Assembly: GCF_035083965.1 (NCBI RefSeq)
Contig: NC_089738.1
Location: 17,183,734 to 17,247,733 of the forward strand
DNA from: Branchiostoma lanceolatum
Taxonomy: Eukaryota > Chordata > Leptocardii > Amphioxiformes > Branchiostomatidae
Direction: 5' to 3'
DNA: 64,000 bases
Shown here: one piece after another, positions 1-64,000 of the stretch
Layout: every line of letters starts with the position of its first letter
How positions within the stretch are numbered: the first letter of the stretch is position 1
The notes under the pieces: generated by a model
What the model saw: only the letters and a program-made list of their open reading frames with translations
Database searches by the model: none
Told to the model about the DNA's origin: nothing
Translations under genes and position numbers: made by a program

Positions 1-161
1 GGCAAGCCATAGGTTTTCGAATCCAATGCGAAGTTGCCACATTGTGATCATGTAGTCTTGGGTACACATGAACGTTTGCTGGGTTGGCAAATCCTACTTG
101 TTCAAGTGTTTTGCGTTTAGGGATAATGTTAGAGTAAAGAAAAAATATTTTTCTATCATAG

Positions 162-1113
162 CTATACTACTGCGCCCTGGCCGGCTACAACCTCTACACA
201 CTGCCGACAAGCCTTCTGAAACAGCCCACGGTGACAGATGTTGGAGCGAGTGTGAAAGAGCTAGGTAGGTACAGTCTTCACTTTCAGAACATGGTGGTTC
301 TTTTTACGTTCTTCAGCGACAATCCATGTTGCTTTCGCCGTGCCTTGTGTGGGTAAGCGGTAAGTCATATGAATCCACAAGGCATATGAGCCCTCCTGTA
401 GAGCTAGAGAGTGGAGGTTCAAACTCCGCTCGGGCACGGTGTGAGGGGTTGCATTAGCGATCAAATCGTCCTTCGGATGGGGACGTTAAGCCTTTGGGCC
501 CGTGTATGGGGAGCCTCAGGCATGAAACCTATGCCGATTAAAGAACCCAACACACTTATCGCGAAGCGTAGGGTGACCCAGTGTGATTCGTCAACTTCAG
601 GACATACCTTTAGGCTCATTCCTTCATTCGATGACCAATGACCAACAAGTTGCCGCTCAAGACTATCATCCCTACAGTTCCTTGGCAATCTTTACACTGA
701 AACAAGGTTGAAATTCCATTACAGGTCGCAAGGCGTCCCAAAGCGATGGCATCGCCATTTCCAACGAAGGCACCCTGTACTACGGCGCACTGCAACTCAA
801 CGCCGTGTACAAGTGGGACACGTCATCACAAGATGTGTCCTCGTCATCGCCCCTCCTTATCAGTGACGTCAGGATGCAATGGCCGAACGCCTTCGCCTTT
901 GACAACCAGGGCTACCTGTGGTTTGTGTCGAACAAGCTGCAACAGTTCTTGTTTAACGAGTTGAACATCACCGGCCCAGAGCCGAACTTCCGCGTATGGA
1001 AGGTGTACGTTGGAGAGAAGTCGTACATGTACAAAGCATCGGGTGCGGTCGGTTTATGGGTTGGATGGGGACAGTTGGTGGCAATTGTTTCGGTCCTATA
1101 TGTACTTGTGTAA
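162..1113 (+). CDS. Yellow/major royal jelly protein family gene, 3' exons only (partial)
   Basis: Two exons read in one frame: about 162-264 (acceptor AG at 160-161, donor GTAGGT at 265) and 725-1113 (acceptor AG at 723-724, stop at 1111-1113). They join in phase 1 across a glycine codon. The first encodes a LYYCALAGYNLYTLPT-like stretch and the second SDGIAIS, LYYGAL, NAVYKWDT and WPNAFAFDNQGYLWFVSN. These are the characteristic C-terminal motifs of the yellow/MRJP beta-propeller family (usually about 400 residues), so the start and most blades lie left of the window. Family members are mostly secreted; some insect ones act in pigmentation. The role here is unknown. After the propeller the protein ends in about 24 hydrophobic residues (GAVGLWVGWG...VLYVLV) right at the stop, unlike a plain secreted yellow protein. 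It could be a GPI-anchor signal or a tail anchor. Family call is firm; the exact first exon boundary is less so. Confidence 0.8.
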
Positions 1114-3156
1114 AAGTCACTTTTGAAAATGTATTCCCACCCACTAGTACTGTGTAACAATAACCAGTGGAAGGAGTACTTACCATCTTCTATCAATGTC
1201 TGTAAATAGTACAGGTATTGCTATGTCTTAAAAATCGTATGACCAGTGCTTAAGTAAAGAATTGATGTCAGCGCTACGAATTTTTTCTAAACGTAATAAT
1301 TATAGATTAACTATGAATATTGTTTTTACTACAAAATGTTACTAAGTATTCATTTAACGCTACTCATTATTTTTGTACGCACAGGCACGCGCGCACACAC
1401 AATGATTTTGGCTCAGCGGCTGTCTATACAGAAACTCATATTTCGAACTATTGCAAACACTTGTGTGTTTTTTTGTTAACCCACTTGACTCATCAATTTG
1501 TTTTTATGGGTCTGGCGACTAGAATAAACTTGAGATAAACAATCTTCTATACAAGCTACAAATGTGTATTCATCACTCTATGTAGTGGCGCTCATTTGTA
1601 TCGTCTGCCAGATATTGCAAATCAACATGCATGTTTTGGTGTACTTGATATTGTTAATTACCCCTTTCACCCACTCTTGTTTACTCGTCTTGGTGACGTC
1701 AGTGGGCTGTGGCGTGCGCCCTCAGCCAATAAAAGTCGTGCACTAAAGGAAATATTCAGTGCTTGCACAGAAACGTCGATTGTGAATATGGATACACGTC
1801 TGAAAGAATCCATGTCTTCAAATTGCAAAATGACTTTACAAATCACCCCTTCCCCCAAAGTATTTTGGTTCGTCCCAAAGAAAAAACAGTTACGTAATCC
1901 CTTGAGGCCGCGCTATTTTGGGAATACAACACCTTTTCACTTGTGCCAAGTAACTGTCAACATTGTTCATGTGTCGCTCCCCGGCAAGGCAGTCGCATCA
2001 TACAAGTTTACATTGTTGATGCCATTTGTTATTTGAGTTCACCAACGACAATCCACGGATAACATTTTTTGCATTGCGCAACTTAATTTGTGCTTTAAAT
2101 CCCTAAGAAAGTGAAGGACTACTTTATCGTCTCGAGATCTACCTGATATCCTTCCGCGTCTGGTGGAAAACCCCGCCATTTGAATACGAAGAGGAAGTAA
2201 GCAGGGGAAACTTGTCGAAGTGAAATGACTCTGAGTTTGTCTGTCTACATTTTCCCCAATACTGCCGATCACTACATGCCAACGAGTTGGACGTATGCCC
2301 GGCTAACTGGTAGGGATCTCGTATAATTTTTGGCAAATGTTAAAAAAAATCTAAAAATGTTATGCTTGTATGTAGGAAACTATAAGCTTAAGGAGCAACT
2401 TTGAACTCTGTAAAGATTCGGCCTGTTTTGTTCGTCTGGGCGTAAGACCTGTTGGACTTCATAGTAGGGCACGTTGACGGTTTATGATATATGATTTTCA
2501 CGTGACAAGCCCTAGTATGCACTCTGTATGTCAAGTTGTTATATCGTGTATATTAAGAGAATCACAAAACGCTACCCTTTCAAGTAATTATCGGCTGTAG
2601 TTATCAATGGTGGAAGAGTAGTGGACAGCATTATAGTAAGAATGCTACATGGTAGCACCCGCCAAAACGGGCATCAGGTGATCAGTGACCTTATGACGTT
2701 TTGTTAACTAGTGTTTGGAAACAGACTCTGTAAATATGGTGTATCGAGAATGTTTGGCAGTGCATGGTTTAGCAGGAAAATGTTGCTGTTGCGTATCTTT
2801 GTACACTAACTTTAAGAAAAGGTTTATTTTGTAGACAAGTGTCACTTAAGTTAACATAGACCACCAAAAGTAAATGTATGAAACTTGAGGTAAGTTGTAT
2901 TCAGAACTGAATATGGACGGCAAATGGTCTATGTGGCTACCTGACCAAGACGCGTACCCAAATCTTGATGTGTTCTTTGTACAGGACCCCAGACAAGGTG
3001 AAACCTTAGCCACTGTCACACAATACACCCAGTCACAACCGCCAGGCCAGTAAACACAGGTAAAGTTCAACTGAATAGTGTCAGTTGCATCCAGATACAT
3101 GTAATACATAACAGCGTGTTTAATTTGACAAAAGGACACCGTAGTAGACGGTTAGG
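1114..3156. other. Intergenic stretch, no gene recognised
   Basis: Between the yellow-like gene and the first ROCO gene. It presumably holds the 3'UTR of the former and the promoter and first noncoding exon of the latter. Only short chance open frames are present; no domain, RNA gene or strong repeat was recognised. Confidence 0.5.
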
Positions 3157-3385
3157 GCCCTGTCACACGTGTGCGTATAAGCAAGTCCGCATGAGTTGCG
3201 TATTAGCAAGTTTTTGTTTTAGGTTAAGTTTGCAGCCGAAGAATTAATTTCTTTGGTTCGATAAATAGGCTTCACAACGATGGAAAAAGTAGAAAACAAC
3301 TTCTTCCCTGCAAACTTTACATAAACCAAAAAATGTTCATGCGCAACTCATACGCACTTGAATATACGCAAAAGTGTGACAGGGC
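3157..3385. repeat. Foldback MITE-like element, GCCCTGTCACAC ends
   Basis: The left end GCCCTGTCACAC (from 3157) is matched in reverse complement by GTGTGACAGGGC ending at 3385. Inner sequence also pairs imperfectly (GCATGAGTTGCG against CGCAACTCATACGC). About 230 bp, non-coding, just upstream of the ROCO-A 5'UTR exon. A half copy with the same end (GCCCTGTCACACATTCAG) occurs near 34834 in a UGGT intron. Superfamily not assigned. Confidence 0.6.
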
Positions 3386-3540
3386 ATTTATGTATATGTA
3401 TGACAATCCTGCCACTAATGTCACCACTGATGGACAAAAATAAGATTTTAAGCCCTTTTTCTAATATGATAAATGAATTGACCACTGTTACATAAATAAC
3501 ATGATCTACTAGTATATAAATGGTACTATTTTTGTTGCAG

Positions 3541-3670
3541 GTTGACAGACACATTTCTGCGTCTCACTGAGTAAACCACAACCCTTCTGCCCCGTTCTCG
3601 TTATTGATATACCTAGTCATACAATCCCTTACCTCAAATCACTTTGTTCAATCTAACATTGTTTAACGCA
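3541..3670 (+). other. 5'UTR part of the first coding exon of ROCO-A (acceptor at 3539-3540)
   Basis: A pyrimidine-rich acceptor (TTTTTGTTGCAG) ends at 3540 and is followed by 130 nt without ATG before the start codon at 3671. The sequence TGAGTAAACCACAACCCTT recurs in ROCO-B (TGAGTGTACCACAATCCTG, about 11968) and ROCO-C (TGAGTACATCACAAGCCTC, about 20620), each just after an AG acceptor. This shared arrangement supports a noncoding first exon upstream that I could not place. Confidence 0.55.
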
Positions 3671-6600
3671 ATGGAGTTTTTCAATCTTTTAGAAAACACA
3701 CTGGTGGTGATAGAACTCTATGGAGTGAATGTAGGATGGGCTCTGATGACATGTTTGTTGGCAACGGTTGTTTCTATCTTCCTCTACTGTTTGGTAAATA
3801 GGTTCCAAACTAGGCAGAGAGAAGAGGAAGATTCCTTACCTCAGCCAGCAGGTCAAGTAGATGAGGCTAGGGTTGAGGATAGATCTCTTGTTGAGGATGT
3901 ATCTTCTCAACAAGATGGGCATGATTCCTTAATACGTCCTTTCTGCAAGGAAGAAAACTGTGTTGACGACCACGAGTCAACTTTCCTTTTCGACCAAGAA
4001 AAACACGTTGATGTGGAACATATAACGCTTACACAAAGGCATGGAAACGAAGATCAGTGTCTTACCATCTTTGAGGAGATTAACCAATTCACGCGATTGA
4101 AAACTGTAACAATCATTGGATACAAACTGGATGATTCTAGTTTTATTAATCTATTCCGGTGTGTTACTATACGCTCTCTCAAATTGTCATATTGCCAACT
4201 GGCATCTATACCACAATCCCTGGTAAACCTGAAAGACCTTGCAGTTCTTGACCTAAGTCATAACAACCTGACAACTCTGCAAGCGGTACCTTTCCACTCA
4301 CTACCCTGTTTAAAGAGCCTCAACATAAGTCACAACAGCATACAAGTTCTTGCAAACGTAACGACACTCGCGTCTGTTAAAAACTTCGACGTGTCTTACA
4401 ACAATATTGAAGAGATTCCATACGAAATACTTGAAATGGAAAACTTAGAGGTTTTTTCATGCAATCACAACAAGATAGTCAGGTGGCTTCAGCCATCTAC
4501 TGGACCAAAGAGGGAAACTGAATCCTCTTTAGTATTTCTAAACCTATCTAACAACTTGCTTCATGAATTACCTTGGTGTGTAAAAGAGCTCCGCAACATA
4601 TCGGAACTCAACCTCTCCCATAACAAAATAGGAGAAAATGTGAGCGAAACGATGGAAACAGTGCAGCTTGCTGAGCTCTTCTACTTACCCCTGGTCTCAT
4701 CTTTGATGCTTGGAAACAACAATATCAAATCGTTGCCCTCGCTAGATATGTCGAGGGTTTCGCCAAACATGGAGTATATTGATCTCAGTAACAATGCGAT
4801 TAGTGTTGTGCCTGCAGCTCTGCTGCTATTGACAAGATTAAAAGTATTGTTATTGAGCAGTAACGAGATCGAAAAGCTTCCTGCGGATTTGGATCTAAAT
4901 GATCTCTCTCCAACTTTATGCGTTATCGATCTCAGTGACAATAAGTTAGATGATCTGCCCCTAGCTCTTTGCTTTCTTCGTTCGTTGAAGAAGTTGGACC
5001 TAAAACAAAACAAAATCAGTGTAATTAGTGAAAACGTCAAAAGTTGTAAGAGCCTAGCTTTTCTTGACGTGTCCCACAACAAGCTAAAGGAGATACCGTC
5101 TCATGTAATAGGACTTCCAAAGCTTGTAGAGATTCGTGCCTCAAACAACCAGATCAACTCGGTCAGCTCTTTGCAAAGAGATGAGTTGTCTATGATGGAA
5201 GTAGTCGCCTTAGCAGAGAATGGTCTTTCACATTTCCCAGTAGCTCTCATACAAATGGAAAAACTAAAAAAGGTCGACTTGAGAAGCAATGAAATAAAAG
5301 TCATTCCACAGTCTGTAATGGGCATGTCGAAAGATGTAAAGCTGAATGTACAAGACAACCCCCTCGTTGATCCCCCCTTACAGGTCTGTCAGGCAGGCCT
5401 TCCGGCCATAAAAGCTTTTTATGAAGACTTAACGACAGCCAGCAGTATCACACAGTGTCTCAAAACGCTGTTCTTGGGGACCTATGAGGCAGGGAAGACC
5501 AGTCTTGTCAGAGTGTTTCAAATGAACCGTTCTAGTCTGACTAAACCTGAGGAAAGAACACATGGCATAGAAATAGCTGAATTACATCTTTCAGCTCCTA
5601 ATACCCCAGATATCACATTATCTGTGTGGGACTTTGCAGGACAAGAAACATACTACATTACACATCAATTTTTCTTGAGCGCGAAGGCCCTCATGCTTTT
5701 GATTGTGAACCTGGAGACATATAAGTATGACTCAGACAGCTTTGAGTTAGCATGTGGCAAATGGTTGGAAAATATGATAGCTAGGGTGGGTAATCCAGTC
5801 GTTATCCCTGTAGCCACTCATATTGACAAACTCTCGCCAGCAGACGTACAACAAAGGTGTGAGGATTTGGCCAAGAAACTTGAGGATCAGGAAAGGACGC
5901 GTATCACTGATTTACAGAGACAGCTGAAACGTATCAATGACTCATTGATTCACGTCGAATCAATGAAATCAAAGAAAGCCGTCAGTGACAGAAAGAAACA
6001 AATTGAGACCCTTCTTTCAAAAAGGCCATCGATACATTCTAAACCTGTGCCTGTCAGCTCAGCTGCAGATCTTGAGGGCATCCAGTATCTAAAGCAAGTG
6101 ATCCTCAACTATGCTGTAAATAAAGAGTTATTTCCTGAAGTCGGTCGCTCCATTCCAAAGGCGTGGGCGGACACTGAAGCTTGTGTCGAGAGAAAGGCTG
6201 AAGAGCTAAGCTTCCCCTACATGACCTGGGACGCGTTTACAGCCTTAATGAAACAATCTGTTCCAAATTTGAGGCCTGAATCTCGCATCAAAACTGTTGC
6301 GCAGTATCTCCACGATACCGGCAAGATCCTGTGGTATTCAGAAATAGACTCCTTAAATAAACATGTATTTCTCAAGCCAGCTTCGCTTGTGGATATCTTC
6401 AGAAAGGTCTTCCGGCATGACCTTGAGACATTCCTTGATTACGAGTCTGATCCTCGGTACAGAGCAGCCGAGATCACTCCGGCTGAATTTCAGAAAATGA
6501 AAAACGACTTGGTCAATAGGGGAGTGCTACATACCAAACTGCTCAGGTGCCTGTGGTCAGATGTTGAAAAGAAATGTCGGTCAGGAACATTTGAACACAT

Positions 6601-8479
6601 TTCAGATGTGTTGATTAAACTGATGCAACAGTTTGATCTTTGTTATGACCTTTGCGTGCGTCATGATGATAGTGACAAAAAGCAGCAGGCCTTTGATGGG
6701 CCATTGTCGAAGAGAAGGCGTCTTATGCGACGGCTTGAAAAAGACGACCTAGAAGACAAACAAGAGTGCAACATTCCACGTGCACTTCTATCACCATGGC
6801 ACATAAAAGAAGACAAGGAAGACAAGATTGAGTGCCAGTGGAAATCTGGGGGGACTCCTATAGTTTCAATTCAGTATCAGTCTCCTTCTTTTATCCCTCC
6901 TGGCCTGTTTGCCCGCTTTACTGTGAGAGCACACCGCCCAGAGCATAACCTGCACTTTGTTTCGCATTGGAACACTGGTGCATTATGTAAACACAAGAGG
7001 AACAGGGTACTAGTTCTCCTAAAAAATGAGGGTACAAAAGGGATTGTGGTTTCACTCAGTGCTAGACCAGAGAGCGGGGGTGTACACGGTGACACCTTCG
7101 AGAATCTGTGGGACATACTGACGGAGTTAAGTTCAGAGGTCGAAGACCTTCTGAAGCAGTGGCCAGGTTTGTCTGACCTTTGTACCATCCTTTTCCTGAC
7201 ATTTGATAAGTCTAAAACTTTTGTAACGGTCTTGGATATTTAGCATGCTTTTGCTTGTGACGTATTGTATTCAAATCACACAGAACGGTACCAACCACAG
7301 CCAAATGGCTATTTGATTTCTGCATAATTCCATTGACAGGAATGAATCATTTAAAATATGCGGCATGATACATGTTTTCTGCTATAGGTGTCCTTTTCGA
7401 CCGCTTAGCTGTCTGTCCCGAGTGTCATCGGCCATCATTTCCTGGGAACTGGCTACCTTCAAGCTCCAGGAGACCAGACGAAGAAGAAATCTGCTCTCTC
7501 TGCAATAAAAGAGTCTCTGTGAAGTATCTGATACCACGGCAAAGAACGATGGCATACTTGGCCGTCGGCGGTGGTGAATATAGTTTTTCATTAATAAATG
7601 TATCTGTATCTATAGAGCCGGTATAACCGCCATTCGGCGTAACACACCAGCTTCGCAGGCACGCGGCGCGGAAGCAGCTGGTTATATTACACCGAACGGA
7701 CTGTTACACCTAGTCTTTGCATATCTGACTGCAACTGTTCTTTGAAGCTATTTAGTGAGGATGCTCCTACAGTACTTTATGACAACGTAACATTACATGT
7801 TATATGTAATGTCCATGTCGCTTTCGGGTATCTGTGAACCCAGCAATACCATTAAAGGGTATTCACGTTTCCGAAAGAAGAATCTAAAATGCGTATCAAG
7901 GATTAAAAAAAAACGGCTACCTTTGCTGCCCATATTATATCTAGGCCACGCGGTGTTTTCACATCCATGAATAGTTTGGTCATCACCGTATACATGGACA
8001 CAATATCATGTGACACTCTTCTATAACACTGACTACTTAGCTATGTAATGTCTTCATGTGGTAGTTTAACGTAGTACAATTTTATCTTCAATGCAGGACT
8101 AGGGGCAATAGCAGCATTTGCAGCAGCAGCAAGAGCAGCGTGGGATGTTGCTCCACCCTCACATTATGGATACCCTCATTACGCTCCCGAGCAACATTCT
8201 GCTGATCGTTACGTGTCAAAGTCATTATCCGACAGACAGCTTTTGCGCGTGGCTAAAAAGCTGGGAGTGGAGTGGGAAAGCCTCGCCGTCCACATGGGGT
8301 TCACCAAGGCAGACATGTACAAGTTCAAGAGTGACCACCCCCACAACACGGAACAACAGATCTTCATGATGCTGACGGCATGGAGAGACAGGTTGGGAAG
8401 TTCGGCGACGAGAGAGGAGTTACAGCGTGTTCTCGAGGAGGCAGAGGTTGACGACGACGCGACATTGTGTCTGTATTAG
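3671..8479 (+). CDS. ROCO-A: membrane-anchored LRR-Roc-COR-zinc module-Death domain protein
   Basis: Three coding exons: 3671-7166, 7388-7573, 8097-8479; 4065 nt, 1354 residues, phase 1 at both junctions. The start is the ATG at 3671; the open frame extends upstream only to a TTG. Residues ~17-42 form one hydrophobic segment followed by basic then acidic residues, giving a predicted membrane anchor. Residues ~130-590 are leucine-rich repeats (LxxLxLSxNxL type). Roc GTPase: P-loop GTYEAGKT at 603-610, DFAGQE at 654-659, THID at 716-719 in place of the usual TKxD. COR follows (~830-1150). Exon 2 carries CPECH (C1175, C1178, H1179) and CSLC (C1201, C1204). Exon 3 has an Ala-rich linker (~1228-1245) and a Death domain (~1271-1350). 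ROCO proteins couple GTP binding to dimer-dependent signalling; MFHAS1-like proteins are the closest vertebrate comparison. The Death domain suggests recruitment of apoptosis or NF-kB adaptors. Topology and function are inferred. The exon 2 donor (7574) is extended compared with B and C and is the least certain boundary. Confidence 0.88.
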
Positions 8480-8681
8480 GAGGAAAGTTCGTCCACGTGG
8501 GGTGTCGAAGATGAAGACTTTTACTGATGACATACCGATGAGTAAATCTGGTAAATCAGTGGTTAAACAGATAGCAAATCACCAACTTTTTGTCATGTGC
8601 AGAACCAGTCTAAGACTGTACAAGCCTCAGAGCGAAAGAGTTGCAAATAACTTCTATGATCTTATGAGGTTGTGATTGATA

Positions 8682-9085
8682 AGACATTCTGTATGCTGAG
8701 CATACCAGTTTAATGGTATCTTCTTTTATGAGTGCAGGATTTTACAGAAGTTTCATTGATCGATGCACTGACCATTGTCTGTTTTAGCTATCAAATAGCA
8801 TGTTTGTCTAAATATACATTATGTACATTTGTTTGTGTGTAGATAATACAAGAGAGCAGTTTGTATCCGGTACGGTAAAGACTGTGATCTGTCAGGCACT
8901 GTATGTTGAACATACCAGTTTTGTGGTATCCTCTTTCATTAGTGCTGTATTTGACAGAAGTTTCATCAATGCACCATTGTAAAGTTTCAGCTATCAAATA
9001 GCATGTATGTCTGACTATACAGTATGTACATTAACTGGTGTGTTAACAATACAAGAGTGCAGTTTGCATCTGGTAAGATTACATG
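8682..9085. repeat. Imperfect tandem duplication, ~210-bp unit, downstream of ROCO-A
   Basis: Two successive copies, about 8682-8881 and 8894-9085, share CATACCAGTTT, TTTCAT, AGCTATCAAATAGCATGT, TATGTACATT and CAGTTTG(T/C)ATC in order. They lie in the probable 3'UTR or flank of ROCO-A. No coding potential. Confidence 0.7.
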
Positions 9086-9354
9086 ACTGGACAATGTATA
9101 TAAACTGGTAACCTGAACACCCCTGTGTGTTGATAGCTTGTTATTTTAAACTGTACATATACATGCTGTAATTAAGAAATTGTCAATGAGCATGTTTGAA
9201 CATATAAGCAGGAAACAAAACCAATGTATGAAATCCTCCACTATTCTCCATGTAAAGCACAGCCCTGGATTTTCAACTTCCACAGGGCTAATGCCTAGCC
9301 TAGTTCACCAAACATGATTATTTGCATTTGCACACTTGAAGGACCAACATTAGC

Positions 9355-9425
9355 ACAGTTGACTTTGACTTTGACTTTATTGGGATCCACAATTAGCATA
9401 CAATGTGCAGCTATTCTTCCTGTGG
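9355..9425. repeat. (TTTGAC)n tract, probable LINE 3' tail
   Basis: A short hexamer run (TTGACTTTGACTTTGACTTT) is followed by ATTGGGATCC. Hexamer microsatellites next to a short AT-rich end are typical 3' tails of CR1/RTE-like LINE fragments, here on the minus strand. No reverse transcriptase remnant was recognised beside it, so the origin is inferred. Confidence 0.35.
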
Positions 9426-10435
9426 TCCTTATTACTCCTTAAACAAATACAAATACATATACACATAGATACAACATTACGCAAAATTGTCCCACACAAT
9501 ACATTAACAAAGGATAACTGGATAAAAAAGTTCACAGAAGAGAATCAAGTTCATGCATCAACTGTCCTGTTCCAGAGTTGTGACATACAGTTGTACATAT
9601 TGTGTCCCGTAGGGCCATACATTCAATATATACATTATAGAATGTGTCTGTTGTAATAAGAGTGTTAAGAACTATAAGAGGACCAGACAAAAATGTGCAT
9701 CAAGTGATTGAGAGAAAATTCGTCTGTGACAATGCCACCAGTATGCACTTGATACTTTCTGCGATGCTTGTAGAGTATATTGGCTTGTCGTCCTTTCATT
9801 TTGTTGGGATATCTCTTCTTACAAAGTACAGTTACTACAAAGTCATGTTAAATGAGATAGGTACAAAGAACCGCGCAATTGACATCTGGTGATACATATA
9901 CCATTGCTATAAGGAAAGGGACACTTGTCAATCATGGGTTAACCATAAAAAATAAACTTTGCATCAAATGCATAGTCTCCTTTATTATTGAATGGCAGAG
10001 CACAAAAATGTTACCTTGCTAACAACAAATGTGAATATGCATGTCTTTCATATATGCCTTGAATACGAATCACCATTTAGTGTACAGCTGTGTAGGTGTT
10101 GAAAAGCCCCAAAGCACTACAATATATTTGGAACGGGGAATTAGGCATTTTTGTTTTTACCATTAGCGGGTAGGTAGGGACACAAACTTAGGGCGTATGT
10201 GAGATGTTATGATAAACGACGACCGGGGTTTGACTTATTTCGGCCATGTATAGTCCAGGCCTCTTTGGCTCGTGGATGAAGTTGCAAAAGCGCCTGCTAC
10301 CATCACACCTATATATCATTGCGAATAGCGCTCGCTAGCTGGAAACCAGCACACAAAAATGAATGTGCACGGCATTAGCAAAATACTATGCATCAGGTCA
10401 ACAGTGTGGCATGCAGTCAATTTATTGGCATACAC
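9426..10435. other. Intergenic stretch, no gene recognised
   Basis: Part of the ROCO-A to ROCO-B interval. It is AT-rich with short random open frames; an AATAAA occurs around 9950. No domain or clear repeat seen. Confidence 0.4.
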
Positions 10436-11000
10436 TCGCACACAAACACAACGGGCTCCTGTTTTGGCCCAGGTTTCAGCTCCTAATAACCAGGCCGTCA
10501 AAACTGTTTGCTCAAGTTGTAGTGGCTTCAGTAATGAGAGGTTGAAAGGTAGGACTTTGGCCGTTAGTCAATGGCGGGCGAACTTTTCTTGTTTACCCAG
10601 AGTAAACGTACACTATTCTCGACATCCACCTTAATTTAATTAAGATCCCTTTTGAGTGCAAGACCGTTGGATGCAAAGCGGACTTAAAACAACCTTTACC
10701 TTAAAATAAGCATGTGTACATCATACAATACAAAAGCAGTGCAGGCCTGGGATGTTACAGAGAGAAATCTAGGTGCACCATGCCTTGGATCAGTCATACA
10801 TTCTACCAGCCATACTTTGCTCGGGGGGCATACAGCGTGCTCAGGTAAATAAGTTAAAAGACCAACACGCCATTCTGAGTGGTGCATATATACGATAATG
10901 GTTAAGGTTGTGTAATCATGTTATCACCCCATTGTATTGGGGACTTACCGTTACGTCACGTCCTGTTAACAGTTACAACAATATCAGTCCGCGCGCGTCA
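10436..11000 (+). repeat. Upstream-flank module of ROCO-B (copy 1 of 3)
   Basis: Homologous to 17640-18300 and 18715-19370. Shared landmarks in order: a CA-rich CACAAACA start, GGCCGTCAAAACTGTTTGC, GTCATGAG/GTAATGAG, GGACTTTGGCCGTTA, and near the end a conserved block (GTTACGTCACG...TTACAACA.TATCA.TCCGCG). It is followed about 1 kb later by the ROCO-B 5'UTR exon, so the duplication unit included upstream DNA. The conserved block near 10950-10995 is the best place to look for a shared regulatory site. Confidence 0.6.
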
Positions 11001-11654
11001 ACCTACATTTGGGTACACTGGCCGGATTAGCAATTAGCCACCTTTTTTTTCATCTGCAACGCCATCAGCAACAAGACACCATTTATTTATTTATTTATTA
11101 CACTTCTCCAAAACTGGAAGGCATGGCGGAACAGGTATTTCCTACAGAGTAATGACAGTAAGGTACCTTAATCGTATGGGATCAAAACTCGCACAGAAAT
11201 GCATGGAGATCAATACTACGAGTATATTCTCTACAATATCCTTCCGCACACCATAAGTCCCGTGATTTGAGGGGGAAAGTTTCGTACGTGGCACTGTTTG
11301 TTGGCGCGGAAAACGAAAGTTACTTTTACCAAAAGACAGGCCTGCAGGTTATGCCAAATCAACGAATCTGGTGTGCGTAAAACCATCCGGTAAGAACATC
11401 TTTTATGATATTTGTCGTCTATTCTCAGAAATACAATGAATGGAATCTGAGAATGTCGCACGATATGTTGCCAGACATTTTGATCTGTGGTATATTGGCT
11501 CTATGGAGCGTGGGCTGTGCTTATCGGTCAAACAATTAAGACGATATTCAGCTTATTTCATGCTGCAAATCTAACTATATGTTTTGTCTACTTCAAACGT
11601 TGACGTCCACTAATTCATCTCTTCAACCTTTGTCACGTCTCGTGGTTATGTTGA

Positions 11655-11820
11655 CCCAGTGTCAGCGCGAGGTAAATGTTTTGCCCAGACGACACAAGCC
11701 ATTCTGCTGTTGCCATCAACTTGATCAAACAAATGTACGAAGTCTAGCTGCCATCATGTTTGCTTTGCATTGATTCAGCCCACTTGGGGGCGTATCTACA
11801 GCTAATGCACATAATTGCAT
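11655..11820 (+). repeat. Proximal upstream module of ROCO-B, shared with ROCO-C (20005-20165)
   Basis: Both regions contain GCCA.TCTGCTGTTG, CAACTT..TCAAACAAA, GTACGAAGTCTA, CATG...TGATTCAG/TGAGTCCA and GG.G.GTATCTA in the same order. Each lies roughly 0.3-0.6 kb before the conserved 5'UTR acceptor. This is consistent with a promoter-proximal block copied with the genes. Confidence 0.5.
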
Positions 11821-11946
11821 CGCGTTTTTGAGCATATCATGTCACATTGTAAAATGTTGAATTCTTTGTGAGCTAAGTATATTTTCATACCTTCAAACTA
11901 ATCTGACATTTGCAAATAATCATCATGCATCTCTTTCGTATTACAG

Positions 11947-12047
11947 ATACAACATTTCGTCGTGTTGAGTGTACCACAATCCTGCCCTAACCCTCTTTCC
12001 TGATAATTTTTGTTTGTTTGATCTGCCAGCTCGCATATCTAAGTGGA
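11947..12047 (+). other. 5'UTR part of the first coding exon of ROCO-B (acceptor at 11945-11946)
   Basis: The acceptor CGTATTACAG ends at 11946 and is followed by the TGAGTGTACCACAATCCTG block shared with A and C. A second possible acceptor (TTTGATCTGCCAG) lies nearer the ATG at 12048, so the exact boundary is open. No upstream ATG lies between the acceptor and the start. Confidence 0.5.
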
Positions 12048-15000
12048 ATGTCTAGGTCTGTTCATTTAAAAGCACAGGAAAACCAAATTGAGTTCATGAT
12101 ATGCCTAGCTATTTTAGCAGCCGTTTTTGTTATATCAGCAGCCGTTCTTATATTTGTCATATATGAAATTGCGAAAGGGGTCGTTCACTGTCTTGCTTAC
12201 CTGTTTAAGAAATTCTTGAAGAAGCGCCCTGACAGCTCCCATGATGAATCCTCTCAACAGGACGGACAGGGTTCTCCTGTATGCTCCATCTGTAACATAC
12301 AAAGTTGTACTGAAGATCACGAGTCGACATTCCTTTTTGACCGAGGCCAATACGAAAAACACTGTAATGTAGAGCATATAAACCTCGCCCAGAAAGAAGG
12401 AAAAGGTCGTCCTCTTACGATTTTTAAGGAAATTAAGCAATTCAAGAAATTGAAAACTGTAGAAATTACTGGCGTAAAGTTGGATGATTCTTGCTTGTCC
12501 AATTTATTTCAGTGTACCTCTATTCACTCCCTGAAGTTGTCAAATTGCCAGCTTGTGTCTGTGCCTGGTTCTCTGGCCAATTTGAAAGACCTAGAAACTC
12601 TTGATCTTAGTCATAACTACCTGGTGGCTCTACCAGCCTCATCTATTCGTTCAATGCCTTGTCTGAAGACACTGAACATAAGCCACAACCACATACCGGT
12701 CATTGGTCAAGTTGTTAAGAAGTTTCGAAGTGTGCAGAATTTTGACATGTCTTACAATCTCGTTGAAGAGATTCCTTGTGAACTACTTGAAATGGAAAAA
12801 TTAAAGAGTCTGTCATGCAGCCACAACAAAATAACAAGATGGCTCGAACCATCCAATAGTACTAAACAGACCAGTGCAAGTTCTTTGAACTTCCTTGACC
12901 TTTCAAATAATAAGCTTAAAGAATTTCCTCAGTCAGTGAATAAACTGAAGAGCCTAACGGTGCTTAACCTCTCAAATAACGAGATAGGGGCCAATACAAA
13001 CCACAAAATATTACGTCAGCAACTTGCAGAGCTTTTCTACCTGCCCTTGATGTCTAAGTTACAGCTTGGGAACAACAACATCAAAACATTACCGTCACTG
13101 GACACGACGAAAATTTCACCAAACATGGAGTTGATTGATTTAAGCAACAATGAGATTTACGATGTGCCTTCAGCTTTTCTTTTATTTCCAAAACTGCAGT
13201 CATTATTGTTAGGTGACAACAATATAACAAATCTTCCAATGGACTTGGACCTAAAGAATCTATCTCCCTCATTAAGTGTTATCGATCTGAGTAACAATGA
13301 GCTGGTAAATCTGCCTCTAGCTATCTGCTTTCTTCCTTCATTGGAGAAGCTGGACATGAAACAAAACAAAATGAGAAAAATAAGCGAAAATATCAAACGT
13401 TGTAGTACTCTTTGTTTTCTTGACGTGTCTGCCAACAGGCTGAAAGAAATACCTTCTCATGTCCTCGGCCTCCCGAAGCTTGTAGAAATTCGTGCTTCAA
13501 ACAACCAGATCAGTTCTGTCAATTCTTTGCAAAAAGAAGAACCATCACTGGTAGAAATAATGATCTTAGCAGATAATGCCTTAGCAAATTTCCCGGAAGT
13601 TCTCATTCGGATGCCAAATTTAAGGGACGTTGATTTGAGTAACAACGAAATTAAGCTTATCCCACAGTCTATCAGACACATGCATGAGGATGTACGATTA
13701 AACCTACAAGACAACCCTATCGTCGACCCACCATTGGAAGTATGTCAGGCAGGCGTACAAGCCATAGGGGCATTTTATGAAGACTTAACAACGGCCAGCA
13801 GTATCACACAGTGTCTCAAAACACTGTTCTTGGGCACCTATGAAGCCGGGAAGACCAGTCTTATTCGAGCACTACAACTGAATCGGTCTAATCTGACCAG
13901 ACCGGAGGAACGAACACATGGTATAGAAATAGCTGAAATTAATCTTGAGGTCCCAAATACTCCTGATATCACATTATCTGTGTGGGACTTTGCTGGTCAG
14001 GAAACATATTACATAACTCATCAGTTCTTCTTAAGTTCGAAGGCCCTCATGCTTTTGATTGTGAATTTGGACAGCTATAATGCAGCCAGTTTTTATTCTA
14101 AATGTGGGTACTGGTTGGAAAATATGATTGCTAAGGTGGGGAACCCGGTAGTGATTCCTGTTGTTACTCACATCGATAAACTCTCTAAGAAAGAAGTAGA
14201 CCGTGCATGTAAAGATTTGAACAAGAAGCTAGAAGATCAAGAGAGAAAGCGTGTTAAAGATCTACAGAGGCAGCTTGAACGAATTGATGAAACATTGCTG
14301 GAATCAGAAGTTGTTATGAGGGAGAGAAAGAAACGAATTGAGGCTCTTCTTCAAAACAGGCCATCCATACATCCGAGACCCGTGCCTGTCAGCTCGAGTG
14401 AGTCACTCGAAGGTATTCAGTATTTGACGCAGGTGATCCTCAACTATGCTGTGAATAAAGAGTTTTTCCCCGAGGTCGGTCGTACTGTTCCAAAAGTTTG
14501 GGCGGACACTGAAGCCTGTGTCGAGAAAAAGGGTGAAGAGCTGAGCTTCCCCTACATGTCCTGGAGTGATTTTGCGTCGTACTTAACAACAAATGTTCCG
14601 AACTTGCAGCCTGAATCTCGCACCAAAACTGTTGCGCAATATCTTCACGATACAGGCAAGATTCTGTGGTACTCGGAAATAGAGACCTTAAGGAAGCATG
14701 TGTTTCTCAAGCCAGCTTCGCTTGTAGATATCTTCAGGAAGGTTATTCGGTACGACATCAAGAAATCTGTTGATTACGAGTCAAACCCTTGCTTCAGAGA
14801 GGCAGAAATAACGCGGGCTGACTTTGACACAATGAAAAATGACTTGGTCAGGAATGGAATACTGGATACAAAATTGCTAAGATGTTTGTGGTCAGATGTC
14901 GTAAAGGAATGTCGCTCGGGAACATTCGAGGATATCTTTCGCGTATTGATTGAACTGATGAGACAGTTCGATCTTTGTTATGACCTGCACCAAGAAAGTC

Positions 15001-16979
15001 ATTCCATACACGAGGACAAAAAGCAGCACCCCATTTCAAAACTTCTGTTACCTTGGTACATAAAGGACGACCTGGGAGACAAGGCTGAGAGGCAATGGGG
15101 GAAAGGAGTGGATCCTATCATTTCGCTTCAGTATCAGTTTCCATCTTTCATCCCTCCTGGTCTGTTTGCCCGCCTCACTGTAAGGGCACACGGCCCAAAA
15201 CATCACCTGCACTTTGCTTTGCACTGGAGTAGTGGCACATTATGTAAACACAAAACGAAAAGTACACTGGTGCTTTTGAAGAATGAGGGTGTGGGAAGGC
15301 TTGTGGTTTCACTCAGTGCCCGACCAGAGAGCAAGAACGTTCACCGTGATAGGGCGATTGAAGACCTTTGGAATACGCTGCAAGAGTTGAGTTTGGAAGT
15401 TGAGGAACTCCTGAAGCAGTGGCCAGGTGAGGGCTTCTCCCCCTACGCTTCAAAATATACCGGTATCTATATCATTTCGGACGAAAAGTGTTACATCTTT
15501 CCAACCCCCTTATACCAGTTAGTTTCTTCAAAATGAAACTGGAATATAGTAACTGTAGCGCAAACAAGACCTACAATTTATTTGTTGCGAATGTCTTCTT
15601 TGGCGAAGCCTTGTAGGCGAGCCTAATGGTATATATATAGTATTGTGTACAGTCTACAATAATTCTAGATATCTTTGGACCAGTCAATGTACATATGGAT
15701 CATACATGTTGATATAGATACATATATCAATATTGGACGGCATTGTTGGCAACACTCAGATTACAAGTTTAGAACCTTTATGACTAGACTGCAGGAAAGA
15801 AAATATTCATGACAGGAACATCCTGTCAACAGTGAAAAATCTTCTTGATGTGTGTTCTTATGTGTGTTTACCGCTATTCAGAGACCATCGTCGCCTTGGC
15901 AATACTAGTTTTCTTGCCAGTCTTGTTAAACCTGAAAATGACATGGCTTGATGTTTCCTGCCACAGGTGTTCGGTTTGACCGGTTTGCTGTCTGTCCAAA
16001 GTGCCACAAACCAGCATTTCCCGGGGAATGGCTACACCGGACTTGCAGGGGGTCAGAGGAACGAGAGATCTGCTATTTCTGCAGCGAGAGGGTTCCTCTC
16101 AAATGTCTAGTACCACCAGCGCTTGTGTTAGATCGATATACTCTTACAGGTGGGTGCACTGTTTTATGACAGTACACGTTAAGATAATTTGTGGTTAAAA
16201 ACCGGCTGCTCGACAGATCTTACTTAGTGTCACTGACGAAAGGTAGTGGGTAATCTCCAAGCAGATCCAACGGTTGCAAAGACCGAAACCAACTGGCAGT
16301 TTTTATTGCAACCGGTTGCAATGATAATTCCTCTGCCAGTTGGATACGGTCTTTGCAACCGTTGGATCTGCTTGGAGACTAGGTAGTCGGTACTACCTGA
16401 AATGTCTAACCGTTTCCAAAATCATATACAGTCGCTTGCGCAATTGCTTTTTTTAATAGTATTAGAGAGAGAGAGATGAAGAGAGAGAGAGGAAGACGGG
16501 TGGAGATATTGAGAGAGAGGGGGGTAGAGAGAGGGTATAAAGAGAAAGGGCCAAGAGAGAGAGAGAGAGAGAGAGTATATGTGTAAATGTGTGCGTGTGT
16601 ATGTGAGCGAGAGAGATAGTACAGTGTGAATATATTGTCATATTTGACATTTTTAAGGGTTATGGATTGATAGTTACTGCCTCTTTTCCTCTGTTTAGGA
16701 ACAGCTGATCTGCCCAGGACCGATCGTCAGCGACTCTCCGACCGACAGCTTTTGCAAGTCGCTAAAACGTTGGGTGCAGAGTGGGAAGAACTCGCCATCC
16801 TCATGGACTTCACTCAAGCAGACGTGTACAAGTTCAAAAGTGACAATCTCGGCAACACTCAGGGACAGATCTTTACAATGTTGAGAACATGGAGAGACCG
16901 AGAGGGAAGTAAACCAACCAGGGGAAACTTGCAGCGAATTTTCAAGGAGGCAGGACTTCACTGTGACACGATAGCATAA
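12048..16979 (+). CDS. ROCO-B: membrane-anchored LRR-Roc-COR-zinc module-Death domain protein
   Basis: Coding exons 12048-15426, 15967-16149, 16699-16979; 3843 nt, 1280 residues, phase 1 at both junctions. The start is the ATG at 12048 (the frame extends upstream only to a TTG). A strongly hydrophobic segment at ~16-40 is followed by an amphipathic stretch and a basic cluster (KKFLKKR), a predicted membrane anchor with the rest cytosolic. LRRs span ~130-580. Roc has GTYEAGKT at 596-603, then DFAGQE and THID. COR carries the VAQYLHDTGKILWYSE and VFLKPASLVDIFRKV motifs. Exon 2 has CPKCH (C1136, C1139, H1140) and CYFC (C1162, C1165). Exon 3 holds the Death domain (~1198-1278) and ends directly after it. 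Roc and COR are much more alike between A and B than the N-terminal ~110 residues are. Intron 2 contains a palindromic MITE and a (GA)n tract. Function by analogy with other ROCO and Death-domain proteins is inference. Confidence 0.9.
16241..16387. repeat. Palindromic MITE in ROCO-B intron 2
   Basis: Two 31-bp perfectly complementary arms (CTCCAAGCAGATCC... and its reverse complement ...GGATCTGCTTGGAG) plus an inner pair (CCAACTGGCAG/CTGCCAGTTGG) surround a central CAACCGGTTG. The whole folds into one long hairpin of about 133 bp. AGGTAGT occurs on both sides (16241-16247 and 16381-16387), a possible target-site duplication. Confidence 0.75.
16463..16618. repeat. (GA)n-rich low-complexity tract
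   Basis: Interrupted GAGAGA runs followed by a GTGTGC/GTGTGT stretch, between the palindromic MITE and the Death-domain exon of ROCO-B. Microsatellite, non-coding. Confidence 0.85.
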
Positions 16980-17639
16980 CCCCGAAATTGGGAAGTAATC
17001 GATTGATAACTACCGTTAGATATTTATCTCATTCTTATAAGCAATGTCAATATAACCCAAGAAGGAACAATCACTAGGGAAACGTTGTACCTTTGTTTGT
17101 CTTGACGACACATGCAAACCACTGGCTGGTTGAGGTACTGTCAAGAAATTTGATGTTGACAATATTGTACAATGTTGGCGCAAGCTTATAGAGTAATGCT
17201 ACAGCAATCGTATCCCTTGTAACTCGGAAACATTGAAAGAAAAGCAGCTTATGCCCTGATGGACATTTTCTGTCTTGATACATGCTAGAATAGTATTCAG
17301 TACATATGATTATATTGGTAATGGTAATTACGGTTTCTGCCTCATGTCGCTCAATGTATTTTGCTTTAATTTGAAAGGAGGGCATAGATGAATATTGTTA
17401 CTTTGCATATAGTTTCTCAGACTACGCATGTATATAGGCGGCTTTATGTACTCACTACAAGAAATAAATAACATCAAATTCCTCTCTCAATTTTTCGTTG
17501 TCAGATTGTATATGGAACATCTTACCTAAGTTTATCTAAAGATCAGTTATGTGTTTTTCGATGCAGTAAACTAAAATCTAAGGACTTTATTTGATGGCAA
17601 CGTCGCATGTTAGTATGGTGGCAAAGGCACGCAATCCAA
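16980..17639. other. ROCO-B 3' flank, no gene recognised
   Basis: Follows the ROCO-B stop. AAATAAATAAC around 17461 could supply a poly(A) signal. No domain or repeat recognised. Confidence 0.4.
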
Positions 17640-18305
17640 CTTTGATAGACAAACAGCACAGGTTGCCCCCGGTGTCAAGCCGTGCAAACCATGCCGTCAA
17701 AAACATTTGCACAAGAGGCAACGGACGCATTTTGGTCATGAGACGTACGCTGAAAGTTGGTTGTCAGTCAACAGTGAGGGGAACGCTTTGATAATCAGAG
17801 GAAACGCATAGATTTAAGGCATTCGTCACATAAATCCCATAATATCCGCCATGGCCCATCCTTAGAGTGCACGACTGTTGAATGGGAAGAGGTCTTAAAT
17901 AGATCTTAATCTTAAAGGAAGTATTTATGGCAGGTGTATAAAAAGATGATAGCATAGGTAAAATTGCATTTGTTTTATCTATCGGAAATCGGATCAATCA
18001 TACTATCAGCGACACAATGACTCTCAACGGGCATCCAGTGAGAGTCAAGTGAAACACTTAGAAGAACATGGCATTGCTAATTGTCGTATTTACCACAGTG
18101 GACAAGATTGTGTGATTACGTTATTTACGCAGTGCAGCTTAAGGACTTATTTCTTTGTCACGAACGTGTTAACATCTACAACAGTATCATTCCGCGTTAA
18201 ACTGTGGTAATAAAGCCCGAGCAAGCCACAACAAACTCGACATCTCTGACGCATCAAAAACATTACACCTTTCTATTTCTTCAACATATCATTGAACAGT
18301 TAAAA
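17640..18305 (+). repeat. Upstream-flank module of a lost ROCO copy (copy 2 of 3)
   Basis: Aligns by eye with 10436-11000 and 18715-19370: CCATGCCGTCAAAAACATTTGC, GGTCATGAGACG, then CTTTGTCACGAACGTGTTAAC and ACAACAGTATCATTCCGCG. Its distal part (ACGCATCAAAAAC...ATCATTGAACAG) also matches the copy before ROCO-C. Instead of a gene body it runs, within ~70 bp, into sequence like ROCO-B intron 2 and a Death-domain exon. Confidence 0.6.
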
Positions 18306-18369
18306 AGTATGTTACATATATTGTGAGGGCATATAAGTTTATTGCTTTTATTATCACATGTACAGTTGT

Positions 18370-18702
18370 TAGTGGCCATGGTTTGATAGTTACTTCCTCA
18401 TTTCCTCTGTTTAGTGGGACCTGATTCGTCAAGGACCGATCGTCAGCGACTATCCGAACTACAGCTTTTGCAAGTCACTAAAACGTTGGGTGCAGAGTGG
18501 GAAGACCTCGCCATCTTCATGGACTTCACTCAAGCAGACGTGTAAAAGTTCAAGTCTGACAATCCCAGCAACGCTCAGAGACAGGTGTCTACAATGTTGA
18601 GAACATGGAATTGGAAAGATAGAGAGGGAAGTGAAGCAACAAGGGTAAACTTGAAGCGTATTTCTCGAGAGGCAGGACTCGACTGTGACGCGATATTATG
18701 AC
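18370..18702 (+). pseudogene. Orphan, broken Death-domain exon of a deleted ROCO copy
   Basis: Closely matches exon 3 of ROCO-B plus the end of its intron (TTTGATAGTTACTTCCTC...TTTCCTCTGTTTAG). Reading the ROCO-B frame gives an LQLLQVTKTLGAEWEDLAIF-like start, but GACGTGTAA at about 18537-18545 puts a stop where B has a tyrosine codon. The first base after the acceptor AG also differs from B, and 6 extra bases are inserted near 18606. No LRR-Roc exon and no CxxCH exon lies between it and the flank module at 17640-18305. It is best read as the 3' remnant of a fourth tandem gene whose body was deleted. Confidence 0.85.
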
Positions 18703-18714
18703 TGATAAGGCTTG

Positions 18715-19370
18715 ACAAACAAACAAATAAACACGACGTGCCCTTCGTCTGTCCCAGTAACCATGCCAATATTTGCTTAGGTTGCAACGGCTTTAGTCAT
18801 GAGACTTTGGCCGTTAATCAACAGCAGCGGTATTTTGTTTGCTTAATCCGAGGAAACACGCAATATCTATGACAATAGCCAAGTAATGTATCTTAAAGTC
18901 TGTCAAGTAAACCTCAATGTACACTACTGATGGATGATAAGTTGCCTCAATTCATGCAATATTTACATTAACGTATTGTTTCTGATTACTGTTACGCTTA
19001 AAGAAAAATGAAGATGTCACAGATGAAATTGTATAGGAAATCGGATCAATCACATTATCAACCACGCATCGGATCTCAATGGGCATCCAACGTGATCATG
19101 TCAAGGACTTCACAACAACAATATGTATATTTGCTGAGTGGCATATACAAACATGTACGGTACTGGCCAAGATTGTTTGTTTTCATTATTCACTTAGAGT
19201 AGCTTTGCAGGTACTTACCACTACGTCACGAACCTAGTAACTTTTACAACAGGATCACTCCGCGTTGATCATGAGCTATGACAAGGCACAATGTACTCTT
19301 CAATTCTAACGCATCAGAAACTATACACCGCGGCCGTTTCTCCCTTCCCACCCGGGTATGATCAAACAGA
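18715..19370 (+). repeat. Upstream-flank module of ROCO-C (copy 3 of 3)
   Basis: Shares with copies 1 and 2 the landmarks GTCATGAGACTTTGGCCGTTA, CTACGTCACGAACCTAGTAAC and ACAACAGGATCACTCCGCG, then CTAACGCATCAGAAAC and GATCAAACAG. It starts directly after the pseudogene exon. The intervening unit length is consistent with tandem duplication of gene plus upstream flank. Confidence 0.6.
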
Positions 19371-20004
19371 TAGAATGTATGTACCATGAATTGTTCGGTC
19401 ATTTCTGCGTAAAAGTTCACAGAAATGGAACTCATTTGGACAAACAGTATACATACGCGCCGTCGCACCTTTATAGAAAGACTCGTGATCTAGGAAAGCG
19501 CATACGTGGCACTGCTGAAGGCGAGGAAAAGGTTGGTCCTGCCGGAAGATATCCCAAAAGCAACGGTACTGACGCGCCCATTACTACATGGTGAGACCAA
19601 CAGAGTAATCGTTGTCACTATTTGTGGGTAGACGGAGAGCTGAATCAGATAATCTAATTGGCTAAACGTCCATGGTCGACAGGAAGAGACTGCGGTCAAG
19701 TTCAAAATTTTTGGATAAAAGAAAGGAATCAATCAATTGTACTGTAGTCGCCAAACCTTTATTCCAGTAATTGAAAAAAATAGAGACTGATTTTTCAATG
19801 ACAGATATCGGTAAAACCACATAGAATAGCCCTGGCGTCAAATTAGAGATGTATCGTTCTTAAGCTTCTATCTCTGATTTTCAGCGTCGAATTTCTTCAG
19901 TGCTTTCTTAAAAGCACACAAAATTACTTTTCGATTTAAGCTTTTTGTAATGCTTGAATATTACGGTCAAAAAAACATAGTCTTTTCCTATGTTTTCTTA
20001 TGTT

Positions 20005-20165
20005 TTTATACAGCGTCAGGGTGTGGTTAACTTTAGCCAAGATCACACAGGCCAATCTGCTGTTGACGCCAACTTAGTCAAACAAAGGTACGAAGTCTAT
20101 CAACGTTTTCTAGCATGAATTGAGTCCATTTGGAGGCTTATCTATTGTTGATTCTGAGTTGATTA
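20005..20165 (+). repeat. Proximal upstream module of ROCO-C, shared with ROCO-B (11655-11820)
   Basis: See the partner region: GCCAATCTGCTGTTG, TAGTCAAACAAAGGTACG, AAGTCTA and GGAGGCTTATCTA follow in the same order. It lies about 0.45-0.6 kb before the 5'UTR acceptor of ROCO-C. Confidence 0.5.
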
Positions 20166-20603
20166 TTACTATGAAACACAAGCAGTTACTAAGGAGTATC
20201 AACCTCCAGGTTGTTAGACATTCTATGCTTTAATCTAGTCATTGTCATATCAGACCCAATGTGTAAAGAGGTAGATAGTATTGACCATAGTCGCATTACA
20301 GTATTAACTAATTACAAGATTATATATGCTTCTAGCACTGTGTTCATTTTCTGTAATCATTTTCGTTTCCCTCACGCTAAAAAAGATAGCTTAAAAAGAT
20401 TTACAATCATCTTCATCATCACGATTCAAAACGATTAGCAGTATGACTCTTATTGTGCCAGTAGGCACATTACATTGCAGTCATTTGCAGATATTCTGTT
20501 CGCCATCATCAGTCAAGTGTAGCCTCTAAAATCCGTATGTTAAAACACGTTTAAACTAATATGCCATCTGCTATATGTATTTACTCATTTTCTTCTATTG
20601 CAG

Positions 20604-20733
20604 ATACTACTTTGGCCTAATTGAGTACATCACAAGCCTCTTTCCCCCATTTTGTGCTTGATTTTCCAACTGTTACAGCTCATTTCAATAACCTTTAAAA
20701 GGCACATTCAGATCAAAGCACTGTTTGAGTGCA
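20604..20733 (+). other. 5'UTR part of the first coding exon of ROCO-C (acceptor at 20602-20603)
   Basis: The acceptor TTTTCTTCTATTGCAG ends at 20603. The 130 nt to the ATG at 20734 contain the TGAGTACATCACAAGCCTC block shared with A and B and no earlier ATG. The length equals that of ROCO-A. Confidence 0.55.
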
Positions 20734-23700
20734 ATGGCTAATATTCTGGATAGTACATTGGCGACCATACAAGGTCATGGAGGGTATGCAAATTGGGGTT
20801 TCTTTGTGCTTTTAATTTTGGTAGCCTTTTGCCTCATATACATTTATACGTGTGTGTCATGTAATGGCGCTAACGAAGAAGATGAGGTTGCTAACAAGGA
20901 CATACCTCTTCAACAGACCAGGCAGGGCTCATCGACAGTCCATATTGAGAAGGAACAAGACAAAGAACAGCCTAATGAAGAACGTACCAATCATGACCGC
21001 CAGGGCAAAAAACGTTGTGATAAAGACCCCAAGTTGACATTCCTTTTCAATCGACACCAATATACCGAGCATTCTAATCGAGAGGAAATAAGAATCACAC
21101 GCAAGCATACCGGAAATCGTTGTCTCACGATATTTCCGGAGATAGGTCAATTCAAACAACTGAAAAAAGTTGAGATTTTGGACACAAAACTGGATGATGA
21201 TAGCTTGCTAAATCTATTCCAGTGCACTTCCATTCGATCTCTCACATTATCAGAGTGTCACATCGAGTCTGTTCCTATTTCGCTGGTAAAACTGAAAGAC
21301 CTCGAAAATCTTGACTTGTCTGACAATAAAATTGAAGAGATTCCACCCGAGATTCTAGAAATGAAAAACTTGAAGACTTTGGTTTGTAGACACAACAAGA
21401 TCAAAACATTGCCACAACTAAACATGACAAAGGTTTCGAAAACAATAGAGAAAATTGACCTTTGTGACAATGAGATTTGTGAGGTGCCTGCAGCTTTCTT
21501 GATGATGCCAACTTTAAAAGCATTGTATCTTGACAGTAACAAGATCACAACATTTTCAACAGGTTGGGATCCAAACAAACTGTCTACAACTTTACTTGAC
21601 ATTGATTTGCGTAACAATGAACTAGATCATATACCACAGGTTCTTTGCCTTCTTCCTTCGTTGACGACGCTGGTCCTTAAGAAAAACAAAATCGGCACGA
21701 TAAGTAAAGACGTCAAAAGCTGTAAGAAGCTTGAATTACTTAACATATCTGCCAACATGTTGAAGGAACTACCCTCTCATTTATTTTGCCTCCCAAAACT
21801 TATAATGATCGACGCCTCAAACAACCAGATCACTTCTGTCAGCGCGCTGCGAAAGGGCGATTCTTCTGTGGTTGCAGTAATCTTCCTAGTAGAGAATGGA
21901 CTTTCGGATTTCCCAGAAGCTCTCATCGATATGGAAACATTAAGAAATGTCGACTTAAGTAACAATGAAATAAAAGTTATCCCACAGACTATCATGGCCA
22001 TGACTAAAGATGTAACACTAAAGCTGCAAGACAACCCCATCATTGACCCTCCCTTACAGGTGTGTCAAGGGGGTATACAGGCCATACAAGCATTCTACGA
22101 AGACTTAACCAAGGATAGCCCTATCTTAAAGTGTCTCAAAACACTGATCTTAGGGACCTATGGGGCAGGAAAGACTAGCCTCGTTAGAGCGTTAAAACTG
22201 GGACGCTCTAAACTAACTAAACCTGGGGAAAGAACACATGGTATAGAAATAGCTGAATTTCCTCTTTCAGCTCCTGATACCCCTGATAGAATGTTATCTG
22301 TGTGGGACTTTGCTGGTCAGGATATATATTACATAACTCACCAATTCTTCTTAAGCGCGAAGGCGCTCATGCTCCTAGTGGTAAATCTGGAGGAATATAA
22401 ATGTGACTCAGTTAGTTTTAATGGCAAATGTGGAAAATGGATGAAAAATATGGTAGCTAAAGTAGGGAACCCAGTCGTCATACCTGTTGCTACTCATATT
22501 GATAAACTATCGATTCATGGAGAAGTACAACGTAGGTGTGACGATCTGGCTAAGAGGCTTGAAGATCAAGAGAGAATTCGTCTAAAGGATCTAGAGAGAC
22601 AGCGTGAGAGTATTAATGAACCATCAATGAAATCAAGTGGAGCTGCTAGAGCTAGAAAGAAACAAATCGAGTCTCTCCTTCAACAAAGGCCATCAATACA
22701 CCCTAAACCCGTGCCTGTCAGCTCAGCTAATCTCAATGGCATCCAGGATCTAAAGCAAGTGATCCTCGACTATGCTACGAATAAAACGTTGTTCCCTGGG
22801 GTCGGCCACCCCATTCCAAAAGCGTGGGCGGACACTGAAGCTTGTGTGGAAAGAAAGAGTAAAGATTTGAGCTTCCCCTACATCACTTGGAGAGAGTTCA
22901 CTGCTTTACTGAAAAAAAATGTCCCAAATCTTCAACCTGAATCTCGTATCAAAACAGTGGCCCAATATCTCCATGATACCGGCAAGATCCTTTGGTATTC
23001 AGAAATTGAGTCCTTGAAAAACCATGTGTTTCTCAAGCCAGCGTCTCTTGTAGATATATTCAGGAAAGTTATTCGACCTGACCTTGAAGCATTCATTGAT
23101 TACAATAAGGACCCTTGCTACAAAGAGGTCGGGATAACCCAGGCTGACTTTGACAGAATGAAAAGTGACTTGGTCAATAGGGGAGTACTACACATCAAGC
23201 TGTTAAGGTGCATGTGGTCAGATGTCGAAAAGGAATGTTCCTTGGGCGAGACCATTTTCAATGTGCTCATTAAACTGATGCTGCAGTTTGAGCTTTGTTA
23301 TGACATTGACGACGGTCGCACTAGGGATAACCAGGGGCATCCTGTTCCTCGTAGACTTTTGGTACCATGGCATATACAAGACGATGTAGGAGACATAACA
23401 AAATGGGAATCGCCAAGGGGTCCTATCATTTCGATTCAGTACCAGTTTCCATCTTTCATTCCTCCTGGTCTGTTTGCCCGCTTTACTGTAAGAGCACACC
23501 ATCCAAAAAGCAAACTGCACTTTTATTCGCATTGGAACACCGGCACATTGTGTAAGCACAAGAAGCATAAGATACTGGTACTTTTAAAAAATGAGAGTGG
23601 GGAAATGGGCGTGGAGGGCAGTGAGGAAAGGCTTGTGATTTCACTCAGTGCAAGATCAGAGAGCAAGAGCAAGAGCACTTCTGTGGCTCTGTGGGAGACA

Positions 23701-25667
23701 CTGATAGACTTAAGTTTGGAGATGGACGAACTTCTGAAACAGTGGCCAGGTATGTCCTTTGTAATATTTCAACTTACAAGCATTGACGGTCTACATATTT
23801 GAGACATTTGGCTCAAGACAAAATAATCCATTAATGACCCGCCCAACTTGTCCACATGATACAAATGTGATATATGCACATAATATATTTTTTTATCGGC
23901 GATTAATGCCATATCTGACTGTGACATCTCATCTAGCCTGTGGCTTGTTGTTTCCATCCACAGGTGTCCAGTACAAACAGTATGTTGTCTGCCCTAACTG
24001 CCACAAGCCATCATTCGCTGGGCTGCAGAAGAGGGCTTCCAGTCGGTCAAGATCAGTGATCTGTTATAAGTGCAATGAAAGGGTCCCTAAGAATCTTCTG
24101 TCACCAAGCCAGCGGACATCAAGTAAGAAACATATTCTCAAACTAACATGCAATACATAATACAGTACTGATTAAATCAGTCTGCAGTACAGATGTGCAC
24201 AATGACTGTGACTTTGTAATGTTATGAAATAGCAATGTGATGATTTTTTAAAGCTGTAGGTTGCAATTCAAAATATGTACACTTGTGTACAGTCGTGCAA
24301 TTGTTTTATGAATGCTACTAAACCCTCAATATTGTCTGTACATTTTGTGGTACGGGATAGCATCTCATAGCAGCGAATTACTTGCCATCCTTTCCATCTT
24401 GTAAAGCAAATTCAAACAAACAAAAGTCTTTATTTAAAAACAGATTACTTGAAATCTTGTTTAATATCGATACTATAGTAGATTATGTTAAGTACCACAC
24501 AAAATCTAGACCTGGCAACATGTTTCAGTAGTCTTTCAACCACTGATTTTAACAGGATAATAGTGCTTTAACGTGCATACGTCGACGACACCAAAATACA
24601 ACACTTTCTTATTATCTGAAATAGGAGTAGCATCACTCAAGGAATATAAACCATTCTTCCATGGATCCAGCTCTTTATTCTTATCTGATTTTCTCACCAG
24701 GTGATTACATTAATCAGTGACTAATGCCCACTCATGACGTCATGATGAACACGGCAGCCGGTTCGGAACCTTACACCACGGCTTGTGAAAAAATTATTTG
24801 ATGAGCATACAGTGTTTGATTATCGTAATAACATTCAATCAAAGGATACAACAATATCCATTTTGTTTGCTTGTAAAAATAACGTTCTTTCCGAGCCGCA
24901 GTGCAAAGTTCCAAATCCGCTGCCATGTTCATTGTGACGTCATGAATGGCAAGTCACTGATTAATGTAATTACCTGGTGGGAAGAATCAAAAGTTGGAGG
25001 TATAATGTTTTGATGGTTCGATGTTCAATAAGATCCGAAGTGTGAATAATTTATGAAAATTTCTATGTTATTTAACAATGATATTATATGGTTTACGTAA
25101 TTTCAGGAAATTCTTAATCTTGATGTCATTGGCGTCTTATGCACTTAAATTCAAACGGGACGCAACTGACTTGAATATTTTTTTCACCTCTGACATTCTA
25201 CTGTTACGTCGATTACTCCATTGACTTCTGGGGCACAACTTATCATTGTACAATCTCTGGTCATAGGCAGATTACTCAGCAGCACCTCTGCAGTGGACAC
25301 GAGCAGCATCTACCTGTCAGACAAGTCACAACCATCTGACCAACAGCTTTTGCGAGTGGCTAGAGGGTTGGGAGCGGAGTGGGAAAGTCTCGCCATCCGC
25401 ATGGGCTTCACCAAGGCAGACGTGGACGAGTTCAAGAGTGATCACCCCCACAATACACGACAACAGAAGTTCACAATGCTGACAGCATGGAGACGCCGGT
25501 TGGGAAGTGAAGCGTCGACAAGGAGGTTACAGTGTGTTCTCCAAAGTGCAGGAGTTGACTATGACGCGATATCATGTCTGGATGAGACAGACATTTCGTT
25601 TGATTTGGGTAACGAAACATCTGACGATGATGCTACGTCATCTGATGATGAAGAAGTATTTTTCTAG
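20734..25667 (+). CDS. ROCO-C: shorter membrane-anchored LRR-Roc-COR-zinc module-Death domain protein
   Basis: Coding exons 20734-23749, 23964-24122, 25267-25667; 3576 nt, 1191 residues, phase 1 at both junctions. The start is the ATG at 20734. A hydrophobic segment at ~21-42 is followed by an acidic-polar stretch (GANEEDE). The LRR block is about 129 residues shorter than in ROCO-A because of two in-register deletions of ~46 and ~83 residues. Roc: GTYGAGKT at 474-481, DFAGQD, THID. The COR motifs VAQYLHDTGKILWYSE and VFLKPASLVDIFRKV are intact. Exon 2: CPNCH (C1015, C1018, H1019) and CYKC (C1039, C1042). Exon 3: Ser-rich linker, Death domain (~1080-1163), then a C-terminal acidic tail (DDDATSSDDEEVFF) absent from A and B. 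Intron 2 carries an imperfect foldback. All GTPase motifs are intact, so the gene looks functional despite the shorter sensor. Confidence 0.9.
24688..24987. repeat. Imperfect foldback element in ROCO-C intron 2
   Basis: CACCAGGTGATTACATTAAT at 24695 is complementary to ATTAATGTAATTACCTGGTG ending at 24979, with CAGTGACT/AGTCACTG and CATGACGTCA/TGACGTCATG continuing the arms. About 300 bp, non-coding, probably an old MITE. Confidence 0.65.
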
Positions 25668-25996
25668 TGACCCAGTGTTTACATACATTGCATATTGTCG
25701 TGGAATAAACGTTTCTTCTTGTAGGACTGTATGGATGGACAAATGTATGTAACCTAATAACTTTTGTTTAAGTTGTGTGTTACTTCTGTTTCTATTTTGT
25801 ATATTTCGTAAACGATTGCAGATTAGTATGTTTTAGACCATAATATAACAATGAGCCATACTATTTATGTAGTACATCAAATATCATGTTGATATTTTCA
25901 TTGTTTTTCATGTTGATATTTTTCATTGTTTTTCTATATACAGTACCAAGAAAAGTATATATTTGGGAAGGATTTTGTACTAACAGCATTTGATTG

Positions 25997-26030
25997 GCAT
26001 CATTCAGTAACCAACATCACTGAATGATGC
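25997..26030 (+). other. Perfect 12-bp hairpin in the ROCO-C 3'UTR
   Basis: GCATCATTCAGT (25997-26008) and ACTGAATGATGC (26019-26030) are perfect complements around a 10-nt loop, about 30 bp before an AATAAA. It may be a 3'UTR structure or chance. Confidence 0.55.
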
Positions 26031-26060
26031 TAATGTGTTGTACATATCATGATTTCATAT

Positions 26061-26066
26061 CAATAA
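26061..26066 (+). terminator. Probable poly(A) signal of ROCO-C (AATAAA)
   Basis: AATAAATGCTGAAG lies just after the hairpin, ~395 bp past the stop. Another AATAAA near 25705 would give a much shorter 3'UTR. Cleavage site not determinable from sequence. Confidence 0.45.
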
Positions 26067-26874
26067 ATGCTGAAGAATATGTTTCTTGGAGGATTGAAGT
26101 GTTTTTAAGTTCCCACACAGAAGGGAACAGGATAGGAAGGTCTATCCTGACATAAACAAACAGGTGAATCAGAAAATTGCCATCTAGTGTGTGTCACCTT
26201 ATGCATTGCTTCAGTGTGAATTAAAGAAACTAGCTGGTGGATAAACATGGCACTTGTCATCGTTTTGTTTCCCTGGTAATTCTTTCCTTTTAAATATCTG
26301 AAAAATCTATAAAGAAGTTGGTCAGTTATAAGCTGATATAACAAGTATTACTACTAGCATATCATAAGCAATAATCAAAAAGAATGATTCATCAGGCATC
26401 TGTCGCAAATCAAAAAGTAAAGAAAGCTAAACGATCAATTTGAACTCGAATGTCTTTTTTCATCCATAATCAAGAACATTCTGCAGTGCTAGTCTACAGA
26501 TAACTCTTATTTTGTTATAGAGGTAACGTTAATCGTACAAATTATGAAACCTTCATACACTAGTTTAATAGTCAGTCACAAGTTTCGAACAAACAAGTCC
26601 TGGCTGTATGTCCTTCAGAGCTGACCCTAAATAAACTACTAAATAACATGCCACCCCCCTCCGGGATCCCCCCATTCGAACACTCACTCGAACCAGTGAC
26701 ATGCAATATGATTGTCTGTCGGAACTAATGACATAGCCTACTACTCAGAAACCTTCACAAAGATTGCACTAAACCGTTGTTTCAGTCAACTTACCTCTTT
26801 TAGAGTCTAGTTTTAGCAACAAACTACTTCTTCGTAGACATCCTTGAACATTCAAAATTCCCGCTCCCGTCAGG

Positions 26875-26884
26875 TCTCGCGAGA
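26875..26884. promoter_or_regulatory. TCTCGCGAGA promoter element (perfect palindrome) at the UGGT start
   Basis: The 10-bp palindrome TCTCGCGAGA lies 15 bp before the first in-frame UGGT ATG (26899). This motif is a known TATA-less, often bidirectional core promoter element of housekeeping genes, bound by BANP and reported for Kaiso. A YY1-like CCAAGATGGCAGC overlaps the second ATG (26914). Together they mark the UGGT transcription start region. Confidence 0.7.
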
Positions 26885-26898
26885 TCTGAGTCCGCGAG

Positions 26899-29800
26899 AT
26901 GTCAGCATCCAAGATGGCAGCCTCCTGTGCTAGATACCGGCGACCGGTAAGTTTCGTCCCATTCTCCTTCGATCAGGCCTTCATAAATCGTTTCTGTATA
27001 CCTAAAACGCCAGTATATACTCCGTAGATGTTTAATTATGTCTTGGGTAGCTTGATTATTTCTGGGCGTGCCGAATTCGGAGGTAAACAGCTGATCTTTC
27101 AGCCGGCGAATCACAGCTCGACACGCGTCTGCCATGTTGTATTATTGACTTCCGGATTCGCCCCCCCCCCCAATAAATTTCAGACGTTTCTTTAAAATCG
27201 CACATGGATCGTAGTGTGTCCGTTGGTGAAATTATTCACTGAATTAGCATATTTTACGTAGGAAAACAATACCACACACGTATAAATGTAAGTCATAACG
27301 CTAGCGATTGCTTTCGACCACGTCCAAAATGAAACAACCTAAATATTTAATTTTAACGTAGCGTAGCATATTATTTTGTTTCACAACATGATGTCATTAT
27401 CGTATGTTGCTGTGATGAGATGAATTGTATCCTTACTAGTTTTGGAGCAAAAGTTTTACCATAGTACCAATGAACCAAGGTACAGTTTCTGGCCTTTCAT
27501 GGCCCAGCTGTTTCAATGTAGTCTATATTTCTCAGGATCCAACCACTTGTTCCTGTTTGTCTCTGTGCTATACGACACCTGTTAGTTAGGGGTGCATGTA
27601 TAAGTTCTTATCTCTTTCTTTTTGCCACACACAAGTTTATACATCCTTACATTGCCTCACCTACTGTACAATGCAATTATACTGTAATTGTTACGTGTAA
27701 GGGATTGTTTTATCATTTGGAGTAGAAGTTTAACATGTGTGATTTGCATATCTTTGTTATCTTTTTGATTTTACTATCTCTAGCATATTGGCACCAAAAT
27801 ACTAGGAAAAACAGGGATACATCCAATAAGCTGAATACCAATTGTGTCAAATTTTCTTTTGTTTTGCAGGTAACAAAACTAGGATACCACAACATGTTGC
27901 TCTTCCTGGTGATGGTTCTATCAGGGGTCATTCATACAGCAGAAGCCAAGTCCAAGTCTATTGTGGCCACATTAGATGCTAAGTGGAGGGATACTCCATT
28001 GTTACTAGAAGCCAGGTGAGTAACAGCTTCTTTAATGTTTCTGAAACTTTGTAGTCTTCACAATTTTTGGTAGGTACATGTGTATATATAACAGTTCAAT
28101 GGGATTTAGAGAAATAGTGAATAAACATAGTAACTGTTATGAAAAGATTTGCTATGTTTTGATGAAATAATATGAAAGCTGTTAGAAAATATTTTATATT
28201 CGTTAACTTAATTGCTACCAGGATTGTTTGTAATGTTTTTTCTTTCTTTCAGTGAGTTCCTTGCTCAGGAAAGTAATGATGCATTCTGGGGTTTCGCCAA
28301 CAAAGTTGCGGAGGTCGACCCAAAACAGATAACATCACGTTAGTAAACTCTAACTTTATTCACTCTGTAGAAAATTGCTCTCGAAAGTTTCTTATTGGAT
28401 ATTCAATATAAACTGCCCAAGAAGACCACTTAGGGGACCAATAAAACCTGGTTTGTGTTGACAGGACATCACTACAGTAAGGATTCTTAATGTTTATTAT
28501 AATTAAGTCTTAGAAATTATCTAAGGGACCAGCAAAAAGTGGTCAGAATCGCCTTATGTAGAGGGGATCACTCGTAGTACAGGTTGGACTATGAATGCAT
28601 TATACTTGTATTTTATTCATGCATTTCTGTAATGCTGTCTGTTAAACACTGTAACCCATTATGTCCATCAAAATAAATCTCAATTTGAAAATCTTTGTGT
28701 CCCCCACAGAATCGGACCACTCGTACCACCACTACATCCAGAAGCTGACCCGCGGGTTCCTGTCCGAGGCTCAGGTCAAAGTTCTGCGCTTCACACTGGC
28801 TCTTCGGGCGCACTCTCCCACTGTAGAGATGTTCGCTCATGTAAGTGTACAGCAACATTACCATGTTATAATATATTAAGGAGACCAGAGGGCAAAAGTA
28901 CACATTATGTTTTTGCAAAGATAGTATGTGTAGAAAACCAGCAGACCTTTTCTCCAGCAGAAGGATACTCAAACTTTTAGGGAAGTTAGAGCTCTCTAAT
29001 TCACACTGGCTCTTCGGGCGCACTCTCCCACTGTAGAGATGTTTGCTCATGTAAGTGTACAGCAACATTACCATGTTATGACATATTAAGGAAACCAGAG
29101 GGCAAAAGTACACATTATGTTCTTGCAAAGATAGTATGTGTAGAAAACCAGCAGACCTTTTCTACAGCAGAAGGATACTTCACTTTATTGGGAAGTTAAA
29201 GTTCTTCATTTCACACTGGCTCTGCAAGCTCACTCTCCCACTGTAGAGATGTTCGCTCATGTAAGTGTACATATGTTATGATATGTAGGAAACCAGTGAA
29301 ACTTTTTTCAAAGCAATGGGACTTAATGTCAGAGTCAAAGTTTTCGTCTAATGTATGTAAGAAATATAAATCACATTCATTAAGTGATACTGAAAATGGG
29401 ATACCAGTATAAAGATGGCCTTTTGTACTAAATAAGTATTGCTCACAAGTTTTGGTAACAAGGAGAAGGCTGGTTTATATCTCATCAGTGTGATACATTA
29501 AATTGATGTACTTTCTAGATATTGTCTTTAATATAAACTGCATCTTAAGTTCTAGTATGACAATTGCAATTCAAGATTTGAAATACAAAACATTCAAACA
29601 GATAGAGAAGGTATCCTCAAGGAGAAATCTTGGTAAACATTTTTCTAACCTCCCACCTTGTACCTCCAGTTGGTAGAGGACCTGCCATCTATCCCAGACT
29701 GCCCTGCATTCGTGGACGTGCACAACCAGATGACCTGTGACCCCACCAGGATCAAGGGCATGGTGGACACTGCCTCTGGAAGGTCATTTGGGAAAATTAC

Positions 29801-32800
29801 TTTTTTTGTGGGGGGAGTTTTATTTTAGATGTCAACTAAAGCTAGAGTTAGAAATCTCTTCAACTATTCCCAATTGGGAGATTCCCTAGCTGGGGTCTTT
29901 ACTCAGTGCCAAATAGATGTGGATGTATTGCAAGTTTCAGTGAGTAATGGATCATACATGTAAGTTGCAGAAAGTCTTTAGCACCCTTTGTTTGTTGAGG
30001 GATGGTAGTAGAGCCCTGATGTAGATGACTTCCTCTTGTCTGTTTCTGTCTCCAGTAGTTCATTGAGAAAGTAAGAATTGGTAATACTATCTTCCTCCTA
30101 CCAGACAAATACCATACCTGTACTAGGCAGGTCACAAGTCAAATAGCTAGTATAGGTATTTCTTATGCAGAGGTGGTTACAGGTTTAACTGTAATTTCTT
30201 CCTCCTTCCAGACAAAGACCTCACCTGTATAAAGTAGACCACCAGTCTAACTTATAAGTAAGTGGTTCCGGGTTTGACTGATTTCTTCCTCCCCCAGACA
30301 AAGACCTCACCTGTACAAAGTGGACCACCAGTACCCAGGTTCCTCCCCTGATGTACCTGTAGCCATCCTGTACGCAGAACTGGGCACTCAGGCCTTCAAG
30401 GACTTCCACTCCGTCCTGAGAGACATGGCGGACAAGGGGGACATCAACTATGTCTTAAGGCACTACATCAAGGTCAGTTTCTTATTTGTTGTTACTGATT
30501 TCTTTGTCCTGATGTTTGATTTGGACCTTCAGGTTTAAAAGATTCTCAAACTATTCAAGTTCCTGTGCTCTATTTTATTTCCTTCTCCTGTTTTCTACTG
30601 TTTCAAATTAAATCTGAATGTGTGTGTTATACTTATAGTACTAAACAAAAAGAGATTCAAGCCAAGAGCAACAAGTGGTGGATATTTTCAAGTTTGATTT
30701 TACCCTTTGTGAAAATGTTGTCAGAAGTATACTATTGAATGATCATCCTTTAGGAAATGGATTGTGAGTTTTTGTATACTAAACTCTTGGATTGGATATC
30801 TTGACTATTCTTTCTTTGAAGTAGAGCGTTGTAATTTGCAATGGCTTACCTTTTTAGAAGACAAAATAGGAATCACACATTCTATGTTTTCAGTGTTAGG
30901 CTACACCAAGTAATTTTTATGGATGACGTCCGCGCGCATTGATTTTGGTCTGTTCCCAGAAAAAACCCCAAGAAATTCCGCTTCCTGTAACTATGACCAA
31001 AGAGTTACGACAGTGCTGCAAATCGTAAGAAACAGGACAGGACAACAACTGCTGTTCAACTTCAACTGATTTATTCAAATTATTGCTGTTTTCAAGATGA
31101 ATGAAAGAATTGTTAGTTATTACACTGTGTTCTCTCATTCAATTTGTGTCCTAACATGTGTCGATGACTAATATATTTCAAATCTAGGCATCTTGTTTTT
31201 TTCGGCCCTTTTTTTTTCCGGGCTCTCGCATTAGATTTAGGGTCTCCAAAGGACGTCATCCATAAAAATTACTTGGTGTAGCCTTACGACATTTTCTTCT
31301 TGCCCAGGTTCGCCCTGACAGGAAAGTGCGTCTGTCTGGCTATGGAGTGGAGCTGGCCATCAAGAGCACTGAGTACAAGAATGTGGATGACAGTAAAGTG
31401 CAAGGTGCGTGTACAAAGTGCTATAAATGGTTGTTAGTAGGGGTGGATACCGGTTTGGCTTGATAAGGTCTAAGTCCAAGTTTAGGTCCCGAGATTTAGG
31501 TTCAGGTCCGGACCTGAACCTGGACCTGATCCTGTCCAGTTGATGTTTTGTTTTATAAGACCAATATCAAGCATAGAGAATTAATACTGACACTCACGAC
31601 TATAAAATTTCATGGTGAGAAGACTTTCAAGATAAACCAGTGTTTGATATTTGAATGTTACACTTATTTTAAATGCCGTTTAAAATGGCATTTAAAAGGG
31701 AGACTCAAAACACAAAAAACTCAAACAAAATAGAAACATATATTTGTACTTTGCTCAGGTTTTTTTGGACTCAGGTTTTAGGCTTTCAGGTTTTTTGGAC
31801 TCGGTTCTTGGATGTTATAAAGGTCCGAATCAAGTCCAGCGAACTGGTATCCACCCCTTGTTGTTAATATTTGGTATATCTTTCAACTGGAAGTTGTCAG
31901 TACAAATAAATTTTTAATACTTAATGATCTGTGGCTATACCAAATGTAGGTCCTTGTCTTTGTAATCAGTATACAGTCAATCCTGCCCAAGAAGACCACT
32001 CAGGGACTGATAAAATCTAGTCTATGTGGACAGGTGGTCACTACACGTGTTTGTATATACAGGATTCCTAATGTTTGTGTCAATGGGAAAAAATTATCTA
32101 AGGGACCACCAAAAAGTAGTTACAATGGCCAGGTGGTCCATATGAAGAAGTGATCCCTTGTGCAGGTTTGATTGTAATTCCTAATTTGAATTGTTTTCAG
32201 TGTTTTTAGAAAAAAAGTTTTGTGCAGATCTTGGCCACCCAAAAAAGTAACATGTTAGTGATCCCTTGTACAGGTTTGATTGTAATTCCTAAATCAATTG
32301 GAGAATTTTTTTCAGTGCTTTTAGAAAAACGTTTTGTGCAGATCTTGGCCACCCAAAAAGTAACATGTTAGTGTTTCTCCCAAGATTGACATCTCACCTG
32401 TGATGTTGTTCCCACCTGGCCAGGTGACGGACCAGGTGTGGAAGTGGAGGCTGAGGGTGAAGATGAGGTGGAAGGATTCATCTTTAAGAAACTCAGGTGA
32501 GTTATAAAGAATTGAAGCTGAGAAATTTGCTACTTGCGTAGACTTGAAGAGTCTCCAATGTTGAGATTGATATATATGCATGGTTGATAACCATTAAATC
32601 ATTGCATCTTTTTTAATAAACATAGGCAGCAATGGTCCACTGTTCATTGTACCCATCAAATAGAGCAGGGAAACTTCCCTAGTACGTTAGCTGCTGTACA
32701 AGTTGTGTCTGTCCTACTTGTTGTGAAGGCCAGGCCCTGTAAAATACAACTGTACATACACACACTTTCCTTTAACCTTCTCCCTGTTGCCTCCACCCAT

Positions 32801-35800
32801 AACCAATGCTAATTCCATTCCAAAGTTCTTCCTCAGCTGAGGGAGAAGGTTAACATTGCATTGAGTTTCGTTGGCTCTGTTTTGCAGACAGATATATCCC
32901 GACTTGAAGGAGAAACTGAAGTCGTTCCGTTCCTACCTGATCGAAAGCACCAACGAGATGGCTCCTCTCAAAGTCTGGCAGATACAAGACCTGAGTTTCC
33001 AGGCCGCCCAGCGGATTGTGTCCTCGGCTCCTCAGGATGCATTGCGTGTGATGAGGGACGTCAGTCAGAACTTCCCCACTCAGGCCAGGTACTGCAGCAC
33101 AGAATGTTTTCTTTTGTAAAATATAATGTTAGATGGTGTTTTGCCCTTGTTTTGCCCTTGTCTGCAAAGGTCTGTTGTTAAGCAAGTTGAACCAATGTAA
33201 CTTGCTTTTTGATTCCATGATGTTGATCATGTTGTGGCAAGTTGTTGTAAAATGTTTCAGGAGAAAGAATATCAAACAGAAAAAACAGGAAAACAGTGAA
33301 ATGTGAAGGAACAAATGTTGATTCCGTCCTATCTTCAGGTGAATTTTTTTTTTTTTTAAGTCAGCAATCCCAGTAATCATATGGCACCCTTTCTTATCTC
33401 TACTCACAGGTCCCTAGTAAGAACCCAAGTCCAAGATGAAGTCAGGAAGGAGATACAGGATAATCAGAAGGTGAACTTTCATACCTCATTCATGCTTACT
33501 AAAAGACCAGGATAGAAATTTTCCTTTCCATGTGTCACAAGGTGCAACACTGTACACTGTACAGGATCTAGTTTCACTGAAGTGTGCTGTGTGGTTACAA
33601 AATGTCAAAAAGACATCTAAATTCTGTCAATCCTTACAGGTGTTCTCTGAAACCCTAGACTTGGGTGCCGGTGAATCCGCTCTCCTGATCAATGGACTGC
33701 ATGTAGACCTGGACATTGTGGATCCTTTCCTGTGAGTTTGTACAGCTTTCTTATAAGTTAACGTTATTCACACTTTCATCTCATTGTTTGGCTGCAAAGT
33801 GAAGTCCAACTTGCTGAAGACTATCACCAAGGATGGCCCTGATAGCAAGGACAGAGAAACTACAGACACCATACACAAAGTGGAAGGGGTTTTGCTGTAT
33901 TCAGCATGTATTACTACTTATCTTATGTGTTGTAATTAAATATCTGTTTATTCCAGACTGTTAGACACCATCAAGAATGAGGTAAAACTGATGGAGGGAC
34001 TGTGGTCACTAGGGATCAGGGTAAGTAGAATACCAACTACCCAAAACATGACATAAAGGTTTTGATTATTCTTTTTGAATATATGTTATCACCGTTTTTG
34101 CCAATTCACACATGAAATCTTGACATTAACCCTCTTACTTGTACCCCACAGGAAGACGACCTGAAGTCCCTGTTGTACCTGCCTGTAGACTCAGAGGTGG
34201 ACAACTATGCCATAGACATCAGGGACCACGCTGTACATGTAAGTGGGCAGATTTTCATGATACTGAAGAAAATGCCTTACTATCTATGAAAAATATGGAA
34301 AAGTTGGCACAGCAAAGTAGGTACAAATCTTACCTTGTAAGCAAAGTGACCAAGTAGCACATGGTGTAGAAGATGTGTAGAGTTAAATTGCAAGAGTGAA
34401 GAATAATCATGTTGTTCTTTACAGGATTTAGAATAAATCTGATACTTGCAAAAAAAGTGAGTTATCTTGACAGCATAAGCTTTTCATATGAACTTTGGTA
34501 AAAGTATAAGGATAGTATGAGGGTCTTACCTGATGTAGGTGGTTAGAAGTTTCACAAAGTTTGTATATACATGTATGTGTTAAGCTGCTGGTATTGACCT
34601 TGAACTTCTCCATTTGCAGTGGATCAACAACCTTGAGACAGACCACCAGTACAAGAGCTGGCCGTCCAACCTGCAGGAGCTGCTGAGGCCGATGTTCCCC
34701 GGCATGCTCAGGCACATCCGCAAGAACATGTACCACATGGTGAGTAGAGAAAACCTTAAACTAAACGGTTTCCCAATAAAGCTGCAAACAAAGCTGTGTT
34801 GACATCCAGTTGTGGTGTTTTCTCCTCTTTAAAGCCCTGTCACACATTCAGGACAATGTTTTATTGCCAGTAAGAACTTGTGGAAAACAAGTGCCACATA
34901 CATTGTAAAAAGATGAGCGTATTTCATTTCAAAACACGGTAAAATTATCAGTGGAATCATTAACAGTGAATTTGACCCTTATACTGTACATTTACAACCT
35001 GTAATGCTCTTCCTGTATTTCTCCAGGTGTTTTTCCTGGACCCTCTGCAGAAGGAGGCAGGAGAGTTGGTGAAACTTGCTGACCTGTTCTACAGGAACCA
35101 GGCGCCGGTTAGGTAAGGACTGTCTGCTTCAGCACTCACATGCAGGATATGTCATGCATACAGTATCATGATGTGGTTTGACGTAGTGGCTAGTTATCTT
35201 GTGCCAGCATCACAAGGTTAGGGGTAAGAATGGCAGCCTACTCATTGATTGTTTCGAGTTACTACATGCTAGAGTCACAGCTTTTTAGAGGGGGCATTTT
35301 AAGCATCGTAAGCTATTGTTTAGGGGTACTTCTGAAAAAGACTGATTGCAGATGCAAAGTGTCCAGACCAATGCAGCAGCAGAACACAGTGGACTACTAC
35401 TTCTGAAAAAGGATGTAGAGAAATCTGCTATTCCTTTTGGAAAAATGAGTAGTTTGTTTTGGAATGTTCTGGTAAAAATGTCACAGTTCATAAAAAAGCT
35501 AGGGGATGGGTGCACAGTGTCATGGCTCAATTTCTTGGATTCTTTGTTGTATGTTTGTTGAATGATGAAAAGGATGTGTACTCTCCCCTTTAGGATCGGC
35601 CTAGTGTTTGCAGTGAACGATGAGAAGGATGTGGAAGGTCAGGACGATGTGGGCGTGGCTCTGATCCGGGCCTACAACTTCATCCAGCAGGATCAGGGCA
35701 GCGATAAGGCCTTCCTATGGCTCAACTCTGTAAGTACACGTCATAGTCAAACATAACATCAGGTACAGGTACAGGTTACAACTACATCTAGCAGGACCAG

Positions 35801-38800
35801 GGCAGCAACAAGGCCTTCCTCTGGCTCAACTCAGTAAGTACACGTCATAGTCAAACATAACATCAGGTACAGGTAAAGGTTACAACTACATCTAGCAGGA
35901 CCAGGGCAGCAACAAGGCCTTCCTCTGGCTCAACTCAGTAAGTACACGTCATAGTCAAACATAACATCAGGTACAGGTACAGGTTCAGGTCAGGAGCTAC
36001 AACTTCATCCAGGCAGGCCTTCCTCTTGCTCAGCTCCATAAGGACAATATCTTGAAAACATTCTGTGCAGCACTAGTTAGTCAGGCAAAAAATGGCAACA
36101 ATTAATTTCCTGCTGCCTTTGAAGTGCTCAATATGGCTAAATTAAAAGGGCCCTCTTGGGGGGCAGAAAAAATATCTATAAGAGAGTACAATGTATTGTT
36201 CATGGAGGACAGGTACAGAGCAACGGAGTGTGTTAGAAAAACTGGACCAGTTTGTAAGGCTCTGCATGAATCATTGGAACTTTTGAATAGCAACTGTTAC
36301 CGGTAAAGTCGTTTTCCTGTTTGGTAGAATTCAAGCATACAACATTTCTTGTAGTGAGCTAATGTGTAAATTCAACGTTTGTTGATTTCTCAGGTTTACG
36401 GCCTGGCCAGAAACAAGGACAGTCTGCTGGAGATGGACCACATCAAGGAGAAGTTCCGCAGGAAGTATCCTGGAGACAACATCGCTGATGTCATCGCTGC
36501 CGACACAGACTACGACGACAAGAGGAGGGTGAGTAGAAAATATCAGAACTCATAGCCATCTAGTCCAGAAGTACTGTTGCTAAGAATTGAATCATAAGCA
36601 GCTCTTATAATTACACACATACAGCTTTCCATATGTGCACATACATTGTACATGTGATTATGTACATGCTGCTATGTCAGTACATACCGGTATATGTATT
36701 TATTATTTATTATCTATGATTTATCTTCCTATTTGTTGGCTGGAGCACGTGTGTTATTAGAATACTTTGATTGTTTACAAGTCAGCGAGTTGCTTGAGTT
36801 ATTGTTGAACTGAGCATTGGCAGTGTACAGTCTATGGATGGTGTATTCAGCACCAAGGAAAGGGATTGCATGTGTATTTTATCCATTCTGTACTACAATT
36901 AAATATCTATTACAAGAGTCCAAAGACCCAAAATCTCCATGAAATTTGTTTTTATATGAGATGTGTTTATTTTCCCTAGTTATTTGTTGTTGCCGCTGGT
37001 TGTTTTGTTTTGTGTGCCAGAGGGTATCCACGTAATAGAACCTACAAAGGCAACATTTTCGGGAAAATGCAGGATATTCCCCTCCCGTTACCTACACCTC
37101 AAATATGACGCCCTTAGCATTTACTGTAGTGTAAGGGAATCCTGAAGTTTCTGCATAAATTATGCAAACAAGGTCTGTATTAGCATGGTCAGGTGTGTTC
37201 AGCTTTCCTAAAGGTACCTACATCTGAAATATATCATCAGTAGCTTTTAAAGTAAGGGTTAGGCATATATTATGCAAAAACTCCTCATTAGCATAATTTA
37301 TGGCCAGGTTTTCTGACCTTTCATAAAGGTACCTACATGTCAAATATGAAATCCGTAGCCTTTACAGTAAGGGAAATACAAGGTTATACCTAAATTATAC
37401 AAATGAGGTCCGCATCAGAATATTTTATGGACAGGTGTATTCACCTTCCCTAAAAGTACCTACATCTAAAATATGACATCCGTAGCTTTAACGGTAAGGA
37501 AAATACACATTTATGAATAAATTATGCAAATGATATTCATTAGCATAATTTATGGCCATGTGTGTTCACCTTTCCTAAAATTACCTACATCTGAAATATG
37601 ACATCCGTAGCCTTTACGGCAAGGGATATGCCTAAATTATGCAAATGATGCCCTCATTAGCATAATTTATGGCCAGGCTTTTTTACCTTTCCTAATGGTA
37701 CCAACATCTCAAATATGACATCCATAGCCTTTACAGTAGGAGATATACACATTTACGTATAAAATATGCAAATGAGGTCCTCATTAGCATAATTCATGGA
37801 CAAGTGTGTTAACCTTTCCTGAAGGAACCTACATCTCAAATATGATATCTGCAGCTATTATGGTAAGGGAAATACAAGTTTCTGCATACATTATGCAAAT
37901 GAGGTCCTCATTAGCATGATTTATGTCCAGGTGTATTCACCTTTCCTAGTGGTACCTACATCTCACATATGACAGCCACAGCTTTTACGGTTAGGGAAAT
38001 ACACGATTATGCATAAATTATGTGTATTAGGTCCTCATTAGCATAAATTATTGTCAGGTGTATTGACCTGTTCTAAAGGTACCTACATTTTAAATATAAC
38101 ATCCGTACTATAACTTTCTGCAACACCATTAGTAGAGTTACCACCCTTACATCTACTTGGTTTTGGGCAGCGGAACCACCAGCTGTTGGGAATTGGGGAA
38201 TACTCGCCCTAGATAAGAGACCAATGGATTCAACAGGTGTGACCTCAAAGCCCATACCCACGATGGAGAAGTAGATATTCCTCATTACTTATGCAAATTC
38301 AGTCCAAATTTGCATAATTACCACTTCAGTTTGTACATCTCTGCCCAACCCACTTGCGTATCAAATAACATGAAAATCTGTCGCTCCTTTCTTCAGTTAT
38401 TCTCCTTTGAAAATATTTACAAACACGCCATTGCAGTTCCAGTGACACATACCAGGGGCCCCAAAATCGACCTTGACCTTTCTCCTCCCAGCACCTACCC
38501 ACATACCAAATATCATTTCAATCCATCCACACGTTCTTCAGTTATGCTGATTTTAAGCGTCCGGTGACACAGACATACAAACACGGTGACACAAACATAC
38601 ACACACGCGCACACACACACAAACACAATAACTTCGCATGATTTGCACTTCAGTGTGTACATCTCCGTCCAACCTACCAGCGTACCAAATAACATGAAAA
38701 TCTGTTGTTCCTCTCTTCAGTTAAACCCCTTTAGAACATTTTTACAAATAGGCCATTGCAGTTCCAGGGACACAAACCAGGGGGCCCAAAATCGACCTTG

Positions 38801-41800
38801 ACCATTCTCCTCCCAGCGCATACCCACATACCAAATATCATTACAATCCATCTACACGTTCTACAGTTATGCTGACTTTAAGCATCTGACGACACACATG
38901 CAAACGATTTACCTCCTGACTTATGCAAATTCGGTCTCATTTGCATAGTTTGCACTTAAGTGTGTACAACTTGGTCTAACCTACCTGTGTACCAAAGAAC
39001 ATGACGATCTGTCCATCCACTCTTCAGTTCTTCTACATTGAAGATTTTAACAAATACAGTCAAACCTGTCTATAGTGGTCACTCAAGGGACTGAGTAAAT
39101 TTGGCCACTATGGCCAGGTGACCACTATATAGAGGATATGGTCGACTCGGGCAATGAGTGACACAAGACATAAGTTTATACTAAGGTACTGAGTATTTTT
39201 TCACATACACACTGCACAGGTGCTTATAACATCTACAGTTCAATTTTTGTTTCCTTATTTTTGTTATACAGACAGTATATCATAATGTTAATTGAAGAAA
39301 CATTGCAATGACCATGCCCTACACCGAGGAGGTTAAAATAAGGTTAACCTCCTTGCCTACACAAACACATAAACTGCAAATGGTCTTCAATTTAGTTGAC
39401 ATGGATGTCCAGTTTACCAGTTCCCACGGCAAAATTAGTCAGCTGCCCCGCACTCTTCGCTATTATCTACCGAACTCGAAAAAGACGGACTTGTGCTCCA
39501 GGTTCTGAAGACTTCTGAAGAGACCGCCATTTTTCTTGGAAGTTTGATGCCTCTGTCGCCGACAACGAACGAAATTTAGCCATGTAAAACAACTTATTTT
39601 GCAACTGAACGCCACCCATTTAGTTAACAACATTTTGAAACAAAGGATTGTTCCTTTGTTTCCACTTATTGTTCGTTTTCGGCCGGCTTTCAAACAAAAC
39701 ATCGTGGCGAGTTCCCTTTGTTTTCAGCTTGGGTTCGGCTTCTACCATTATCCCTAGTACAGTCAAACCTGTATTAGCGGTCACCTTTGCATAGCGGCCA
39801 CCTGCCCATAGTGGTCACTTTTTGTCGGTCCCTTGGATTTTTCCCATTGACATAAGCATTAAGAATTAGGCTATAACGGCCACCTGTCCAACGCGGTCGC
39901 GGCCAGACGATTTTCAGTCCCGCGAGTACAGTAACACTGTCGGTAACGGTCACGGCGCGCCGGTAGAAGCCGCATCGCCACCGCACGCCGGGTTCAAAAT
40001 CTTCATTTTTTCACGCAGTTATCAAATTTATGTGGATTCAACTGGATAGGATGATAATAAAGAAAACCAGAATGTTTTATCTTTGTTAGAAAATCCATGG
40101 TTTGACGCGAAGTCAGTATAATTTTCTTCACATGGCTTGCGTTTGTACATCGTAGCAAAATTGACCATTTCTGTGCATTTCGACTGGACAAATATTACGG
40201 CAGCTTTTTGGAAAATACAACTCGCACATGTAGCTGATGCAGTAAGTTCGGGAAATGTTTGAATGCCGGCCCAATATCCGTTTTCCCCGGTGCTCAAAGT
40301 CAAAACGTGTTTCGCGCAATTTTCAAAATGGCGCTGATAGTCAGCAGCACCAAGGAGGTTGGCAGCACAAAGGTCAACGGTAGACACCACTATTTCGGAG
40401 GTATAATACGCTAAATTTATTTTGCTGCAAAGTATCACTGAGGATAATTACTTTACCAAAAGCTTTACAAGAATATTAATAATATTAATATGATGTCAAA
40501 TTTGGGCTATTGCAATTTTCTGAAAAGAATAAAGCCATCAAAAGATCGACCTTCTTCTGAGTACCCTATTAGCATAATGGTAGAAGCTGATAATGACAAG
40601 CAGCAAGTGAAACAACAACAGACTAAGGAAAACTATCGCCACAATTTTATGTTTCAAAACGGTCGAAAACGAACAGTAAGTGGCAACTGAGCAACATGTA
40701 TTTTGTTCTTAACTAACTAGGTGGCAACAACAATCGACTTTCTAAAATGTGACTTACCTATGCAATGTTTACATGTGTACTGTACGGTGAATAAATGTAT
40801 CTCAGTGGGTACTGAAAATATGTGTCACTCGTGGTCATCATTAATCAACATTTTCTCCATAGCGGCCACCTGTCCTTAGCGGCCAGTTTTGGCCAGTCCC
40901 TTGAGTGACCGCTATAGACAGGTTTGACTGTATGTGGTTATCATTGGAAAAGTGGATCCGTTCATGCTTATTTCTTTCATAAATTTAGTACAACTTGTAT
41001 CTTACATCATAATATATATGTATCGATGCATTTTTAAGGTTTTAATAATGAAATTACTCTCAGGGATGCGGTATTACAAAATAGATTTACCGTATTTAAC
41101 CTACATATCAGTGGTATCGTCTGAACTCTTGTGACCTTTGCTGCGACGCCATCTTGGAAAAATGCGTAAATCTCGAAAATTCTTTATTTACCCGCAGAAA
41201 ACGGAAATTCCGCCCGGAAAATTACATTTTCAAGAACTTAACACGTCAGATACATGAATGAGTCTTCTGTTAAAAAGCTGCGGCCGTAATTTCGCCCAGT
41301 CCGACAGCTCAGAAATGACGATGTGCCGTGGAACCGAGACGAGTGTTTACAGCCACGTAAAAAATCAGAAGACACCATTTCTGGAAATACTTCGCGTCAA
41401 ACTACGAAATTCTTTTAAATGTTTTCTTTAGTCATACACATTAAGGTTCTAGTTGAGCCCACGTTTTCGTGGCGCAGCGCGGAAATAAAAAGATTGTGAA
41501 CCAGGCGTGGGCTGGCACGGCTCGGAGCAAGGACATATAATGTCCTTGCTCGGAGTTACGACCGCTGATGTAAACAAAGGTACGCCGGCCACGCTGTGAC
41601 TGCGGCCTGACCACGCGCAGTGACCGCTATCGGCAGTGTTGGCGTTGCGGCCGGACCGAAAATTGGCTGACCGCGACCACATTGGACAGGTGACCGCTAT
41701 AGACTAATTCTTAATGCTTATGTCAATGGGAAAAATCCAAGGGACCGACAAAAAGTGACCACTATGGCCAGGTGACCGCTATGTCCAAGTGACCGCTAAC

Positions 41801-44800
41801 ACAGGTTTGACTGTACGCCATTGCAGTTCCAGTCACACATGCCAGGAAGCCCAAAATCGACCTTGACCTTCCTCCACCTGACACCCACCCACATACCAAA
41901 AATCATTTCAATCCATGTACAGGTTCTACAGTTATGGCGACTTTAAGCGTCCGGTGACACATACATACACACAGACACCAAACGCAAGCAAAACAGTATC
42001 TCATGAAAAAGCCTTTTTTCATGGAGATAAAAAGCTAAATATATCGTCATATTGACTTGAATTCAATGCATGTTTTATCAATACAAATCTCATGGGTTTG
42101 TGTTTCAGATCACATTGAATAATGTTTGTTTGTTTGTTTGTTTGTTGTACAGGCAGGAAAACAGTTCTACCAAAGAACAGGACTGGGTCCGCTGCCGCAG
42201 GTGCTGATGAACGGGGTCCCATTCACAGAGGAGGAGGTCAGAATACACTTCTTTTGACAGCTGTTTGTTTGAATATCTCAAAGCATGACGACACAAAATC
42301 TATTACCATGATAAAAAGACAGGCCTTTATCATTACATTTCCTTGATACATGTAGCTTTTTTTGTTAATTTTTTTCACTTTCAAGGATGTGCTATGTCAA
42401 ATAGCAGAATTTGCATTTTACTTTGAACCTGATTAAATGTTTCACACTGACTTTTTGCAGATTTCTCCAGATAACTTTGAGGAGTCGGTGGTCAGTAAGA
42501 TCCTGGGCATCACTCCTGAACTGCAGCGGGCTGTGTACATGGTAAGCAGATAGCCTGTTGTGGTTTGTCTTGGCTTGAGTGACAAGATTCTCTGTCTTTC
42601 TCTTAACCTTCTCCCTGCTGAAGTAGTCTTTTGGCACTAAATTTTTATTGGTTACAGGGTTAGGCAGTAGACTACTCCTACTCTCTCCATTCCAATGTGG
42701 ATGTGATGCCAATGCCTATTGAAAAAAAGCACTAGCTTCAATTCTTTGATATTTGTCCATAGACCATTGCGATATATTTTCATAGAAATGTATAAAATAT
42801 GCTATGGCCTATCTTTGTTATATATTACTATCAAAGACACAAAGTGTTGTTATTTTTTCCTCCCCAGGGTGAGCTGACGAACTCTATGAACCTGCTGGAG
42901 TGGCTGATGGACCGGCCCAACGTCATGCCTCGCCTCAACCCCAGGGTGCTCAGCACCAAGAAGAAAACCCTCGACCTCACAACTCAGCCTGGTAGGGACT
43001 CTTCTTGCCTCCATGAGAAATGGAGGTATTATTCTTGATGTGTCTGTGTGCATGTTTGTGTTTCCAAATACTGGCGTGTAACCATGCAATTGGTACTGCA
43101 GAAGAAATTCTGTTTTGTATCTTTTGTCCAGGACATACTCTGGTTTTGTTTGTTTTGTTTTGTAATCTTTTAAGTCTGATTAGATTTGCTCAAGAGTGTA
43201 AGAGCTCCAACCACAGTCATTGTTGATTGAGAAAAATTATGTTAATTTAGGATGAGTGAAGACCAAGGCAGTCTCCAGCTTTATATATTTTTTCGTCCCA
43301 CTCATTGTTTGGGAGCCAATTTTTTAATTTCCATCATTGAATTTGTCATTTTAAGAAAATACATTTTCATCTGTTTTGTCCCATGAAATTGATATTTTTT
43401 GGGACGGAAGGGGTTGAATTTTTTCCGTCCTAACAAGCAGATTTCCGTCCTGGGGCGGAAGGACGGGTCCTGGAGACAGCCCTGGTGAAGATCTAGAAAC
43501 CTCTTCTTCTTGTTCCACCTAGACACACATGAATATAAAAATCTTTACATTGCCTACCACATGATGCTTCAGCCATTGTCTGTTCCTGCAGAGAAAGCAC
43601 TTTGACGGTTTTAACTATAATACATGCCACTATATCCCAGGCAAAGCTCCCCTTGCCGACTCTGCAGCCTTCTCCAGACTAAGTTCTAACCAGATGGCAG
43701 CCACCCTGGCAAACGGCATGAAGTACCTGACTAAGAAAGGTAGGAAATACTATTTATTTTACAGTAATGTCTTCATCATACTTGCCACTGGCTTGAAAAC
43801 TAGAAGACAAGTTTCTTTTTTGTACTGTAGGGCTCAATTTCTTTTCTGTAACTGTCAATATGTGATTCATATTGTAAAAATCATCCTGAAAATTTGCCTG
43901 CAAATTTGCAAGCTGTTTGTATATCTGCAACCTTAAAAATTTATGTCTTCATCATACAGTAATGTCTTCATCATACTTGCTACTGGCTTTAGAACTAGAA
44001 GACAAGTTTCTCTTTTGTATTGTAGGGCTCAATTTCTTTTCTATAACTGTCAATATGTGATTCATATTGTAAAAATCATCCTGAAAATTTGCCTGCAAAT
44101 TTGCAAGCTGTCTGTATATCTGCAACCTTAAAAATTTTGCTGCAAATTGTAGGTTGCGTTCTACTGTGAAATTCAAATGTTATACATATTGATTTTGTGT
44201 TGATTGAAAACAACTTCTGCCATGGATTCTGGCACTTTCACTATACATTATGAAATGCAGCACTTTCTATGTCAATGAGCCAGTCTAACTTCTCTTTGTT
44301 GTAACACACCAGCTTCACAGGGTGGTGTTCGCGGCTGGTTATCTAAACTCAAACGACTTGTCACTAGTTTTGCACTAACCGATGAAGAGGCCTCTACAGT
44401 ATGGGATGGTAATAAGTTATACTCTGCAATGGTCTTTTGGCTGGAAACAAGGTTGCTTACCACTGCTGTGGGTCATTTGCATAGTTGTGACAGAACTGGT
44501 GCCCATCTCTTGCAGATCAGTGTGGATGGTGTTTTGAGTCATTTGCATATTTAGGACACTAACATAATACCCATTATTTGCAGATGTGTATGTCACCATG
44601 GTGGTTTGGGTCATTGATTTTGCATATTTGGGACACTAACACAATGCCTTCTTGTTGCAGATAAACATACATGCATCCCCCATCATATAGTTACACTAGC
44701 AGTGCATTAATTTCATTTGCATTTTCGTTACTCTAAAATGTGTCCATCTGTTTCAGATGAGGTTGTGACCCGTGCTGTGACCATGTGGGTCGTCTGTGAC

Positions 44801-47800
44801 ATGGAGGCCGCAGAAGGAAGACAACTCCTGTATGATGCCATCAAACACATGGTAAAGAAAACTTCTTTGCAGTTTGTGTTGTATATTTGTAGGATTTTTA
44901 GCAAATCTTCCACTTTCTTCAAAATTACAGAGTTAGTTTCAGTACGATTCTGAAATCTAGTTACTTAAAGCGAGGAGGTTTTTAATCTGCTTAAAGGAAA
45001 GCTACACAAAAAATTGAAAATCCTTCTAGGCTATGCTTGATATATTCCAGAGTCAAATTCTTACTTCAAGTTGTTTCACATAAGTCCGTCATAGTTCTGG
45101 GATTTTCCACAGTTTGCAACTTATGCCGTGCTGACGCCTTCTCACCTGATAATTGAATCATATGACGTCAGTGTTTCGAATTTTTCACCCGATGATTGAA
45201 TTTTAGAGCACTGACGTCATATAATTCAATTATCAAGTGAAAAATTTGAAACACTGACGTCATATAATGCAATTATCAGGTGAGAAGGCGTCAGCACGGC
45301 ATAAGTTGCAAACTGTGGAAAATCCCAAAACTATGACGGACTTACATGAAACAACTTGAAGTAAGAATTTGACTTTGGAATATATCAAGCATAGCATAGA
45401 AGGATTTTCAATTTTTTTGTGTAGCTTTCCTATAAATAAATGACACTGTTTAATAGTTTTATACTTGTTGGATGGATTTTTATTTGTTGGATGGAAAAAG
45501 TATGTTTGGGATATTTGAAATTAATTGAATTTCTTGTCAATCATTCCTTCCAAACGTTGGGAGCAAAACATTTGAAATTTTTGATATTTTATAAAAATGG
45601 CCTTTAGTGTTTTAGAAATACCTCTCTTTTCATTTTTCAAGGATATCTTTCATTTTATCATTATCTAAGTCAGCTATTTACCAGAAAACCATTATATTAG
45701 CCATCAACAAAATTATGCATCTTTCTTGCAGAAATCCAGTAACACAGTGAGAATCGGTGTGCTCCACAACCCGACCAGTGCCCCTCAGGACGGGTCCCAG
45801 ACCTTCGCCCGAGCTGTGCAGGCTGCGCTCGACACTCAGACCATGACCTTGGCCAAGAACTTCATCACCAAACTGGCCAAGGAGGAGAACGTACCACTGG
45901 TGCAGGGGGGGAAGCTGGCAGACCTCTATGTCAATGTAGGTTTTCTCTATGATAGATTTCATGTACTGTTAGATTGGAAACTTCATCCAAAGTTTTTGAT
46001 GATGCTTAATCTGATTTTATTAGGTGAAAGAAAGGAAAAGAAAATCAGCTTGGGGAAAAGCTGTCAGTATAGTCTTTTCTTCTTCATTTAGACGATGGGT
46101 GCAAGTTACCACACATAGAGAAGTTACCACACATAGAGAAGTGAGCCCATTTTTTTAGTCTACTGCAAAAGGAAAAACAGTTTTAAATTTTCATGATATT
46201 GTCTGCGAAAATCTATGATCATGTTCTGATAACTTCCTGTAATGAAATGAATTAGCTTTGTTCTCCTAGCACTTCCATACATTGTATAAGATTCCTAGTC
46301 CCTAGCGATCGTAACCCAGAAAACAAGTGTGTTTGGTCTAAGTCTGGTACAAATAAGTTTTATGTTCATTCCATCCTTTGTAATAATACATGTATTACTC
46401 CCAGGGTATGGACACAACTAAGTTTGAAGCAGCCTTGAAGGACCAGAAGAAGCAGACAGGCCTGCTGACGTCTCAGTGGACATTTGTGAAGAACACTTTG
46501 AAAGTGAGGCCTGGACAGAGGGCTGTAGTGGCTAATGGAATGGTAAGCTCTTAAAGTTATTGAAATTATTAACGTCTTGGAGTTTGTTAGTTGTTAAATA
46601 AATGCATCTTGATTTAGATTTGAACGGTGCTCCCAAATACTGTACCTTGTGTACATCTCAATAAAAACCAAACTGACAATAAAAACTGGTTGCATGGTAT
46701 TGTAGAAATTGTGTTAAGATTTTTTTGCTAGTCATAGAGCTTCTCATGTATAGATTCAAGTGATACAGTAGAAAACTACTATTTTTGCATTTCCTGTACC
46801 TGTACATATAACCCCACCCTCTGCTCAGCAACCACCTGTCCTCAGCAACTATTTTACCTCAGTTCTTTAGTGGTTGCTGTATCCAGGTCACAGCAGACAA
46901 AACTGAGTTACATTTTGTCCCTGCAGGTTGTTGGTCCCCTGGACCCTTCTGAGACCTTTGACCCCAATGACTTTGGCCTGCTGGAGAAGTTTGTGAAGAG
47001 TCTGGCAGCGGACAACGTCGCTCAGAAGGTAATATGAGGTTATTTTTTAAGACAGAATATTTTTTATTATGTCTTGATATCCTTGTAGTTTCAAATCTTG
47101 TCAAGATGCTGAGTTGTTTTGATGTAGATTCAGAAAAATATTTATGCCGTTTTGGGTACTTTCGTTGCAGATAAAAGACATGGAGCTTAACCTGAAGGGC
47201 GATGGGTAAGTTCTGATGTTTTGATATTGATAGAAGACTTTGACAGAAAGTATATTACATATGAAAAGTTGCTTTATTACTGTGTCCCTGCCACTATGTC
47301 TTTGTGTGATCTGTCTTATATCAACACCAAACCTGTCATATTTATAACTTGTGAGTGTAGTGTACGATGCTACTTGGTTAATGTAGTTTACTTGGTCCAA
47401 GTTAAAATTCACAGAACCATTTTGCTACACTTGAAAGACACTAGCGTATATAGAAAAGTATCTTGAAAGTTTATTACAATTTAAAGGGGCATATTGTAGA
47501 ATCTGGTGGGCAAAAACTACAAATAGTAAGAATTTGAAAGATCTACACTAAGATTCACATTTGTAACTTATTTGTTACTTATTTCCAACATGTTCCCGTC
47601 ATTTTGTCACATTTCCACCATTGATAAACGACGAAAAACGCAAAACGTTTAAAATCTGGTTCATTTACGCATTAACTTGCGTCCCGCAAGTTAATATGCA
47701 AATAAGCCAGCGCAGAACGCTACGAAAAATCCGAATCGACCGTTATGGTCGGAGTTCGAGCGTCACAGGAAAATCACCACAAGTAAACAAACTTCAGAAC

Positions 47801-49297
47801 GTCGGGCGTTCGATCGCGTGTTCTGTGGTTCGTCGGAATGTTGGACAAGATGGCGGTCAATTCAAGCGGCGGCGGGGATTGCGTATATAATTTTTTTTCA
47901 AGACGTTCGCACGACACTACGAAGTCGCATCCGTACGTGATGAATATTGCTGTGCAGTTTAATAAGGTAGATTCAACTAATGATGTAGAAAAATAATCAT
48001 AAACAAAGAATTTTGTTTTATGTTCATGTCACAATATGCCCCTTTAAAGCTGCTCCAGAACGGAAAGCATGTTATGCCTTGTACCTATATGTGTATCATT
48101 TTAACATTTTGTTCCCTCCCCTCCCCAGTCTGAACGACCTTGTCATGAAGGCTTCAGGTCTTCTCATCGCCAACCAGAGGTCGGACTCTAGAAGGGAGGT
48201 CACCTACAGTTCAGACCAGCACAGGTAGGGGGCTCTCTTCCCCTCTAGATTGGCACACCATTCTTTACAATATATATCATATTTTGGGAGAAAGATACTT
48301 TACAAATGTAGTTAAATTATTACAATTAACCAAGCTCCAGACTAACCTTCCTCTTCCTCTGTAAGGTCCGTATATCAATACAACTCTGGAATCCACACTG
48401 GCCCTCTTCCCCCGAGCCTGCTTAAAAGAGTTTTGACTTTTGAGTCCTATAATTGTGATAGCACTCATCTTCATCGGTAGACTAACTAGTTTTTTTAGGG
48501 AAACACACTTGGAAAAACTTTATTAGTCTAACGATTAAAAGCTTTATACCCAAGTTTTCCATACATCAACCTTTTGTATGGGAGTATACTGACATTTTCT
48601 TTCATGTCCACATCAATATCATTTTCTTTGTTTGATTTTCAGTGCTGTGAAGATCCCCGGCGACCCCAACGAGGCAGCGTTTGACATCCTGGCAGTGGTG
48701 GACCCGACAACAAGGGACGCTCAGAGACTGGCTCCCATCCTCATGGTAAGTCATAATGTTTAGCAAAATGGTCAGATGGTATGAGCCAAGTACATGTATG
48801 TTTGAAATAATTAGAGATACATAGCAGAAGCTGGTTATGTACATTGAACAACTTGTTTTGTGATGCAGTCCTGCATACCTACATATGTACAAAAATGTAC
48901 ATGGCTAACAGCGAGGACATCAAGTTCTGGTCTACAATATTTTTTTGGAATCATAAATTTTCAAATACCTTGATTCTTGGTTAACAGACCTAACCTTCAT
49001 GACTGCTTGTACAATGTGTAGCACCTCTTCATTGTTCTGGATATCCATACTAAGATATGATTAGAGTTTTTGAATCTGATAATGATAGGCTATGGTTAAA
49101 CTTAAATGTTTACTACTGGCCAAATGCAATGTACAAATTTGTGGTATTTTGTTCCTTAGGTTCTGCAGCAGGCAGTGAATGCCAACCTGAAGGTGTTCAT
49201 GAACTCTCGGGAAAAACTATCGGAAATGCCGCTAAAGAGCTTCTACAGATATGTGCTGGAGGCAGAGGTGGGCTTCATGGTGAACACAAGGTGAGGA

Positions 49298-49377
<80 letters not shown>

Positions 49378-49524
49378 CTGTCCCATTCATCTCTCATAAC
49401 TTTCTCCCTGCTGCCTAACTCTGTAATCAATGGAAAATGGGGTGCCAAACAGCTACTTTAGTGTGCTAAAAATGTATCTCCCTCCTCTCTCCCTCCCCTC
49501 TCTCTTTCCCCCTCTCTCTCTTTC

Positions 49525-49562
<38 letters not shown>

Positions 49563-52500
49563 TCTCTCTCTTTATCTCTTTCCATCTCCCTCCCTTTTGG
49601 CAGTGTTTAAGTTCAAGATTGAGACAATTCTCTACAATAGTACAGTAATACAATTGAAATACATATTTTGTGTCATGATTTTACAGTGGAGGGCAAAGAC
49701 TGCAAGAATAAGCCGAAAACACTGCATACATTTCAAAATTTTACAGTATAAATTTTCCCTCCAGTTTCAGCCCGGGCCCCAGTGCCAAGTTCGTGGACAT
49801 GCCAGACAGCACACTCTTCACCTTGAACATGAAGCCTCCGGAGAGCTGGCTGATCGAGTCGGTCCGCACGCCGTACGATCTCGACAACATCCGGTTAGAG
49901 GACGTGGTGCCCGGCACAACCATCAATGCAGAGTATGAACTGGAGTATCTGCTGTTGGAAGGTCAGAAAAAATTGTTTGTTTGTTTGAACCTTTGTTTAT
50001 TCATGATAAGCTCAAATTGGCACGCAGGCCGCTTTTCATTGAGGTCATGAGGGTCAGATTCAATATAACAATCTCTTGTCACTTTTTGTATGGAATCCCA
50101 ATATATTTCAAGGTCTTGAAAAAAAGTCACATGGAGGAATTGTGATAGGATTTTTCTTCATTACACAATGTGTGGAATATTAGTAAGAGAATTTTAAGTT
50201 CAAATAAGGTACAATTCTAAATGCTTCTTGGGGAGGGGGGAATTACTGTCAGACAGGTCACAGTTGAAGACTGTGGCCACATGTGATCTACATTGTAGTA
50301 GCATCCCTGGTCAATCAGAATGTTTTTCTTGTCAGAAAATCGGCTTCCCTGGGTAAAGGGGCACATGGGCACAAAAAACAAACAATTTAACGGTTCTTGG
50401 TGGATGTCAATGTGCAGATGTTGGCACATTGGTGCAACAAATCCGTAGTGTGTTTTTGGCACACATGTTGACAGATTAGCCTGAGTGGCTCAGTGGGGGT
50501 CACTCCACTGTCAGGGAAGGTCGTGTAAAATGCCTTTCCCAAATGAGGGCACAACACCCCTATTCTTCTCTTAACAAAACCTTTGCCATTAACTTTTTCA
50601 TAATTATGTATTCTCAGGTCACTGCTATGATGCGATGTCCGGCCAGCCCCCGCGAGGCCTACAGTTCACACTTGGAACCCACAACACTCCGGTCATGGTG
50701 GACACCATCGTCATGGCTAACCTCGTAGGTTTCTTTCCTTCTTTCTTTCCTTATGTTTGATATAGTGTCCATTTCTTTCCTTCGATCTTTTAAGTACAGT
50801 AGCGTAGAGAATCTTCAGTCATGGAGAAACTTGGTCTCAAATGTGGTGTACAACTAGAGAATCTGAGAAGACTTTTCTGGGAAAGCAAAAAATTCTCTGG
50901 AATTTTGTCTGTAGAATAATATCTCAGGAATCTTCTGATGTCCAGCTTGGCAAGAAAGATATACATTGCTTGTTTCCCTTCAGGGTTATTTCCAACTGAA
51001 GGCGAAGCCTGGTGCCTGGCTACTGCAAAATCTTTTGATACATCTTCAGATGTTATCTTTTGAAGTGTTCAGCTAGTCCAATCTTGAGATTGCTGTTGTT
51101 TCTTCAGGGATATTTTCAACTGAAAGCAAATCCTAGAGCCTGGCTACTGCGAATGATTTGATTATCATAGATCTTCTGATGTTGTCTTTTAGATTGTCCA
51201 GATTGACCAAGAAAAATGTTAACATTGCCTGCCCAAAAATTACATTTCTTGTGTTTCTTCAGGGATATTTCCAACTGAAGGCAAACCCAGGTGCCTGGCT
51301 GCTGCGCATGAGGGCGGGACGGTCTGAGGAGATCTACCAGATCACGAACCACGACGGCACGGACACGCCGGCTGGGTCAGACGACGTCACGATCATCATG
51401 GACAGCTTCAAGAGCAAGATCATCAAGATCAAGGTTAGCTGAATGTTTCATTGGTTGTAATTATCATCACATATTGTGTTTTTCAAATTTGAAACTATCA
51501 TAAGGTTTCACTTATAGGACACTTAGTTTGAGGAAACAATGCCAATAAAAGATCTTTAAAGAATGATAGGCCAGATTGTTGATATGTAAGAGCTACATTG
51601 AATTGTAAATTGATTGAGAGACCTTATAGTGTATGGAGTGACAAGATGGTGGAAAGGATTGTTGTTAAATCTGAGAATGGACTGGCTTTACACTTTGCAA
51701 AACAGAAATCTTTTAAGAAGGGCTAAAGACCAAGAATATTGCAGAGAACAGGTTTTCAGATCGTCTATGGTGCCCCAACAATCTACTAATTTAGAAGAAT
51801 AGTGAAGTAAGATGAACTCTTTTCAAAACTGAAGATTTTCCTCATTTGAAAATAATTGTATAAAAGCGTGAATACAACTTGATGAGATGATTTTTCATTT
51901 TTAGAATGTAATTAGACACTTAAGCAGATAGATTTTCTTGGTAACAAAGCCAGCTTTCATGTGTAAGGAAACAATCCTTTTTCCTGTCTACAGGTGAACA
52001 AGAGACCGGACAAACTACAGGAGGATCTTCTGTCTGATGAAGGGGAGAGCGGGGGAGGAGGCATCTGGGACTCTATTTCCAGGTACAGTTGTCTCTTGTT
52101 AAGTAACATCTTCTTCATCAAAAGATGGCCCATTGTATAGTATTAATTTCTGTATAGATGTCCATTGTGAACCTCATGGACATTGTTTGATAGAATACTT
52201 CAATGCATTTTTCCTTGGTGCTGATTGTGCCATCCATAGCCAATATGCAACCTCAATATTATCTATTATCATACCTTTACAGAGTTAAAGCTACAACAAA
52301 GTTTGTCCTCCAGTATTTCTTATCATGCATTATATCTATCAGATCCTTTCCATAGAAACATTTTTCAGTTTTAATCACTAAAGGCAGCATTACCTGACCA
52401 TTAAAATTGCCTTCAAAAAAATTGCACTTGTACGGTTGCTGTTTGTTTCTCAACTCAAACTTACATTTAGCAATCTATTATTCCAGTGTAATCATCTTGT

Positions 52501-54734
52501 TCTTTTCTGCAGCTTCACGGGCGGAGGTAAGAAGTCAGGTGATGATACGGATGAGGAGGACGTCATCAACATCTTCTCTGTCGCCTCAGGTCACCTGTAT
52601 GAGAGGCTGCTCAGGTGAGGAAACGACTTTCCCTTTCTCCTTCCTCCTCTGTCCTTGGTGCTGGATGCACTTTCCACTGACCAGTATATAAAATTGGTTG
52701 GTATTGCAACAACAATATCAACTTCTACATGTACTAAGAGACTTTACATTCCTTTCTGATAGATAAAAAAAAGAAGACAATGTTTGTTTCTTCTCACTAT
52801 GATAACTGTCCATGGTGCTAAATGCACAGTCCATTGACAAGAAAAGACTTGAATGTTAAAACAAGTCTTCTAGACTAGAGTCATTTTTGATAGTGCAACC
52901 AAAATGGACACTTTTCTTTTTATTCTTTTTCACTGTGATTCCTGTCCTTGGTCCTGAATGCACAGTCCTGTGTTAGAACATTCTTACCTTCATACCTAGA
53001 AACTGACTAGATTTCTATATGACAGTAACACCAAAGCGGACCCTTTTTTCCTACTTCTTCTCTTCATGATCCCTGTCCTTGGTGCTGAATACACAGTCCA
53101 GTGACAAACAAAACCTGGGACACTTAAAATATCAATTTTAACTTAAGTCCCGGGGACTCAAGATTGTTATGTGACAGTTTAGGAAAAGTAGACACATATT
53201 TTGTGGCTAAAGGTTACTTCAGCAGGGAGAAAGTTAACTGCCTCTCACTATTATTCCTGTCCTTGGTGCTGAATTGCATATGGTTGTTGACTAATGTTGT
53301 GATTTCCCCAGGATCATGATGCTGAGTGTTCTGAAACACACCAAGACTCCTGTCAAGTTCTGGTTCCTGAAGAACTACCTCTCTCCTGCAGTCAAGGTCA
53401 GCAATCACACAGCATGTTTGTCAATATTGTGTAATTCAGATTTTGGAGTATCCTTAGTTGCTTCATACTTGATAGCTTTAAACAATGCTTGCAGCTAGAT
53501 GTGCAAAGGTTACGTCTGAAAGGTCATTCAGCGTAGATTATAACCAGCTGCTGCCGCACTGCGTGCCTGGAAAGCTGGTGTGTGACACCGAAGGGCAGTT
53601 ATACCAGCTAAATAGGTACAGGTACAGATACTTATTCCTCCGTATTTCTATGTAATTCTTCACTTCAGGACTTCCTGCCCCACATGGCCAAAGAATACGG
53701 TTTCGATTACGAGCTAGTCCAGTACAAGTGGCCACGTTGGCTGCACCAGCAGACGGAGAAACAGCGCATCATCTGGGGCTACAAGATCCTCTTCCTGGAC
53801 GTGCTGTTCCCGCTCAGCGTCAAGAAAATCATATTCGTGGATGCAGATCAGGTGAAGTTTCTTACTTTTATGTTGTTTGATGTTTTTAGACAAAATTTTG
53901 CAGTCTTTCTCTCAAATAGACAAATGATAGATGTATTGCTGTGATAGCTAATTTTGGTGTTAGGGGCTTTATTTTCTAGTTTAGTTTAACAGTTTGCATC
54001 TATTTCTTTTGTGCTATGTTGGGCACTGATGATGTCGGGCATTGCAAAAATATTTGCCATTTTCAACATTGAATACTAGATCTATCTCTGTAGTAAAGCA
54101 ATGAAAACTAATTTTTTTCACAAGAATAAAAGCATACTTGCTTTCCAACTCACAAAATGTGCTCTGATTTTTCATTTTTCTTTTAAAGGAAAAACTTGCC
54201 CATTTTTCACGCATTCCTATTTTTCTTTCTATGAACTAGATTGTTTGTATAGACATTATGGAGCTAAAAAACTAGCCTGAGTACCAGCCTCGTAGTGACC
54301 GCTGGGTAAAAAAAATCGCTTGCTACTAAAAAACTGCACAGTAACCAAATTTACCACCAATTCTTTTGCCTTAACCTCCTTCATGAATAAGACCTACACA
54401 CTTCTAACACTTACATCATTTCCTCCCTCAGATTGTTCGTACAGACATCAAGGAGCTGCGTGACCTTGACCTTGGCGGGGCTCCCTATGGTTACACGCCC
54501 TTCTGTGACAGCAGGAGGGAGATGAACGGATTCAGGTGGGAAAAATATCATGTCTATATGATGAGCTGCATTCACAGTTGAGTCATTGCTATCTTCTAGT
54601 TGCAAAGAAAGATTAGTCAGTCAGAAAAGTGGATACACTGTTAAGTAGGGAGGGTCTTTTATTTCACAATTTGGGCAACAGAAATTAATTTTGTGACACA
54701 AGGCTCTCATGATTTCAAATATGTCAATATTTCT

Positions 54735-54789
<55 letters not shown>

Positions 54790-57568
54790 TACTTTTATAT
54801 GAGCAGTACAATGACATTCCTACATAAAAGTAAATCAGGCAGCTAGTTTTGCCAGATGGAGAGAGAAACAAGGTTCACAATCTGCATACCTTTAGGTTCT
54901 GTTACCAGACTTAAAGTTTTACCAATTTCATTTTTTTTTAAATGTTTCCATCCATCACAGTAGATCTATTTTCATTGTTAAGTTAAGTATGTAGTTCAAA
55001 TTCTAACAATTTCTTTTACTGTAGAATGAAATGTGTGATGAAATAAGTGATGAAATATCTATCAAAATAATCAACAATAATCCCCCCAGGTTCTGGAAGT
55101 CAGGTTACTGGGCGAGCCACCTTGGCGGGCGGAAGTACCACATCAGCGCGCTGTATGTCGTGGATCTGAAGAAGTTCCGCCGCATCGCAGCCGGAGATCG
55201 ACTCCGCGGACAGTACCAGGGTCTGAGCCAGGATCCCAACAGTCTCTCCAACCTGGATCAAGTAAGGAGGTTTTAGTTTTTTTTATACAGAAACATGTAT
55301 CCATATATACATCAAATTTCTACATATAAATGTCATAAAGGGCAAGGCTAGCACTTGTATCTGTGTCATATAGAAGTCACAGTCTGTTCAGCTTTCATCA
55401 AGTGACTATACATAGAATTGAGAACGAAATATACAATTCCGAAAATAATTTCATCAGGTTGGTAGAAAATAGGATATGGGAGATTCTTTGTACACAACCA
55501 GGTATTGATCTCACCTGCTAACGTTTCGGTGTCTATCAGACACCTTCTTCAGAGCTTCTGACTGGAGTACTGCTTCTCACCGCTATACATTGTAAGTAGC
55601 CGATGTAGGTGGCGATTTTGCGGTGAGAACACTGTCCCAAATATGGCTAAGTTTGTATCCCCCCTCGTCTCGGTTCATCACCGGTGGGATACAAACTTAG
55701 CCATATTTGGGACAGTGTTCTCACCGCAAAAGCGCCACCTACATCGGCTACTTATAGCGGTGAGAAGCAGTGCTCCAGTCAGAAGCTCTGAAGAAGGTGT
55801 CTGATAGACACCGAAACGTTAGCAGGTGAGATCAATACCTGTTTGTGTACAAAGAATCTCCCATATCCGAAATATACAATTGTTAACTGGTATTGGCAGA
55901 GTAGTTGGAGGAATTTCATTGATACGCAATGCAAAAGTTATTCAAGCAACTGGATGAGCTGGTACCAAAATCATCCAGTTGCTTGAGTATCTTTTGTGTT
56001 GTGTATCTTATCACTCTGTGCCTTAACCTTTGTCTAGGTATGACATAGAATTTCGTTGATACATTGAATCTGTATACACTGTACATAGGGTACATATAGA
56101 CACATTTTCACAATTTTTTTTCTCCCCTTCCAGGACCTGCCAAATAACATGATCCACCAGGTGGCCATCAAGTCCCTGCCCCAGGAGTGGCTGTGGTGCG
56201 AGACCTGGTGTGACGACGCCTCCAAAAGAACCGCAAAAACTATCGATCTGGTGAGAAACAACACATTAATTCTACATGAATGTGTTGCTTTCATGCTTAA
56301 AGGTTAATTAGTAATATGTTGTTTAGCATATTTGAAAGACCACAGCTACAAATCTAGGTCTGATATCAAAATTCAAAAGCAGTGTTTTTAAACATTGATA
56401 GCATCGTACATCATTAAAGCATAGTATTTCAGTTTCAATTTTCTACAGTGCCATGTCAGAAACTCGGTCAACATAAGACAATTGAAAGAGAATGCTGTCT
56501 ATATCAAGGGACCTTCATTTCTGCCATAGCCGTTATGATTGTAGGAATATTTGGAATCAAAATTGCTTCAATTTTTCAATTTAAGATCTTTTGCTGACTG
56601 AAATCAACCTGAGATGTTAACATGCAACTTGAGTATTTTTCCTTGTATTATTTTCCCAGTGCAATAACCCCCTGACAAAAGAGCCAAAGCTGGAGGCAGC
56701 AGTGAGAATAGTTCCCGAGTGGACAGACTACGACAACGAGATAAAAACTCTGCAACAGAGATTAACAAACGGGGAAACATCAGCGTCTACACAACCTGAG
56801 GAGGAAACATTACAGTCAGAAGGTACATTTATAATTCCGTTATGGCATAATCTAAACATTTACCCATGTTATGATATTTTTGTTCAATCTATACACTGGA
56901 GTTTTCTTGTAATTTACTGAATGTTTTGGATGCCATCTGGCACCCATTTTCCGTGATGTAAGATACAAAAATGTAACTTTTTGTATTGGCGCCCAGCATC
57001 TTTCTTCAGCGATTTAAGATGCAGAATGAAAATACTAGATAAACGTCCATCTGTCTGTACATTTACAGCTGTCTTGAGAAGCGAGAAGAAAGCTAAACCT
57101 ACGCATACCAGTATACTTATTAAGTCATCTTGAACTTGAACTTGAACTTGGGAGGGTCAGTTGTCTCCGTGACCTCTTGTGGCAGTAAATTCCAGTCCCT
57201 CACAGTACGAGGGTAGTAAGAATATCTGTAGCAGTCTTTGTGGAATTGTAGACTCTTATATGAATTTTGGTTTGAGTGTCGCGATTGGCGCGGTGCAGGT
57301 GACAGATGACCTTCGACCGGTAGGGCTATCTTATGGTGTCTTGCCTTTTGCAGAACTGTAAGTCTACTAGCTGTCATTGTACATGTAGTAAGATACCACA
57401 TTCTTATATAACTGTAACTTCTGCTTTATTACCATGGCCTGTATACTTAGCTTGTTAGAGTATAAACCTGGCTGTGATAAATATTTTTCATTCATTAGTT
57501 TCTTTCTTTCCTTTATTTCATCTCCAGGTTCTCAAAGACATAATCACGATCACGACGGCGAGTTGTGA
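26899..57568 (+). CDS. UGGT1: UDP-glucose:glycoprotein glucosyltransferase (UGGT), complete, 42 coding exons
   Basis: ER-lumen folding sensor that adds glucose to N-glycans of misfolded glycoproteins so that they re-enter the calnexin/calreticulin cycle. Exons read by splice sites and phase: 26899-26946, 27870-28015, 28253-28338, 28710-28840, 29670-29782, 30298-30472, 31308-31404, 32424-32496, 32888-33088, 33410-33470, 33640-33731, 33957-34020, 34152-34238, 34620-34739, 35027-35112, 35594-35729, 36394-36528, 42153-42236, 42461-42541, 42868-42991, 43641-43739, 44313-44408, 44757-44851, 45732-45935, 46405-46542, 46927-47028, 47171-47205, 48129-48224, 48643-48745, 49160-49290, 49765-49961, 50618-50724, 51263-51433, 51994-52082, 52513-52614, 53312-53396, 53669-53851, 54432-54535, 55090-55261, 56134-56250, 56660-56822, 57528-57568. 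Total 4770 nt, 1589 residues; every junction keeps frame. Signal peptide core ~25-41; thioredoxin-like and beta-sandwich sensor region ([32 protein letters not shown]); GT24 domain from ~1284 with FVDADQ at 1386-1391 (DxD), then [11 protein letters not shown] and [10 protein letters not shown]. Ends ...HDHDGEL. M6 is an alternative start. Exon 22 (32 codons) may be a cassette. The symbol assumes the single invertebrate orthologue of vertebrate UGGT1/2. Confidence 0.95.
26902..27135 (-). CDS. Possible first exon of a divergent gene (uncertain)
   Basis: A 77-codon minus-strand frame with ATG at 27133-27135 opposite the UGGT promoter. Its first ~45 residues ([17 protein letters not shown]..., then an HLRSIYWRF stretch) look protein-like: charged, amphipathic, no low complexity. 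A donor-like TTTTAG|GTATAC follows that stretch, so only that part may be coding. No family recognised. It may be a real head-to-head gene whose later exons lie outside what I can read, or chance. Confidence 0.22.
   Translation of the reverse strand: MADACRAVIRRLKDQLFTSEFGTPRNNQATQDIIKHLRSIYWRFRYTETIYEGLIEGEWDETYRSPVSSTGGCHLGC
28400..28591. repeat. Degenerate copy of the intronic TA-type MITE family
   Basis: AACTGCCCAAGAAGACCACT...GGGACCAGCAAAAAGTGGTC...ACAGGTTGGACTA matches the element at 31974-32174 along its length but has lost a clean left end. In the UGGT intron after exon 3. Confidence 0.6.
28791..29275 (+). repeat. Tandem partial duplication of UGGT exon 4 with its donor site
   Basis: The 3' half of exon 4 (TCACACTGGCTC...GTTCGCTCAT) plus donor GTAAGTGTAC recurs at about 29001 and 29211, period 210 bp. 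Both extra copies stay open and read FTLAL(R/Q)[11 protein letters not shown], but each lacks the upstream half and an acceptor AG. They are therefore partial exon copies inside the intron. Confidence 0.85.
30091..30331 (+). repeat. Tandem partial duplication of UGGT exon 6 with its acceptor site
   Basis: The acceptor and first ~34 nt of exon 6 (CTTCCTCCCCCAG|ACAAAGACCTCACC...) occur three times, with AGs at 30103-30104, 30210-30211 and the true 30296-30297. The middle copy is nearly identical and in frame for 15 codons before a stop ([15 protein letters not shown] then TAA). The first copy is more diverged. Confidence 0.85.
30899..31283. mobile_element. PIF/Harbinger-like MITE, TTA target duplication
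   Basis: Ends GGCTACACC...GGTGTAGCC are flanked by TTA on both sides (30896-30898, 31284-31286). The arms pair for about 33 bp (…AAGTAATTTTTATGGATGAC…). GGC-starting ends with a 3-bp TTA duplication fit PIF/Harbinger non-autonomous elements. Sits in the UGGT intron before exon 7; no transposase. Confidence 0.75.
31437..31860. mobile_element. Foldback MITE with AGGGGTGGATACC ends
   Basis: AGGGGTGGATACC at 31439 and its complement GGTATCCACCCCT ending at 31858. The inner arms are imperfect and rich in AGGTCC/GGACCT and CAGGTTT motifs. TTGTTA occurs just outside each end. Possibly hAT-like, but the duplication register is unclear. UGGT intron after exon 7. Confidence 0.6.
31974..32174. mobile_element. 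Tc1/mariner-like MITE with TA target duplication
   Basis: Starts CAGTCAATCCTG after TA (31972-31973) and ends CAGGTTTGATTG before TA (32175-32176). The body pairs to itself (AAGAAGACCACTCAGGG against GATCCCTTGTG). Same family as 28400-28591 and 39057-41813. Confidence 0.75.
32151..32371. repeat. 108-bp tandem duplication including the right end of the MITE
   Basis: TGATCCCTTGT.CAGGTTTGAT...CAGATCTTGGCCACCCAAAA and AGTAACATGTTAGTG appear twice (about 32151-32258 and 32259-32371). The duplication happened after MITE insertion because it copies the element's right terminus. Confidence 0.8.
35688..35990 (+). repeat. Triplicated end of UGGT exon 16 forming potential micro-exons
   Basis: The last 42 nt of exon 16 plus donor and ~60 nt of intron are repeated twice more with a 104-bp period; copies end at 35833 and 35937, each before GTAAGTACACG. 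Both copies are preceded by ATCTAG and read [14 protein letters not shown] in phase 0. If TAG served as an acceptor, each would splice in as a 14-codon in-frame insert. The pyrimidine tract is weak. Confidence 0.85.
37065..38110. repeat. Satellite array, ~125-bp unit, about 8 copies, in UGGT intron 17
   Basis: Units carry TTATGCAAATGAGGTCCTCATTAGCATAATTTATGG, then CAGGTGT.TTCACCTTTCCTAAAGG, ACCTACATCTCAAATATGAC and TAAGGGAAATACA in order (described piecewise; each piece is repeated). Copies differ by several percent. The intron, 36529-42152, is the largest in the gene and nearly all recognised repeat. Confidence 0.85.
38305..41970. repeat. Three dispersed units of a ~290-bp repeat, the third split by an insertion
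   Basis: Unit 1 about 38310-38575, unit 2 about 38640-38905, unit 3 begins near 38945. All share CCAAATAACATGAAAATCTG, GCCATTGCAGTTCCAG, AAAATCGACCTTGACC and CCACATACCAAATATCAT. Unit 3 stops at ...ACAAATA (39056) and resumes at 41816 with CGCCATTGCAGTTCCAG, exactly where the inserted element ends. A (CA)n stretch separates units 1 and 2. Confidence 0.8.
39057..41813. mobile_element. Composite Tc1/mariner-like MITE insertion with interleaved ends
   Basis: The outer ends CAGTCAAACCTG (39057) and CAGGTTTGACTG (to 41813) are flanked by TA on both sides (39055-39056, 41814-41815). The surrounding repeat unit continues across, so the target site is precise. Inside are a second left end at 39760 (after TA) and a second right end at 40930 (before TA). 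Sequence similarity pairs the 39057 end with 40930 (both CTATAG.GGTCACTCAAGGGACT) and the 39760 end with 41813. The two elements therefore interleave rather than nest. Open frames inside (for example minus 40028-40438) show no transposase motif. Confidence 0.75.
43750..44140. repeat. Tandem duplication, ~197-bp unit, in UGGT intron 21
   Basis: CAGTAATGTCTTCATCATAC...GAAGACAAGTTTCT...CAATATGTGATTCATATTG and GCAAGCTG.TTGTATATCTGC occur twice, about 43762-43937 and 43958-44137. Begins just after the exon 21 donor. Non-coding. Confidence 0.85.
44313..44408 (+). other. Probable cassette exon 22 of UGGT
   Basis: Acceptor ACACACCAG ends at 44312 and donor G|GTAATA begins at 44409. The exon is 96 nt, phase 1 at both ends, open throughout, encoding [17 protein letters not shown] followed by [15 protein letters not shown]. 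Vertebrate UGGT has only a short variable segment at this spot, before the PVTFW-like strand (here AVTMW). Including or skipping it keeps the frame, so both isoforms are possible. Confidence 0.6.
44995..45431. mobile_element. Long foldback MITE, ~200-bp arms
   Basis: AGGAAAGCTACAC...GTGTAGCTTTCCT ends with arms that pair over almost the whole 437 bp (AAATCCTTCTA/TAGAAGGATTT, CTTATGCCGTGCTGACGCC and its complement). The centre repeats TGACGTCATA and its complement. Flanks are TTAA left and ATAA right, so a TTAA duplication with one change is possible. Between UGGT exons 23 and 24. Confidence 0.85.
47485..48043. mobile_element. piggyBac-like MITE with TTAA target duplication
   Basis: Ends AGGGGCATATTGT and ACAATATGCCCCT are flanked by TTAA on both sides (47481-47484, 48044-48047). 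559 bp, no transposase; a 89-codon frame inside (47621-47890) has no recognisable domain. It also contains ACAAGATGGCGG, a YY1-like motif. In the intron between UGGT exons 27 and 28. Confidence 0.8.
49302..49378. repeat. (CT)n microsatellite
   Basis: CTCTCT with CTAT interruptions, beginning 12 bp after the exon 30 donor of UGGT. Confidence 0.9.
49478..49594. repeat. (CT)n/(CCCT)n microsatellite
   Basis: Second pyrimidine tract in the same intron, with TTTCCC interruptions. Non-coding. Confidence 0.9.
50970..51310 (+). repeat. Triplicated start of UGGT exon 33 with its acceptor
   Basis: CTTCAGGG(A/T)TATTT.CAACTGAA and the following ~30 nt occur with acceptor AGs at 50982-50983, 51106-51107 and the true 51261-51262. 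The extra copies read [15 protein letters not shown] and [16 protein letters not shown], then run into stops without a donor. Partial exon copies containing the 3' splice site. Confidence 0.85.
52640..53285. repeat. Degenerate ~140-bp tandem repeat in UGGT intron 35
   Basis: CTGTCCTTGGTGCTGAATGC and CACAGTCCA.TGAC recur near 52652, 52807, 52945, 53073 and 53258, each preceded by a TTCTTCTC.CTATGAT-like stretch. Fills nearly the whole intron between exons 35 and 36. Confidence 0.7.
54737..54788. repeat. (CT)n(CA)n microsatellite
   Basis: TCTCTCTCTC followed by about 40 bp of perfect CA repeat, in the UGGT intron between exons 38 and 39. Confidence 0.95.
55472..55868. mobile_element. Long palindromic foldback with hammerhead-like motif in each arm
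   Basis: The left arm from GGATATGGGAGATTC pairs with the right arm ending GAATCTCCCATATCC over about 180 bp per side, with a short spacer near 55665-55680. The right arm carries CTGAAGA (55788-55794), a GGTGTC/GACACC hairpin and GAAAC (from 55813), resembling a hammerhead ribozyme core. The left arm has the same on the minus strand. In the intron between UGGT exons 39 and 40. No coding. Confidence 0.8.
55921..56010. repeat. Short foldback (perfect 15-bp inner stem)
   Basis: CAAGCAACTGGATGA and TCATCCAGTTGCTTG are perfect complements. The outer arms (GATACGCAATGCAAAAG / CTTTTGTGTTGTGTATC) continue the pairing. Small MITE-like hairpin in the same intron as the larger palindrome. Confidence 0.7.
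57069..57133 (+). other. Possible alternative last coding segment of UGGT
   Basis: After acceptor ATTTACAG (ends 57068) a frame in the right phase reads [20 protein letters not shown] with one further serine and a stop at 57133. There is no donor before the stop, so it could only be an alternative terminal exon. Its end coincides with the 3' tail of a LINE fragment, which may have destroyed an older donor. Weak. Confidence 0.25.
57120..57401 (-). mobile_element. 3' fragment of a non-LTR retrotransposon (LINE)
   Basis: The minus-strand frame contains SFFP-type LINE C-terminal wording: [19 protein letters not shown], then a PPKFKFKF end. This matches the conserved end of CR1/Jockey/Rex-like reverse transcriptase proteins (FFPRTI..WN.LP). 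The element's 3' side is a (CAAGTT)n tail, seen here as TTGAACTTGAACTTGAACTT at 57129. 5'-truncated, as usual; inserted between UGGT exons 41 and 42. Confidence 0.75.
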
Positions 57569-60500
57569 CGAAAGCTGGTCTTCCACAACTCCAGAGGTCA
57601 AGTTTTCATCTTCCAGACTCAGAGTGACATTTAGGAGGGGTATTTAAGATATGGCATAAGACTTATTCCACTTAGGGCTGTGAACCACACTGTAGCTGTA
57701 CCTGTAAATTTGTTCAAGTACAGGTCGCTTTGAGACATGTTAAAATCATGTAAATGCAAAAGACACTTGGCCATACCATATGATTTACAACTAATTGGCC
57801 AAAACATGTTTAGGTACAGGGCATGGACCTAAACTTCTTAACCTGTACCTGTACTTGAAAATGTTTTTAGGTACACAGTCCTAATTCCACTCATAAAGAC
57901 ATATTGTGACCTATTTATTACCGACATTTAGTACATAGAAACATCATGACCATGTGTGGTATAGTGTACAATCATATGTCAAGTTCCAATGAACTGTGTT
58001 GAAATGATAAAAAATAACTTTGCAAGCATTCCCTTTCAAGTTGTTTGAACAAATTGTCCAACGTGTCTTTAAAAAGAATGGGAAAATAGAACAGAAATGC
58101 AGACAAGTCATAAGAAGAGGATGCATACATAATTCAGTAACAGAACAACAGAGATATACCCCCTTAATTCTACTGTGAGAATTCCAAGCCAATTTATGCA
58201 ATACAGAGTATTACAGTGCCAAGCTGCAACATTTAGCTGTATGCACATGCATAGGTAGACTGTACCTCTACTGTCAGATATACTACTGTAACACTATACT
58301 ACAATTTGTTCAGTTTTCTTTTACATTGATTTGTTAAAAAAGCTGTGATATTTAAAGATCATTATGCAAGCTCAAAAATATTTGTTAGTGCGAAAGAGTA
58401 TGAAACATTGTTAATGTAAAAGCCTATACGACAATGTATTTGTGTTGTCAAATTGCAGAGAGGCACAACCATAAGCAACTGCTGTAGATACTTGAACACT
58501 TTAAAAAAATTTCTGTACACGTTCTTATATTTACAAAAATGATGTTAACGTTACATGCCACGATCAATGAATATGTAATATTCCATCATGTTAAAACTTA
58601 AAACTGATTCTCACATATCAACTTGGTGCAATTTGATCCCTGTTGTTTTGATTAGAAGTGTGTAATGCTGTACATAATGATTGATAACCATGAAAAGGGA
58701 CAGAGAATTGTTGTTTTTTGAAAGCCCGGAAATATATTTCAATTTGTGATCATGAAGAAGGGTGCTTAGTATTTGCTAGCCGTGCCATTTGAAAACAACC
58801 ATGCATGGTTAACTTGCTATGTAAAGAAATGTATAGTTGCCAATTGCTGTATAGCAAAAAATTTGGCATGTCTGGTATGTTGGCAGCTTGCTCAGAAATC
58901 TTTTCTCAACTATGGGCACACTTTCAGCTAGTCTGATATAATGTGTTCCCAAACATAAACTCTTTGTTAGTTTGCTTCCCAACAAAATCATAGGGATTTG
59001 TCCCATTGAATCAAAGCATTTTACAATAGATCTTAATTTGCATGGGGCTTTTTTTACCTTGACATGTCACCATGTATGGACTAGTATCAACTTTCACAAT
59101 GTCACAGGTTATTCAAAACAACTTGAGGGTTAAAAATAAGGGGATAGACTGGCTGAAAAATCAATGATAGACTGGCTGAAAAATCGATGATTAAAGCTAT
59201 CATTGTAGACTTCTGTACTGTGTCCACTGTCTTTCTGACTCTTCTTGTTAATTCCAGCAGAAGTTGAAAATTCAGCAGTTGATACATGTCCATACGTCGC
59301 TCGTGATGAGTTACTTTTACCGAAACATTGTTGCACATATGAAGGAAGGTCTCCATTCACCGATGTGACAAAAGCGTCGACTAGTGGCTTGAAATTTGAT
59401 TGCAGCAGGATCATGGAAATTAGCTGCAATAATCACATTTTCTGCCAGGCGTCCTCATTGACATGTGGCGAGACCCGAACATACACTAAGCGATGGCCTT
59501 GCATTTCACGAATATTCAGAACACGCATTCAGTCATATAACAGAAAGATTGGGCTAAACAAAAACAAGGATTTGGGCAAGAAAAAACATTATTTGCGTAA
59601 ACAACAACGCAGTTGTAGAGGGCGGGAAAAGGTTTGAAGAGTATACATTTACATTGTCCAATTTGCAGCTTACAAAGATATGGCTTTCATGTAACTTAAG
59701 ATCCTTGATGCACCTACTGGGCATGTTGACTTAACAAACTCTACCGCTAAGTATATTTTCTGACTCAGTAATGACTAAGGCAGAGACAAGAAGAGAGACG
59801 ACAGCAAAAACAAGTGTTGAGGTTTTTATTGGAAAGGTCGGTCTGCACCTCTTGTTTGCACATTCACATGCAACGCTGAGAAATAGGAGCACACAAAAGT
59901 AGGGCCGGCAGCTGTGCATCCCACAGACACGTGTATTAAAGGGGGTTGTGAAAAAGAACAGAGAAATAGTGGCCTGGTCACATTCGGCATAGAACAATGT
60001 CATACAAAAAAAACCAGTAAAGGTCCATACAATGCTCATGAAGCGTTATTTTGACATTGTCGCATGTGGAGGGAAAAAAAATCACCATTCACCGACGTGT
60101 CAAAAGCGCCGACTAGCGACTAGACATATTAGCGGAGGCGAATCATGCCAATAGAACAATTTATCAAAGGGGCGTGAAACAGAAACAGAGAAATAGTGGT
60201 CTGGTCACCTTCACTGCACAACAGCTTTGCTACAGTAAAATGGGGGCATTGTTGGCCAATTGGGACAGTTGTGGATGTGTGGTACAAAATTCTGCTGTCT
60301 TGTAACAGAAAATGATGATTGTAGGCCCTTGTCAACTGTCAGTTCTGACACACTGAAAAGTATATCTCCTATATGTGACACTGATTAACTTGTCTTTCTA
60401 AAAAAAGGACTACATGGTTTTGGAAATGCTAACATGTCCAGTTGTTTCCCTTCAGAGATCCCAGAAGAGAAAAGTAACACAGCATGTTTCATTTAACAAT

Positions 60501-63500
60501 AATTCCTCTAAAATGCTTTAATATTCCTGATAGCTTTCCCTCAACATTTTACCTTTTTGGTAAGCACAACACTTTTTTACAGCATACATATGACTTGGCC
60601 TGTCTACTGTGGGATACAAAATCAGCCAACCAACACAACTTATCATTTGCTTCTGTTCCAATATGGAAGACCTATGTACAAAATGTATATATTACAGTTC
60701 TTAACCCTTCTGTCTTGATGCATTTTGACCATCGACGTTGCATCAAAAGAGTTGTATACAAAACCACCACGGTATCAAACCAATGGAAAAACGACGGCTT
60801 AAGTATCGCTTGTCTTTCTTGTAGACATACTCGGGCTCGAAATGCTCTCCACAAACCTGCAATATGCAGAGGAAAATTTGTGATTTCAGATATTAAAGAA
60901 GTAAACAACTTGGTATCTTTCAGGTGAAGAAGTCAGGACCCATATTATGAATCACATTTCAGCCTAGTAGCAGCATATCAAAACTTAAACTGCTAGTAGC
61001 TTGCAAGTGACTGCGCTGCACAAATTTTATTGTAGTGTCCCACAAAACCACATGTGCTAGAGATACTACACATGTAGCTTTAGAAAAATCAGTCATTCAA
61101 CTGATATGAAGTACATTTATAAATAGCTTGAAAGTTAATCTATGTTGGCAGAAATCATTCGAAGCAATGTTGAATCGTAATTTCCAACACAAAAATTTGA
61201 CATCACAAAAGCGGTGGATTGCTCATTCCTTGAGTTGGAAAGTTGAAAATTTGGGTAAGTCCAATTACTGTGTTGGAAATAACAGTTCAACTTCAACATT
61301 ATCAATAGTTACAAAGTTCCTAAGAAGGCGAGAGAAGTACAGGAACACCAGCATGGTCATAATGTTTTTTCCAAATTGCAATATTGCAGGTTTCGGAAAA
61401 AAAAGTATTTCGAGCCTGACACACACACGCTGTCATGCACGATCACAACAACAAGGCCACGGAACAACAGAGCTACACAAGCTTTTAACAAGCTCCAATC
61501 TCCCTGCTGTGGAAAAGAGACACCCCTCGTTTAAAGTGGTACATCCTAAATCTCATCATGGCGGACCTGTTGTGGAATGTACCATTTTCAATCACGGGGT
61601 GAACTTTCTTGTACTCATGGACTGAACTAATTATTTATCCATATTGCATAACAATTTTGTTTTGTTGGAAATACATGTAAAGCGAAAGAAAGCTTACTTC
61701 CAAACAGCAGTAATGTGCAAAACTTCCTAGAACAACCAGTAGCAAATTTAAGTACAATGTAATGTAATCTTTATTGACACACCAAAAGTAAATGTGGGAC
61801 TTGTCCTTGGAATGTAGATTACTTTCAAAATCTTTAGCCACCGGTGTTCTACTGTTCCTGTTACATTTATGCAGTGAAAATAAAAACTAAGGCATAAGCG
61901 GACATTCCACGACACAGCCAGGGACAGAGGAGCTTTAGTCTGTACAAGCGAGCTTATCAAGTGGAACAGCCCCTGTATGGACCCAGAGAAAGACATCTGA
62001 GGGCACACCAACTTTATCTTATGGATGACATCTGTGTACACATGGATTTTGGACTGTTCTTTTGGAAAATAGTTAAACTTTTCAATGAAGACCTTAAATT
62101 CTTCCTTTTAGAAGGTGGGCAATGATATGTGATAGAGATATGACAGGCTTATAAAATCTTCACATCCTACCTAAAACTACATTCTAAAGAGACTAGAAAA
62201 AAATGTCAGTATAAAACCCTAGATTCAAAAATCAGAATGCTGGTGTTACAGTATGATGGTTATCAGCAAGATGAAAAGATGTATCTGATTTTCCACCATT
62301 CTTCATGCATGCTTGGTCCTCAGTCTGAGGCTCCACCGCTTTACCTTTAGTCATTGTTCCATTCTTAAGAGAGATTCCTGAAAGATGTCATCCATAAGAT
62401 GGTATTGGTGTGGCCCTTATCTATGTAATCATATTGGAGGTGTAGCTGCCATATCCCAGTCAGTACTCTCCATGGTATTCCCTTATTTACAACATCACAC
62501 ACACATGGGGGAGGGGGGCAGTGGAGGGAATACGGGCAAACCCCAATCGCATGTCTCAGTTTTCAATACACATCGTCTTTTCCTTATCTACATGATATTG
62601 TACGTTAGGCCACATCAATTCATTTTCTTGGTTCTCAGACACTTTTTAGCAAAAATTATGAAGATGAAAAGAGAGTGCTAGAAAGAAAACATGTAACGTT
62701 ATCTGACTTAATTCAGTCTCTAAAACTTTGTGCACCACATGTTTGGTACACTTTTCCCTCAGACTCAGTTTTCATGTTGATATTCCTAGGTCTCTTCAGG
62801 ATTATTTTGAAACCCGAGAACTAATAAATTGAATTGGTGTGGCCTTAGGCCATACTTTGAACCTCCCTGACCTGACTTATGTACTACTGTCTTTTAACCG
62901 TTCCAGACTTTTGCAGAAACAACAGAAAACAACTTGCATATACTTCAGCGGAACTGGTTGACGTTGCATTGGTTGGAATGTAGGATTGAGTATGTTGATA
63001 TGATTCTCCACGTATGAATGGCAAAAAAATACAGTATTGATACTTGCATTGAAAGTGACAGATTTTGTGATCATGCACAGAAGGCTCTATTTCTTCACAT
63101 CTTCAGTTTACCGTTACATTTTTTTGACTCATGGTCTCTTCATGATTCTCCCAATTCAAGCCAGCTTGAAATCTCGGTTTCTCTTGTAACACATTATGTT
63201 ATTATAATGTCCAGTCTTTCACAGACGCATGCAATATACATGCATGTACAGATACAGATCACCTTAGGCCTAGGAAAGAAATGCTGTGTTCCCAGTCACC
63301 AAAACTGACCCTACTAAAAACCTGCCAACTTTACCCTTTTTGGGTGGTCAAACACTGGCATAAAAGACATACAAATTTCTATTTGACATGATTTGAATGA
63401 TAAAAATTATGTTGTAGAATTGTTTTCAAACATGTTTTCCCAATTTCTGATGCAATCACAGAAAAAGTGCTATAAACTAACCCACCACCCTGAATAAAAG

Positions 63501-64000
63501 TTCTAAACAGGAACTATGCAACTCCATGTGTCTTTCTGAGGGACGACTCAGCGTGAAAGATGTCGGTTAGCTTGAGGAATGAATCCACTCTACTTTAAAC
63601 TAACCCACCAACCTGTTATGTTAATGCCCCAAATCTAAGAAGAATCTAAGAAAAAAAAGATACAAAATCCCTACCCGCTGACCCAAATTTTTCAAGGACT
63701 GTAATTAGAAACACAGCATTACTTTTCCTAGGCTTAAGCAGTGTCACTTGTCAGGTACCCTATATGTGGCAACACATTTTCCCCAATAGATCAAGTCCCA
63801 GAAAAGTACATGTACATTTTTACCTGTACCTGCACCATTTCCCAAAGACAAAATTTTGATAAATGTAGTAAATAAGTTATGGTTTAAGAAATTTTCAAGA
63901 AAAAACACAACAAATCTACAGCATTGTATGATCTCTACAAATGTATTATGCAGACTAAAAGTGCTCTAAAAATTATTCTGGACAAAATCAACATTAAAAA
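57569..64000. other. UGGT 3' flank, no gene recognised
   Basis: The first part should be the UGGT 3'UTR; no strong AATAAA occurs soon after the stop. Candidates appear only far away (about 61880, 62823, 63493), and TTTATT on the + strand near 59826 could serve a minus-strand transcript. Small internal duplications: a 22-bp tandem (GATAGACTGGCTGAAAAATC) at 59143-59186, ACAGAGAAATAGTGG..TGGTCAC at 59958 and 60185, and CACCGA.GTG.CAAAAGCG at 59357 and 60090. Open frames up to 165 codons (for example 61128-61625) show no recognisable domain. Confidence 0.45.

Follow-up and report, generated by a model that had tools for sequence, protein, structure and literature searches.

Three neighbouring genes of the lancelet Branchiostoma lanceolatum raise the question of whether a membrane anchor, an LRR array, a Roc-COR GTPase and a Death domain can reside within a single polypeptide, and of what such a protein would do. 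The genes lie on the forward strand of a 64,000-nt window (assembly GCF_035083965.1, NC_089738.1, positions 17,183,734-17,247,733), which is the whole stretch of DNA that was analysed and to which all positions given here refer. Arranged in tandem at 3671-8479 (gene 1), 12048-16979 (gene 2) and 20734-25667 (gene 3), each appears, to judge from its reading frames, to encode one long protein, with predicted lengths of 1354, 1280 and 1191 residues, respectively. The order of domains is the same in all three: an N-terminal hydrophobic helix, 12-17 LRRs, an intact Roc, COR-A, COR-B and Death. We regard them as intact genes for a known kind of protein in an unusual domain combination, with a putative function.

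Each gene is predicted to comprise three coding exons, all on the plus strand. The first extends over 3671-7166 in gene 1, 12048-15426 in gene 2 and 20734-23749 in gene 3 (surrounded by long open stretches at 3617-7243, 11991-15536 and 20692-23802), and encodes the hydrophobic helix (residues 24-43, 16-39 and 21-41), the LRRs (16, 17 and 12 as pattern counts), Roc, COR-A and most of COR-B. The second (7388-7573, 15967-16149 and 23964-24122) carries the end of COR-B with the motif CPECH...CSLC, CPKCH...CYFC and CPNCH...CYKC, respectively, and the third (8097-8479, 16699-16979 and 25267-25667) encodes a CRADD-type Death domain and the stop codon, with a linker before Death in gene 1 and an acidic tail after it in gene 3. 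All six predicted introns are GT-AG and phase 1 and the joined models are open, so that one polypeptide per tandem locus, as proposed in a preliminary description of this DNA, holds as a prediction.

The joining of the exons also bears on the CxxCH...CxxC motif, which the preliminary description had taken for a module of its own. Exon 1 of each gene matches the Pfam LRR, Roc, COR-A and COR-B families, with COR-B of gene 2 at 25.9 bits on this exon alone, under the cut-off of 27. Upon joining, the COR-B score increases from 28.0 to 41.1 bits in gene 1 and from 28.7 to 47.8 bits in gene 3 (profile positions 3-140 of 145), while C-terminal pieces of gene 2 score 30.0 bits without and 38.9 bits with exons 2 and 3; because the score rises on addition of exon 2 in every gene, the splice between exons 1 and 2 is supported. 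None of the three CxxC-bearing exons alone reached the curated cut-off of any Pfam family; exon 2 of gene 3 by itself aligned to COR-B positions 90-142 at 12.5 bits, and a shorter piece of gene 2 from which the first part of COR-B was missing did not match COR-B at all, even with exon 2. Since the COR-B match extends into the motif after joining in all three genes, a separate zinc module is ruled out: the motif is present as described, and on this profile evidence it is the end of COR-B, with putative metal binding.

Membership in the ROCO family, defined by a Roc followed by a COR, is evident from curated cut-offs passed for Roc, COR-A and COR-B in the joined genes 1 and 3, and for Roc and COR-A in gene 2, where COR-B exceeds its cut-off on the joined C-terminal piece. 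Roc matches are strong (Pfam E of 1.8e-17, 1.3e-17 and 6.4e-15 for genes 1, 2 and 3), and the nucleotide-binding motifs GTY(E/G)AGKT, DFAGQ and THID are intact in each protein, as had been noted. Pfam searches of exon 1 of the three genes (E up to 0.1) and of the complete joined proteins 1 and 3 (E up to 0.001) gave no TIR or NACHT match, nor any match to a kinase or ankyrin family. For gene 3, the one searched, the LRRs resemble the repeats of LRRD1 and SHOC-2, and the PDB matches listed include the Roco chains 4wnr, 3dpu and 6hlu, which we take to be Chlorobium and Methanosarcina proteins, and no MFHAS1 chain. These prokaryotic Rocos share the LRR/Roc-COR core and, to our knowledge, carry neither an anchor nor a Death domain. 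A scan of genome contigs with the exon-1 alignment, which relied on two short LRR patterns and therefore carries little weight for prokaryotic ROCOs, matched 141 stretches, of which none proved a relative by tblastn. An AlphaFold model of exon 1 from the three-sequence alignment (mean pLDDT 47.4) is confident in the LRRs only and too poor elsewhere to show a switch. The same model places possible helices, at low confidence, in the G4-G5 insertion.

How, then, do these proteins relate to known ROCOs? The order LRR-Roc-COR without a kinase is that of human MFHAS1/MASL1 (PMC3995007, PMC6320773). However, MASL1 is described, in the part of the source available, as lacking a clear effector domain such as Death (PMC3995007), which all three lancelet proteins carry, and the available parts of both descriptions, on which this comparison rests, mention no membrane anchor for MFHAS1 (PMC3995007, PMC6320773). 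In the accessible portions of reviews, DAPK1, a protein without LRRs, stands for the ROCOs that bear a Death domain (PMC6337361, PMC6320773). DAPK1 shares Roc-COR and a C-terminal Death with the lancelet proteins, but possesses a kinase and ankyrin repeats and no LRRs (PMC6320773), whereas the lancelet proteins have LRRs and no kinase or ankyrin match. At least 17 ROCOs are reported from Trichoplax, with Roc-COR flanked by domains including LRRs, CARD and Death; in the text available these domains are given as a set rather than per protein, and an N-terminal anchor is not mentioned (PMC4104024). In Aplysia, according to the available text, ROC and COR occur in putative Toll-like receptors and a MyD88-like protein, with possible GTPase-linked immune signalling, and the output domain of the Toll-like proteins is TIR rather than Death (PMC9334734). 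Death-bearing ROCOs and ROC-COR Toll-like proteins are thus already published. Neither these genes nor an LRR-Roc-COR-Death protein anchored at its N-terminus was found in the openly licensed literature, which was represented mostly by titles and the starts of abstracts, and the main text of a paper on amphioxus domain shuffling contains no word starting with 'roc' (PMC2575513); public databases may already contain predicted lancelet proteins of this type. What sets the lancelet genes apart is an MFHAS1-like core joined directly both to a predicted membrane anchor and to a Death domain of CRADD type.

The C-terminal Death domain anticipated in each protein is confirmed by Pfam matches (E of 1.5e-12, 1.1e-10 and 2e-12) together with a six-helix fold. 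Searched singly, each has CRADD/RAIDD as its best sequence match among solved structures, at 31-40% identity (E of 6.9e-17 for gene 1 and 5.2e-10 for gene 2), and a profile of the Death domains ranks CRADD (3.1e-17) ahead of ankyrin-3 (3e-9), RIPK1 (1.3e-7) and PIDD (9.7e-6). By fold, RAIDD comes top, but the Z scores of RIPK1, ankyrins, FADD and TRADD lie within 1 of its own, a tie, such that the domain is CRADD/RAIDD-like by sequence while fold alone cannot separate CRADD from several others. The RAIDD interface residues G128 and R170 are kept in all three; substitutions R170C/H are reported, in the portion of the study available, to abolish or strongly cut PIDD binding in vitro (PMC6169973). 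The core residues F164 and V135 of RAIDD are changed to L and A, respectively, in all three, gene 3 has D at Y146, and the HPH of HPHN is missing from gene 2. Unlike CRADD, the lancelet proteins have no CARD, and their Death domain shares one chain with LRR-Roc-COR and a predicted anchor.

Retention of these interface residues without a CARD raises an alternative that we consider rather unlikely, in which the CRADD-type Death domain holds PIDD-like partners at the membrane and blocks caspase activation until the GTPase switch releases them. The kept G128 and R170 would suit such a brake, as would the lack of any CARD or caspase domain among the Pfam matches of the gene 2 exons and, at E up to 0.001, of proteins 1 and 3 in joined form. 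However, Death-domain receptors also have no CARD and yet activate. A further comparison is offered by PIDD1, which carries LRRs and, between these and its Death domain, ZU5 and UPA. The combination of LRRs with a C-terminal Death in one protein is common to both, and the PIDD chain in the PDB is named leucine-rich repeat and death domain-containing protein. PIDD1 differs in that its Death is a weaker match than that of CRADD and in that neither ZU5 nor UPA matched in the joined proteins 1 and 3, where Roc-COR fills the interval between LRRs and Death.

At the other end of the protein, the N-terminus, all three have their most hydrophobic 19-residue stretch (Kyte-Doolittle means of 2.42, 3.16 and 2.80), in agreement with the hydrophobic segment first described, and from hydropathy we predict that it is a membrane anchor. 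Among 10000 shuffles of the first 100 residues, 28, 0 and 0 scored as high in genes 1, 2 and 3, as did 16, 0 and 0 of 300 whole-protein shuffles; gene 1 has further hydrophobic stretches within an LRR (mean 2.08) and in the linker before Death (1.71). It seems improbable that this N-terminus is no real anchor and that the genes encode a cytosolic MFHAS1-like ROCO with Death, either soluble or with its true start in another exon. Such a case could draw on a second acceptor-like CAG, seen by eye close to the ATG of gene 2 and downstream of the in-frame stop, and on the upstream region of gene 1, which by blastn matches neither of the others. Against it, in-frame stops intervene between an acceptor-like site, chosen by eye, and the ATG in each gene, within putative 5' untranslated parts at 3541-3670 (three stops), 11947-12047 (one) and 20604-20733 (two), all on the plus strand, and the helix is kept throughout despite only 5-28% identity between copies over the first 100 residues, an N-terminal divergence that had also been remarked upon.

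The acceptor-like sites upstream of the three ATGs are similar by eye. A shared 5' untranslated exon was considered and set aside, the acceptors being alike by eye only and blastn giving no similarity of the gene 1 upstream region to the others; genes 2 and 3 share four short upstream matches.

Which side of which membrane the domains would face is suggested by their nature. Roc and Death are cytosolic domains, and because of this the LRRs of a protein with one span would also lie on the cytosolic side. Basic and acidic residues number 0/3 before and 3/4 after the helix in gene 1, 2/2 and 2/1 in gene 2, and 0/1 and 1/5 in gene 3, and these charges favour an N-out/C-in orientation in gene 1 only. 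Doubtful, in our view, is a housekeeping scaffold whose helix sits in the membrane of the ER or in the outer membrane of mitochondria, and whose GTPase takes part in stress signalling or trafficking and not in immunity. Consistent with it are the first 130 residues, which hold no glycosylation sequon in any of the three, a basic stretch after the helix of gene 2, the likeness of the gene 3 repeats to LRRD1 and SHOC-2, and purifying selection on the core. The differing LRR numbers of the tandem copies and the CRADD-like Death would fit signalling better.

The selection estimates are simple Nei-Gojobori counts over three distant copies with high synonymous divergence and domain borders of our choosing, and give dN/dS of 0.15-0.34 for LRR, Roc, COR-A and COR-B across the three pairs (LRR alone 0.17-0.34), 0.23-0.58 for exon 2 and 0.28-0.57 for Death, with N-terminus and linker saturated in 5 of 6 pairs. 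They indicate purifying selection on LRR, Roc and COR; therefore a domain-level arms race is not seen, and the fast, immune-type evolution earlier suggested for the sensor finds no support.

Together, the reading that we find likeliest, with confidence just short of even, is of a membrane-tethered cytosolic LRR-GTPase switch whose CRADD-type Death domain, displayed on it, would seed assemblies of such domains. This keeps to the GTP-gated, membrane-tethered platform of the preliminary description, while an NF-kB output and orthology with MFHAS1 drew support from none of the analyses. The protein would span the membrane once near its N-terminus, with LRRs, Roc-COR and Death all in the cytosol around a switch of the MFHAS1 or bacterial Roco type. 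Detection of a signal or partner by the LRRs, or a nucleotide change on Roc, would rearrange LRR-Roc-COR and thereby free or cluster the Death domain at the membrane, where it could nucleate assemblies that take in PIDD-like or CRADD-like proteins or other partners, and lead to caspase or inflammatory signalling. Bacterial CtRoco offers a precedent, its GTP-induced large movement hinging, in the portion of the source available, on the LRR-Roc linker (PMC11052575). Counting against this reading are the flanking charges of genes 2 and 3, the further hydrophobic stretches and whole-protein shuffles of gene 1, the RAIDD residues that differ, the tie in fold and the distance from the gene 1 stop codon to its first AATAAA. 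So does the available text of an amphioxus study, in which caspase-1/2 co-localises with CRADD and cells transfected with this caspase showed no apoptosis (PMC3196919). A bolder version, which we hold to be distinctly unlikely, is a membrane-bound, GTP-gated PIDDosome-like activator in which the LRR sensor, ROCO switch and CRADD-type Death replace the PIDD1-CRADD pair, the tandem versions differing in N-termini and LRR number so as to suit different inputs or membranes. If the tethered switch operates as proposed, it would allow a direct test of how cycling of the Roc GTPase is turned into a defined output, an open question for LRRK2 in the part of the review available (PMC11052575), and would show that nucleotide-gated nucleation of Death-domain assemblies is not confined to the NACHT and NB-ARC families.

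Two further features accompany the cluster. The nearest AATAAA downstream of gene 1 lies ~1.5 kb past the stop codon. At 18349-18695 on the plus strand, the Death exon of gene 2 and its acceptor region occur a second time as an orphan, a fourth Death exon of the cluster, which shares 82.8% DNA identity with 16633-16973 and is interrupted by a stop codon in frame.

Three long open exons, each followed by short exons, were identified on the + strand in an open-frame survey of the window. These were joined into tandem three-exon models for gene 1 (3671-7166, 7388-7573 and 8097-8479; 1354 aa), gene 2 (12048-15426, 15967-16149 and 16699-16979; 1280 aa) and gene 3 (20734-23749, 23964-24122 and 25267-25667; 1191 aa). 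The span assigned to the cluster in a preliminary description, 3671-25667, runs from the start of gene 1 to the stop of gene 3. All six predicted introns are GT-AG and phase 1, with one donor, GTGAAT in the second intron of gene 1, looking weak by eye. In every gene, exon 1 has matches to LRR families, Roc, COR-A and COR-B. Counted with a simple pattern, the LRRs number 16, 17 and 12 in genes 1, 2 and 3, respectively, with two repeat blocks missing from gene 3. The intact Roc GTPase motifs and the Death domain claimed earlier were recovered in all three genes, the latter in exon 3. The G4 and G5 motifs of Roc lie 73-78 residues apart, and the stretch between two aligned blocks of the gene 3 Roc is ~35 residues longer than that of LRRK2. 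The charged G4-G5 insertion (aa 716-797, 707-783 and 587-664 in genes 1, 2 and 3) is probably helical, helices being placed there in a low-confidence model of gene 1.

The CxxCH...CxxC stretch encoded in exon 2 had been regarded as a separate module, a view at odds with the COR-B profile scores, which increase in all three genes when exons are joined. Exon 1 frames alone score 28.0, 25.9 and 28.7 bits (genes 1, 2 and 3); with exons 2 and 3, gene 1 reaches 41.1 bits (profile 3-110 of 145) and gene 3 47.8 bits (3-140 of 145), while a C-terminal piece of gene 2 scores 38.9 bits with these exons (3-120) versus 30.0 without (3-66), and no COR-B match came from a shorter piece of gene 2 in which the COR-B start is absent. 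Because scores climb in this way, the motif is, on profile evidence, the C-terminal end of COR-B. The gain also favours splicing of exon 1 to exon 2, on grounds other than the splice-site letters.

The proposed N-terminal hydrophobic segment, a predicted anchor helix, is the strongest in each protein (19-residue means of 2.42, 3.16 and 2.80 in genes 1, 2 and 3), the next stretches in gene 1 lying in the LRRs (2.08) and a linker (1.71). These values were attained by 28, 0 and 0 of 10000 shuffles of the first 100 residues and by 16, 0 and 0 of 300 whole-protein shuffles. The N-termini are indeed divergent, the 100 residues around the anchor being just 28, 24 and 5% identical between pairs; the predicted helix thus appears retained while its sequence changes. 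In each gene an acceptor-like site was picked by eye 101-130 bases 5' of the ATG, with at least one in-frame stop between the two in all three, which disfavours an N-terminal extension provided that this site is used. By blastn, the region upstream of gene 1 shows no similarity to those of genes 2 and 3. If each protein crosses the membrane once and its GTPase and Death domain face the cytosol, the LRRs would be cytosolic too; the charges flanking the helix favour an N-out/C-in orientation in gene 1 only. The anchor may sit in the plasma membrane, the ER or the outer membrane of mitochondria.

Published work describes the human ROCO MASL1/MFHAS1 as binding GTP, forming complexes dependent on that binding and having no clear effector domain (PMC3995007), the bacterial CtRoco as opening widely upon GTP, pivoting at the linker between LRR and Roc (PMC11052575), and MFHAS1 as first inhibiting and later stimulating TLR2/NF-kB signalling (PMC4658032). 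Combining these observations, the three proteins are best read as a putative membrane-tethered LRR-GTPase switch that would control a CRADD-type Death domain (closest by sequence to CRADD/RAIDD among solved structures). An amphioxus CRADD homologue is described as co-localising with a caspase-1/2 whose prodomain combines a DED and a Death domain, and cells transfected with this caspase did not undergo apoptosis (PMC3196919). Suitable partners would therefore be present in a lancelet, and the output of the switch is putative. Of the rival readings, that the proteins serve as a scaffold on an organelle is doubtful, that they act as decoys, having no CARD, is unlikely, and that they are soluble is improbable. 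ROCO proteins with a Death domain, and ROCO proteins tied to receptor-type immunity, are already known. In the groupings given in the relevant sections of two reviews, Death domains occur only in the DAPK1 group, which lacks LRRs (PMC6337361, PMC6320773), and tandem genes that combine an N-terminal anchor with LRR-Roc-COR and a Death domain of the CRADD type were not found in the literature searched, of which coverage was partial.

At the protein level, the long exon of gene 1 is 65% identical to its counterpart in gene 2 and 61% to that in gene 3. The duplications are therefore old, as the longest matches in DNA among the three, at 71-75% identity, also indicate. A tblastn search at E 0.01 returned no additional LRR-Roc-COR copy within the window. 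Across all three gene pairs, LRR, Roc, COR-A and COR-B have dN/dS values of 0.15-0.34, with weaker constraint on the zinc-like exon (0.23-0.58) and Death domain (0.28-0.57); these are values for whole domains, not single sites, between copies of high synonymous divergence. By this measure the LRRs as a whole are under purifying selection, and therefore fit poorly with a fast arms race in ligand recognition. At 18349-18695, a fourth Death exon and its acceptor region share 83% DNA identity with those of gene 2. An in-frame stop breaks this copy, which is either an alternative exon no longer functional or what is left of a fourth gene.

A Pfam scan of ten open frames picked by eye yielded matches for seven at E up to 0.01. 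Upstream of the cluster, a + strand exon at 712-1110 is assigned by Pfam MRJP (E 4.7e-13) to the major royal jelly protein/Yellow family, lancelets being unusual among chordates in having such genes. Downstream, + strand exons of a UDP-glucose:glycoprotein glucosyltransferase (Thioredoxin_15, UDP-g_GGTase and Glyco_transf_24) occupy ~45669-56304 and perhaps begin at 35562, where a weaker Thioredoxin_14 match (35562-35753) falls under its cut-off. Overlapping this match, three head-to-tail 104-base copies (35673-35985, 95% matches) represent a possible exon triplication within the glucosyltransferase gene or an assembly artefact. A tandem 127-base unit at 37259-38107 (~6.8 copies, 76% matches), with TTATGCATAAATTATG in its consensus, is perhaps a satellite or derived from a mobile element. 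Finally, a 210-base tandem unit at 28790-29271 (~2.3 copies, 92% matches) overlaps a 182-codon minus-strand open frame (28613-29161) that we assign to no gene.
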